NCBI GenBank assembly: GCA_037043015.1
Contig: CM073329.1
Coordinates: 8,076,648-8,140,647 of the forward strand
Source of the DNA: Bryum argenteum
Taxonomy: Eukaryota; Streptophyta; Bryopsida; Bryales; Bryaceae
Reading direction: 5' to 3'
DNA: 64,000 nucleotides
The translations under genes were made by a program, and so were the position numbers. Shown piece after piece: positions 1 through 64,000 of the stretch; the first letter of the stretch is position 1, and each line of letters begins with the position of its first letter. Under the pieces are notes generated by a model. That model worked only from the letters and a program-made list of their open reading frames with translations, made no database searches and was not told where the DNA came from.

Positions 1-1384
1 CGTGTTAAAATACCAATTTTTGAGCTCTCAGGAGGCTTTCAAAGTTGGCAGTGCTGAATTTTTTCTCACTGCAGAGTCAAAAACGACATTTTGATTGGTA
101 CCCCACTGTACATCACCGACACAGGACTCCTGAATACGTTCCGATGGTTGAAATGATAATCGACAAGCTTTGTCGAGGTTCCAAATTGGACGTGATCATC
201 TTCGGGGAAAAGGATCTGGTGTTTCTTCGGCAACTTCTGGAGCACATTCATACTGTCCTAGGATTTCAATCCACGTAATCAAGTCGTCTAACTCTTTCCT
301 TCTTCAGAACCTTACAGGAATTTGACTACGAAAAAAAGTCTAGTTTTTCCACTAAGCCGAATGAGTCATTCAATGAGACATTCTTGGTGGGAGTGAAAAG
401 CCTGGTGAAATATATACCACAGTTCTCGAGATTGTATTTTGGCATGTGCCTGCTGATATCTAGTTTATCCTGCAGAAGGAGGGATCTCATTTGATACCAC
501 TTTCTTCCAAAGAATCTCACATGGATAATTCCGAGTGACGGAAAGCTCAGCTTTAAAGTAGCTTTGAGTTGAAGAGCTCTGTATTAGGGCGCCGGTGTAA
601 AGAATAGGGTCAGGGAGGTTGAGGAAGCTTGGAAAGCATCAATCTGAGTTGTTTCATTTGACATGACTGCAGATGCAAAGAGCGGCAATGCAACAAAGCC
701 TGATGCCGTGCTGAGGCTGTGACAGCAGCACCATAACACAGCCGTGCGACTACAAACCTGCCTGCACGCATTTCCGACGAGGATCCTTGAGTGTTCAATG
801 ACTTCTCTCTCTGTCTGTACTATAGTGGTTCGCGGCATGAGTTACCTCCACTTCGATCTTGAAAGTGAGGCTTAATACATGGTGTGAGGTGTGTAGAGCT
901 CCCCGGCTTTCGGATGATGGCTTGAGATTTAGGCCCAACTCACATGAGAGGAAAGGCAGTGAGTTGAATGAATTGTTTTGGTTCAAATGAGCAAGTGATT
1001 GCCACATGAGAGGAAGTATGGAGAGAGGCAACAATGACATGGAACAATTTTATAGCTTTTGATTTTGCTTTGGATAATGCTTTGGGATTTACATGGCAAT
1101 AAAGTAATGTGACATGGCACAATAAATGTATTCCAAAAACTACTAGGCACTAGTGCTCGGAAGCGCACATTGTAAGGAGAGAAACAAGAAAAAGGAAGAC
1201 AAAGTGCCATGTTGGAGGAAGTTTGTGAAACTTCCTCTCCCACTCGAGTGGCTTGGCCCTTATTTAGTCATTCCCCTAAACTCTTTCTCCCTCTCTATTT
1301 CCATCTACAGTATTTAATAGCAAGAAAAGACCTACTTCCCAACCTATGTTTTCATCTATGTTCGGTGGTCATAGATGGGTGAGC
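1..1384. other. intergenic, no gene recognised
   Basis: I see no coding region with family resemblance here. The open frames are short, overlap one another on both strands and have no recognisable motif. The stretch around 85-112 ends in a GGTACCCCACTGTA-like sequence that faintly resembles the end of the pogo-like element at 12764, but too little matches to call a remnant. Confidence 0.5.
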
Positions 1385-1388
1385 TTAA

Positions 1389-1460
1389 CCCTTAAACGTC
1401 AAGCCTCTCTGAAAATACACTGGAAACCAAGCCCGAGGGGCATGCTTGGACGTTTAAGGG
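1389..1460. mobile_element. 72-bp TTAA-flanked MITE (piggyBac-like, family D-type ends)
   Basis: The element starts CCCTTAAACGTC and ends GACGTTTAAGGG, so its terminal inverted repeats match over about 16 of 17 bases. It is flanked on both sides by TTAA (1385-1388 and 1461-1464). Its right part (GCCCGAGGGG and the end) resembles the right ends of the longer elements at 26047 and 54807, so it is probably an internally deleted derivative. At 72 bp it is nearly nothing but ends. Confidence 0.75.
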
Positions 1461-1464
1461 TTAA

Positions 1465-1909
1465 ACTTGGCCAGCGAGCTGGTCACGGAACCTCATGGGC
1501 AGGGCGAGGTCGCTCGGGCAGGGGGACGGAATTGGACAGCATACATCCAACACTGATCACAACGTAACTCTAAACCTCGACTCCAATTGTGTAATCTTCG
1601 ACTTCAGTACCCTCACTTCTGTTTTGTACTTGTCCAACCTGCACAGTCGCAAAGCTCAGCACATTGTGTACGAAGGAAATTAAAGCAAGCGTCCCTACTC
1701 CGTGAAAAGGAATCTGTGCATTTCAAGTCTCTACATGATGCCAAAATCGTAGCCTGTAACCACTAGTCAAAATTCAAGAGAATTGTGACTCAAGGGAATT
1801 GGTTGCGTGTAGAAAGACGTACCTGCTTTGGGCTTGGGCTTCGTCATGTTCCTCAATCTAATGGTGAAGAGCGTTCTGGGCGATTCCCAATTCTTCCTCT
1901 AGAGCCTGT
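1465..1909. other. intergenic, no gene recognised
   Basis: A short phrase, CACAACGTAAC(C/T)CTAAACCT, occurs at about 1558 and again at about 1910, which hints at a local duplication. Nothing else is recognisable. Confidence 0.4.
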
Positions 1910-2281
1910 TCACAACGTAACCCTAAACCTGGACAGGTATCCTGCTGCTGCTCTCCTCAACTTTCCATTGCAGCACCCGGCCATGTTCACCTTCTCAGGA
2001 TTGGAAAGCTTCCCGATTTCCTGAGGTAACTGCTTCAAACATAAACACCAGCTCAAATCCAGCTCCTTCAAATTTCTCATGTACTTAATCTTGACACCAT
2101 CGCATGAGCTCTTTCGTAATGCATGATTCTCGATCTCCACTACACTACACACTGTTGTTTCAACCAAATCCACAGAAGATAATGAGTTCAAAGATGGAGC
2201 TTCAGGACCGCTCAAGGCAGTGTTGAGGTGAGATTCGTGCTTGATTATCCTAAAATTACTTCCATAGAATAATGTGATCAC
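1910..2281 (-). pseudogene. leucine-rich-repeat gene fragment (NLR/RLK-type LRR)
   Basis: This minus-strand frame of 123 codons contains one clear plant-type leucine-rich repeat: MRNLKELDLSWCLCLKQLP, then EIGKLSNPEKVNMAGC, near residues 68-105. The LxxLxLSxCxxLxxLP layout is the one seen in LRR regions of plant disease-resistance proteins. Upstream residues show no repeat, and no NB-ARC, kinase or transmembrane part lies nearby, so this is either one exon of a larger unrecognised gene or, more likely, a gene fragment. The first codon is not clearly a start. Such fragments often recognise a protein partner when part of a whole receptor; no function can be given for this piece alone. Confidence 0.45.
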
Positions 2282-2575
2282 TTTTCTTTCCCAATCCCTT
2301 GGATCATATTTAGTGGTGATATGTACTGTACAAATCTGAACGGCCCTGGAGCTCCCTCTAGTATGTCTGGAATTAATCTCTACACAGAAGTTTCAGCTCT
2401 AATTCCAGAAACGAATTTCTACAGAAGTCTGAAATTTTGGGTTCTTGCATGAATTGCATCCCTTTGGATCAACTTCTTTTCAGTTATTTTATCTTCAAAG
2501 AACTGTGTTCCATGCCTTAGAGGAGTTCCTCGTGAAAGGCACGTGTTTGTTCATTTTCTTACATTTTCTTCTTAA

Positions 2576-3485
2576 CCCCTAAAAATCGAGGGAAACGGAT
2601 TTGGTATTTTGAGATTTCGGGCAGCTCATTTTAAGCATTTAAATTGATATTTTTGCCTAAGATTTTTACTGGGTGCTCCCCATACTGTAATGTGTATGTG
2701 GTAAAATTTTCAAAGTCAAATTTTAATTTTATAACCCTCACCTAGAAATTTTAGGTTTCAAGTCCAAAACGGGCAATTTAAAATATATATTTTTTAAGTA
2801 TTCTTTCTTGGAAATATGTTCATTACCAAATTACTATTCAAATTCCAAAGTGTCCAAAGTCAAAAAGTTTACCAATTTTACAAGGGCAGCCTCCAAAACT
2901 TTCAAAAATAATCTTCACAATTTCTAGTAATTTTACAATTTTTTCTTTCAAAAATTGCCAAAATTTTCCAAGATTTTTTTCTTTCAAATTCACATTCTCA
3001 TAAATGCACCTACTCACTGTCCAGATATTCCTCAAACTAAATATATCATATGTGGTGCTTGTTTTACTATATTGTTGTTTTTAGACATATTTTCATAAAA
3101 TAATTTACATTAAGGTCAAAAAGTGGAATTGGTCTCTAAAATTTTGCATGAGCATACCCAACTTGATTACCTACATGAAAAAAAATGAGGGAAAAATATT
3201 TGGAATAACAATCATTAAGTTGCCCTTGGCACCATTCAGACAATGCCTCTTAGGCACGGGCAAAAAAAAGTGTTGAAAAACTTTGATCATTATGATCTCA
3301 CAAATGACAAACATCCGACGGTTGAAATTTTGACCAGTCCTTTGTATACAAGTTAGGTACAAGATCTTACGGTTCAAAGTCTAAATCCATATTAAAAAGT
3401 TTCTCCATTTCCCTATTTCCCAACGAAGGTGAAAAATGGCAGTTATTGGTTCTGGAGGTCGAGGAAACGCTTGGATTATTAGGGG
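2576..3485. mobile_element. TTAA-flanked MITE, family A (910 bp, piggyBac-like)
   Basis: The element begins CCCCTAAAAATCGAGGGAA, ends TTATTAGGGG, and is flanked by TTAA at 2572-2575 and 3486-3489. Its interior matches the elements at 27706 and 51154 almost end to end, in the same orientation, with more differences than those two show from each other. No transposase is encoded; the short frames inside are chance. Confidence 0.85.
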
Positions 3486-3848
3486 TTAATACTAAATCTA
3501 CCTGCTAGAATTTCATAAAAGAACTGTAGAATTCTAGCTTCTAGAATGATGAAAATGACAAGTGCCCGTGATAAGTTGTAGTAAGCACTACAGAAGTACT
3601 AATGAAAATTGCATAGAATTCAAACATGATGGTACAAAGCAGTAGTGTTGAATGGAAGAACCACGAAATATAAAGAGCCATGGTTGATTAATGGTGAATC
3701 TGTGTTGTGAATTGAGTAGTTATGAAAATATGGCATATGTATCATTAGTATCTAATACCTCGTTCTTGTGGAAAGTGTTCCCCCATCTTTATTCTAGGTG
3801 TGACATTTTTACTATTGCGTGCTTCCTTGTACTTCTTTGGTTTGTTAA

Positions 3849-4108
3849 CCCCTAAAGATTTACAATGTTTTGAGATCTTGAAATCCCAACACTGACCACT
3901 ATGTACTAATGGGGGTACGTCCAATATTTATGGAAATTTTTGATAATTTCAACCGTAGGATCTTGAAGTAGACTACCTTCAGTAGTAGTGTGAAAATTTT
4001 CAACCGTTGGATCATCACTAGGTGTGAGATCGTAACATTTGAAGTTGGCTGAAATATTTTTTTGGCTTTGACAGTAAAAGCTGAATCGTGGTCGTGGTCG
4101 TTTAGGGG
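3849..4108. mobile_element. TTAA-flanked MITE, family B (260 bp, piggyBac-like)
   Basis: It runs from CCCCTAAAGATT to GTCGTTTAGGGG between TTAA copies at 3845-3848 and 4109-4112. It is the reverse-orientation counterpart of the element at 13034: both carry the phrases about ACTGACCA.TATGTACTAATG and AACCGTAGGATCTTGAAGTA. Confidence 0.82.
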
Positions 4109-4379
4109 TTAAGTAGAAACAAAAAACGAAGTAATAGAAATGATGTGTGTTAGTATATTAGAACCGTATCAACATTGTGACTTATCGTTGTTGTTTTTTT
4201 TCCTTTGTTTTTTTTTCTTTCTTTCTCTGTAACAGAAGTATGTACGAGTGTGTGTAGGATTTGTAGAGGATGTTCTTTGTGTCCGCTCATGCCATCCTCC
4301 CATGTCTTTCAATCATTAATTTCTTGATCATACAACTTGTTGTTTTTTATTTTCATTTTGTAGAAAATTATGTGTTAAC

Positions 4380-6535
4380 ATGAACATGGAGAACCATTCA
4401 AGATTAGATGAAGCAGAAGATCCATCTCTCGATACAAATTCCTTATGTGTGAAGCCATGTAGAAAATGCAAGGGAATAATGTCTCTGCTTGAACAACAAC
4501 AGGAAAAACCACAATTATTTCCACATGGTCCTTTTGATCATTCAAATCTCAAATGAGAATCCAAGATCAATAGTGGTGGTAATGGACAAACCAAAACTAT
4601 TCAAGTAGCGTTTATTCCTTAGGACATATTGGAAATTTTTATTGATGGAGAATCTAATCAAAGAAACTATCCTTGTAGATTTAACAGGAAAAAAGACAAG
4701 GTTGTTGAACTTAGATCACTTTTTCAAGTTCGCAGTTTATCATAAACTCAAAAAATAAGATAATCTTTATTTTTTCTTAAACTTCTAAGATTATATCAAT
4801 TATATTCCTCTATGTTTGAATTGTTGCATGATTTTGTATTTTGATCTTCATATAAATGTTTTTATGCAGGTTTCATTGTAAGTATCGTCCAGAGGACTAT
4901 ACACATAATGTCATTAAAGACTTCGAAGTATTATCTGTCAATGCTCTTGGAAATCCTCATAAAGCAATATAAGAAACGAAGACATCTAAGAAAACAGGTG
5001 TTAAACTTTCGAAACCGAGAAATCAAGAATCCAAATTGGTTGGAATGAGCAACATTATTGTAGAGAAGGGAGTGAGAAAAGTCGGAAAAATAACTCAAGG
5101 TTTAGGTATAAAAAAGGGATGTCAATGTTTTTTTACTACAAAGCAGTTGTATGTAGACAGCATCTTGTGTAAGTTACAATATCATTGTTAGAATCATATT
5201 AATGTTCATGGAGAAGATGCACTTGAAAAGATGTGTACGGGTTTTAAACACAGTTTAGAAGCTAGATTCATATATCAAAAACAACTCTAGAATGGATTGA
5301 AAATTGTATCAGACAGGGATTCACAGTGCATCGAGTAATGACAAAACATCAAAGGCACATTTTAGAATGTGCATTACAAGATGTTCAACCTACTAGAAAT
5401 ACTTTCATTTTTGCCAACTAATATTCAGAATATTTCAACAAAAAAGGGCTTAGGAGACATAGGAGAGGCATAAGATTGATGCTTTGAGATAGAAATGTGA
5501 GTTAAAAAAAATTCAGAATTAGTTTTTCTTATCAACAACATGAAGTTCTTGTTTTAAATGATGATCCCAAAAACAAGTGTACTCATACACTAGCATTTCA
5601 AACCAAATGGCAACTTGAAATGATAGCACAACATGGGCATATGAAAGCTCTATTATGTGATGCAACATTTGGTACCATTATGGCTAGGGTAAGTAAACAT
5701 TGTCATTTGATTTTTTAACTTGGCATTTGACATTGTATTCTATCTATTGATATATTATACTCATTACTTTATTTATTATGTAGTATCCTCTTTATACAAT
5801 CATGGTTTTTGATGATTGGTATAATGGAATACCAGTGGCATATATTATCACCTGCAAGTGAGCAGAAGAAAACATATTACCTTGTATAACTAACTGCGAG
5901 ATAGAGTTATAGCAACCAAATCAGATTGGAGGTGAAATGCAATCATTGTGGATTGTGCCCAAGCTGAATTGAATTGTATTGCGGAAGTTGTTTTTTCTTT
6001 ACTTTTGTTGGGTGTTCATTGGCAAACATGATGTCAATTTAAATAATAATCATTTTAAATCATATTCATAGTTATATAATATATTATGTGACATTACATA
6101 TTATGTGAATTTTTTTCTAAGAAGGTTTCCCCATAGTCCAAAATTATGCTATGCTATGGCATGTTTGGAAGGCTTGGGCAGAAAATTGCAAGCCCTCAAG
6201 TACGAGTAGAGGTTCCCAAAGAAATTGCAAGTTTGATGTACAACAATGATAGAAATAAGGGTATGACGACAGTGTTGTATGCAGAAGAGAAGTTTGATAA
6301 TTTAAAACTTCAATTCCTCTAGTGTCAAATTTTTTTTGATTACTTTGAGAATCAAAGGATTGGAAAAATGGTGATGTGGGTTACATGTTGCAGAAATATT
6401 CCTCACGTTAGACAAGATACAAATGCAGAAGTGGAATCTTATCATGTCAATATCAATTCTATACTCTCTAGTACAAAATCAAGGTTTCTGAGAGGGCCTT
6501 TTGATTGGTTGATTTATCAACTACACTAAAAATTA
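4380..6535 (+). pseudogene. Mutator-like (MULE) transposase, decayed
   Basis: Several plus-strand pieces read like plant Mutator-like transposases of the SWIM/MULE type. The frame from ATG 4380 gives a Cys-containing N-terminal part. The piece near 5120-5280 reads GCQCFFTTKQLY, typical of the region before the catalytic domain. About 5605-5860 reads ALLCDATFGTIMARYPLYTI and then FDDWYNGIPVAYIIT, which matches the conserved MULE core containing the catalytic Asp of the DDE triad. About 6365-6535 reads CCRNIPHVRQDTNAEVESYH, the usual C-terminal motif. A textbook intron (GTAAGT at 5689, TTATGTAG ending 5783) still joins ATMAR to YPLY in frame. Many in-frame stops (for example near 4555, 4621, 4970, 5290) show it is dead. 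I found no convincing terminal repeats. Confidence 0.75.
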
Positions 6536-7749
6536 TATGTAATACAAAAAATTATATTTAGTGTTGGATGACAATTGGTGTAGTTACCACCATCTTGCCC
6601 CAACACTATTTGTCAACCTCTGAACAATTAGTGTAGTAGGGGCCACCGTTTCTTAATGATACCTCGCCTTCTAGGAGCCAAAGTTGCAAATTGGATAGTT
6701 AAGGCATCTTTTTTATGCCCCCTTGTCTTATTCTCTTCCCTCTAGGCTTATCCTCCTTACACACAAGGGTTTCATTCTTTTTCTCAACTCCCATGGAGCT
6801 TACTTCTCTCTAGAGTTTGTTTATTTGAGAGATTGCAATTGCGGTGTTTTGCATTTAAGAGGTGGCCTTGCAATAAAGAAAGTACTTTGCAATTTAAGAG
6901 GAGCTTTGCAAGAAAGAAGGAAATTTGCTAGAAAAGAGGGAGTTTGCAAGAAAAGAGGGAGTTTGCAAGAAAAAAGAGGGAGTTTGCAAGAAAGGAGAGA
7001 CTTTACAAGATCGGAGGAACTTTACAAGGTACATTGAGCTTCTTTCTTTCTTTCCTTCCATTAAGTACTCATTTTCACTCTTTCTCTTTCTCTTATTTTT
7101 GCAAATGAATTTCAATTCTTTTATCAAAGTGTACTACGTCATTAAAGCTTTTAAACCGTTTCAAATGAGATCAACTGACCTTACTTTCTCAGTGAGATGG
7201 TCTCATTATATACAATTTTGATTGTCAATCATACATGCTCTCAATCATACATGCTCTCAATCATACATGTTATCTATTACACTTGTTGTCTATCATACTC
7301 GCTGGCCATGTCCATCATACATGCTGTTCATGTCTATCATACTTGCAGTAATGTAACATCGTACGTGCTGTAATGAACATCATCTTTGTTGTAATTAACA
7401 CCATACTTGTTAATCATACTTGAACATGGACAACATGTATGAAGAACATGAATATTTACAACATGTTTAATTCAATATGTGATTTGTTCTATTTTTATAA
7501 TAACAGTAAGTTTACATGGTCTAAGCTTCTCTAAAATCAATGTAGGTGAGTTTCTTTCCAATATGATATTCAATATTTCAATTTCAATATCTGCAAATTT
7601 ATCTCAATGAATTTCACAACATGTCCCTATTGTCCAAGATTAGAATGACTTGAATTATTTGTCAAAAGAATCTTTTATATTGGACTTTACTTTTTATATC
7701 TTACTTTACTTTTTATATCTTACTTTACTCTATTTCTAGGTTTTTCATA
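6536..7749. repeat. non-coding, two short-period tandem repeats
   Basis: About 6885-7035 is purine-rich and repeats a GAGGGAGTTTGCAAGAAA-like unit of 19-22 bp six or seven times. About 7210-7440 repeats a loose AATCATACATGCT-like unit. Neither encodes a recognisable protein. About 7700-7749 ends in a pyrimidine run and TAG directly before the ATG of the pogo-like transposase and could be its splice acceptor. Confidence 0.45.
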
Positions 7750-8830
7750 ATGGAGCGTGATCCGGGAATTTCACGATCTCTTCAGCAAGTGACACCTATC
7801 GCCACACGGAAGACCATAAAAAACATGCAATTAAGCAATTATGCACTTGGCCATTTAAAAGTGCACTTGAGGTACTACGACGGTCATTGAGTGCAAAAAT
7901 GATTTTTTAAATTTTTCAACTTAAATTTTTTTATAAAAAAGTTGTTATGTAAAAATATTGCGTAATGTCAAAAGTGGTAAGATAAGAAGTCTTTTAATGG
8001 CATTGCCAACGTATTTTTGTTATAAATTCCTATAAATAATATGATTATCTTTGTCCAAGGATATTTGAAATGTATATTATATGCTGCAAAAGTTTTGTGT
8101 AGATTGTAGTTTATATAATTCCTGGTTAGCAGAATGACGTAAGCACCAAATTGTTTACAAAACTAGGCATCAATGGACATTTGATAAAAATATATTCCAT
8201 ATTATACAATCTGACCATACAATGAAATTGAATCCATATGTCCATCGCAACAACTTGTCTACAAATCATCTTTGCGATCTTGTACTATCTAGTACATATA
8301 TACATCTAGAAACACCTAGCATACACAAAACACTCGGATTACATACTAGTATTTAATGCTACTTACAACCGGTCATCGTCAATAGCTTCGGTTTGCATTA
8401 CAATATATTCTAATATGTGAGCCTTCGGAGATTGGATAATGCAAATGTTGCTTGGAACCTGTATTCCAAATACATTGTGATTTCTCCTCCAACTAGGGCC
8501 AGTCATGACTCTTTCTGGTTCACAACATACAACAAAAACTCAAATATTAGTGAAACAGTAACCTCTAGATTAAAAAGTCTTCTATTAAAATCATTCAAAT
8601 GTTTTGAATGTTTAATATTAGAAATTTTTCAAAAAAAACTTAAGATACAACAAAATTGTTTTCATGCAGCAATACAAACACCTTTGATTAGACATTCCTC
8701 AACTATACACTTTATTTTGAATTCATTTTTTTGTTACATTTGGAGGATTCCTTGGAGGTAGCAAAAAAATATTTAAGAATAAAAAATATTTAAAAGGTTT
8801 TAAAAAATATTTAAAAGGTTTCAAATACAA

Positions 8831-9080
8831 GGTTGGTTGATTTCCTTCAAGGGGTGTGCATATGTACACCCCTGAAATATTCCTTGGAGGCAGCAAACAA
8901 ACCAAAAAAATTAAAAAATATATATAATTATAAAAAAAGTTTTTTAAAAAACGATTAATTTTTTAAAAAGTTGTTTAATTATTTAAAAAGTTGTTAAATT
9001 TTTTTCAAAAATGGATGGCTAATTTCCTCCTAGTGGCGTGCATACACACCCCTGAAGCATTCCCTGGAGGCGGGAAGAAG

Positions 9081-9133
<53 letters not shown>

Positions 9134-10172
9134 AAGAAAGAAAAGAAAAGAGAAAAGAGAAAGAAAGAAAGAAAAGAAAAAGAAAGAAGGAAAGAAGAAG
9201 AGGATGGCTGATTTCCTCCAGGGGGGTGCGTACGCACACCCCTGGAGCATTCCCTGGAGAAGAAGGAAGAAAAAAAAAAAAAAAAAAAAAAAAAACTTTT
9301 TTAGGGTTTGTGGCGACGGCGGCGGCGACAACAGAGGTGCAGCTATGGGAGGGGAGAAGGAGGGTCGAGGGAGAGAGAAGGGAAAAGTGGTGCAGATGTC
9401 GGAGAGCATCCTCGCAGCAGTCTCCTTCCTCTCCCTCTCCCACATCCTCCACACCTACCGCCTGCGCAAGACGCTTCTGCTTGACAAAATCGTCCGAGAG
9501 TCTCCTGAGGTGCAAACAGGATTCCAAACGAAGCTCGAAGTGCGTTTCATATCCTGGCATGGATGTCGCTCCCGACCTTTACGGTGGAAATCGCCACCGA
9601 GCATGGTGGTACCACTACGTCGCGATCCGTTTGTGAATGTACCTCACATCAACGTCATTCTCAGATCACTGCAGTCTTCTCGTGGTCGTACAAAACTTCG
9701 GTGTTCCTCTTCATGTGTGTGCTCTTCCGGCTCATGTGCTGTTTGCAAGTGCTTCGTCTCCGAGGATACTACAAGCTTCGGAAGAGGCGGAGATGTTGCC
9801 ACGATCTTGAAGGAGCACATGAAGATCCCGAACCGGTGACACATGTTCACCGACTTGCATCGTTGTTTGATTCTCACGCACGGGGGGTACCTACGCAGGG
9901 GTCGCACACCCCTGGAGCATTCCCTGCAGGAAATCAGCCATCCAATTTATTTATTATTTATTTATTATTTTATTTTATTTTATTTTTTATTTTTTTGTTT
10001 TGTGCCTCCAGGGAATGCTCCAGGGGTGTGCGTACGCACCCCCCCTGGAGGAAATCAGCCATTTTTAAAAAAAATTTAATGTTTTAATTTTTTTTAAATT
10101 TTTTAAATTTTTTTCTCCTTCTCCACCAAGGAATGTGTGCATGCACACCCCTTGAAGGAAATCAACTACCCC
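8831..10172. repeat. cluster of palindromic GTGTGCGTACGCACAC modules with A/T tracts
   Basis: A module of about 60 bp reads GATTTCCTCCAGGGG, then GTGTGCGTACGCACAC, then CCCTGGAGCATTCCCTGGAG. It recurs at about 8831-8890, 9012-9073, 9202-9260 and 9888-9945, and in inverted orientation at 10006-10067 and 10122-10172. The core is a perfect or near-perfect palindrome. Direct copies are followed by long adenine or A/G-rich runs (about 9078-9200 and 9270-9295) and inverted copies sit next to T-rich runs. Confidence 0.7.
9300..9840 (+). pseudogene. GC-rich gene-like fragment between inverted modules, unknown
   Basis: This 540-bp island is much more GC-rich than its surroundings. One frame reads MGGEKEGRGREKGKVVQ and then MSESILAAVSFLSLSHILHT, followed by YRLRKTLLLDKIVRESPEVQ, which looks like a real N-terminus with a hydrophobic stretch and a basic segment. 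A second frame carries another hydrophobic stretch (FLFMCVLFRLMCC) near 9700-9760. I do not recognise the family. The open frame is artificially long because it runs through the poly-A (lysine) tract upstream. Its position between oppositely oriented palindromic modules suggests host sequence captured by a mobile unit, but this is inference. Confidence 0.35.
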
Positions 10173-10174
10173 TA

Positions 10175-11300
10175 GCTTAAAAAATTAAACAATCAATAAA
10201 TTTAAAAAGTAAATAATCAAGAAATTAAAAAGAATTGTATTATTTTGCGAGACATAACAAGTATAAATTCAGTTTGAAGATTGTGCAACTATTGTTGATT
10301 TTTTAAAATAACTTAAAATTAAAAATTGTTCTAGACTTTAGCAAGATATAATGAATATATTAGTTTAGAGATTTTGCAATTAACATGATTCACATGAAGT
10401 CATTTTAGGAAGTTTTAAATAAAATTTGAACATACCACAAAAGTAATAGAATTTACCGAGACATAGACCATTGTATTCGTGATTCTTTAACTAATGAACA
10501 TCTTTCACATGAGGTTATTTTTAAATTTGAACAAGTAAAAATTACTATGTTAGACTATATTAATATTGACCATGATGATATTGTGTTTCAATGATATTCA
10601 GGTTGCCACGGCTTGCACCACCACAACAAATTCTACAATTGACAAGGATTGGGAGAAGCACGGATGGTTTAATGATAGGATTGTTATGTTTGATTGATAT
10701 ATTTGAATTAGGTATCAAAATTTTGGTTATGATATTATACATGTTTGATTATAGTATTATCATTAATAGTTTGATTATGGTCTTTACTGTTATTACTTAT
10801 TAGTTTCTTAAGTATGGTTATGAATTGTTTGTATAGATTTGCATATAATATAGAGCGAGATGCTCCATATTTTCTCGTTGAATAGTACATGTTGGCCTTA
10901 TATCTCTTATAAAGTATATTTGTTTTATGAATGCCAAAAATAGTATATATAGAGCCATATGTATATGTACAACATGGAAGTTTACATGTCGTGCACAAAG
11001 TACTAAAACAAATGTTGGCAATCTTTGAACATGATAATTTGGCAATGTTCTCAAAGCAATAAAACATGATTTGGCAAAAGATTTATTATTAATCAATAGT
11101 ATTTTTCATTAGTTCAAGTTTAGTGCATGCACATTATGCACAATCTTACGGAATTAGTGAAAATTATTCACTTATGTACACATTGAGAAACCAATATTCC
11201 ATGATATTGTCACAAAAATATAGCAAAGGAAAAATTGGGATTTTTGGGATTTTTTTCCTTCCAAAAAACATTTCCGTTCAAAATCTTGTTGTTATTGAGT
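10175..11300. other. AT-rich interior of the 3.5-kb element
   Basis: Very AT-rich with only short frames on both strands. One plus-strand piece at about 10600-10740 (FRLPRLAPPQQILQLTRIGR) could be a transposase exon remnant, but I cannot place it in a family. Confidence 0.35.
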
Positions 11301-13033
11301 GCCAATTAGCGCACTTGGCCAAGTGCATAATTGCTTAATTGCATGTTTAATTGTGTGGATGCTTGAAGATTCCGCTTTACATGGTGTTGTGGGGCTGTCT
11401 GCTAGGACTATCCAAGCTTTTCCAACACATTTCCGTGGCAAAAGAGCAGCAAATTTTATACGACCAAACCGTTAGTGGGTTTCCCGTGACCGTTATTTTC
11501 CTAAAAATGACAACGTTGTGGCTCCACCAATGACATGCACCTGCAACAAATTAGCCAGGCGGTCTCGAATGTTGGTGAAGGGTGCCACTGGACGAGGTCC
11601 ACAACGGTCGGAATGGGTACAATGGTTGTACACACGATTGTTGGAGTCATTTGACATGTACCGCAAATCTAGGGTAAAGTTTTCTTCCAAACTCTTAGGA
11701 GAGTTGGCAATGTCAATTCTTGTATCCCCTGATTCCATTTACCATGCCGAATCTAAAGACTCCAAAGATGATGAACTTGTAATTAAAAAAGATTACTAAC
11801 TCATGGATCCAACAATTTATGGATGTCCATAATGTAGTTCTTTTTATCACAACGGGGTCGATTATTGCTTAGCAATGCTAAAGAGATCCAAATTCAGAAG
11901 ATGGTTGCATACCATCCAGGGTTGCTCCATAGAGGTTCCCAAACTGGAGAGTTTGATGAAAACTTAATGGAAAACGTTGGTGAGATACACTTTGTCATCA
12001 ATATAGACAACGGTAAATCATTGGAATTAAGGGGCGATTCTACCGTTAAATATGCAGATGTTGTGGTTGGGGAGTCCATGACTTTGATTGTGCAAATCTC
12101 TAGGGGGCGGTGATCAATGATCAAAGCGCCTATACTCATTTTTACAGACTCTAATCGTACCTATCTGATTAGAGGTGTCAATGATAACAATCCTAGTGTT
12201 TGTTATTGAACAAGTCCCAAAGGTTGGATAGACACCACCTTAATTCCGGAATTCTTTCTGGAACCCTGTGCTTACGAGCCGGACCTACATCAACGTACTA
12301 AATTGGTGTGGTTAGATAATTGTTCTGGCCATAATAGCACCCCTACGCTAGAAGCCTTTTTGACAGAAAAAAATACAATCCTCAAATTCTTGCCTCCATG
12401 TTGCACAGATTTGTGTCAACTTGTCGACACATTTGTCATTTCCAAGATAAAGGATGCATGGAGCTCAAGTATCTAAACAACAACTTATGGCACTCATATC
12501 AATTTTGCAAGTGAAAATGAACATTGTAATTGAAGCACAAAGCGACAGTGGTCAATTGTGGATGGAACATGTAGAATTTTAGTTCTTTGAACAATTCTAC
12601 AAAAAAGAAGAATTCTTTTTGCAATGGGAGTGAAATACACTATGATGTGGTTCCAATGCCTTTTACGGATTGCAATTCCGATCATTTTTTAGTATATAGG
12701 CACATTTCGAAGTTTTTCAAAAACTGCCTTCAAATGCAATTCGAATTATTTCGGTACCCGACTGTACAGTACATTCTACTTCCATGGTGAACCCCATACC
12801 CTTGTTATACTATTCTGATGGTAATTGTACATCTTGAATTGCATACCTTCCATTGCTGATCATGAGCATGTAAGGCGCAACATTCAAGGGTGGCTATGTT
12901 GTAGACCTACGGTTGCTATGCCACAGCACATTTCAAGGATTCTAGTAATCATCCATCTGTTGCCCATGGAAGTTCGATCGGTAGCCCTCAATTGCTGGTA
13001 TGGAGGATATTTTGGCTGGAAGTAAATACTTAA

Positions 13034-13284
13034 CCCCTAAACGACCACAACCACCGATTCGGCTTTTACTGTCAAGGCCAAAAAAAATTTACAGTCAACT
13101 TCAAATGTTATGATCTCACATCCTGTGATGATCCAACGGTTGAACATTTTCACAATACTACCTATGGTAGTCTACTTCAAGATCCTACGGTTGAAATTGT
13201 CAAAAATTTCCAAAAGTGTTGGACGTACCCGCATTAGTACATACTGGTCAGTGTTGGGATTTCAAGCTCCCAAAACATTAGAGG
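13034..13284. mobile_element. TTAA-flanked MITE, family B (251 bp, piggyBac-like)
   Basis: It starts CCCCTAAACGACCACAACC after TTAA at 13030-13033 and ends ACATTAGAGG before TTAA at 13285-13288, with one change in the terminal GGGG. It is the inverted counterpart of 3849-4108. Confidence 0.8.
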
Positions 13285-13288
13285 TTAA

Positions 13289-14119
13289 GCTACATGCATC
13301 CAATGACTTGATCAATGTCTTTTCTGAAGTCACATCTCTATTTTTTTGTGACTTTTCCTGATTTGTAGCTGGTATGGAGACTTGATTTAGATCTAATGAG
13401 TAGTAGTAAAATGGATACTCAATCAAAGGACTACAATATAAGTTTGATGAAGAGATTAGTCCATGCACAAAGGATTGGATAAGGAATCCATGATCCCACT
13501 TGCTAATAAAACAGTCCTTTGCCTTACAAGACTCAGTCTGTAAGTACATCCTTCAAGTGTACGGTACGAACTCATCCCGGCTCGAAACGCCATCCCTTTG
13601 ATTTCACGCAAACCTGCCAGAGTCAAATTCGTAGACAAGTTGTCGGGGAAAAGCAGCAACGACGTGTGAATGCATTTGCACTTGGTGGCTGGCTTTTGCG
13701 TTCATACAAGAGCAGGTTTCCTTTTCCGTCTATGTTATAGGTGAGACCTGGAGCTCTTTTTTACTCTCATATGACATCTGTATCCAAACTGAAATGGAAT
13801 CTCGTGCTCATTGTAGGCTGCCATCCCATTCTAAGAATTTCAAACACTCTTTAATTTGATTTTATTTCCATGCAAGAAGATACTCGCTTATTTGATGCTA
13901 CTTCTAGACTTCATTAGTCAGAAGCAGCTCACTGGAGGCTCCCATGATGGCTTTGTAGATATAGATATAGATATAGAAACTCCGGTCCCTTTCTAAGTGG
14001 CCGGCGTGAATGATGTGTCCCTTCGTAATGCTTATACCTCGATGGCCACCAGACAAGGGGAAATTGGAACAGTACTATTTCCCCCAGTCGAAGGTGGACA
14101 CTATAAGTACGCTAGTTTC
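13289..14119. other. intergenic, no gene recognised
   Basis: No frame resembles a known family. A short GATATA run lies at about 13960. Confidence 0.4.
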
Positions 14120-14315
14120 TAGCTGGTTACTAGTGCCTTGAAGATACTTGATGTAATATCCCCCCAAAAGGTTTTGAGGTACCCATACAACAAGGTCCAA
14201 GAACCCCCCACAATATTTTAGTGGTGAGCACCATGCCGGCATGGGGAATAGAACCCACGATCTCCTCATTGGGGGCCATGAGCCCTAATCACCAAGCTAA
14301 GGCTTGTGGTGCCTA
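14120..14315 (-). repeat. possible tRNA-derived SINE
   Basis: Read on the minus strand, TTAGCTTGGTGATTAGGG (about 14283-14300) resembles a pol III box A. About 40 bases downstream GGTTCTATTCC (14245-14255) resembles box B (consensus GGTTCGANTCC). The order and spacing fit a tRNA-derived SINE head. No intact tRNA cloverleaf is evident, and I could not define the tail or the target duplication. Confidence 0.35.
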
Positions 14316-14421
14316 ATGGCTTTGTATACAATATTGTTCAGAAAAACACATTATGGAGCCCGGAAAAGAAAAATTCCAAACGGTGTTTTGAGGTTGGAGA
14401 GTATAAAGTGGTATAGAGTAA

Positions 14422-14993
14422 CCCCTAAACGTCCACTTTTTATGAAAAACCCACAGTTTTTGGAAAGCTTGGTACACGGAAATAAAAGTAAGTTATTGAA
14501 ATCTCAACTATACAATCTTGTAGTACAGTCAAATTTAGATTCATGCTGCCTTACACATTGCAAGATCGTAATGTATTTGTACTAAAAAATGATCATGAAA
14601 TTTCAGAGTTTTTACTTCAAAGTGGAGATACTATCAACAATCTAGTTGCACTAAAAATCTCACCAATAAGAATGTTGTTTAACTTCATTGTAAAAACACT
14701 CTTGAACACAAAAAACCACTAAGAAAAATCTCTTGCAAGGCTCAAATCATAGCCTTGCAATAATGAAAATCGCCTCATATTTTACAAAGGAAGAGTGGTC
14801 CAAACCGAAACCTCTTGCACTAAAGTCCATATCGTGTTTCCAAAACATATTGGATGACACTAAAATTTCTAGACTTGCATTGTACCTAATTCAGAGAATA
14901 AAATTGAAGTCCAACGGTAGATATAGAAGATTAAACTCCTCAAAGACCATACATTCTTTGGATTCAGCTTCAGGACTGAAGAACGATAAGGGG
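14422..14993. mobile_element. MITE, family C, older copy (572 bp, piggyBac-like)
   Basis: It starts CCCCTAAACGTCCACTTTTT and ends GATAAGGGG. Its interior follows the family C elements at 43550 and 44671 (CTCAAC.(A/G)TACAA.CTTGTA, TGCAAGATCGTAA and a late AACGGTAGAT.AG.AGA phrase) with many differences and deletions. The flanks are GTAA and TTGA instead of TTAA, consistent with an old insertion. Confidence 0.65.
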
Positions 14994-14997
14994 TTGA

Positions 14998-15002
<5 letters not shown>

Positions 15003-15079
<77 letters not shown>
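15003..15079. repeat. (TA)n microsatellite
   Basis: An almost pure alternating TA run of about 75 bases begins just after the family C element ends. The Tyr-Ile repeat frame across it is an artefact. Confidence 0.9.
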
Positions 15080-15080
<1 letters not shown>

Positions 15081-15083
<3 letters not shown>

Positions 15084-15903
15084 TGGGTTATAACACCAAT
15101 CGTGGCACTACTAACCTATGGGATACTAAAGTTTGACATTATACTAAAAAAAAGATATCTATTGGAAATATTGTATTCTATTGTCTATTTGTCTTTCTTG
15201 GAAATATGATCCTTAGGATTTGCCCCCAAACATGCGAATTAGACATTCATAGACAATGTATAGCATGGCACAAAGAAATAATTGTGAATGTGAACAAGGT
15301 CATCGGACTAAAGACATAAGTTAATGGGGGCATGCAATCGTTACAAAGGCCCCCATTCACATAAGTACATGAGCACCAAGACTTTGTATCCATAAAAAGA
15401 CATATTCCTGCACTTCTTATGGCGCCAACGCGTGGGAAGTTTTGCACGAAACACGAAAACAGTACAGACCCAAAAACACACGATTCTCACCGAATTCCGA
15501 AAGATGCTCGTAGTCTGCTCAACATTGTTTTTCTAGTCGGTTTCACTATTTTGGCTGACCCTAAGTTGACAGTATTCAACCCCACAATTTGGTCAAGTGT
15601 GAATTTCCCATAATATGCCCCACATCCTATGTACAGACTTAAGCAGGGGCATCCTACAGACTTGGCCCCCGGCTAAATTTATTAACAAATATCCACATGT
15701 GCACATGTATAGTTTTTACCACATGCTTCAAATGCTGAAGTCCTTACAGACACACATGGTGATTTTCTACAGTTCAGAAGACTCTTTTCCATGAAAATTT
15801 CCAACTGAATATTAATTGAATATGAACATTTTGAATTTTTTTAGAGAACAGTATGATCACTTTCTGTTATAAAATGTTGACTGCTGCTGAAAATTTCTAA
15901 ATG
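15081..15903. other. intergenic, no gene recognised
   Basis: Short frames only, with no recognisable motif. Confidence 0.4.
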
Positions 15904-16578
15904 CCATATATATAGGGATGCTTTGTATGGTGAGTCAAGCTGAGCATGGGGCCGAAGGAGAGCAAAAAATCTTTCAATGTGATTGGTCCATTAAGGTGGA
16001 GGTACCCATACCGGACAAGTTAAGGCGATTGGCACAGTAACAGTAAGATTACAAGCTGGGAGAAATTTTTTGAAGGAAGTGAAATAAGGTTCATGAAGAA
16101 TGAGCATTTTTGGATTTTTTTTTTGCAAAATTGAAATTACTACAATTTTTTAAGGTGAAAAGTTGATCCAAATGGGTAACCAACATGTAGCTTCACCAAT
16201 AACCGATAACATGAAGAGCAATTCTCGAACACAGTCTACTAATACCCGTGATAGGAGATCATTAATTTCAGCTAACATTACTCCCTGGTAATTGGAAATA
16301 AGGGAACTAAGCAGTAACCTTCATGCGAGCAAGGAGTGGCTCACAGCCTGCGCTGTCAGTGAGTTCACCAATATTAAAAAAAATTGTCCACATTCAGTCA
16401 TGACATGTGCAACATCCGGAAAGCCTATATGCTCAGCATGGGGGGCCTCTCGGGTATGGGTACCTCCACCTTACTTGTAGTTCAAAAAGTAAACCAATCA
16501 CGTTGGGAGGATTTTTGCTCTCGATCAGCCCTTAATATGGCTTGACTCCCCATGTAAAGCGTCTCATTCATATATGTG
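15904..16578. mobile_element. inverted-repeat element, about 675 bp, unclassified
   Basis: The left arm (about 15904-16010) contains GCTTTGTATGGTGAGTCAAGC, GAGAGCAAAAAATC, TGATTGGT and AAGGTGGAGGTACCCATAC. The reverse complement of all four occurs in the same order at about 16450-16578, with differences. The arms are about 110-130 bp, the interior is non-coding, and no clear target duplication was seen. Confidence 0.5.
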
Positions 16579-16651
16579 ACGCTGTGTGGGGGGGGGGGGG
16601 GGGAAGAATGCATTGTTCTGGCGCTCCTTGATATGTGCAATTTGTGGTACT

Positions 16652-17178
16652 GTAGGTTAGGGGCCGGTTCGACACTTCTTTGTTGAATAATTAATTAAAG
16701 TGAAAAATTTGCATTCGACTAAAAAAAGTTTTTTTTTTTTTTTTTTTTTTTCGACTTTTGTTTAATTTTTTTTAAAAAATCGGTTGGAATTAAAAATACC
16801 GGTAAATTTAAACATGATTCATAATAGGAAGAATCCGAATACTGCATGAAAAGGTGTAAGGAGGCCCATGCCTGAATTTAATACAGAACCACAATGGTAG
16901 AATTTATTATTCCACAACCTGGCTCGTACCAGTATAGATTGACGCTTCATGCTTAGCAGTTGCATGCATTTTAGTGTAAGAAGTATTCTTAACTTTATTT
17001 GACCTTCTTGATTTTAAAATATTTTGACATCATTGATATATAATTCGGTGATTTTAATTTATTTCATCAAATGATTACTGTATTTTAGATTGATTCCGGC
17101 ATTACTAAGTAATAATTTCAAATAAAATTCAGCTTAGAATTTTTGAATTATTTAGTGTCGAACCGGCCACTAACCTAC
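16652..17178. mobile_element. MITE with GTAGGTTAG(G/T)GGCCGGTTCGACAC ends (527 bp)
   Basis: The left end reads GTAGGTTAGGGGCCGGTTC and the right end is its reverse complement over about 26 bases with one mismatch. The GGGCCGGTT-type end and nearby TTA/TAA recall PIF/Harbinger (Tourist-like) MITEs, but TTA on the left faces TAA on the right, so the exact boundary is unsettled. A run of about 24 T lies inside at about 16728. A G-homopolymer at about 16588-16602 lies just outside. Confidence 0.55.
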
Positions 17179-18380
17179 GGTAATATGGTATGTTTCTTAC
17201 AACTGTATGCCTCATAGTCTTACAGGGTTTTACACTATGGACTAAGGGTCATGACTATGGAATTCTAAAATGTGTGATAGGGGGGTAAAGTGCTCTTGAT
17301 CCCATTTGGCTTCACACTACCTCGAAAAATGAAGAATGAGTATTATTTTTGAGGTTCTCAAATTTGCTAAGTTTTCCCAAGTGGATAATATTTTCAAGTC
17401 CTCCTAGATGATAGTTGAGTCGAAGCAAATGCCTCGACTCGACTATGAAATGAGAAGCGTCCGATCTAACTGCACTTGGGACATAGCTCATACTTGAGAA
17501 GCGATGGTATAGTGAAAATTAAGAGAAGGCCAAAGGCTGCCATGTGAAGCTCTTTCTAAAATGAATTTAAAATATAATAAATGAGTGATTGTGATATTTT
17601 GCCCAAGAGCCCTCAGAATTTGGTATTCTTCTTTGTTATACAATTTCCAGTTTCTAAGAAATGATATATCAAGCACACAAAGTGAAATTGAATGAGCATC
17701 ATGTGATGTTGGTATTACAGAATGATATGATTCAACGGAGAGTACAAGACGTGGGTTGTTAGGTGAGTGGCTTTTTGTTTGTATGTGCATGGCCGGTGCA
17801 CCAGGAATTTATTTACCATATAAATAATAAAAGCTTCATGGCTTGATTGATACCTTACTCCAAAAAAATAAAAACAAAAAAAAAAAAAATCATAAGAATT
17901 GAAGGCCTCATGGAGGATAAGCAAGGTGTCCTTATATCTACAATTTAAACAGTCTATGCAAAGATCAATAAAATTTCTTTGGCTATTACCTGAATTTATA
18001 TTACTATTTGAAGTACTTGATTTCACTTTAATTGGTGCTTAAAATAGTAATTTGAGATGAAATACATAACAAGTTAGGGTACAACATCGTCAAATCTTAA
18101 AAATTGATGAATTTGTATTTATTATTGAGTATGTATCATAATATAGTTTCAAGATCACTATATACAACTCTAACACCTCGGTCTTTGCCCATCAATTTCT
18201 ATTTAATCCCACATTTTATCCTAAGTAAATCTCAAGATTTTTTTTAAATTTTTTTTTTTTTGAGGGTTATACTATAATCATATAAAGTTTTTCAGTTTTC
18301 TACTTTTGAATTACTTTGTTTTTGTGTAAACAACTCCGTAAATCCATATTTTTCAATCTGCAAGTTATATCATTCGATGA
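17179..18380. other. intergenic, no gene recognised
   Basis: AT-rich; only short overlapping frames on both strands. Confidence 0.4.
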
Positions 18381-18788
18381 TCACATAACTATGTTCACAT
18401 CTTGGACAAGGAGGAGGTCTTGCAACCATTGTGGTAACCCAACTGCTATTCCATTCACTTGAATGGGTATCCCAACTGGTATTCCATTCACATACATATG
18501 TATCTCATGTGATATTCCATGTGAATTTATAGGTATCCCAATTGTTGTTTCATCCGCTTCTATAGGTCTCTCAACCGCTATTTCATCTGCATGCACAGTG
18601 GTTTCAATTACAACTTGTTCCTTCAACGTCGATTGCCTTGCCATCTCTGCTACATGTGTTTGTTGTCCTCTTCTTCTAGCTCGTTCTTCATGTGAGGTCA
18701 AAGTTGGTTGAACCCGTGCTTGTCGTGCTCTTCTTCTAACTTTTTCTCCACGTAAGGTCAAAGTTGGTCTTCGACGTCGACGAGCCAT
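18381..18788 (-). CDS. hypothetical protein with basic N-terminus and short internal repeats
   Basis: An ATG-started minus-strand frame of 135 codons. Residues 1-50 are very basic with two approximate copies of RRRRPTLTLRGEKVRRRARQ / QPTLTSHEERARRRGQQ. Residues about 70-125 repeat a GIPI.(V/S).GI-like unit about four times, matching an imperfect repeat of about 40-45 bp in the DNA. I do not recognise a family. The repeats may keep the frame open by chance, so this may not be a gene; no neighbour supports a role. Confidence 0.25.
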   Translation of the reverse strand: MARRRRRPTLTLRGEKVRRRARQARVQPTLTSHEERARRRGQQTHVAEMARQSTLKEQVVIETTVHADEIAVERPIEADETTIGIPINSHGISHEIHMYVNGIPVGIPIQVNGIAVGLPQWLQDLLLVQDVNIVM

Positions 18789-20419
18789 GTTGAATGCAAT
18801 ATTTAATGAACTTGATTCAAAACAATCAAATGAGATTTATTATAATGATCTTCCTAGTATTTACATATGGAGATTTTCTTTCACTTTAAGGTTTTTTACT
18901 TTATTTTTAGATGTATTACTTTGTACTTTTATGTTATTTTAAATATATTATTTTGTACATTTACTTTATTTAAAATATATTATTTGTACTTTTACTTTAT
19001 TTTTTATCATCTAATTTCCTTACATGACTATTTTTTAAATGCACTTCTCTAGATTCTACTTTTTCCTGATTTGATGTTTTCACTTTTGATTTTGATTTTT
19101 AAGAGTCAAAGATAAATTTAGAATTCTTCACCACTCATCTATGTATCAAAACTATGGCTACAAGAAATTAGTTGCCTTTTAGTTGCCATATTGTGAATTT
19201 ATAACCTAAAAGTATAAAATTATTAAGGCTAAAATTTTAGTGAGTTTATATAGCTCACGAGGATTTTGGAAACATGTTATTTTGCATGAGAAAACTGGGA
19301 CCCACCAATTGCGAATGGTTGTAAAGACAAAGAACTGCAAATGCTCTAATACAATAAATCTTTAAGAGAAGAAATTTAAAATACATGTTGGTTCATGTCT
19401 TCAATATTTCTCAACTCCTTCTCGGAATTTCATACCATATGCTCATTCTCAATAAACTTGAATGTCAATGCAACCCTTTCCATATTGTAGCTAAATAGAT
19501 TCCCCCTAGTAAAAATACTCAGCTACAAAATTTTAAATTATAACTAAATATTTGGCACGAATGTGCAAACCTTGTTGTACTCTTACAAGTACAACATGAT
19601 GAAAACTTGCAGAAGACAATCAATCAATTTTAAAACATCAACCATGATTCAAAGTTCTTTGGGCCGTACGCGAAGTTTTTCCATTATAGTTGCTAAAAGC
19701 ACAAGAATGTCGGTCCCAACTAGAGGCAATTGTACTCTCTTCATGCTAAAAAGATAAGAGAAAGGAATGTAGAGCTACTCATAATAGAGAACTAGGAGTA
19801 GGTAGACCAGGTCTAATACCGGACAGGTCCTCAACCGGGCGTTAGACCAAATAATGCGCTACTCCAACAACAGCCGGGTCTATAACCGGGTCCGGTTCTC
19901 AATAGCGGACGGACGACTGTCAGTCGGCGTTTGTCGCATCCGGTCCGCGTCCCAGCACGCCAGCTACTGACGATAGCATAAGAGCGCCATCGCTAGAAAG
20001 AGAGAGATTGCGAGCTACCTTCAATTGCAGCCCCACCACATGCGATATTGCAGCATAGCAGCAACAGCACTTTCTTCCTGAGCTTCCGACTCTTTCGATG
20101 TTCTCCTCCCCGACTGAGCTTAATCGCGTGTGCATGCCTTGATAGCTTCAGTTTGTTTCGTTTCCCCATACGCCGCGTCTTTACCGATTGATTTACCTCC
20201 ACGCGCTACCCCCCCCCCCCCACCTCCGAGCTTGTCGCTGTAGTTTACAGAATACCCTCCTTATTTTCCTATATTAACCCCACCATGGACCCAGTCTTGG
20301 TGCAGGTCGGTGATCGCCCTCGAAAGCTCTTCTAAGTTGATCTTGAGGTGTACGAGTATTGATTTGATAGAGTAAGGTCGCTCTTATTCCATTTCTGCTA
20401 TAGGTTCGCAATTAAGAGA
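18789..20419. other. intergenic; AT-rich, then GC-rich segment from about 19800
   Basis: About 18790-19790 is AT-rich without recognisable genes. From about 19800 base composition shifts and CCGGGT/ACCCGG-like words repeat (19805-19950). A C-homopolymer lies at about 20211-20221. This could be the promoter and leader of the reading frame at 20420, but no signal proves it. Confidence 0.35.
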
Positions 20420-20702
20420 GTGATCGGTGATGAGTTGATCGTACCAGGGTTGAGTAGAAGGAGGGGTGTGCAAATTAAGGGAGATAATCAATATTGGGCT
20501 AAGTTCGTAGACGACGGAGGATTTGTGAGGATTCTAGTTGCATTATATTTTTTTGGGGCTGGATTATTCTTGTTGGCATCAAATACTGGAGAGCGCGAAT
20601 TCTGAGAATGCGAGGCTCGCGGAAACGAGTGCGTGGACATGCTCAACAACACCGGTTGCTGGACTTGCGCGCAGAAGGGACCGTGCGCTTCCTGGCTTTG
20701 CA
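20420..20702 (+). pseudogene. exon-like frame: hydrophobic segment then Cys-rich segment, one in-frame stop
   Basis: The frame encodes a hydrophobic stretch (FVRILVALYFFGAGLFLLAS) that could be a signal or membrane anchor. After a single TGA at about 20603 the same frame continues into a Cys-rich segment: NECVDMLNNTGCWTCAQKG and PCASWLC, with seven cysteines in about 30 residues. It ends exactly at a strong splice-donor-like CAG|GTATGG near 20702. I do not recognise the family. It may be an upstream exon of the kinase gene at 22319, or a remnant. No ATG opens the frame before the hydrophobic stretch. Confidence 0.3.
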
Positions 20703-20819
20703 GGTATGGTGCACTAAATCTGAATGGACCCATAGCCATCGCCCAACACCAATTTCCTTCTGCCAGTATCTCTCAATGCAATTTTTTACTTCAGAGTATA
20801 GCTTCGATTCTGTAGCTTC

Positions 20820-21920
20820 TTAATCCATAGCTTTCTCATTCTCGCTCTAGCTAGCTTCCGCAACTTAAAGATTTGAGTAACTGCGAACACTGCACTCCAT
20901 CTCGTTTTGGAAGATGAGTTCAGCACACACTGGGAAGCCGTTCTTGTGGGTTGATTTCTGGTTGATGTTGTTGTTCCCATTTTCGAGAGGATTTCTACGC
21001 ATTACAGAATGTGTCAATTGGATACTTTATGATGCAGATTCGAGACTTCGGAGTTTTCTTGACTGTTGGTTGATTTAGAGTTTTACAGTTAGGGTTATCG
21101 ATTGTGAACAGTATCTCTCAATGCAATTTTCTACTTCAGACCGTTTTCTGATGTGCTTGAAGCTCGCCATTTAGCTGCTTACAATAATTTGTGTGCAATT
21201 GGTTTGTACAGGAGCATCAGATGGTTTAGCTCAAACGATCGATTGCTTGGTCCTCCTACTTCCTTACATTATTGAGGTACAGTATGTACGGAAGTTGACA
21301 GTCTTTACTAAGTTCGCAGATTTCAGTAGTTTACGTTCACGATCGCAATAATCATCACAGATGTGCACGAAACAACACATGAAGATTAAAATTAGATTCT
21401 GTATGAAGTCCTTGTTGCCAAGAGCAGTCCAAAGAGGAGGTTTTATTGCGACTATGTGTCTTGTAGCATGAAGAGATGCAATTTCAATACAGTAATCACT
21501 ATGAATGAATCTCTTACGCAATATCAAAGTGGGAGGAGGCTGACTGTAGACCAAATCCCATTTGTTGTTGCAGATCATTTGTTAACTTAGCGAAATTTGG
21601 TTCACGATCGCTTCTCCTGACGAAGCTCGTAAATCCAGGGTTGAGTGAACAAGTGCAGCAAGCGAACAGTATGAACCTCCCGTAAGCCCCTGCGAGAGAC
21701 AGCATCGTGATCCCAGTTGAAGTAAGACGAGCAAGATTTCCGATACTTGCATGACTGGAAGGCACTGGGGAGTAGCGGCTCGTAATGATACTCAGGCTAT
21801 GAGAGGATTATTCAGGTTGTGGGCAATCTGAAAAAGCTATGGCGGGCGACAAGGAGCTACTCGGTACGTATGAGCTCGCCACACTGGTGGAGGACGTCGA
21901 ACCAGGCCTGCCTCCGGTCT
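20820..21920 (+). other. inverted duplicate of the sucrose transporter 5' region and first ~25 codons
   Basis: This segment matches the reverse complement of about 41220-42345 along its length. Landmarks are the AGCTTTCTCAT(T/C)CTCGCTC phrase, TTGAGTAACTGCGAACACTG, the stretch around GATCGCAATAATCATCACAG, and GGCTCGTAATGATACTCAGG. At 21840 it repeats the transporter start, MAGDKELLGTYELATLVEDV, differing by a few residues from the real gene. Similarity stops near codon 25-27 and the frame then ends. It therefore carries the transporter's upstream region, leader and start codon but no transporter. It lies about 400 bp before the kinase frame in the same direction. Confidence 0.8.
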
Positions 21921-22318
21921 TATGGTTCGGTCTTCAACGAAAACTCCATATTGATTAAGAACTTGTATCTTGAACAGGTGATCACTCTGATTAAGTACGC
22001 AACGCCCCATTCGATCTCCTGTAGGCAAATATCAGTACATTGAGGACGATTTCGTGGAGAGTGCAATATCCAAGTGATCACAACCGAGATTAACAATGTT
22101 AGTTCTTCCTAACCGGTCGAGATCAGATAACTTATTAATCTGAAACTCATCATTTCATTATTCACGCTTGCACAATTGTCATATTTAGCTCCCAGAATCT
22201 GGCATTTAAATCCTGTTTTCATTTTGTTGCAAGAAACTGAGAGGGTTTGACGTAGAACAATCTCATTTGATATAATTTGCTATTGGAGTGCTCATGTTTG
22301 TGTATTGGTGTATTGCTC

Positions 22319-23569
22319 AGGAAGTATCCAATTCTGGAGCGCAGCATGTGTCTGGTGAAAAGGGCAAGAGGAAAGAAACAATCAGAATCATCAACACCGC
22401 GGCCACGGTCCAAGGAGCAGCACAACAATAACGAGAGCTCCCTCGAAGTAACAAACAGCACAACGAACTCAAGCAAGGAGAGCCGTCTGTCCTCCGCAAG
22501 TGCAACCTCATTGGTCAACATCCGTGAGCTTCTATCGGACGGACCGATCATCTTCCAGTTCAAGGATCTAAGTCGAGCCACCGACAATTTCAGCCCAAGG
22601 AAGAAACTCGGGTCGTCAGTCTACAGGGGGAAGCTCCAGCAGACAGAAATCGCCATAGTGGCAGCCACAACCAAGAATCCCGACAACAACAACTTCGTGG
22701 ACGAGATTAAAAACCTGGGCAATGTGCATCACTCCAACCTCGTCCGATTACTGGGAGGCTGCATGAATGGAGACCATGTGTACCTCGTGTATGAGTACAT
22801 CCATGGCGGCACACTCCACAAGTTCCTTCACAACTCGATCTCCCCTGGCGCTTCCGCACTTCCCACTTGGATGTCTCGCATCAAAGTCGCCCTGGAAGTC
22901 GCGAAAGGCCTGGAGTATCTGCACCATCACACTCATCATCCGAGTGTGCACAAGTACATGAAAAGCTCCAACATTCTGCTTGATGAGCAATCTCTCCATG
23001 TCACAATCGCATACTTCGGCGTTGCAAAGCTGCGAGGTGAAACTGAGACTCCTCCAAAACTCAAGAAGGCGTTGCAAGAGGGTGAGATTCGGGAGCAGAG
23101 AAGTCTGAGACGAGCTCCTAGCACGAAGATTACGGGTGTACACGGGTATATGGCGCCGGAGTATGTGGCAAACGGTGTGATCAGCAGCAAGCTGGATGTG
23201 TTTGCATTCGGGGTGATCCTTCTGGAGATTCTTTCAGGCAAGGAGGCAGTGAGTTTTCAATCGAACGGTGGTTTCCAGATGAAGAAGACGCTACTGTCTG
23301 ATGTGATTGTTTCGGTATTCAATGAGCGGGAGTCGAAGCAGCGATTGCGGGGTTGGATTGACCCTTTGCTTCGTGACAGGTTTCCTTTGGATTGTGCTGT
23401 GAAAGCGGCTCAATTGGCGAGGAATTGTGTAGATCCTGATCCGGAGTTGAGACCCGATATGAGTGTTGTGTCTATGACTCTTCAGCAGATTCAGATGACT
23501 TCTGCACTTTGGGAAAGCAAATTGAAAGCGTCGAAGGACTTGCTGACGAGTACTATGCAAGCCCGGTGA
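22319..23569 (+). CDS. LysM-receptor-type pseudokinase, ectodomain missing
   Basis: This uninterrupted frame has its first ATG at 22346; a possible splice acceptor (TTGCTCAG) ends at 22318. After a basic, Ser/Asn-rich juxtamembrane part (to about residue 75) comes a kinase-like domain resembling plant LysM receptor kinases of the LYK4/5-NFP type: FQFKDLSRATDNFS, LGSSVYRG, LVRLLGGCMNGDHVYLVYEY, then GYMAPEYVANGVISSKLDVF and AFGVILLEIL. Key catalytic residues are absent: no Lys in the AIVAA strand, HKYMKSSN in place of HRDxKxxN, and YFG in place of DFG. Such pseudokinases signal at the plasma membrane through an active partner kinase. No LysM domain or clear transmembrane segment lies upstream; instead there is a duplicate of the sucrose transporter promoter. 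It may be a 5'-truncated paralogue or the last exon of a rearranged gene. Confidence 0.72.
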   Translation, partial: RKYPILERSMCLVKRARGKKQSESSTPRPRSKEQHNNNESSLEVTNSTTNSSKESRLSSASATSLVNIRELLSDGPIIFQFKDLSRATDNFSPRKKLGSSVYRGKLQQTEIAIVAATTKNPDNNNFVDEIKNLGNVHHSNLVRLLGGCMNGDHVYLVYEYIHGGTLHKFLHNSISPGASALPTWMSRIKVALEVAKGLEYLHHHTHHPSVHKYMKSSNILLDEQSLHVTIAYFGVAKLRGETETPPKLKKALQEGEIREQRSLRRAPSTKITGVHGYMAPEYVANGVISSKLDVFAFGVILLEILSGKEAVSFQSNGGFQMKKTLLSDVIVSVFNERESKQRLRGWIDPLLRDRFPLDCAVKAAQLARNCVDPDPELRPDMSVVSMTLQQIQMTSALWESKLKASKDLLTSTMQAR

Positions 23570-23881
23570 TTGATTGTAGGATTTAGGAGTAGTGTTTAGT
23601 TGATACATTTGACTGTGGCGACGAGTGAGCCCAACACTTGCTGCGCTGGATTTTGATGCAGTTTCTTGTAATTGTATGGCCGGTTCCATTGCTGAAAAAC
23701 ACGTCTCAGTACTCTTTCTTTACTTTTGAAAGCTAATTGGCAATGTCCGTTCGATATGCAGTCATGTGGATTGGTCATTCATTTGCTCACTCATCATAGG
23801 CTATTTTTGATGCTCGAACCTCATGTGCTTGTAGACAAGCCTTCTCTTTTCTGAAGTGATCATTTGCCATTGACGAACTTG
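23570..23881. other. 3' flank of the pseudokinase gene
   Basis: Probable 3' untranslated region and spacer between the kinase stop and the next mobile element; no gene seen. Confidence 0.4.
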
Positions 23882-23883
23882 TA

Positions 23884-24817
23884 CAGTCGGGCACAGAAAT
23901 AATTTGAATTGCATTTGAAGGCAATTTTTGAAAAAGTTTGAAATGTGCATGTATACTCAAAAATGATTGGAATTGCAATCCGTAAAAGGCATTGGAACCA
24001 CATCGGAGTGTTTTATACTATCATTGCAAAAAATTGCTTCTTTTTTGTAGAATTGTTCAAAGAACTACAACTCTACATGTTTCATCCACAATTGACCACA
24101 GTCACTTTGTGCTTCAATTACGATGTTCATTTTCACTTGCAAAATTGATATGAGTTCCATAAGTTGTTCTTTAGATACTTGAGCCCATGCTTATTGAATC
24201 ATTGATATGTTCCTTGTGTGTTTCTTGGGTAGGAGGAATGTCTTAGAATGTGCTTGTGAATATTCAACTTTTTTCAAAACTTTGTGAAGCCATTCACACC
24301 ATTAGAAATGTCCTACAAGGACTTAAAGGATGGATTGATAAAGTTAGGGTGATTACTTCCATAAGCTCATTGCCAAACTCGAATTCTTTTAGCATTCTCA
24401 CAAAGTTTAAATCAAAGTTCAATTTCCCACCTTAAGTGTTGATTGGAAACTTATCACGAAACTACTCCAACTCAAAAGTTTAGAGGGAGCAAGTATTTTT
24501 GAACATTCAACAATGAGCTCAAGTATCTAGAGAACAACTTATGGCACTCATATCAATTTTGCAAGTGAAAATGAACATCGTAATTGAAGCACAAAGTGAC
24601 TGTGGTCAATTGTGGATGAGACATGTAGAGTTGTAGTTCTTTAAACAATTCTACAAAAAAGAAGCAATTTTTTGCAATGATAGTATAAAACACTCCGATG
24701 TGGTTCCAATGCCTTTTACGGATTGCAATTCCAATCATTTTTGAGTATACATGCACATTTCAAACTTTTTCAAAAACTGCCTTCAAATGCAATTCAAATT
24801 ATTTCTGTACCCGACTG
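23884..24817. mobile_element. foldback MITE derived from the pogo-like element (934 bp)
   Basis: It starts CAGTCGGGCACAGAAATAAT and ends with the inverse, flanked by TA on both sides (23882-23883 and 24818-24819). Its two arms of about 300 bp are near-identical inverted copies. Each arm matches 12440-12764, the 3' end of the pogo-like element, and still encodes the tail of the transposase: AQVS.EQLMALISILQ and then a stop after HVEL. The element was evidently built from two inverted copies of that 3' end. The arms differ at few positions, so it is young. Confidence 0.8.
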
Positions 24818-24819
24818 TA

Positions 24820-25163
24820 CAATGTGAGCGCGTGATCAAGTTTTGGGAAGTATCGTAGGGATGCAAGGAAGGACTTGATTGGAAGGTGAGCATAGAAGAA
24901 AATCAATCTTCATTTTGTCCATCTCTTCCTACTACTTGTTAATGCATGATCACAGGACGTAACACACTTTCTAGTTTTGGGCCCGTTTATTTGATTGGAG
25001 CTTCCGTCCCGGAATGCCCGCACCAGAGAGGGGAGTACGGCATAATGCCCTCTACAATTCTCACTTTACAGAAAAAAACCTAGGCAACAAAAGAAATTTT
25101 CATAAAAATTGTATGTTGCTTGCTCCAGAGAGGGACAACCTATACTGGAAAGTGTGTTACGTC
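24820..25163. other. intergenic, no gene recognised
   Basis: Nothing recognisable. Confidence 0.4.
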
Positions 25164-25273
25164 GCAAGAGCCCTCGACGGTATACCACCGGGGAAGATAC
25201 CCGACGCGGAGGGCGATAGCGCAATGCATCGGGTATCTCTCCGGCGGAATACTCGACCATCGGGGGCTCTTGC
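25164..25273. repeat. GC-rich 110-bp hairpin
   Basis: GCAAGAGCCC at the left end pairs perfectly with GGGCTCTTGC at the right end. The arms continue with GATACCCGA against TCGGGTATC and CCGG-containing blocks, leaving a loop of about 15-20 bases. The hairpin is far more GC-rich than its surroundings. It could be a small foldback element or the stem of a small-RNA precursor. Confidence 0.6.
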
Positions 25274-25436
25274 TATACATTACGATTTGGTGGAGTGACA
25301 TTGATTGGGCCCAATTTGAGCCATGCATCTGCTCACTCGTTTGAAGTAGTTGTCCGTCCAATCACTTTCTACTTTTGAATACACCACCTTTAATTCTTTC
25401 CTTTAGCTCTTACATTTTCCGTAATGTATTGCCTAT

Positions 25437-25829
25437 AACCTCAATTCCGTAAAAATGGCATTATTCCATGTGCCATTTTAGCAGAGCTAAAGTGCCATAT
25501 TGTGCAAACGTGCCATTTTACAAGCATATTTTTGAAGTGAAGTTCAGAAGTATTTATGCTTACAAAATGGCATGTTTATTAATATCACGCATGTACTCCG
25601 TAATATCACCAAATTTTCTGTAATATCACCAAAATTTCCATAATATCACATTTTTTTATGGTGTTTAACCTCTAGACACAGTAAAAGGGCAATATTTCTG
25701 AACGGCCGTTCAGAAATATTTACCCTATCATGTCGAAACTCGTCGAAAACCAACATCATTTTTTTCATTTCAAGCACCCCAAAAAGCGCCATTTTAACAT
25801 AATAACACCATTTTAATGGAATTGAGGTT
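25437..25829. mobile_element. MITE with AACCTCAATTCC ends (393 bp)
   Basis: The left AACCTCAATTCCGTAAAAAT matches the reverse complement of the right end (ATTTTAATGGAATTGAGGTT) with few changes. The interior repeats short TAATATCAC words and carries a palindromic GAACGGCCGTTC. A related element with changed ends lies at 52087-52552. No coding capacity; the superfamily is unassigned. Confidence 0.6.
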
Positions 25830-26046
25830 CCATACGATAAAACCATAAAGCTATCAACTGGCTTTCTTGTGTAGCAACACTTAACAGAGTTCGGGTGGTT
25901 ACAGTGTGCACTTTACAACCACCCGTGAGTGCAAACCCACGATACAACTACGATATTTGAATTCAAGTGAAAAGATTGAGAAGTATTGTAATAAGGACTA
26001 GTATTATCTAGTATGCTAATTTATGAATCTCTACCCAACCAATTAA

Positions 26047-26366
26047 CCCTTAAACGTCCATGGGTCCAAAACGGGGCACTCAAAAATTGGATCACAACAT
26101 CTTTTGGACTTGGGCATCATGAATGAACCAATCAATGATGATCTTGCAACCTCCTACAAGGTTATGTACAACCCCAGCCTATCTACCACAATCCTTTCAA
26201 AGGACAAAATCATCCATACTAATCGTGATTTGAATTGTAAAATTTCACTTTTTGACTGAATCGTAAGAAGGTGACCAATTTGACATCAAAATATAAGTGA
26301 AGAAGTGAGCTACAGAAAAGTTTCAGTTGGAAACTAGCCCCTCGGGCTTACTTAGGCGTTTAAGGG
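26047..26366. mobile_element. TTAA-site MITE, family D (320 bp, piggyBac-like)
   Basis: It starts CCCTTAAACGTCCATGGG after TTAA (26043-26046) and ends AGGCGTTTAAGGG before TAAA, a one-base decay of the duplicate. The interior matches the element at 54807 (CCTCCTACAAGGTTATGTAC, ATTTGACATCAAAATATAAG). Confidence 0.8.
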
Positions 26367-26896
26367 TAAAATCCCAATTACAAATTAGTAAGAAAAATAC
26401 TCATCTTCTCGTTCACATGAGACACCTCCTGTAGAAACCAACTCAAAATTACCCTAAATTCAATTTGACATCAATTCCATTATTTTGAGACATTTTTAAT
26501 GGTTGCGATCTTCAGAGGCAAAAAATTAAAAGTAAAGATATGGTTAACTAGGATGGAACGAAGCAGAAGCTAAAAGGTAAAGTTAAAGGTTGTCATTTAA
26601 AAATAAATAGTCGGATCAATGTAAAAGGTAGCCAAGTGGAAAGTAAAAAAAAATCTTAACGTTAAAGTCTTTGGTTACTATATAAGCAAGCCTCATTCAA
26701 CAGTTTTTGTTTTATCTTTGTTGGTTGTATAAGCTTTCATACTTGCAAGTTATTGTCCAACCATACTAAATGTTCTACCATACTAATAAAATGCATAGAT
26801 TGGGGTGATCAAATCCTACGACCGTTCCACATGGAATATGGTTGCGTCACCTTCCAACCACATGATACTTGGATTTCATTTAGACCAAAGTCAAAC

Positions 26897-28902
26897 ATGA
26901 TGGATAAATATATTTTTGTACAAAAAGTGGGAGAAGGTTCCTATGGGTGTGTTTACAAAGCCATAAATAACAAAACTCATGAGATTGTTGCCATCAAACA
27001 TTTGATCAACCAAGACATTGCAAGACATCATGAGAATGGAGTAAAAGAGAAGGAAGTGGTGGTTTTGGAAGCTCTAAGAGATCATTCAAATATTGTACAA
27101 CTCAAGGAGGTTATTGTGGAGGATGAGAATATTTATTATGTATTTGAGTACATGACGGGGAATTTGTTACAAAGTATTGAAAACAAGACAACATCACCTT
27201 GTGAAAACGAGATAAGATTATGGATGCATCAAATTTTTAAAGGGGTTGCTTATATGCATAGCCAAGGCTACCTTCATAGGGATCTCAAGCCAGAAAATAT
27301 ACTTGTCCATGGAGGAATATTGAAGATTGCGGACTTTGGCTTGTCAAAGAAGATATGTCATTGTGTCGAGAACATCACCAAGCATGTGTACAATTTGATG
27401 CATTGTAAAGATCGTGGTCCTATGACTACTCATGTATGTTCAAGGTGGTATCGAGCTCCGGAGTTGATACTTGGTTCTCCATCATATTCGGCGGCTACCG
27501 ATATGTGGTCTCTTGGTGTGATTATGGCGGAGATGTTCAGATCTCAACCTATTTTTCCTGGGGCAAATGATAGAGATCAACTTTATCAAATTTGTGCAAC
27601 ACTTGGGCCACCATACACATGGCCGTACACATGGCCGGAAAGTTGCATCCTTGCATCAAATTGTAACTTTCAATTTGAAAATGTTTATCCATTGGTCAAT
27701 CTTAACCCCTAAAAATCCAGGAAAGCCGATTCGGTTTTCTGAGATTTCGGGCAGCTCATTTTAAGCATTTAAACTGATATTTTTGCCTAAGATTTTTATT
27801 GGGTGCTCCACATGCAGTAATGTGTATGTGGTAAAATTTTCAAAGTCAAATTTTAATTTTATAACCTTCATCTAGAAATTTTAGGTTTCAAGTCCAAATC
27901 GGGCAGTTTAAAATAATTTTTTTTTAATTTTTTTTTTTTAGAAATATGTTCATTACCAAATTACTATTCAAATTCCAATGTGTCCGAAGTCAAAAAGTTT
28001 ACCAATTTTACAAGGGCAGCCTCCAAAACTTTCAAAAACAATCTTCACAATTTCTAGTAATTTTACAATTTTTTCTTTCAAAAATTGCCAAAATTCGAGA
28101 TTTTGGATTTTTTCCAAGATTTTTTTTTTCAAAATTCACATTATCATAAATGCACCTTCTCACCGTCGAGATTTTTCTCAAACTAAATATATCATACGTG
28201 GTGCTTGTTTTACTATATGGTTGTTTTTAGACCTTCTTTCATAAAATATTTTACATTAAGGTCAAAAAGTGGAATTGGTCTCTAAAATTTTGCATGAGCA
28301 TAACCAACTTGAATACCTACATGAAAAAAAATGAGGGAAAAATATTTGGAATAACAATCATCAAGTTGCCCTTGGCACCATTTAGACAATGCCTCTCACG
28401 CAGTGGCAAAAAAAAAGTGTTGGTCAAACTTTGATTGTTATGATCTCACAAATGAAAAACATCCAACGGTTGAAATTTTGACCAGTTCTTTGTATACAAG
28501 TTAGGTACAAGATCTTACGGTTCAAAGTCTAAAACCAGAAAAAAAAGTTTCTCCATTTCCCCATCTCCCAACGAAGGTGAAAAATGGCAGTTTTTGGTTC
28601 TGGAGGTCGAGGAAACCCCTGGATTTTTAGGGGTTAAACAACTTGTGCCGAACGCAAGTTATCAAGCACTTGACTTGATTCAATCATTGATATGTTGGAA
28701 CCCTTACAATCGCCTCACCGCCACAGAAGCATTGCATCACCGGTTTTTTAAAACCAATCTTATACCAAGTGTACTTGAGCAGGCCAACTATGGACTTGAG
28801 CAGGCCAACAATGTAGTTGTGCAAGCCAACTATGTAACTAGGCAGGCCAACTATGTACTTGAGCAGCCATGTCCACTATGTGGCTGCGCAGGCCAGATAT
28901 GA
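26897..28902 (+). CDS. RCK/MAK-like (MHK-type) protein kinase, split by a TTAA MITE
   Basis: Two coding segments, 26897-27705 and 28638-28902, join in frame to a 357-residue protein when the 928-bp MITE and one TTAA copy are ignored. It has all core kinase motifs: GEGSYGCVYKA (Gly loop), VAIKHL (Lys), YLHRDLKPENIL (catalytic loop), ADFGLS (Mg binding) and SRWYRAPELIL. Overall it resembles plant MHK and animal MAK/ICK (CMGC group) kinases, which phosphorylate Ser/Thr. ATG 26897 lies just before the kinase domain; an in-frame ATG at 26831 is an alternative. The activation loop is about 14 residues longer than usual and its TxY motif reads TTH. The C-terminus repeats an ANY.LEQ-like unit about five times. 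As it stands, translation stops two codons into the MITE (27710-27712), losing subdomains X-XI. No other intron is seen. Confidence 0.8.
27706..28633. mobile_element. TTAA-flanked MITE, family A, inside the kinase coding region (928 bp)
   Basis: It starts CCCCTAAAAATCCAGGAAA and ends CTGGATTTTTAGGGG between TTAA copies at 27702-27705 and 28634-28637. It is very close to the copy at 51154: about six or seven differences by eye in the first 210 bases. It encodes nothing and lacks obvious splice sites at its ends. Confidence 0.92.
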
Positions 28903-29589
28903 AGCCGGGCAACCAAAATACATTTTTAAAAAGATAATACATTCTGAAAAGCAATTAAGCAATTGTGCACTTGTATGTATAAAAGTGCACTTATGTAAGT
29001 AATCTCCAATGTGCACTTCAAAACCCAAATATATGGCTTGGAGAATGGGTTCTTTGTTAAGAAATTCCATTAGTTGAAAAAAATATAGTTTTTGTACAAT
29101 AATACATGTTAGAGAATAAATAGTTTTACCCAATGTTCTCAAGAATCAATCGTAATATTTGTCAATTGATATGGTGAAGTCCTACTTGCAACATGACAAA
29201 TAGCACCTAGAAAATAATAAACATGATACATTTATAAGTAAACTTATAGATACAAATATTGGTGTTACCACAATCCTTGTAATCATTTCTAACTATACAT
29301 CTACCACTATACCTTCACTGGGTACATTTAAGTTGTTCATACATGAACACTTCATATCAATTACCATACAAAGCACGGAAAATATACTATGATCATAACC
29401 TACTCCTCGGTATCTAAGGTTGTCTGTAAACTTTCGTCGTCAATAGCTTCCGTTTGCATGGCTATATATTTCAGAACTTTCCTATCTATATGCACTCCGT
29501 ATACTATCCGCTTCTCCGACAGTTGAACGACATTCACTGATACAGATTATTGCCCAAACCATGAAAAGATAAACGCCTCTTTCGGTACC

Positions 29590-30094
29590 CAACTGTGCCT
29601 CTCACCGGATGGCTCCCACAAGGACTCCATGCAATTTGCATAGCATTGTGTGGTAGACCCTAGTTCTTCAAACACCCCTTCTGCCATAACGGGCCAATAC
29701 CAACATACTTTAATCTTCAACCTCCATGAGTTTTCCCCTCTTCAAAAACCTTTCCTAGGTAAAAGGGTATGCTTGCTTCTACCTCCTCTTGAGCAATATT
29801 TAGTGCAACAAATTGACGAGTATTGATGATGTCCGTCTGGGGATGAAACAATGGAAACGAATCGTTGTTGCCTCCTTCTTGGTCTTTTACTCAGATTTCT
29901 TCGTTGATGCAATGTCCTCTAGTTCGTCGTGCGCACTCCTTGATTTGAGGGTTGCTCTTTTCGCGGTCCAAAGTATACTTTAGGTTCTCAAAAACCCCTT
30001 GACGACCAAACAAAAGTTTTATATCACATCTTGTAGTAATAATAAAGTTATGAAAGATTTGAAGATCTCTGAGTTTTATGAAATAAGCCTTCAT
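29590..30094 (-). pseudogene. degenerate coding fragment in the large inverted-repeat element
   Basis: On the minus strand, pieces such as FVALNIAQEEVEASIPFYLG and GKVFEEGKTHG, then VGIGPLWQKG, read like decayed protein; the phrase pattern (PF-L-GKV followed by a short variable segment) recalls BAH/Tudor-like reader folds. Stops break it (for example before VKDQEGG). I cannot assign the protein with confidence. Confidence 0.25.
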
Positions 30095-30764
30095 TTTGTT
30101 ACCTTGTTCAACAATGAATGGAAATGGTGTTCGATATTAAAGACAATAAAGTATTTTTGAACATTTACAAATTAGGTAATATATTCTACATGATATTGTA
30201 TGAAAATACTAATTGTCAAGAGTCATTCCTATCAAAACTTGCATACATGCCCAATTGCTTGTTACTCTTGACATTCTTCACTTCTCTTCAATTTAGAAAA
30301 AATTTATACTATTTTTATGTTTTTATTAGCATATCGAAAAAATTTGTGCAAAATTAGAGGTTTGAACCTTGTCAAATTAGGTTTTATTGTTTTGTGAATT
30401 GAATATGCTCTACAAAGAAAATTCACACGGAAAATAAGGAAGTTTGCATCACAATCATCTTGTAATAGAAAAACCAAAAGAAACAAAAAAAATTAACATC
30501 TCTATGTTTCATTTGGAAGATAAGAAGTTTTTTCATCCCTTGCCCAAAAATATACCTTTTGAATTCAAAAGTGATGTGACAAAGAGTTTCACAGCAAACG
30601 TTTTTGAAATTGCCCGCACTCCAAAAACTAGTGCGCACACCCTATTTTCAACCTTAATAACATCGTAAAATGAAATTGATAAACAATGTCTACTTTTATT
30701 AGAATTATTTTTCAATCCGAATGGTCAAAGTTGATGAACTTGTCATATAAACCCTAGTTTTTAA

Positions 30765-30890
30765 AGAAGGTGAGGAGTCTTACGCATAAAACCCCATAGC
30801 AATGATTTAGAAGGTGAGTGGTCTAAGGCCTAAGACCCCATAGCAATGATTTAGAAGGTGAGGGGTCTTAGGCCTAAGACCTCATACCAG
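30765..30890. repeat. two to three copies of a ~60-bp tandem repeat
   Basis: The words ATAGCAATGATTTAGAAGGT and GTCTTA.GCCTAAGAC recur about every 60 bp. Confidence 0.6.
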
Positions 30891-30899
30891 TGAGTCCCT

Positions 30900-32309
30900 T
30901 GTGATTTCAAATTCTCTTAGAATGGCGTGCTCGGATGGTTTATAGGGGACGGAGTTTCCTGTTAAAAGAGGTTCACTACCTCGAACATTGAGGAGCCCTC
31001 TCAACTCTCAACCTCAGAGGACAGAGGGTGGCTTTAGACTCGTCGCCAGCTATTCACGCACCAGCGCACCAACCAGCGTCACTTGCTAGGAGTCAGGAGC
31101 ACGTAAGCTCTCAACATCAGATTTAGGGTTAGGGTTTGGTAGGTGTAGACGCCAATCATGACCAGCGAGCGTAGCTTGCCGCAGAAGCGTTGCTAGGCGC
31201 AGAGAGTCCCCCCTCCGAGGTCCCTCCTGTTTGCGAGAAAAGCAGGAAACGAAGGTAAGAGGCCTTGCTCACCGTCACAGTCGGTCACAGTTGCTCACGG
31301 TTGCATCCGAACTCGCTGCCCAAATTCCAGCCATCGGCGCCACCCAGCGCGTCCAGGGACACCGACTCAACCAATCGATCATACTTTATCCTCACTGATA
31401 GGTTTTGGCAGCATCGATAGACTAATAGATAGATATGAAGTGATCCAGGACCGGATCAATGGGGCCTTGCATCGATCTGAACTTGTCACTCGGTAGTAAT
31501 GTGGTTCAGGCAGAATCAAGCATTGTAATCATAGACAAAAGAAAGGAGCGAGACCGCAAGAGATCGTTGTGCTGTACACATGCATCAATAGAGCGATTTC
31601 TACACAATAAATGCTGAGTACTGCAAGCAGAACATGGAATTTTTGCCTGATTGTTGACATTACCTGGGTGGAGAGTTTAGGTCAGAGTGCGCATGGTCCC
31701 GGTCGTGTAACATTTTGCATGTTAACGGAAGCTCAGTTATAGCTTGCTTGGAGCAGAGATTGCGGACCCTGCACACTTTTTAACTGTTCATGATTTCGTT
31801 GGCACCTCACGTTCACTTCAAGTGGAAGTGGCGGCGGGCTTTGGTGATCGAATGTTCTTCACGTACTGTTGTACCTCTTGGATGTCATTTTAGGTTTAAG
31901 CGACATGAACAGACAAGGGCCGAGAATGGCTTGAATGGCTTGAACTCTGCTGAGTAGCTTCACAGTGTGCTCGCTGGGTTCGGCGATGAGAAAGTGTCGT
32001 TTAAAGATTACCGCTTCAATGCGTGGACGGGAACGGTGACCAGATGGTTAACTTTCGTGAATTCAAAGCTCCGATGGCTCTTTCCTCTTCTGATCGTTAC
32101 TTTCAAGGAGCATTCCTCTCTGATCGGTGTCCAATCGCAATTCGGAGCACCTCAACCTCTCAGGTCTGAGGCCTCAGACCTTGCCTGCTCTGCCGTTCCG
32201 TTCCCCGTTCCCTGTGCCCGTTCCCCGTGCTTTGTCCTTCCCCATGCCCGTACCTTAAAACTACGACATTCTGCCTCTATAGAGTATGGACTCTGGGGAG
32301 TGTGAAGCT
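30900..32309. other. GC-richer segment resembling a plant gene leader, no protein assigned
   Basis: The composition resembles promoters and 5' leaders elsewhere in the window. A 112-codon plus-strand frame (31967-32305) begins at a non-ATG codon and shows no known motif, so I do not call it a gene. Confidence 0.3.
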
Positions 32310-32815
32310 AATATTTAAACTAAGTTTTTAGATTTCGAACCGTAAGATCTTATAACTTAGCCTATATTTTTGGTCACTCGATCAAAATGTTCACTGTTAG
32401 GTGTTTATCGATCATAGCGCCCAAAGTTTGTGCAAAAGTTTTTACTGAAATTCCTAAAAACTTTGAAGCTTTGCTCCCAAAAAGTTTGGAAGTTGCCCTT
32501 GTAGAATTGGTAGATTTTTTGACTTAGGACCCTTTTGGAACTCCAATAGTAATTTGGTTATGAAAATATTTCAATAAAAATATATTTAAAAATCTCAAAA
32601 ATAACAAGTTTTTTTTGCTCGCATTGGGTGCGAAAACTAAATTTTGCATTAAAAAACCCTAAAATTGGAATTTGACTTTCTAATTTATTTCACAAACACC
32701 TTGTAGTATAGAAAACACTCGATAAAACCTTAATAAAAAATATTGATTTTAAGCAAAAAACTTGGGCGGCCAGAAATAGCAAAAGACAATATTAGTCTGC
32801 AAAGATAGTTAGGGG
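32310..32815. mobile_element. old, inverted family A MITE remnant
   Basis: In reverse orientation this retains family A landmarks in order: the CGTAAGATCTT block, GCCCTTGTA.AATTGGTA, TTTTTGACTT.GGAC and TAGTAATTTGGT.ATGAA. It ends near GTTAGGGG at about 32815. Substitutions are many, so it is much older than the copies at 27706 and 51154. Confidence 0.5.
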
Positions 32816-33480
32816 CTGAAACACGTAAAGTTCACAAAACAATAAAACATAAATTGAGAATGTTTGAACTCTTGTGTTAGCACAATTTTTTTCAATATGC
32901 TATACCTAATCTCTATCTTTTAAAATGAACATTTACTTATGATAAAACTCAAGGTTTTGATTGTTTGAGTTCCGAAGACTGTACTATGGAAGAGATTGTT
33001 TCTTGAATGTGGTGGATTGAACATGGTTGGTGGTTAATTACGGAAGATTCCAACAAAGTGGTATTATATGGATTCCAATTTATTTCATCATCGAGGAACA
33101 TCACGCAACGGCATTAGGGAAGAGGTTTGGCGAGGTCATTAATATACGATCCTTCCTCCGCACAAAATGTACATCATGAACAAATAGGAACCCGGTTGTG
33201 AATCGGAGTCAACATTACTCTCGAAGAGCTTGGTTTTTAAATCGGTTTTGAAAATACTGTTGAAGACGCTATGTTGCTCAATCACATCGATGTGGTCAAG
33301 AGGAGTTAAACATCTACACATCCGGACGTGCGTGTTGCTCGGCGACAGAATGTTGATGCATGTATGAGACTATCACAGGAATAGAAGATGCATGTCACGA
33401 GGGTTATGAAGGATCATATAGAGTTTGACGCATTAAACTCCGTGATCGCGGTCGAATCAGTCAATTAGGGAACTCTAGAT

Positions 33481-33894
33481 GTGCCAACCGAGGACAATAC
33501 AATTTTCCGAGTATTTGCAAAGCCGCATGTATTGGATTATAAGCCATTATCAGTTTCAAGTGTTCCTACAACAAGTTTGCAGGAAGCATCTCAAGAACAA
33601 CCAGTGACACATACTGCTAATGTTGAAAGAAGTCGTCGTCTCACTAATGCTGAAGGACGTGGTCGCCCTTCAAAGCGAGCTAGGGGTGCCTCTCAAAATA
33701 TAGCGTCTACTTCTCATGATCAACCAAATGCCTGTAATGCCGCTATTGACAGGTCGTTTGGAAGGAATCCATCATTGCGCGTAGGAAGGAGCGGGATGAC
33801 AGGTCGTGGTGAGACTGTTGTTAAAGATGAGACGCTCCAATTGGCATCAAGGATCTATGATGCAGGGTTAACACGACGGTACTCAGTCAACTAA
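33481..33894 (+). CDS. hypothetical basic protein fragment with AT-hook-like motif
   Basis: An open frame of up to 137 codons whose first codon is GTG, not ATG, so it is probably an internal exon or remnant. It is Ser/Thr/Arg-rich and carries GRGRPSKRARG, an AT-hook-like DNA-binding motif, near residues 58-69. A preceding region (32980-33480) reads in part like protein but with stops. It lies inside the large inverted-repeat element and may be part of a decayed transposon-encoded DNA-binding protein. No family was recognised. Confidence 0.3.
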   Translation: MPTEDNTIFRVFAKPHVLDYKPLSVSSVPTTSLQEASQEQPVTHTANVERSRRLTNAEGRGRPSKRARGASQNIASTSHDQPNACNAAIDRSFGRNPSLRVGRSGMTGRGETVVKDETLQLASRIYDAGLTRRYSVN

Positions 33895-34572
33895 CGGTGC
33901 CTCTTTCTAGGAGACATTTGGTTCATGATATTTGTTCAGAGATGGCTTCTACTCCAATGCAGATGGATTCAAACACATAAGCAGAGGAGTGTTTGGTAAC
34001 TATACATATGACCAACACACATCTGCTGGCACATCAGAAGGATTGTTGTCTGATGATGTGGTGGATGATATGGTAGAGAACGCAATGAGCTACGCGACTG
34101 GCCTATCATCCACATAGATCATGAGTTGCATGAATGTGTAAGAGATGTGCGTTCGTGTAACACGGTAGAATATAGTACAATGATCGGCGTTGGTTTTTAT
34201 TTACGACATTTAGATTATTATGAAATTCTTATATTTTGTTGATGTCTATGTTTCTAGTCAATTTTATTATAAATTGAGAGGTGTAAACTTTGAATACTAT
34301 TGATGTGTAATAGACGTATCATGTTATCATCTCAGACCGAGATAAATTATGGTTGAATAAAAGTCCAATATAAACATTGTATGTATATTGACTGCAAATA
34401 CAGACAAATTATATATAATGACTCTTATACTTATGTAGACCAAAAGGTACTGAAACTAAAGTGTTCATATATCATCATTGGATATATTATATCCACATAT
34501 TTTTCCAACAACCGCAAAAATTCAAAGATCTCAGTTTTCCATATTATAGGTATTACAACATAACCAAAATAC

Positions 34573-34662
34573 ATACAGTCCTTTCCATATTTCAATTTAG
34601 AAGATTTCAAAAATAAATACAGTCCTTTCCATATTTCAATTTGGAAGATTTCAAAAATAAAT
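34573..34662. repeat. 45-bp tandem duplication
   Basis: ATACAGTCCTTTCCATATTT and the following bases occur twice in direct succession with one difference. Confidence 0.75.
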
Positions 34663-34739
34663 TGGACGTATATGTTGTTTTAATTGCACGCCAAAAAGTG
34701 CACTTCCCCAAGTGCTTAATTGCTTAATTGTGTGTTTGA

Positions 34740-36473
34740 CTAATTTTGACTCATTTATTTCCATTTTATTTTCTTCCAAAAGTACCAAGTTATAATTAGA
34801 GAGACTGTCACTTTAATATACCTAATCTATCAAAAAAAGTTTCTTTTTAATCATAAGTCTTAGACTATTCAAGAATGAACATTTCACTTCTTTTTAGTTT
34901 TCTCTTCTTATTCTCCTTTATCTTATATTTATCTTTTGTCTTTTTCTAATCATGCAAAAATTACCCCTCTAAGTATGTTCATAAAGTGAACCCATTAACC
35001 ACATAAAATATATGGTTGACGACCCCATCTAGGAAATTGAGCATCCCATATTTGTGGTTGGCTTTCCCAACCATAGAAATAAATTTAAATATAAATAAAA
35101 TGAAGTAAGTATAAAAGGAATTAAAAGGAAGTGAATATAGAAGTAATTAAAACTATAAGCTTATTACATACGTAATATCCTGTAGTATTAGATTGTTGTG
35201 TAAAGCTCACATATGCTACATGACCCTCTTCATTGACATAATTCATAGATAGTAAAAATCATGACCTTGCAACCCTACATGTCCTAGCACCAAAGACTAT
35301 TTTTCATGAATTTTTTTACAGAAATGTAGTTTTAAGATGCCCCAAACAACTTTGTAGTTGGGATTCTTTTTATCCGGATAACTTTTTTGGTACGCACCAG
35401 AGTTATGTAGAGAAAAATGGACAAAAATGTACAGTATGGTATTAGATATGGTATACTATCTCCCAAAATCTCATTAACACCCCTCCAATGCAAGCCACGA
35501 AGCACGCCGAAAAATACGGAGAAGAGGGGTATAGGAGGGGTCAGTATGATATGGTATACAAACGAACTAGATTCTCATGTACGCCACTAAGCTTTTCGTG
35601 CCGTCAAAAACTTCTTCATGATGATAACCCACCCTCTTCATGATGATAGCCGCAGTCTTTCATGCTGGGTACTGCCCATCTCTCTCGCACTGGGCTGTTT
35701 TCTCTCCGTCGGCTCGGACGATGGCTCTGCTTTGAATTGCTCGAGTATCCTACATCCCGATTCAATTGCTCACTGCTTTGAGGAATTGCCAACGGGAAAT
35801 GAGTGAGGGTATTCAAGCCCAATCGATTCTCAGTTTCTTTCTAAATTCATCTAGACTGTACCCCGCATGCAGGTTGCTTCGATCAACGACGAACGGAAGG
35901 TTAGCATGCCTCCTTCGAACTTACTGTACAGAACAATTCTGCACATATGTTGCCATTGTACGCCATCAATCAGCTCCCTGTTATCGTTTAGTAGAATTCA
36001 CTGCATGAATGGAGCTAAAGCCCGACGGCACGCAACACTCTGTCGACATTTGAGTTGTTTTCATTTTCTGCCCACACCCGTGAAAGCACCAACACCAACG
36101 ACGAAATCAATCGGAGAATTGGCTGTTTAACAAGGTTTGGATGCCTCCTTCATCACTGAAATTTTCGCGCTGAATGATATTGAATCTGGTACCCGCATCA
36201 CATTCATCGATTAAATAGCTCTTTTGTCATCATTCTGCAGTTTTTTGTTAGGGTTGCATGTGCTGAGAAAGAACGATTCGATCCAGTGAACTTCGTGGCC
36301 TGCCAGAGCTTGTAGTCAGAGTGCTCACAGTAATGTCACTCTCCTCTAAGTTTACTCGAATATGACCTACTTACAGAAAATAAGGACCAGAATTTTCCCT
36401 TCAAGACTGTCTTGTTGAAATTATATTGATCTTTTGTGTTCGGATGCTTTCTTAATTGGGTTGGGCAGTAAAG
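34740..36473. other. intergenic and probable 5' region of the F-box gene
   Basis: About 34740-35590 is AT-rich without features. From about 35600 the composition resembles transcribed leader sequence, and splice-like sites occur, but no protein is evident before 36474. Confidence 0.35.
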
Positions 36474-37665
36474 ATGGAGGATATCGGGCTAGTGGGGCAA
36501 TGTGATAAACACACAAGTGTGTATCAAGTGCCTGAGTCGTGGAATACACTGGACCCTGAAATTTGTGACATGATATTGGAAAAGCTACCGGCTTTGGAAC
36601 GCCTCCGACTGCGCGTCGTATGCAAAGCGTGGAACTGGAGTGGACTACAGAGATTGGTCAACAAGCCCTACTTTGTCTCCGTTGTGAAGCGCATAGGATG
36701 AATGGGAGTATATTGGAGTTTTTCAGTATGATATCGTCTCGAAGAGGATCAGTACCGACCAATTTGCACATGCCAAGCCCTATCTGCGCAACTGATGGTC
36801 TCATCTTTTTCGAGTACCCGGATTGGTGTGTCTACAACATCCACACCAGAACGAAGCACGTGATACCTCAAGCTCCTGGAAGCCGCTCTAGATCCAGCAC
36901 GTACTTTGGTGGGATGATGGTGGACACCTCCACCAAGCCCCACACTTTCAAGCTTATGGCTCTCTTTGGTACCACTGCCGAGGGGATGCAAATCTATGAT
37001 TCCGCGAGCCATGCATCCAAAGTCAAATCCAAACTCACAGTCGTTCGAACGATTCGAGCTACACGTTGGCATAATGGAGGATTGACATTTCAACATGTGC
37101 CACAAAGGTTGCATGTATTTGTCCGCGGAGGATGGCGTTTCAGTCTATTCCATGGAGAAAGACGAGTTCAGTGCATTGAGGGGCTCACCATTCCGAGGTG
37201 AGAAGCGGATTAATTATCTGGGAGCTTGGGATAATCACATATTCGCTGCAGCAGCTGAAAGTGTTACTGTGTGGGAGCTTGTTGACGAGTGGGTTGAGTA
37301 CGCTAGCTGCTCAGAGGAGCAGTATGAGCAGCTCACAAAACATGAACATTATGTGAAGAAATGCAAGTGCGAGATTGTGTCCGTCTTTTGTGGGGAGTAT
37401 GTGCTGATCCACAATTATCATGGACACCGGCCCCTTAAACTTGTGATGTTGAATCTGAAAACCAGGGAATGGGAACTGGTAGCTAGCAAACCAAGTTCTA
37501 GGGCCCGGTGGGATTATAATGATTATTTGGCTTATTATTTCGGTTATCTGATTGATTATTTTCAATGATGAGGTTTATTACTCCAGCGAGATTGACGATT
37601 ATGATAGTTATTAGTCGGATGACGAAATGTTTCTCTACCAGGAAGATTCTGAAGTTGATGAACTA
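36474..37665 (+). pseudogene. F-box protein (kelch/beta-propeller-type C-terminus), frame broken
   Basis: ATG 36474 opens MEDIGLVGQCDK. Residues about 22-55 form an F-box: SWNTLDPEICDMILEKLPAL, then ERLRLRVVCKAWN. F-box proteins connect substrates to SKP1-CUL1 ubiquitin ligases. The C-terminal region (FEYPDWCVYNIHTRT, GLIFF, GAWDNHIFAAAAESVTVWEL, VMLNLKTREWEL) fits the blade-like repeats of plant F-box/kelch proteins. The reading frame shifts near 36670-36690 and back near 37090, and similarity seems to continue in another frame past the stop at 37568 (acidic SSEIDDYDSY tail). No splice sites explain these shifts, so this is either a pseudogene or a sequence with base errors. No gene symbol can be given. 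Confidence 0.6.
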
Positions 37666-38934
37666 CGATTGTCGATGAACCTTGGGAACGAGATTCATGA
37701 GGTCGATGATCGATGCTGCTACCGTGAGAGAAGATGCTGCCAACAGAAGATGAAGTGAATGCAGATTTATCTCTTGCTTTCCTTTCATCGTTGAATGCTT
37801 CAATTTTGTGTTCTCCAGCCGAAGATCTTTCAACTACTTGCAGGTTCACATATCTTCTGTTTCTGACAATTGGTGTGAATATATTAGACATAAACCTTCT
37901 AATATGATTGCATCTTCGAGTTCTGTTGTTATATTCTGATGATTTTCTATATTGTTATAATACATCCGAATTCTTCATTTTGATGCACTCAAGTCTTAGA
38001 GAATGGACATGACACCAGTGCAATCCATTTCAGGAAGCCATATGTATTATTCGGGCAACTGGACTTCGAGACGAGAGTACTGGGTCAATTGATTGCTCCA
38101 ATCCTAGTAGGATTGTGTTCATTGGGTTGGGAATTTTGAAAAAATGATTGATCTTAGATATCCAAGAATCTAAGTTAAGGTTATATTTGAGGGTGTTTGA
38201 CATGAGGAATGATCGACAGTCTTTGCAATCATATCTTTATTCCAATTTTTTGTAAATGAACAACTCATGGACCATGCAATTTGTGAACTTGATTCTGAAG
38301 ATGAAGGTTTCTATCACATTGAGATAGTTACCCTTGTGAGTTTGAGTATCACCATTCGTTTCTACAGTCGTGCTCCTTTGCATCTTGTTCGGTCGAGAAA
38401 GAGGACAATGCACAACCCCATCTATTGACAATAGTAGACTTGCCAGTTGGTCACGGCGTACTTGTGAGTGGCAGCTACCTGTGGTAGTGATGGCAATGCC
38501 CTGATACTGTCAACCAACCTTCGTTGTCTTCCACGCTCGACGTTCTGGCATCGACTTCCGGCATTTCCATCTCTTAGGTACAAGTTTTTTGCTGTAAATT
38601 GTTGAGCTTCGGAGACTATTGTACCCTAAATCTTGAATTGCTTTTTGTTGTGTGGAATTTCCACCTTGAACGTGATGGTGAAGCCCAAAGGCATGCAACA
38701 CTTGGAATCTCACTAGTTTTACAGATTTATTCTCTTGTGCGACGGCAGGGGCACTTAAATGAAAGAAAAATGGGAAGAATAGCAGTTAGTAATATTTTAT
38801 GAAGTAATTATACATCTTGAGGCACCATCTCAAAGAAAAATCATCAATATTTAATCCTTGTAGCTAGTCCCAATGTGTTCTTTTGTAGTGTGCTCCGGAA
38901 TTTACATCATTTCACACATCATTCACACTACATC
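37666..38934. other. intergenic, no gene recognised
   Basis: Downstream flank of the F-box gene; no further frame with family resemblance. Confidence 0.35.
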
Positions 38935-39545
38935 CCCTTCCAATGTTCATTTCAGAATCCTTTCCCTCCACCATTTCCCACGATCAAGCACCAATCCAAA
39001 AAAATTGAGGGTAGTCCAAAGTCTCGTGTCTGACGCACAAGAGACACATTTCAACAAAGAGAGTCCAAAATCACATACATAACACATGAAAATTCAGTAT
39101 AAAAAAAGAGAACCATCAGGAAATCTCTCAATGTCATGCAAGAGCATATACATCAACCACAAAATCAAGAATCTCCTAAAGCCACCACTAGTAAAAAAGT
39201 GTTTAGAATACACCACACAAGTACACCCCAAAGTGACGACTTACACCCAAGGTGGGTGTAAAACACCACATGAGATGTACTTGGTGTTGTACCTAGTGTA
39301 TTCAAGACACTTTCTACTGCACTTCCCACAATTCCCACCCGTTTCCACAATCAACCACCAATCAAACAAAATTGAGGTTAGTTCAAAGTCATGTGTGTCT
39401 CACACACACACAAAACAAAAAAGAAAAGAAAAGAGGGATCCAAAATCACAAAATCGACACATAAAATTGCAATGCTAAAGAGAAAAGTCTCAATACTATA
39501 CAAGAGATATACATTAATCACAAGATCACTACAGCCACTTCAATT
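38935..39545. repeat. tandem duplication (~250 bp, two copies) around a 112-bp foldback
   Basis: About 38935-39190 and 39300-39545 share, in order, CCAATC.AA..AAATTGAGG, GTCCAAA/GTTCAAAGTC, ATCCAAAATCACA and a CAAGA(G)ATATACAT.A phrase. Between them 39199-39310 is a palindromic unit beginning GTGTTTAGAATACACC and ending with its approximate inverse, which looks like a small inserted foldback. Confidence 0.55.
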
Positions 39546-39617
39546 TGCTAATCTAGTACTAATCTGGATGGTGCGATGTGATAAGAATGGTGCAGCCGTG
39601 CTTACTACGGAGTTGTA

Positions 39618-41279
39618 TCAAGGCAAGTGATGCACAGGCACCTTCGGAGTCGGAGTAGCCGGCAACTTCCAGACAGCAACAACAGCAGCAATGAGTCCGA
39701 ACACAGCCGCCACAGCAAACGCAGGCTCATTCCCACCACGGAACAACCCATCCAGAGGCCCAGCTCCGAGCGTCACAATCGTTTGCGGAACCACAATCGC
39801 AATATTCAGAATCCCGATCGCAAGTCCTTGTCCACCTCCCGTTTCCGCCGTCAGCTCCGCCGTCATAGAGTACGGCACCGTGAGCGTTATCGCAAACGGA
39901 AACCCGAGGACCGCGAACAACGTCACCGCCGCTACCTTTCTCCCCACCTTGGAAGCGATCACTCCCATGCACACCATCGCTAGAAAGAGCAGAAAGTTTG
40001 CTAACGCCCATACATTCTTTGATCCGAGGAATTGGCTCATGGTATTGATTACTAGAGCACTGGCTCCGGATACAACTGAGTTGAGGAGCAGCCCGAATGA
40101 TCCCTCCTCGACTCCTCGCTGGTAGAGTGCGACCTCGGTTGCGTTTCCACTCGGATTCCCACCATAAACCTCCCGACCCATCCAATCAGTGTCGAAGAGA
40201 AAGAATGGGAACCATGCAAACCAGGAGAGTGACATCACCACGAGGACGTAGTTCATCGTCTTCGGCAGCTTCTGTACTCCCCGGATCAGGTCCACGAAGA
40301 GACCACAAACACCCCCACTTGGGCCATTGCTTGTATTTGCCACATGGACATCGCTCATATTAGCCACGTGACCATTGCTCGTGGGCTCCATCAGCAGAGG
40401 CTCGTGATCGTGCTCGTCATCATCATCGTCGCTGAGAGTATCGATTTCTGAGGGTGACGGATTCTGTTTGGCTGCAGGAGCTTCTTGGCCGAGGATGAGC
40501 GTGACGGTGACGCAAAGGGCGAGGGCGATGGTGGCGAGCAGAAAAGCGGCTTTGAGATTAGCACAGGGGGCGCAGCAGGCGTTCGTGACGAGCGCCGGGA
40601 AGAGGTTGTGCCATTTCCCATACGAGCCGGCTGCGTATCCGATCACTGACCCCGAGGACCCCCAGAAGCAGTTGATGGCTTGCGCGCCGACTCGTTGATC
40701 AGGCTCAGAGAGATCCGCGATCATGCCCAGTAACGGCGGATTGACTGCGTTGCTTGCGAAGTCGAGCACCCAGAATCCGATGATCACCACTACAGCGGCA
40801 CGAGGGCGCTTTCCTTTGAATGTTTGGCACGATTCTCGAGTGTCGCCGAGGAAGGAGCCGATGTCGGACCCGAATCCGATCACGATTACGGCGAGGATTG
40901 TGGAGAGCACGCCTTTGAGGATGAAGGGTCGTCTCTTTCCCCATTTTGAGGTGGAGTTGTCGCTCCACATGCCGACGATGGGTTGGACGACTAGCCCGGC
41001 CACGGGACCGCAGAGCCAGACGATTGAGGAAAACTCGTGCTCCACGCCGAGCGTTTGAATGTAGGGCGTCAGGAGTGACAGTTGAAGCGCCCACACGAAT
41101 CCTTGTCCTGCGTTTACGAGGGAGAGGAGACCTAAATGCCACATTGACAGTCTCTTCTTCTTTGAGGGTCCTGAAGCTCGCCCATCGATTAATAACGAGG
41201 ACGGAGGCTGGCCTGGTTCGACGTCTGCCACCAGTGTGGCGAGCTCATACGTTCCGGGTAGCTCCTTGTCGCCCGCCAT
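39618..41279 (-). CDS. SUT: sucrose/H+ symporter (SUT/SUC family)
   Basis: An intact 553-residue frame from ATG 41279 to the stop at 39618, with no intron visible. It belongs to the glycoside-pentoside-hexuronide branch of the major facilitator superfamily, which moves sucrose with protons across the plasma membrane or vacuolar membrane. Family hallmarks are VWALQLSLLTPYIQTLGVEH (TM1-2), the SKWGKRRPFI loop (about 110-120), LSWFAWFPFFLFDTDWMGRE (TM7) and IGILNIAIVVPQ (TM11). Twelve membrane segments are expected. The loop between TM6 and TM7 carries an acidic run and three approximate NGHVAN/DVHVAN/NTSNG repeats. Length fits plant SUTs (500-600). A partial inverted duplicate of its 5' end lies at 20820-21920. 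Which SUT clade it belongs to cannot be decided by eye. Confidence 0.93.
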   Translation of the reverse strand: MAGDKELPGTYELATLVADVEPGQPPSSLLIDGRASGPSKKKRLSMWHLGLLSLVNAGQGFVWALQLSLLTPYIQTLGVEHEFSSIVWLCGPVAGLVVQPIVGMWSDNSTSKWGKRRPFILKGVLSTILAVIVIGFGSDIGSFLGDTRESCQTFKGKRPRAAVVVIIGFWVLDFASNAVNPPLLGMIADLSEPDQRVGAQAINCFWGSSGSVIGYAAGSYGKWHNLFPALVTNACCAPCANLKAAFLLATIALALCVTVTLILGQEAPAAKQNPSPSEIDTLSDDDDDEHDHEPLLMEPTSNGHVANMSDVHVANTSNGPSGGVCGLFVDLIRGVQKLPKTMNYVLVVMSLSWFAWFPFFLFDTDWMGREVYGGNPSGNATEVALYQRGVEEGSFGLLLNSVVSGASALVINTMSQFLGSKNVWALANFLLFLAMVCMGVIASKVGRKVAAVTLFAVLGFPFAITLTVPYSMTAELTAETGGGQGLAIGILNIAIVVPQTIVTLGAGPLDGLFRGGNEPAFAVAAVFGLIAAVVAVWKLPATPTPKVPVHHLP

Positions 41280-42660
41280 AGCTTCTCAGATTGCTCACAC
41301 CCTGAAACGTCCTCTCATCGCCTGAGTATCATTACGAGCCGCTACTCCCCAGTACCTTCCCGGCATGCAAGTATCGGAAATCTTGCTCGTCTTACTGCAA
41401 CGGGGATCACGATGCTGTCTCTCGCAGGGGCTTACGGGAGATTCATACTGTTCGCTTGCTGCACTTGTTCACTCAATCCCAGACTTACGAGCTTCTTCAG
41501 GAGAAGCGATCGTGAACCAAATTTCGCTAAGTTAACAAATGATCTGCAACAACAAATGAGATTTGGTCAGTCTCCTCCCACTTTGATATTGCATAAGAGA
41601 TTCATTCATAGTGATCATTGTATTTAGATTGCATCACTTCATGCTACAAGACACATAGTCGCAAAAAACCACCTCTTTGGAATGCTCTTGCAACATGGAT
41701 TTCATACAGAATCTAATATAATCTACATGTGTTGTTTCGAGCACATCTGTGATGATTATTGCGATCGTGAATGTAAACTACTGAAATCTGCGAACTTAGC
41801 AAGGACTATCAACTTCCGTACATACTGTACCTCAATGATGTAGTAGCTACTAATAGATTCACAGTGTCGGAAGCAATCTCCTCTCCGGAGTGGCACGCAC
41901 CTGGAAGTAGAAGGACCTAGCAATCGATCGTTTGAGCTAAACCATCTTATGCTCCTGTACAAACCAATTGCACACAAATTACTGTAAGCAGCAAAATGGC
42001 AAGCTTCAAGCACATCAGACAACGGACTGAAGTAGAAAATTGCATTGAGAGATACTGTTCACAATCGATAACCCTAAACTGTGAAACTCTAAATCAACCC
42101 ACAGTCTGAGAAAACTACGAAGTCTCGAATCTGATTCATAACGTATCCAAATGACACATTCTGTAATGCGTTGAAATCCTCTCGAAAATGGAAACAACAA
42201 CTTTAACCAGAAATTAACCCACAAGAACGGCTTCCCAGTGTGTGCTGAACTCATCTTCCGAAACGAGATGAAGTTGCAGTGTTCGCAGTTACTCAAATCT
42301 TTAACATGAGGAAGCTAGCTAGAGCGAGGATGAGAAAGCTATCTACGGAATACGAAGCTAAACGGAATACGCACCTCCGAAGTGAGATCGATGATCGAGC
42401 TATGGCCACCGACAGCAGTGATACACCAGCTGGGACTGAAGCTCAGGATTTCTAGATTGCCATGGAGCTTGCTTCGATGCAAAAATGGTGATAGAAGCTT
42501 CAAGAGGGGAAGAAGCAGCGATGGAGTTCAAAAGCAGCGACTGAGGGAGGGATCATGGCTTCAGCTGCAAAGGTGTCGATGAACGAGCGTCATGCTCATG
42601 CCCTATTCCCACTTTTTGGGGGATTTTTAGAGGAGCTCACGGCGAGGGTTTGCAATCGAG
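41280..42660 (-). promoter_or_regulatory. 5' upstream region of the sucrose transporter
   Basis: This region lies directly before the transporter ATG and is preserved in the inverted duplicate at 20820-21839, which defines about 1 kb of shared upstream and leader DNA. Several splice-like sites suggest that a leader intron is possible. No specific regulatory motif can be supported by eye. Confidence 0.45.
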
Positions 42661-43545
42661 TGGTATGGGTCCAGATTGTATTGTACCAGTTTCAATCATT
42701 CACTCGGTGTTTGAAAAAGTTGGGTTGTCAAAGCTCAAGGTTTTTGTACTTTCTCATTTTGCTCTTACGTTTTGCACGATTTTAAGCAACTCGTGCTTGC
42801 AACATACTCTCGAGTTTGATCTCTTATTGCTCTTCCCAAGATTTAGTTTTTAGATAAGACGAAACTTGGTTAGATTTGTGGATGTTTTTTGGGAGGATCC
42901 TATGTGATGATCATGAGTAACATATGTTTGTGTATCAGAGCTTTTTTTTAGTGTAAGAATGAGGTGAGGTATTTGTGGAACCAATCTTTAACTAAGGTTG
43001 ATGTTGTGTTTGGTATGGATCTTTTCAAACTGATGGTGGTGGTATATGTTGTTTGGAGTTGGGTTCAAAGTTCTAATGGTTTTGAAGGAAATTGTGGGTT
43101 GATGTTGTAATATCTAGGTAGAGGCAGATTGATGACTATATAAGCAATATGATAATAAGTTGAGAATTATGTGACATGAAGGCTCCTATCATGAGCATGA
43201 CAATGTCTACATGTTTAGGTGTTTTACAAGATGATTTGAAAACTTATGATTGTAGGATCTTGTAGAGGAGTACTATGCAGATTTTGAATTAAAATTTGAA
43301 TTTCTATTGCGCACACATTGAGAGATCCGTACAAATGATGGTAAATAGGCTAATTTATTTGAAGTTTAGAACTAAGTTTGTTTTTAGTATAGAATGCAAT
43401 ATATAATTACATATGATACTCCTATTTATGGATAAAGAATTAGAGGTCGACAAAATTATGTGTGAGGCTTGCAATAGGTGGATGTATTAAAAATTGAACA
43501 CTCTTTTAACAAATAATGAAAAATATGATAATGATTTGAGGAAGT
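42661..43545. other. intergenic, no gene recognised
   Basis: Short frames only. Confidence 0.4.
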
Positions 43546-43549
43546 TTAA

Positions 43550-44520
43550 CCCCTAAACGTCCTTGGGGTATTTTTAGCCAAAAACTCATTTTCAAAAAAA
43601 GTGATATAGATGAAAATAAAGATAAGCTATTCAGATCTCAACCGTACAAACTTGTAATAGACTTGTAGTATATCATGTGGACCAAAACTTGACTCATGGA
43701 ACCTCATAGATTGCGAGATCATAACATATTAGTGCGCAAAACAGGATACAAAATATCATCATTTCCACTTTGAAGTGAAAATACTACCAACATGAAATTT
43801 GCAATCAAAAAATCAGCAACTAGAAAGTTGTTCATCTTCATCTCAAAGGCACTCTTGTATCAAAAAAATTCATCAAAAAAAATCTTGGCTCAAATAGTAG
43901 CCTTGTAGTCGTGAAAACTGCCAAAAATTTTACACAGGAAAAATAGTCCAAAACTAGACCCCTCGCACTCAAATCCATGCCTTTTCTTCATTATATCCTC
44001 AATTGGGTCAAGGTTTCTACCACTAAAAATAGACTATAATTGGAATCCATCCCAAAAAATAAAGTCAAAATCTAACGATGGATGAAGGAGATCTAGCTCT
44101 TCAAAAATCATCCATTTTTTCACTTTTTTCATCGTAGAAACATCATTGCAAAGCCAATACCAAAGTTATCTAGATCAAAAAACTTCCAACTACAAAGTTG
44201 TTGGGATGCATCTAAATATCACACCTATGAAAAAAAATTCATGAAACACTATTTTAGATTTCACATAATTGGCTTGCAATGGTAAAACATGCCAAATGTT
44301 TGAAAACCCAAAAACAAAAGCTGCCTTCACTAAAATCCATGCCATATATTCATACTTCATTTTATGAGTCTGCAATTTTTACCACATAAACGAGACTTGA
44401 TTTGTGACCTAAGCCAAGTGATTTCGTCAAAAATGGAGTTTGGATGAAGAAGTTATGGCTCTTCAAAGTTTCTGCCCTTCATCCAAAATGTCGTTTTTTG
44501 ACACTAGGGACGTTTAGGGG
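43550..44520. mobile_element. TTAA-flanked MITE, family C (971 bp, piggyBac-like)
   Basis: It starts CCCCTAAACGTCCTTGGGG and ends GGGACGTTTAGGGG between TTAA at 43546-43549 and 44521-44524. It is the best-preserved forward copy of family C. No coding capacity. Confidence 0.9.
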
Positions 44521-44603
44521 TTAAGATTGAAGGATTTCATGAAGATACCCTTCATTTGACTTTTATTCTAACACACACTCATATGGAAAACAACCATTCT
44601 TAG

Positions 44604-45809
44604 CCCCTAAGCGTCTTTTCAGACCGAATCAATCTTTTGCCATTTGGAACAACCTAGGTTTTTGAGTTGACCCCCAAACATCCTTTGGGTATTTTTAGCC
44701 AAAAACTCATTTATAAAAAAAGTATTATAGATGAAAATTACGATAAGCTATTCAGACCTCAACCATAGAAAACTCGTAATAGACTTCTATCAGATCATGT
44801 GGACCAGAACTTGATTCATGGCACCTTCTAGATTGTGAGATCATAACATTTTATTGCACGAAACAAGCAACAAGAACTAACATTTTCACTTTGAAGTGAA
44901 AATACTTCTAACATGAAATTTACAATCAAATAATCACCACCTAGAAAGTTGTTCATTTTCATCTCAAAGACTATATTGCACCAAATAAAAATATTGTGGC
45001 TCAAATAAAAGCCTTGCAATGGTGAAATATGCCACACATATTACAAAGGAAAAGTAGTCCAAAAGTAGACCCCTTGCACTCAAATCCTTGCCTTATCTTC
45101 GATACATCTTCGGCACGTCAAGGTTTCTACCACTAAAACTAAACTATAACTTGAATCCATCCCAAAAAATAAAGTGAAATTCTAACGGTGGATGAAGGAG
45201 GTATAGCTCCTAAAAAATCATCCATCTTCTCACTTTTTTCATCGTAGAAACATTGTTGCAAATCCAATTCCAAAGTTATCCATATCGAAAAAATTCCAAC
45301 TACAAAAATGTTGGGGTGCACCTAAAAATCACATCTATGTAAAAAAATAAAAAATAAAAAAATAAAAAACTAAAAGTTGCCTTCACTAAAATGCATGCCA
45401 TTTAAGTTATTCATACTTTACTTTATGGGTCTCCAATCTCCACTACACAAACTAGACTTGCTTTGTTACAAATTTCAGGTGGTCTCGTCAAAAACAAAGT
45501 CGGAATAAAGAAGTTATGGCTCTTCAAAGTTTATGCCCTTCATCAAGAATGTTGTTTTTCAACACTAGGGACGTGTAGGGGTTAATAAAGGTAACAAACC
45601 CCATTTTGCAACAAGGGAATCAAACTTTTTTTTCAACTTTGAATGTTACGATCTCACGATTGGTAAGGAATTTGAAACTAAGTTATGGTATATACATTCA
45701 TGGACAACTTAGGTATAAGTTACATACGTCAGATTACGTCAAAAGTTGAAAATTTTCATCATTGAAAGAGGGTGGTTTTGAGGAGTTTTGGGGCTTTCGT
45801 CTTTAGGGG
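44604..45809. mobile_element. MITE, family E, interrupted by a family C element
   Basis: The outer pieces are 44604-44670 (starts CCCCTAAGCGTC) and 45582-45809 (ends CTTTCGTCTTTAGGGG). The right piece matches the last 250 bp of the family E element at 57072 (TTTTTTTCAACTTT, GATCTCAC, GGTAAGGAATTTGAA). The flanks are TTAG and TTGA, both one base from TTAA. Confidence 0.65.
44671..45581. mobile_element. MITE, family C, nested in family E (911 bp)
   Basis: It starts CCCCCAAACATCCTTTGGG after TTGA and ends GGGACGTGTAGGG(G) before TTAA at 45582-45585. The interior follows 43550-44520 closely, in the same orientation, with an internal deletion near the right end. Confidence 0.78.
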
Positions 45810-45813
45810 TTGA

Positions 45814-46502
45814 AGAGAAAATGGGGGCGAAACATCAATCTGAAAACATCAATGTTTTCAAAATAACAGTTGCAAGCGAGACTTTCGATGCACGTTATTG
45901 CAGTGCAGCAGCAATCGCATTGTCGATGATGATGCAGGGCCAGGGGCCATCTAGGGTTTGGAGCTCCTCGTGATCGATAGCTTTGGAATCTGCAATGGCT
46001 TGGCCTCCAAGTTCGGCGTGCTACCGACAGTAGATTCATCCACTTAACGGTGAGAATGGCAACGTATTGACAGATTTTCGAGACAATTCCGTCCACATTT
46101 GTTGATTTGTATTCAATTTGGTGTGCATTTGGGTTCGAAAGCTTGGATTGATCCGTACATCTGAGAGAATGGCAAGTGGAGATCGCTGATTGATCGGAAG
46201 ATGGTGCTTCAGCCCCTGTCTTGTTGCAAATTGGACGGCATTCAAGTCGTGGAGTGCCGCCAGAATCATCATCTCATGCGCTCTAAGCCGCGATCCGTCT
46301 CGTGGACAGGTCAGAAGCAATTCTTTCACAATTTATCTGTTTAGAAAGGGCAGGATCCATAGTTGGAGAAAATCGCATTTTCCTTAGGGTTAGCACTGTG
46401 CTTTGATAGAGGATGAAGGAGCTTTTTTGTTGGCGAGGTTTTTGAGCTAGAGTGTCCGATTGTGTGATAAAGGGAGAAGCAAATTGTTCAACTCGAAGGG
46501 CG
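45814..46502 (+). promoter_or_regulatory. upstream region and probable leader of the ELMO-domain gene
   Basis: This GC-richer segment between the family E element and the ATG at 46503 contains no separate gene. It is the only space available for promoter and 5' leader, so the MITE ends about 0.7 kb upstream of the start codon. Confidence 0.4.
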
Positions 46503-47414
46503 ATGAATTCAGCAGGGACGTTGCGGAGGCGAGAGGTTTCCGGACGAAATTACAGTGACTTAAAGGAGCCGCTCCTCAGTCATCGCAGCAGCGATGACGA
46601 CGAAGAGGAGGAGCTTTGGAGACCGACAACAACAACGGCAGAGAAAGCATGGACATACAACATCTCTCGTCTCCTAGCGCAGTGGGCGCAATGGTTTTCA
46701 ACAGTAGTACTCGCAGGCGGCTTCCGTTTCACGAGCAACCTCTTCACGGCAGCATTCAGCCGGCAATCAACAAAGCCCGAAGTCGATCTCTCGCCTCTCG
46801 TGGTAGCTCGATTGAAAAAGCTTCAAGAACGACTCGCCATTCCCTTCGATGGGAGCCTCCCTGCGCATCAGGAAGCTCTCAAATCGCTTTGGCACGCCTC
46901 TTTTCCTGATCGAGCCATGCCGGGGCTTGTGTCACCGCAATGGAAGGACATGGGCTGGCAAGGGAACGATCCATCCACCGATTTCAGAGGAGGAGGGTTT
47001 GTATCCCTCGAGAATCTGCTCTTTTTTGCAGAGAGGTTTCCAGGGCTGTTTCAGAAGCTGTTGTTGAAAGCGGAAGGAACGCGAGCCGAGTGGGAGTATC
47101 CATTTGCAGTTGCGGGCCTCAATATTACATTCATGTTGATCCAACTGCTGGATCTTCGTGCTGCCAAGCCGAGTGCTGCTTCTTCGCCTTCCTTTCTCAA
47201 CATGTTGGCTGCTGATGAGAATGCTTTTGATTTGATCTATTGCGTTGCTTTCCAGATGCTGGATCAGCACTGGTTAGCTCAAGGTGCCTCTTACATGGAG
47301 TTCAACTCTGTTTTGGCTGCCACGAGAAAACAACTCGAGCGTGAGTTCGTTCTGGAAGATGTTGATCGTGTTGAGGACCTCCCTTCCTTCACTTCTCTTG
47401 TGAGCCGCACTTAA
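46503..47414 (+). CDS. ELMO (CED-12) domain protein
   Basis: An intact 303-residue frame starting at ATG 46503 (MNSAGTLRRREVSG); an in-frame GTG upstream is unlikely to be used. Residues about 20-45 are Ser/acidic-rich. Residues about 75-95 (YNISRLLAQWAQWFSTVVLA) may be a membrane-associated helix. The ELMO domain spans about 115-280, with HQEALKSLWHASFPDR, WKDMGWQGNDPSTDFRGGGF, LLFFAERFPG and EWEYPFAVAGLNITFMLIQL, which are strongly conserved. ELMO-domain-only proteins (ELMOD type) act as GTPase-activating proteins for Arf/Arl small GTPases in membrane traffic in animals; plant members are assigned by homology. WQG.DPSTDFRG includes the Arg usually needed for GAP activity. No intron is seen in the coding part. 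Confidence 0.9.
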   Translation: MNSAGTLRRREVSGRNYSDLKEPLLSHRSSDDDEEEELWRPTTTTAEKAWTYNISRLLAQWAQWFSTVVLAGGFRFTSNLFTAAFSRQSTKPEVDLSPLVVARLKKLQERLAIPFDGSLPAHQEALKSLWHASFPDRAMPGLVSPQWKDMGWQGNDPSTDFRGGGFVSLENLLFFAERFPGLFQKLLLKAEGTRAEWEYPFAVAGLNITFMLIQLLDLRAAKPSAASSPSFLNMLAADENAFDLIYCVAFQMLDQHWLAQGASYMEFNSVLAATRKQLEREFVLEDVDRVEDLPSFTSLVSRT

Positions 47415-48942
47415 CTCAGCCCAACTGTATAAATTCGTTCTCTTTCTCCAAAGGTCTCGTAGCTTGGCTAATCCAACTCAAATTTCCGAATGTGATCTGG
47501 CACTAAATAGTCTACCTGCAATGTACGCATGAATGGTATTATGGAAGATTCAGGTTGATCGGTGCTCTGCTCGAAGCCTCGGTCCAATTCTTCTCAGTTG
47601 TCTGCCGTGCATATTCGATGGGGATTAAAAACATGGTGTGGTTTTTGTTTGAGATGCCAAGTTTTCTGTAGATGATATTTTTTTGATCTTTTGTGCTACA
47701 TTATGATCTAGACGGAGGTTTATCTTCCTGAATTTCATGTGAACTGCTGGTAACTTGTTATCGTGTTGTGTTCATGCCTGTGACTTTTCAGATGTGTGCA
47801 CGTATTATGGGGAATGGACACGTCTTGTGGTTTTGTTGCGATTTAGATGCCAAATGTGGTTTCTCTGTGGGTTATGGGAGTCAGGTTCTTTATGTTTTCT
47901 ATGGATGACTGTTTTGTCGTTCTGAAGCTCCTGTAGGTTTGCTGGTCATCTTCAGATTGGTTGTTATCCTCTTGCATTTGAAGTGACGAGTGTTGGATGA
48001 AATTAAACTAAAAGATACTCTTATGGCACAAAAAGTGTCGATTTAAGACACCTCTACCTTTTTTTTACAACATCACTTCAACAATTTGGAAAAGTATCAT
48101 GTTTTTACAGGGTGTCTAGTATCATGTTTTTACAGGGAGTCTAGTATCATGTTTCATGGCATTTTTGCATTACTTACTAGACTCGCGCACCTTCACTCTA
48201 AAGATTTTTCTCGGGTCATATGGAAATATCTGTGCAAAATCACTTCAACTTGTCAAGGCACATAATTATGATGCTTGGTGTTTTGAAGACGAAATTAAAT
48301 GATATTCACTCAAAACCACTTCAAGCATGGGAGGTTTAAGTTGTGTTCTAAGTCATGTTTGACAATTGAGGCATTTCTTAAAGCACAATCATATGAAGTG
48401 TCCTTGCAGTATCCAATAATATCCGGGTGTGTCTTTTCAAAATCATTTCAACAAATCCGAAGAGTTATATCTTGAAGTATATCCAAAGTAATATCTCCCA
48501 TTGTCCTTGCAATATCACTTTCACTTACACAATCTCAAAATGTGTCGAAGAGTCATATGTAGTTACATCTTTCCAATATTACCAACTACTTTGGACATGT
48601 TGACTTCTAAACTGTCCGGAGAATCATATTTGATACGATCTTATCAATGTCAATTTAACAATGCATGCATGTCAAATTGTATCCACGATTACAATGTCAT
48701 GTTCCAAAGCATCACTATAGTATATTTCAACCAAATTCTCACATTCACTTTTATAGTTTATTCAAGTAAATTTTCATGATATGTTGTAATGTGAATGAAA
48801 AGGGTCCAAGCACATTTGGTCTTAAAATGTGCCTAAAGTGATATTAACGATGTTTTTGAGGTATCACTTCTAGGCATTTTTGGTCATAAATGTGTACCTC
48901 TATAAATGATATATGGATCGAAACTCAAAAGAAACAATTCAA
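47415..48942. other. 3' flank and AT-rich intergenic DNA
   Basis: About 47415-48000 is probably the 3' untranslated region and flank of the ELMO gene. At about 48088-48160 a 25-bp unit (AGTATCATGTTTTTACAGGG) occurs three times in tandem. The rest is unremarkable. Confidence 0.45.
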
Positions 48943-50868
48943 CCCTTAAATGCTCAAGGGGAGTTTGGAGTCTAGAAACACTAGTATTCTAAAAGTGTCA
49001 TGGATGAAAACAAAGGTGAGCTATTTAGATCTCAACCATACATACTTGTGTTGGACTTGTTATAGGTCATGTGAACTAAATTTGGAGTCATGAGCTCTCA
49101 TAATTTTGTGAGAAAATACATGTTAGGACTCAAAAATGATCACAAAATTTTATCATTTTCACTTTGAAGTCAAAATGCTACTACCAAACCTATTACAATG
49201 ACAAATTTACTAACTTGGAAATTGTACGAATTCATCTCAGCATCACTCCTGTACAGAGAAAGATTTTTTTTTTTTTTTTTTTTTAAAAAAGGATAATATA
49301 ATAGCCTTACAATGGTGAAAACCGCTGAAAAGTTTACAAAGGAGAAATAGTCCAAATCTACACCCCTTGCACTCAAATTCTTGCCTTACCCTCTAAACAC
49401 CTTTCATTGGGTCATGGTTTTTACCACTTAACCCTTAAACGCCCACGATGTCGAAAAACAACATTTTGGATGTACATCAGAAACTTTGAAGAGCCATATC
49501 TTCTTCATCCGAGGTCCGTTTTGGATGAAATCACTTGGATTAGGTTCCAAATCAAGTCTAGTTTGTGTTGTAAGATTTTCAAGCCCATAAAATAAAGTAT
49601 GAATTGATGGAATACACTTTAGTGAAGACAACTCTTGTTTTTGGGTTTCCAAGCATGGAACATGTATTACCATTGCAAGCCAATTATGTGAAATTAAAAA
49701 TAGTATTTCATGATTTTTTTTTTTCATGGTCATGATCTTAAGGTAATTCTTAGCAACTTTGCAGTGAGAAGTTTTTTGATCCAAATGAATTTGCTATTGG
49801 ATTTGCAATGATGTTTTGTCAACAGAAAAAGTAAGAAAATGGTTGATATTTGAGGAGCTATATCTCCCTCATCCACCGTTGGATTTCAACTCAATTTTTT
49901 GGGATGGCCTCCAATTAGAGTCTAGTCTAAGTGGTAGAAACCTTAACAAGATCGAAGATGTTTTGAAGATAAGGCATGAAATTGAATGCAAAGGGTCTAG
50001 TTTTGGACTATTTTTCCTTTGTAAAATGTACGGTAGTTTTTACCATTGCATGGTTTTATTTGAGCCAAGAATTTTTTTTGATGAATTTTTGTTGGGTAAA
50101 GGACCTATTAAGATGAAGGTGAACATCTTTCTTGTTGGTGGTTTTTTCATTGCAATAGGTATATTGGTAGCATTTCCACCTCAAAGTGAAAATGATGAAA
50201 TTTTGCAGTTTGTTTCTGATATTAATATGTTACGATCTCCCGATCTATGAGGCCTCATGACTCAAATTTTGGTCCACATGATCTTCGATAAGTCTATTAC
50301 AAGTTTGTACGGTTGAGATCTTAATAGCTTCTCTTGATTTTCATCTATGACGATTTATATGGAAATGTGCTTCTCTGCTAAAAATAGGCTCGGGCGTTTA
50401 GTATTAAACTGCACTCAAATTGGAACCCGTCGCAAAAGACAAAGCTCAAATCCAACCGTACATGAAAGAGATAAAGCTCCTCAATAATCATCCATCACTA
50501 AAGATTCATCGTTGCAAATCCAATATCAAAAGTAAATGGATCGAAACTCTTCCAACTAGAAAGTTGTTGGAATTTATCTTGAAATCTTAAATGTGTGAAA
50601 AACTCATGGTATTATTGTACTTATGCTATTCTTGTACTTTTGATTTTGGATAATTGGCTTGCAATGGTAAAACATGCATAATGTTTCACAACTCATAAAC
50701 AAAAGTTGCCTTCACTAAAATACATGCCATTAATTCATCTTTCATTGTATAGGTCCGCAATTTTGACTGCACAAAATAGTCGTGATTTGGGACCCAACCA
50801 AAGTAATTCTTCCATAATGGTCACCATAAGAAGAATGATGTTATGGCTTGTCAAAGTTTGTGCCTTTC
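48943..50868. mobile_element. MITE, family C, interrupted by another family C copy and truncated on the right
   Basis: The left piece 48943-49427 starts CCCTTAAATGCTCAAGGGG after TCAA and follows family C. The right piece from 50408 continues at the next family C position (AATTGGAACCC, AAATCCAACCGTACATGAA). It fades out at about 50868 without the terminal repeat, where the 43-bp satellite array begins. Confidence 0.7.
49432..50403. mobile_element. TTAA-flanked MITE, family C, inverted and nested in family C (972 bp)
   Basis: It starts CCCTTAAACGCCCACGATG after TTAA at 49428-49431 and ends GGGCGTTTAGTA before TTAA at 50404-50407. Its interior is the reverse complement of 43550-44520. The terminal GGG is damaged on the right. 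Confidence 0.8.
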
Positions 50869-51153
50869 ACAATGACCATGAATCAAGGAAATCAAGAAAA
50901 TAAAAAAGGTTGAGAGTGACCATGACTATGAACAGTTGGTATGGTAAATAAAAAAAAGTCGAGAGTGACGATTAAAGTTGGTCACGTAAATACAAAAGGT
51001 AAACAAAGGCCCTAATTCAAGCTTGTGGGGCAAGTAAAAAACTTTGAGAGTGACCATAAGTAGTTGGTTGGGCAAATAAAAAAGGTTGAGAGTGACTATA
51101 AACTGTTGGCTCCACAAATAAAAAAGTTGCCAGTGAAACCTTGATTATGTTAA

Positions 51154-52079
51154 CCCCTAAAAATCCAGGAAAACCGATTCGGTTTTCTGAGATTTCGGGC
51201 AGCTCATTTTAAGCATTTAAATTGATATTTTTGCCTAAGATTTTTATTGGGTGCTCCCCATACAGTAATGTGTATGTGGTAAAATTTTCAAAGTCAAATT
51301 TTAATTTTATAACCTTCACCTAGAAATTTTAGGTTTCAAGTCCAAAACGGGCAGTTTAAAATAATTTTTTAAAATTTAATTTTTAAGAAATATGTTCATT
51401 ACCAAATTACTATTCAAATTCCAAAGTATCCAAAGTCAAAAAGTTTACCAATTTTACAAGGGCAGCCTCCAAAACTTTCAAAAACAATCTTCACAGTTTC
51501 TAGTAATTTTACAATTTTTTCTTTCAAAAATTGCCAAAATTCGAGATTTTGGATTTTTTGCAAGATTTTTTTTTTTTGAAATTCACATTATCATAAATGC
51601 ACCTTCTCACCGTCGAGATTTTTCTCAAACTAAATATATCATATGTGGTGCTTGTTTTACTATATGGTTGTTTTTAGACCTTCTTTCATAAAATATTTTA
51701 CATTAAGGTCAAAAAGTGGAATTGGTCTCTAAAATTTTGCATGAGCATACCCAACTTGATTACCTACATGAAAAAAAATGAGGGAAAAATATTTGGAATA
51801 ACAATCATCAAGTTGCCCTTGGCACCATTTAGACAATGCCTCTCACGCAGCGGCAAAAAAAAGTGTTGGTCAAACTTTGATTGTTACGATCTCACAAATG
51901 ACAAACATCCAACGGTTGAAATTTTGACCAGTCCTTTGTATACAAGTTAGGTACAAGATCTTATGGTTCAAAGTCTAAAACCAGAAAAAAAAGTTTCTCC
52001 ATTTCCCCATTTCCCAACAAAGGTGAAAAATGGCAGTTTTTGGTTCTAGAGGTCGAGGAAACCCTTGGATTTTTAGGGG
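51154..52079. mobile_element. TTAA-flanked MITE, family A (926 bp, piggyBac-like)
   Basis: It starts CCCCTAAAAATCCAGGAAA and ends TTGGATTTTTAGGGG between TTAA at 51150-51153 and 52080-52083. It is very close to the copy in the kinase gene. Confidence 0.92.
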
Positions 52080-52086
52080 TTAAAAT

Positions 52087-52552
52087 GGTCGTAATTTGTG
52101 TCATTTTGCCAAAAACCTAATGTGCCAATTTGGCCGCATTCTGACAGGTGTTTTTTTACATTTTAAAATGGAACGTTTTTTGATATCACGCACATCCTCT
52201 GTAATACCAAGTGATTTCTTTAATATCACACACTATTCCATAATATCACACCTTAAAAATGGTTTTCCACCTTAAGCGAGTCAAAAAGCAATATTCATGA
52301 ACGGTCGTTAAGAAACATGTTGTTCTTGAACGGCCGATGAGAAACATTGTTATTTTGAACGGATGTTGAGGTATATTTCATTGAAAGGCAAATATTTCGG
52401 ATTGCAATAACGCTGATGTTCTTGATTGGTTGTGATAATTTCCCTTTGATGTAAAAATTGACAAAAATCAATGTTATTTTTTTGACTTTGAGCACTTGAA
52501 AATACACAAATTACCGGACTAACGCCACTTTAACAAAATTGTGGTTACGACC
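52087..52552. mobile_element. MITE with GGTCGTAA ends, related to 25437-25829
   Basis: GGTCGTAA at the left end is inverted as TTACGACC at the right end. The interior shares CACGCA, TAATATCACAC, a TTTCCACCTTAAG region and GAACGGC(C/T)G words with 25437-25829. It inserted in the satellite array next to the family A element. Confidence 0.5.
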
Positions 52553-53537
52553 AAAGGCTATTGGTGAGGCAAATAAGAAAACTTTCACAATGACCAAACA
52601 GTTGGCTGAGTAAACAAAAGTTGTTGACAATGAGAGTAAAGAGTTGGTCAGGGAAATAAAAAAGATTGACGGTGACGACAAACCAAGTTCACGAGGAAAA
52701 TGAATAGGTTCGATAGTGATCATGAAGAATTGGTAGGATAATGAAAAAGGTTGAAAGTGACCAAAATTAGTTGGTCTCGCAAATAAGAAAAGGTTGATAA
52801 GGACCAAACAAATGACAATGAGGAGTTGGTAAGGTAATCAAAAAAGGTTAAGAGTCACCATAAACAGGTTGTTGGACAAACACAAAAGATTGCGAATGAC
52901 CAAAGATAGTTAGTGAAACATTGACAATGACCAAACAACTAGCCAAGAAAAAAAAAATGGAAATGATATGGGAAATAAAATATGGTCGACAATGACCATG
53001 AATAGTTGGTCGGGCAAATAGAAGAGGTTGATAGTGACCATGCACATTTGGTAAGGTATATAAAAAAAGATCGAGAGTGACCATAAACATTTGGCAGGAC
53101 AAGTAAAAAAAGATTGTCAATGACCAAAACTTTTTGGTTAGGCTAATAAGAAAACATTACAATGACCAAACAGTTGGCCGAACAAACAAAAATGGTTGAG
53201 AATGACCATGAATCAAGGTGGTGGAGCAAATTGAAAAGGTTGCTTGTGCCCATGAACCAATTAGTAGGATAAATCAAAAGGTTGAAAGTGATCATAACCA
53301 GTTGGTCGGGAAAATAAAAAAGGTTGATTGTGACCATGAAATGCCGGTCATGCAAATAAAAATGGTTGACAATGACTATGAATTGGTTGGTAGGGTAAAT
53401 ATAAATAGTTACGAGTGACCATGGAGAGTTGGTAGCGCAAATCAAAATGGTTACGGGTGACCATGAATAGTTGGTAGGTTAAATATAAAGGCTGCAAGTG
53501 ACCATAACCACTTGGTAGGGCAAATAAATATGCTTAA

Positions 53538-53797
53538 CCCCTAAAGGTCCAAGAAAGCGGAAATCGCTTTTTGGAATTTCCGCAGGGAGAAAATTCAACC
53601 AACTTTGACCATTATAATCTCAAAATTGGAGAAAAATTAACGGTTCAAATTTATCAATCGAGAAAAGGGTCAAGTTAACTTCAAGATCCTACGGTTGGAT
53701 CTTCTAATCAATGCTTAGATTGAGTTTCTTTGCACCTGAAGTAGAAGAAGGTTCTTTTTGATAATTTGAACAATTTTGTATCAAGGACCTTTAGGGG
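53538..53797. mobile_element. TTAA-site MITE, family F (260 bp, piggyBac-like)
   Basis: It starts CCCCTAAAGGTCCAAGAAA after TTAA at 53534-53537 and ends AAGGACCTTTAGGGG before TAAA. It lies within the satellite array. No second copy of this interior was found in the window. Confidence 0.8.
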
Positions 53798-54219
53798 TAA
53801 ATAGTGACCATGAACAACTGGTTAGGCAATTAAAGAAGGTTGTTAGTGACTATGAACCACTTGGTAGGGTAAATAAAAATGATTAAGAATGACCATGCAC
53901 AAGTAGGGTAACTAAATAAGGTTGAAAGTGATCGTAAAGAATTGGTCAAGGAAATATAAAAGATTGGTCACGGAAATAAAAAAAGGTTAAGAATGACCAT
54001 AAGCAGTTAGCCGAGGAAATAAAAATGATTGCCAATGACCAAACAATTGGATGAACAAAGAGAAAATGTTGACAATGAGCATGATAATTGGTTAGGCAAG
54101 TAAGAAAGGTTTACAATGATCATAAATCAAGCTCGCTGGGCAAATGAAAAGGCTCGATAGTAACCATGAGCAGTTGGTGGGGCAAATAAAAAAGGTTCAT
54201 AGTGACCATTTTTTACTTT

Positions 54220-54562
54220 TATTTTCTGAAGTTTTGCCATTTTTGAGATCTTTAAATTCTTAAAATAAATTTTGTTAAAATTCACAAGCCCATAAAGGCA
54301 CTTACTCACCGTTCACCTTTTCCCTTAAATCAAACAAACTCACTCAAATACATGTTTTATTATATTGTTGTTTTCATACCTTCTTTCCGAAATAAATGTA
54401 CAAAAAAGGTAATGAGTCTCTTAGACAATGCCTTAAAAAATTTGCATCAACTTTGAAAAATACAATCTCACAAATGGTGCAAATCCAACATTTGAGATTT
54501 GAGATGGGAATCATAAGTGTGGTTATATTCAAGATCTTACGGTTGAAAGTTCCAAAAAACTG

Positions 54563-54636
<74 letters not shown>

Positions 54637-54697
54637 TGACAAGGTGGTCAAAAATCATGGGCTTGAAGGTACAACAAACGCTTGGTCCTTCAGGGCT
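54220..54697. mobile_element. old, truncated family A relative with a ~73-base A run
   Basis: From about 54220 it follows the right two thirds of family A (AAATTCACA, CACTTACTCACCGT, GTTTTATTATATTGTTGTTTT, TTAGACAATGCCT, AAGATCTTACGGTTGAAAGT). It ends CTTGGTCCTTCAGGG, a decayed version of the family terminus. The adenine run is at about 54561-54634. Confidence 0.6.
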
Positions 54698-54806
54698 TGA
54701 AAATTATTCATTCAATCTATAGTATTTGATAATATGAACTATAATCTCTCAAGCTTGTTATGTAATATGATCTTATAAATGAGACTTTTTGTATAAGATG
54801 TGTTAA

Positions 54807-55075
54807 CCCTTAAACGCCCATGGGGTCTAATCAATGATGAACCTGCAACCTCCTACAAGGTTATGTACAACTCCAACCTACCTACCACAATCCTTTCATA
54901 GCACAAAATCACTCATACAAATCATGCTTTAAATTGTAAAAGTTCACTTTTTGACTGCATCATAAGAAGATGACCAATTTGACATCAAAATATAAGTGAA
55001 AATTTGTGTACAATGAGAGTTACATAGTAGATTCTATTGGAAAAAAGCCCCTCGAGTTTCCTTGGGCATTAAGGG
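54807..55075. mobile_element. TTAA-flanked MITE, family D (269 bp, piggyBac-like)
   Basis: It starts CCCTTAAACGCCCATGGGG and ends TTGGGCATTAAGGG between TTAA at 54803-54806 and 55076-55079. The interior matches 26047-26366. Confidence 0.88.
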
Positions 55076-55079
55076 TTAA

Positions 55080-56489
55080 CATATCATATCTCCTAAAATA
55101 CACAAGATACATGTTAAATACTTGTACATCCTCAAATAAAGATTCAAAAATTGCAAATGAAAAATGTGAAAATTTTCATTGATAGTACAAAGTACCGCTT
55201 GTAAGTTGAATTGTTGAAACCAATTATTCAGTTATGAAGTTTTAGTTCATAGATTGTTGTACTCAAAACGGTTGATTGGTGCTTAATTTCAAAGTCGGTT
55301 GTTTCTAATTGCTTTTATGGTACAATTTTCAAACATGATGTGGTATTATGGTTTTGTTATGATTGACATGCCGAATGTGGTTTCATGATTTTTATGTTTT
55401 GTGTTAAATTACAATTTAGTGTATTGCTTTTGTATTTGTACACTTCTTGCAATTTTGTTGGTAATCTTGAGGTTGATTGTTATTGTGGTCCACGGATGTT
55501 AAGTGAAACATAAATATGAGGACATGTATTTGACACAAAAGATGTTGTATAGTATGTTATTTAAAACTCACACAATGCCACAAATTATTGACTAGATTTA
55601 TTCAAGTTGGAGGTACGTTATAGCATTCCAGTGTAATCATGATGTACATTTGAGACTGAGTGGTTTTGGGTACACATTTGGGTCCCCTTCTGTAATATAG
55701 ATGTGATTTGATATCAATACAAAATTAATGATTCCAGTTGGTCCATTCTCGTGGACTTTGCATATCTTCAGAAATTGCTTTCCTTCACCACTCCCCAATG
55801 AGTTTGCCGATCTCAAATTTAGGTTGTTTTAGAGCCACTTACCATATACATCTAAAATTTCAACGGTAGAAGTTTACATCAGTATTGAAAGAATAATGCT
55901 TTGATAAGTATTGAAAAAACTATGATATGAATAAACAATAAATGTTCGATGCAAACCTCACAAATTATCTCGTAGATTCTCAATTAATCTACGATGAAAA
56001 GAAGTATGAGAGAAGAATTGATTCTCCACCATGTTTTCTAATGAGGTTGCAATTTTGACTTTGTATGAAGTCGAAATGCCCTACTCAAATCTAGATATTT
56101 TTCAAAGTGCCCATTTTCTACTGAATTCTTGGATTTCCCAATGTGATATGAAAGGAAATCCAAGAATTTGGTTGAACTTCTTATACTTGTACTTGACAAG
56201 ATTTTACAATTAATTTTTTTACATCATGTTATAAAATACCTAATTCATCATCTGTTGACTTGCTCATTTTGGGGGAAAGCTTGAAGCTTCCTATCTCGTT
56301 GAGCTTTTGAAAATCCATGTCACCTACTCAAGTAACTAATTCATTTTATTAAAAAAAATATATACTTTACTATGTTATCTACAATTGAATATATTCAAAG
56401 TAATATTCCACAAAGTCACTAAATAAAGTGGGTTAAGTCCTAATATTCATTCAAATCAATAATATCTTTTTGAGATATTGCAATAACGA
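55080..56489. other. intergenic, no gene recognised
   Basis: AT-rich with short frames only. Confidence 0.4.
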
Positions 56490-59190
56490 TAATTGGTTTT
56501 GAAATGGCACATGTTTCAGTTTTGTATTAGAATATTGTAGGAGTTGCATTGGATCTCAAAGTTGTCAAGAGCCACATTCAATCTTGAAATGTTGAGAAAG
56601 TTGCATTCGTCCTTAATTTGTATACAAAGTCAAATTTGCCAACTGTTTTTTACTAGACAAAGTTTGGTCATAAAGTGACATTTGAAGAATGTTCGTGCAA
56701 TACGGCAGATCTTGTGCGTGTTTGACACGTAGCATCCTTAAAGCAATATTTGAAAATGGCCATGCGATACGGTGTATCTTCAACGTGTTTGACACGTTTT
56801 GCCTTAAAGCATCTGACACGTCCTTGTGATTTTTCTTCAACCTACCCCTACATGTTTGGTCTTTAAGAGTGTACTTGTTTAGATGATATTTTGTATACAT
56901 CTCAAAAAGGCTATCTAAAACCAATTTTAATAATAAAAATACCATAAATGTATACAATGATTTATGAATCTAATAGCATTTATGAGGCTTTTTATTATAT
57001 AATTTGCATCTAATCACAATAATCGTCCTCATTTTAAATATAAAAATATACATCAGTATTTCTACACTTAACCCCTAAAGGTGAGTGAGACCCAAATCGG
57101 GAGGATTTGACTTTGGTCAACTTCCAACTTACTACTTTTAAATTGCATGAGGGTGAGACCTTTTGTAAAATGTATAATTTTTCATATCTTTCCGAAGAGT
57201 CATCTCATGCTTCAAAATTCCTTATACTTTAGGAGATATTCATGGTCAAAGTTTGGAAAATCTATTTGAAATGTGCCCAAAATTGCCCAAAGTGCTCATT
57301 TATTCCCGAAATGTGTCCCAAATTTATTAAAGTGCAAAAACTTCAAAAATTCACCAAAAATTGAGATTCTACTTCTTTCCAAGTTTTGTTTCTTGTACTT
57401 ATAGAAATGGTAGTAAGGCATGACCTTACCCAGTCTTCAACCCAATAATTTTTTACATGCCTTATTAATTGTTGAAAATAGGCCTTTGTATTTGAATTTG
57501 AGCTTGGAGGTATGCTCAAAATCAAGCAAGCATCTCTATAGGTTTTATCTCTCAGGGTCAAAATTGCATAGACATGTTCTTAACTCAACTAGGAACAAGG
57601 ATTTGAAGAGTATCATATTGAATTTTCTACCAAAACTGGTTCTTTTGACCCCCAAAATATTACTTCTTCATTCTACTACATGGACAAAACTTTTTTTCAA
57701 CTTTAAACACTAGGATCTCACAAATGGTGAGGAATTTGAATTTAAGATTTGGTATACATTACATGTAAAAGTTAGGTACTAGATCATAGGGTTACATACT
57801 TCAAAACTTGTTTAGAATTTTTAAAAACTGCATTTTGTATCAAAAGATGGGGGGTTTGAGAGTTTTTAGTTGTTTTGAGGTTGCTTACCTTTAGGGATTA
57901 ATTATATCTAAGTAGATGCACTTGATAATTGAAAATGAGAACACAAATTATTTGTCAACATGATCATGTTATTCAATCATAACATCATCAATTTTTTGTA
58001 CGAAGAGTTGTAAGTGGAACTTTTATTTCATCAATTTTATAACACATGATAAGAAGAACACAAATACTAATAAAAATAAAAATAAAAATTACTCACAACT
58101 ACTCGAACAAAATATAAAACGGATACCCAAAAATGATACAATTCAAAAATTAGAAGATAAACATCATTTTAATACATTATAATCAAATATCCAACGAGAA
58201 TCATTACAAAAATCAAATAAAAAGCAAATATCATGAAATGAATCACTTCAACTCAGTGGTGCCCCATCCAACATCTCTACACAAAGTCAAAATTCACAAA
58301 ATCAATACCACGTGAACGAATTTAAGTGGGTTGTCCTCATATTTACTTAGATTGATAATGTGTTTACCATATATTTCAATTATGGTAATTGGTTTTGAAA
58401 TGGCGCATGTTTACATTTTCTATTTAGACTTGAAAGTATGATACGAGTTGCATTTGGTTTGAAAGTTGTCAAGAGCCGCATTGAGCGTGAAGAAGTTTTG
58501 AAAGTTGCATTTAATCAATATTAATGAATATATAAAGTCACAACTGTTTTCACCAAATTTTTTGGCACGCTTCGCCTTCAGAGCATCATCGTGGAGTTTC
58601 CCGTGCGATACGGTGGATCTGGCACGTTTCGCCTTCAAAGCAACATCTGGCCTGTGCGATACGGTGAATCTCGCACGTTACGCCTTAAAGCAACATCTGA
58701 CACTATCCTTGCTATTTTTTTCAACAACCAGCGGATGTACAACTGGTCATTAAAAGCATACTACTCTTTATAAAAAATCATGATCATCCCTACACTTAAT
58801 ACTTTCAAAGTAAACACAGTTGATGATTGCAATTTACAACTAAAAAAATAATCTTCCCTCATGTCAATTATATCAGTTATTAAGTTACCAATTTATATAT
58901 TTTTTCGTATAAAGAGCTATAATTTGACTTTTTTATTTCATCAAATGTATAAGACACGATAAGAGAAATACAAAATACTAAATAAAAAGATCAACAAATA
59001 AACTACACTTACTCAAACAATTGTGGAAACAATTTATAAACCTAATATCCCAAAAATAGTGTAATTCAAAAATTACATTATTTTCATACATTATCATTAA
59101 ATATCCAAAGAAAATTATTACAAAAATTCAATAATAAGCAAATATCACAAAATAAATCACTTCAACTCACTTCGTTTAGTGGTGGCCCAT
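56490..59190. repeat. two-copy tandem duplication, one copy carrying a family E MITE
   Basis: Block X (TTGGTTTTGAAATGGC.CATG onward) lies at about 56490-56900 and again at 58385-58760. Block Y (TTTTATTTCATCAA onward to ATCACTTCAACTCA) lies at about 57960-58265 and 58880-59190. Block X contains shorter repeats of a GCGATACGGTG..TC..CACGTTTCGCC-like unit. The X-Y distance is larger in copy 1 mainly because of the element at 57072. Confidence 0.7.
57072..57897. mobile_element. TTAA-flanked MITE, family E (826 bp, piggyBac-like)
   Basis: It starts CCCCTAAAGGTGAGTGAGA and ends TTACCTTTAGGGA between TTAA at 57068-57071 and 57898-57901. The other duplicate copy keeps the empty site TACACTTAATAC at about 58791-58802. 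Confidence 0.85.
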
Positions 59191-59980
59191 CCATCGTGGA
59201 GCTCTTCACAATAAATGCGCGATGGACCTTTTCACACCAACCAACCGTGTGATCACGGGCAGCAGCAAGTTCGGCCGACGGGCAGTCATGTTCAAAACCT
59301 GGATGCCGCGACATCCCAAATCTACCAATGTAAAATCACCCTATACGCACATATTCGGACTATTCTATCCCGTTCCTAGATAATAGAGGGGCCATTGACT
59401 GAAAGGATGTACCAAAACCCTATGCAACAGCTGTGTCTGTGTTGTTGTTTCGGAGTCGATGTGTTTGGCAACAGTGGCGGTGGGATCAGCATCGGGAAGC
59501 TCATGAGCTGGAAGGGGATCACTGCTTGTATATTCATTTATAAGTTCCACCATTGAGTTCTTAAATGCAGAGAAGAGAATGGCGTTGGTTTCAATGCGGC
59601 AGAGAGTGTGTGTGTAGTGAGAGTGTGATAACAGGGGATGCGGATTGGTAAATTAGCTTCTCTTTACTCCGAAAGCTGAGGGGTGAACGTGAGCTTAGGG
59701 TTTGAGACTCGAAGCGCAATCGATATAATAGCATTGGAATAGGAGGAGACATGCATTGTCGAGGGGGAAGAAGGCGAAAGAGCAGTAGATGAAGGAGCTT
59801 TGCAGGTCTACTACTCTAATCCTCGCTTTTTTGAACTGTGAATTTTTTTCGGCGGGAACCGATCGTTTCTCTTCTTTTTCCATCCCGCGATTGTCTTCTT
59901 CTTCTTTTTCGCGGTGATTGATTGGCGAAGGTGTACCGATTTGTTGTACATGCAGAATCATTGTTGTTACCGTCGAAGCT
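59191..59980. other. GC-richer intergenic segment
   Basis: The composition resembles transcribed leader DNA. A minus-strand frame at 59365-59553 has no recognisable motif. It may belong to the upstream region of the gene at 62702. Confidence 0.3.
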
Positions 59981-59983
59981 TAA

Positions 59984-61730
59984 TTCTGCAAGTGAATGTG
60001 ATAGAGTTTTCACGAGCTCAAATGCAATAGTGTCGAAGAGCATGAAATCTTTCATAATGTGGATTGTTCTTTCTTCGCGATGAGTGTGTGTGTTGGTGCA
60101 CCTTGTGGAGGAGGGCGTGATAGCGAAGGTATAACGACTTGTTGTGCGTTCAATGTGGAGTTATTGTATCATTGATCGAAAATGTGGAGCGGCAGATGCA
60201 TCTCGACTACTTTGCTTATTTCCTGCAAGTGATTGTAACAGAGTGTTCACGAGCTCAAATGCAATAATGTTGAGAATTCCAATTTCGCAGTGAGAGAGAG
60301 TGTGTGTGTGTGTGTGCCTCTTGCACTGTGGAGGAGAGCGTGGATTGCGAAGATAAAACGATTTTTGTGTGTGCGTTTTTCTGGCTATGTCGAATTAGTG
60401 TGAGAGAAAATGAAAAATGGCAGATGTCTGAAGCGTATCACGCCTGACTCCTGCAAGTTAATGTGATAGAGAGTGCTCACGAGCTCAATTGTCGAGTAGT
60501 TTTTCTTTTGTTTAGTGTGAGCATGATGTATTTCACTCTGTGTATTCTTCTTTATTCGCGGGGAGTGTGTGCGTGTGTGGAGGAGGGCGTGATCGCGAAG
60601 ATGTGCCGATTCTTGTGCGTTCAATGTGGAATCATTGATCGAAGATGAAAAGTGGCAGATGCTTTTCGACTACTACGTTAAATTCCTGCAAGTGAATTGT
60701 GACAGAGTGTTCACGAGCTCAAATACATTAGTATCGAACGTTGACTAGTTCTCTTTTTGTTAAATGTAAGAGCATGAGGTCTTTCATAATTTGGATTATT
60801 CTCTTTTTGTGGTGAGTGTCTGTGTGTGAGTGCCTCGTGCACTGCGGAGGAGGTGTGTGTGAGTGCCTCGTGCACTGCGGAGGAGGTGTGTGTGAGTGCC
60901 TCGTGCACTGCGGAGGAGGTGTGTGTGAGTGCCTCGTGCACTGCGGAGGAGGTGTGTGTGAGTGCCTCGTGCACTGCGGAGGAGGTGTGTGCGAGTGCTT
61001 CGTGCACTGCGGAGGAGGTGTGAGAGTGCCTCGTGCACTGCGGAGGAGGGCGTGCTTGCTTAGATGCAAAGAGTGTTGTGCGTGCAAAGTCGAATTAGTG
61101 TTGTTTCATTCGCCTGATTTCTGCAAGTGGACTCGAGAGAGGGTGCTCACGAGCTCACATGCAATAGTGTCGATTGTTGAGTAGTTTAGTTTAGTTTAGT
61201 GTAAGAGCATGATTTTTTATTTTATTTATTTATTTTTTGATGTTTTTTTTTTCACAGCGAGGATTATTTTTCGCAGTAAATGTGTGTGTCCCTCGCATTG
61301 TGGAGGAGGCCGTGATTGCGAACTTATACTGATAGTCGTGCTTGCTTCTCTTCGGCACTTTCGACTAGTGTTATATCGATCGAAAGTGAAAAAAGGCAGA
61401 TGCCTTTAGACAACTACGCCTAACCCCTGCAAGTGGATGTCCTTGGAAGTGTTCACGAGCACAATTTTCGAGTAGTTCGGCTCTTCTTTAGTGTAAGAGC
61501 ATAAGTATATTTCATAATTTGGACCATCCTTTTTTTGCGGTGAGTGTGTGTGTGTGTGCGCGCGCGCCTCTTGCACTGGGGAAGAGGCCGTGATCGCGAA
61601 GATGTACGTCCTTGTTGTGCGTGCTTCTTTCCGGCACTGTCGAGATACCAAAGATGGAATGTGGCAGATGCTTCGCCTATTTCCTGCTAGTGAATGTGAT
61701 TGTGTTCACGAGCAATAATGTCGAATGTCG
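59984..61730. repeat. ~235-bp tandem repeat, about seven units
   Basis: A landmark TCCTGCAAGTGAATGTGA followed by GTTCACGAGCTC recurs at about 59984, 60221, 60451, 60685, 61117, 61424 and 61681, with GTGTGTG runs, GGAGGAGGGCGTGAT.GCGAAG and GGCAGATGC in the same order between them. The larger fourth interval is due to the minisatellite at 60818-61050. Confidence 0.8.
60818..61050. repeat. 33-bp minisatellite, about seven units
   Basis: The unit GTGTGTGTGAGTGCCTCGTG, CACTGCGGAGGAG repeats about seven times with few changes. Because 33 is a multiple of three, several frames stay open on both strands; these are not genes. Confidence 0.92.
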
Positions 61731-62701
61731 AGTGGTTTTGCTTTTGTTTAGTATCAGAGCACGATGATTTTCACGATGTGGATTGCACTGTTTTAACAAT
61801 GCACTTTTACGTCAATGTCGTGCAAGTAGACATTAGTCTTCAAGTGAAATCGGGCTTGAATTTTTTTGTATTTTCTCCTATTGCGAAGGTGTTCATACGT
61901 CTGTACTCAGTGGAGAAATGGTACTTTGAGTTTCAGAGGAGAGACATGAAACCTATTTAGCTGTTTTTGTACAGAGGTGGGTATTGTTTGTCTATGCTTG
62001 GTTTTCTTAAGCCGAAGTGGTCGCAAGACGACTCATGGGTTACTTATATCACAAAGAGTAGTTGTCGTGGTGAATTTGCACCTAAATGTCAGCTTCCTCT
62101 TTTCGTTCAGTATTGATAGGTGGTTGTTATGGCAGGTTGGGGCGTGAGTCTTTATTGAGGCCTGTGCACGTATCATGAAAGTAACTCAAAACAACGGTGC
62201 TGGAGGAGAAAAGAGGCTTACGCGTTGCTAACAGAAACTGGAATAGAATGTAGTGAACATTAGTGATGGAGCTCGTCTGACGTATCGTCCTCTGAGTTTG
62301 CAGGTAGGAATGCCTTGGGGGATTTCCTTCTCGTTTGTAGCTTTCTTACTGTGCATTGTCGTCGTCTTTCCTTGACAAGACCTACCGGGATCTTGGATGC
62401 GCTTTAGCTCTGTTGTCATATTTTACCATCAGTAGGAGATAGTGACAGCGAAGAATTGAAAGCAATCAAAATAGGTCAGAGGGTGACGTCTTACTTTGTT
62501 ACTTGCTTGTTCTTCTTCGTGCTGAATCTCATATCTTGAATTGTACTGGCAGGCGTTCTCTTCTTACCAATGGATCAGTGCGATGGCATAGATGTGTATC
62601 TGTTTCGATAACAGAAAGCTCGTCGAATTGGTGCGTGGTGAGATGATCGCCTGTGGCTTGATACCCCACTAGCCTAGTCACTTTTTGTTCACTGGTGTAC
62701 A
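61731..62701. other. upstream region of the SIM-containing gene
   Basis: No protein with family resemblance. Probably promoter and leader, possibly with an intron. Confidence 0.35.
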
Positions 62702-64000
62702 ATGAAGCCTATTACAGCCGACACCCATCCTAGCGTCTCAAATGGGACGCCAAATAGGCACGCTCCGGGGTCATCTGAGTTTGTCGATCCTCAGCTTGAG
62801 AGAGCTCGCTTCCGCAGCAGTCAACCATTGTTCAGTGAAGAGAGTTCTGCAACAGAGTATACAAGCGACGGAGATGCACCTGATGACGGAAATTGTGTGG
62901 AGTCTAGACCAAACGATACGCCCCGTAGTCAAGACCAAGCCCCCTCATCAGTGGCATCGCCATCATTGACCAACATCAAGTCGGAAAGACTGGCCACCTC
63001 TCAACAAGCAGTTCCATCTCGCAATGGCTTGAGCTCGATCGAGATTACTCCGGGATGTACGTCTATCAGCATTCCGAGGACGGGGAGCAAAACCACTCCA
63101 GTGATAGAGAGGCATGAGATCAAAGATGGCAAGGAAATTGTCGTTTTGGACCTTGGGGATTCTGACGAGGAGGCGGAGGATTCCCGGACAAAGAGGTTGC
63201 CGTTATGTTCTGGTTGCAAACATAAGGTACTGAACGATCCCTCGTTATACCAAGCTCTGTTACAAAAAAGCCAAGCTGGTTCACGCGAAGTTCCGAGCCA
63301 AGTTTCAAGCCAAGTTGCTCCAAGCCATGCTAGAAAAGCGGAGACTCTTGCCTCTCAAGTATATACAGAATTCGCCTCGTTTTTCACTCTATTCTACATG
63401 TTTCATGTTTGCCTTGATAGTTGTCTAGCTTTCGTAGCGACGGATACGGCTAGTATTTGCTTACCTTTAATCAGCTCTATGGTTCATTATCGATATATTA
63501 CGTAATAGATAAAAATATATCTCTGTCTCATTTTGCTATCTTTGTGAAATTCTTCCTGAACAACACAGAAGCTGATGCAGGCCGTTGATACGGAAGAGGT
63601 TCATACTCCAAAGGTGAGACTAGTTGTAGATCTTTCAGGGAATGCCTCACAGTTGAAGCATGCTGAAATATCAGAAGTGCAGAAAGGTAGATCTCCGCTT
63701 GTGACTCCTGTTTCGGCGAAGGCTGAAACGTCGAAGAATTCCAGTAAAGAGCAGATGAAGCCAGTTTCTTTCACGAGTCGGAAACAAGTTGAACAAGTCG
63801 GAAGAGATAATTATAGGTCAGTATCTACGAAGGGAAATGGGAAACTAGCCGAGACATCCACAACATGCAGCGGAGAGCAGTTTAAGACAGCTGCTGTGTA
63901 TTCTAACGGAGTACAAGCTGTGATGGACCTTAGTAAAGAGCAGATGAAGGCATCCGCTATTACTTTGAGCGGCATACAAGTTGATACACAGGTGGACGTC
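62702..64000 (+). CDS. unknown nuclear-type protein with SUMO-interaction-like motifs, 5' part
   Basis: Exon 1 runs from ATG 62702 to 63358. A GT...AG intron (63359-63568, donor CAA|GTATAT, acceptor CAACACAG) joins in phase 0 to exon 2, which stays open for 144 codons to the window end, so the gene continues. The protein is Ser/Pro/Gln-rich and probably disordered. Near residues 142-158, EIVVLDLGDSDEEAEDS is a hydrophobic core followed by acidic residues, the form of a SUMO-interaction motif. RLVVDLSG in exon 2 is a weaker second candidate. LPLCSGCKHKVLND contains a CxxC pair. Exon 2 repeats a unit like SKEQMK.(S/A/V)..(T/S)L.G.Q three times (SSKEQMKPV, CSGEQFKTA, LSKEQMKAS). No family was recognised. 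Confidence 0.6.

Follow-up and report, generated by a model that had tools for sequence, protein, structure and literature searches.

Non-autonomous piggyBac elements with a TTAA target, and full-length partners, in the genome of the moss Bryum argenteum

Short repeats with similar C-rich ends, most of them bordered by TTAA, recur in a 64-kb stretch of contig CM073329.1 of Bryum argenteum (the window), which raises the question of which transposon superfamily moved them in a plant. Known piggyBac elements use TTAA as target and have ends beginning with CCC. A search of the window for the end pattern TTAACCCYTAAR with at most one mismatch returned 27 matches, against a mean of 1.66 and a maximum of 5 in 100 shuffles. 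About 17 MITE copies or remnants were recognized, which occupy about 10.4 kb or 16% of the window; 16 intervals, two of them overdrawn by 67 and 12 bases, sum to 10,421 bases. The sequence-only reading had described piggyBac-type TTAA MITEs totalling about 10 to 11 kb, and both statements were borne out.

TTAA was present at both ends of nine copies and of one nested copy. Family B is represented by three MITEs on the forward strand with TTAA at both ends, located at 2572–3489 (918 bp), 27702–28637 (936 bp) and 51150–52083 (934 bp). The first shares 91–92% identity with the other two, and the third is 96% identical to the second. Decayed pieces related to this family lie at 32327–32815 (reverse strand; 69% identity in a 338-bp stretch and 87% in one of about 31 bp) and at 54270–54570 (forward strand; about 70% identity). 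Family D includes a 979-bp copy with TTAA at both ends (43546–44524, forward) and a copy 78% identical to it with TTGA on the left and TTAA on the right (44667–45585, forward; another end was also listed at 44600). An older, decayed family D copy (48939 to about 50910, forward, right boundary approximate) is split by a younger one on the reverse strand (49428–50407), which has TTAA on both sides and a decayed right end; when a single TTAA is counted, the interrupted copy keeps the length of an uninterrupted one. A further decayed copy related to family D is flanked by GTAA and TTGA (14418–14997, forward). The two family C MITEs, 3845–4112 (268 bp) and 13030–13288 (right end decayed), have opposite orientations, share 90% identity and are bordered by TTAA at both ends. 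Family A comprises a 328-bp copy with TTAA and TAAA as flanks (26043–26370) and a 277-bp copy with TTAA at both ends (54803–55079), 82% identical over 252 bp. The remaining copies are an 80-bp MITE of end type CCCTTAAACG with TTAA at both ends (1385–1464), a 268-bp MITE of end type CCCCTAAAGGTCC between TTAA and TAAA (53534–53801, forward) and an 834-bp MITE with TTAA at both ends and the right end GGGATTAA (57068–57901).

Plant MITEs include the Stowaway and Tourist groups, and since TA, TAA and TTA are all contained in TTAA, the copies could in principle be Tc1/mariner or PIF/Harbinger derivatives with TTAA as a chance extension. Tourist elements produce a 3-bp TAA or TTA duplication (PMC10004981). 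We tabulated the flanks throughout the genome, where TTAACCCYTAAR occurred 24,753 times and its reversed pattern 501 times. The 13-letter end CCCYTAAACGYCC was preceded by TTAA in 5636 of 6293 occurrences and by VTAA in 154. All four letters are conserved, so the duplication is TTAA and not TA or TAA, and the flank counts rule out both the TA target of Tc1/mariner and Stowaway and the TAA/TTA target of PIF/Harbinger and Tourist. Given a background of 515 occurrences of the reversed 13-letter pattern, nearly all ends above background carry TTAA. Among 84 local ends in the sequence examined, T occupied position −4 in 76 and position −5 was unordered; 17 had flanks other than TTAA, 13 of these differing from it by one letter. 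Of 17 end pairs in 285 kb, 12 had TTAA on both sides and five did not. Together with the piggyBac transposases encoded by full elements with these ends (see below), the counts leave a Tc1/mariner or PIF/Harbinger origin with practically no chance of being correct. CCCTAAA is also the plant telomere repeat; a telomere-like origin was dropped because the motif stands singly beside TTAA at element ends.

The family B copy at 27702–28637 lies within an exon that codes for part of a CDK/MAPK-like kinase. The reading frame on its left (26888–27700, forward strand) continues into the MITE, where a stop codon at 27710 ends it, and coding sequence resumes on its right at 28639–28902 (forward strand). 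When searched separately, the two pieces aligned to neighbouring parts of one chain, 3niz, the left piece ending at residue 246 and the right piece starting, weakly (E 0.00086), at residue 269; the residues between them fit to within one. The empty site, reconstructed with one TTAA between the flanks, reads NVYPLVNLKQLVPNASYQALDLIQ and leaves the kinase frame intact.

A profile search of the genome with PF13843, the piggyBac transposase domain DDE_Tnp_1_7, gave 116 scored matches above the cut-off from 775 candidates, and 93 of the 116 were free of stops within the match. PF13843 was also found by a Pfam scan in all five transposase frames scanned (E 1e-75 to 1.4e-82), and structural matches included piggyBat (9c0f, E 3.2e-28) and 6x67 (E 3.9e-25), whose chain is labelled 'Transposase' and which we take to be the Trichoplusia ni piggyBac element. 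A DDD triad aligned at 268/346/447, presumably the catalytic numbering of piggyBac (D268, D346 and D447). At 20 transposase loci read, all three aspartates were present in 19; in the exception, L027, the second of them is replaced by E. Matching end pairs, defined as CCC ends at TTAA with at least 12 of 16 matches, surrounded the transposase at 13 of the 20 loci, compared with none of 400 shuffled loci; no such pair was found at the other seven. The genome thus contains full elements, 4.9–6.4 kb long, that carry both the transposase and the same ends as the MITEs. The sequence-only reading had placed the elements in the piggyBac superfamily and assumed a transposase outside the window; PF13843 transposases, TTAA flanks and matching ends support this assignment in a land-plant host. 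The two checks it had called for, a tabulation of genomic flanks and a genome-wide transposase search, were both positive.

An LHCB9 gene in the genome marks the host as a moss. As piggyBac is best known from animals, contaminating DNA might be suspected. The transposase matches, however, lie on chromosome-sized contigs C1 to C11, chlorophyll a/b-binding domain matches also occur on C2–C9, and the MITEs in the window adjoin plant-like genes, among them kinases, an ELMO protein and an MFS protein that is presumably a sucrose transporter. Contamination is exceedingly improbable on these grounds.

The transposase protein is longer than those of animal piggyBac and piggyBat, and its gene has a probable intron, with a splice donor and acceptor between the N-terminal exon and the transposase. 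A Cys/His pattern is visible in the C-terminal tail of the translations, where one of five frames gave weak Pfam matches (zf-B_box, E 0.45; zf-HIT, E 0.81). Ahead of the transposase, 19 of the 20 loci encode a conserved N-terminal domain. None of six members of this domain matched Pfam at E up to 1, comparison with the PDB gave chance-level matches only (best E 0.29), and three longer upstream frames had weak Pfam matches or none.

The interiors of several MITEs derive, as judged from alignment, from the termini of full-length elements. A 240-bp portion of family C (3845–4112) is 87.5% identical to the right end of L026; family B resembles L033–L035 at either end, with about 69% over 160 bp on the left and 72% over 400 bp on the right; and 34 bp of one end of the 80-bp copy resemble the left end of L021/L022 (88%). 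Among the 12 full elements compared, the copy at 57068 matched over just 33 bp, and the family D copies at 43546 and 44667 and the copies at 26043 and 54803 had no match. The copies are short and numerous, with inverted ends like those of an autonomous partner, and among these elements such a partner came to light for families B and C and for the 80-bp copy but for none of family D. Kolobok and Sola3 also use TTAA targets, and either might have moved part of the MITEs while piggyBac merely coexisted, an idea favoured by family D, whose first-look candidates were the most numerous of three families searched and for which those 12 elements included no full-length source. We consider it very unlikely, because full piggyBac elements bear the same kinds of ends and share up to 400 bp with families B and C.

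The proposal that one transposase mobilised several unrelated interiors was not supported. The MITE families themselves were upheld, and as the ends are alike across families, cross-mobilisation is possible. On the other side, the 20 transposases fall into about five groups with 35–48% identity between groups and differing end variants, and families B and C and the 80-bp copy have interiors that align with separate sets of full elements. A single transposase is therefore an unlikely source.

For the family B copy at 27702–28637, 40 scored genomic copies (itself included) were 99–100% identical. The family D copy at 43546–44524 had 39 other scored full-length copies at 95–97% identity, and this family yielded the most first-look genomic candidates (7467) of three searched. 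The family A copy at 54803–55079 shared 87–89% identity with most of 40 scored copies. Three full elements are 99.8% identical within unlike flanks, and the N-terminal domain is 100% identical at 58 genomic places. Measured as sequence identity within one genome, the 99–100% identical copies suggest recent bursts.

We conclude, with a probability of about 0.96, that the copies are non-autonomous piggyBac MITEs in a moss, mobilised by DDD transposases encoded in the many full-length elements of the same genome. The transposase would recognise the C-rich ends (CCCYTAAA...), and the element would be cut out at TTAA and inserted at a second TTAA site, leaving a copy of this tetranucleotide on each side. 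By analogy with the known family, the chemistry would be hairpin cut-and-paste, excision should restore the site scar-free, the transposases may cross-mobilise MITEs, and the elements are probably still mobile. A wider picture, which we hold tentatively at slightly less than even odds, is that mosses host a large, old, multi-lineage and presently active piggyBac branch, with an extra N-terminal domain not known from animal piggyBacs that perhaps binds subterminal DNA, and that MITEs have flooded the genome, exons included, but have hardly entered C1, which is the largest contig and may be a sex chromosome.

The superfamily itself is already known; the moss host, the scale and the extra N-terminal domain are new. 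piggyBac is widely used for genome engineering with elements of animal origin, and a plant genome in which more than 100 transposase matches were scored, many with an open frame, and which holds near-identical copies, would supply plant-adapted systems as well as a natural system for MITE bursts. Plant annotation pipelines limited to the usual TIR superfamilies may have misfiled such TTAA elements as PIF/Harbinger or Tc1/mariner, and other moss genomes merit a second look.

No report of piggyBac native to a moss was among the matches listed in the open-licence literature, a weak negative; in one moss paper the term occurs twice, at least once as the word 'piggybacking' (PMC10619864). The haptophyte Tisochrysis lutea likewise is a photosynthetic host, with a TIR/PiggyBac table row of 7 families, 14, 0.04 and 0.26 (PMC5963040), but the moss, a land plant, has 116 scored transposase matches. 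For land plants, PiggyBac is entered in a Ceratopteris repeat table with 1230 pieces and 0.00% (PMC6890710) and named among angiosperm MITE superfamilies (PMC10004981); in the parts of these sources seen, the name denotes traces or a list entry, with no autonomous element or end analysis. The moss MITEs resemble Stowaway and Tourist in being short, non-autonomous and numerous per genome, whereas those groups use TA or TAA/TTA targets and other transposases. With piggyBac (6x67) and piggyBat (9c0f) the moss elements share the DDD domain, aligned over about 390–410 residues with D268/D346/D447, the TTAA target, the CCC ends and, in translation, a putative Cys-rich C-terminal tail; unlike them, they are 4.9–6.4 kb long, probably contain an intron in the transposase gene, and encode a longer protein that includes the conserved N-terminal domain, which matches neither Pfam nor the PDB.

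The sequence-only reading had described about 18 short elements with CCCYTAAR ends beside TTAA and taken them for plant piggyBac MITEs mobilised by a single transposase encoded outside the window. The elements proved real: the terminal motif TTAACCCYTAAR was matched 27 times in the window with at most one mismatch, compared to 1.66 matches expected from shuffles. Across the genome (258.8 Mb, 25 contigs), exact TTAACCCYTAAR occurred 24,753 times versus 501 times for the reversed pattern. Nine window copies and one nested copy are flanked by TTAA on both sides, three further copies are complete with one altered flank each, and a few others are decayed; the 16 copy intervals add up to 10,421 bases, equal to 16% of the window. 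Grouping by sequence placed the copies starting at 26043 and 54803 in family A, 2572, 27702 and 51150 in family B, 3845 and 13030 in family C, and 43546, 44667 and 48939 in family D (49428 being nested inside 48939), while 1385, 53534 and 57068 fell outside these families. The window also holds an inverted repeat at 23879-24822 (arms of 310 nt, 98% complementary, spacing 324 nt) and a tandem repeat at 60711-61105, the minus strand of which reads as repeated HTSSAVHEALT-like peptides.

The proposed TTAA duplication was borne out by tabulating flanks genome-wide. The end alone, CCCYTAAACGYCC, was present at 6293 places, preceded by TTAA in 5636 and by VTAA in 154; the background estimated by the reversed pattern was 515 places. 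A 285-kb sample was assembled from the window, seven loci picked by the TTAA pattern and 20 picked around transposases; loci that overlapped (L003, L009-L020) were removed, as were ends of identical sequence. Here, TTAA stood at 67 of 84 distinct ends and 13 of the remaining 17 were one letter off; position -4 was T in 76 of the 84, and position -5 was without order. The reversed motif occurred seven times in this sample, and 12 of its 17 end pairs had TTAA on both sides. The duplicated target is TTAA. Two ends similar to each other at 1900-2276 of the transposase locus L021 are flanked by AATG and CATT instead of TTAA; perhaps they belong to a different family, one with CCCTTAAAC ends, or they pair by chance.

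Two insertions could be read as empty sites. The family B copy at 27702-28637 (936 bp) interrupts a CDK/MAPK-like kinase gene (26888-28902) within a coding exon. When the flanks were joined with a single TTAA, the open frame continued (NVYPLVNLKQLVPNASYQALDLIQ). In separate searches both pieces aligned to chain 3niz, the left one ending at residue 246 and the right one, a weak alignment (E 0.00086), starting at residue 269; the residues between both alignments fit within one. With the MITE in place, a stop at 27710 within it ends the frame, and the kinase is therefore probably cut short. In the nested family D pair, the older copy has the length of an intact copy when one TTAA is counted.

A genome search for the piggyBac transposase domain DDE_Tnp_1_7 (PF13843) recovered the predicted parent enzyme together with the same ends. 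It gave 116 scored matches from 775 candidates, the strongest at E 7.4e-82. The matched stretch is free of stops in 93 of the 116, and 14 control genomes yielded no match. Twenty of the 116 places were read, each as a 10-kb locus (L021-L040). At 13 of them the transposase is enclosed by a pair of CCC-starting ends at TTAA with at least 12 of 16 positions alike; 400 shuffled loci yielded no pair with CCC and 24 pairs when any letters were allowed. No end pair was found around the transposase at the other seven (L025, L027, L029, L036-L039). Twelve loci were analysed as elements of 4.9-6.4 kb, omitting L023, whose pair spans 8.4 kb, and using the shorter of two possible pairs for L021. The L034 transposase is alignable with the piggyBac chain 6x67 and the piggyBat chain 9c0f, and its catalytic triad corresponds to D268, D346 and D447 of 6x67. 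All three D are kept in 19 of the 20 loci, the exception being L027 with E at the second place.

The idea of one transposase behind all copies was not supported, as the 20 domains form about five groups with 35-48% identity between them: L021, L022, L025, L030 and L038; L024, L026 and L031-L036; L023; L027, L028, L029 and L040; L037 and L039. Differing end variants were found as well (CCCTTAAACGCCC; CCCCTAAAGATCC or CCCCTAAAGGCCC; CCCCTCAAGGCCC; CCCTTAAGGGTCA). The companion claim of unrelated interiors was likewise not supported for families B and C and the 80-bp copy at 1385, which match element ends. Family C is 87.5% identical to an end of L026 over 240 bp. Family B resembles the ends of L033-L035 (right 72% over 400 bp, left about 69% over 160 bp) and also part of the interior of L024 (77% over 250 bp), and the 80-bp copy matches the L021/L022 end (88% over 34 bp). 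MITE interiors derive in part from the ends of full-length elements. Family D, 26043 and 54803 had no match to any of the 12 full elements compared, and 57068 matched them over 33 bp only.

The transposase is preceded on its own strand by an open frame that includes a conserved segment roughly 90 residues long (e.g. RKKSRAWPRVPQGNNFRHHFYRQAAHILGW). A profile built from six loci detected this N-terminal domain at 19 of the 20 transposase loci, all except L025; minus the six training loci and three near copies of one, the count was 10 of 11, some interrelated. In L039, domain and transposase share a single open frame of 1331 codons. At other loci a predicted intron probably separates them, with a putative donor of CAG or GAG before GT and an acceptor of CAG or TAG before ATGGAGTGGGA or a similar sequence. 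The domain had no Pfam match and no PDB match above chance; its role is perhaps, as a guess, to bind DNA inside the element ends.

Several copies are nearly identical. L033, L034 and L035 are 99.8% identical across 5.7 kb and lie on three different contigs with unlike flanks; the 83-residue N-terminal domain of their family recurs with 100% identity at 58 of the 150 places scored from 325 candidates. Among best-scoring candidates, which do not represent whole-family distributions, the best 40 of 4122 for family B (window copy included) were all 99-100% identical, the 39 further full-length copies of family D that were scored out of 7467 were 95-97% identical to the window copy, and the best 40 of 1379 for family A were mostly 87-89% identical to the window copy. 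Many of the latter have equal scores, and the genomic copies of family A are thus probably close to one another. The near-identical copies suggest recent movement in bursts.

The plant host was corroborated and specified. A chlorophyll a/b-binding protein at C2:13162170 scored about 366 bits to 7xqp_9 and 8htu_9, which we take to be LHCB9 of the moss Physcomitrium patens, and 202 bits to the next chain outside 9vfj (long multi-domain chains). The best chain outside 9vfj for an LHCII protein likewise came from 7xqp. LHCB9 is described as belonging to the P. patens photosystem I complex and as confined to mosses (PMC8230411). The host is concluded to be a moss.

The largest contig, C1 (44.1 Mb, 17% of the genome), is poor in these sequences. 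The first 100 places listed for TTAACCCYTAAACGYCC on C1 cover 0.3-34.1 Mb, i.e. 2.9/Mb versus 21.8/Mb genome-wide. C1 carries 5 of 116 transposases and two of 150 N-terminal domains, neither of which is among the 58 identical ones. No family B copy out of 40 scored, a single full-length family D copy out of 40 and no chlorophyll-binding match out of 90 fall on this contig, which could be heterochromatic or a sex chromosome. Weak chlorophyll-binding matches and strong LHCII-type matches form large tandem arrays on C5 (8.16-8.41, 14.73-14.76 and 16.2-16.36 Mb), C2 (25.06-25.09 Mb) and C6 (9.32-9.37 Mb), and one weak chlorophyll-binding match (L044) resembles an early light-induced protein. Arrays of this kind are known from desiccation-tolerant plants.

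Most likely, full elements supply a transposase that binds full and short copies alike at their C-rich ends, cuts at TTAA and inserts the element into another TTAA. Ends, target, enzyme and copies are all present in this genome; cut-and-paste chemistry, excision without a scar and cross-mobilisation are features of the known family and would apply here by analogy. The piggyBac superfamily itself is already known, and individual plant repeat tables and lists name it in small amounts or without detail (PMC6890710, PMC10004981). No report of native piggyBac elements in a moss was found in the open-licence literature searched. New in comparison to the known superfamily are the moss host, the scale, the apparent recent bursts and the added N-terminal domain.
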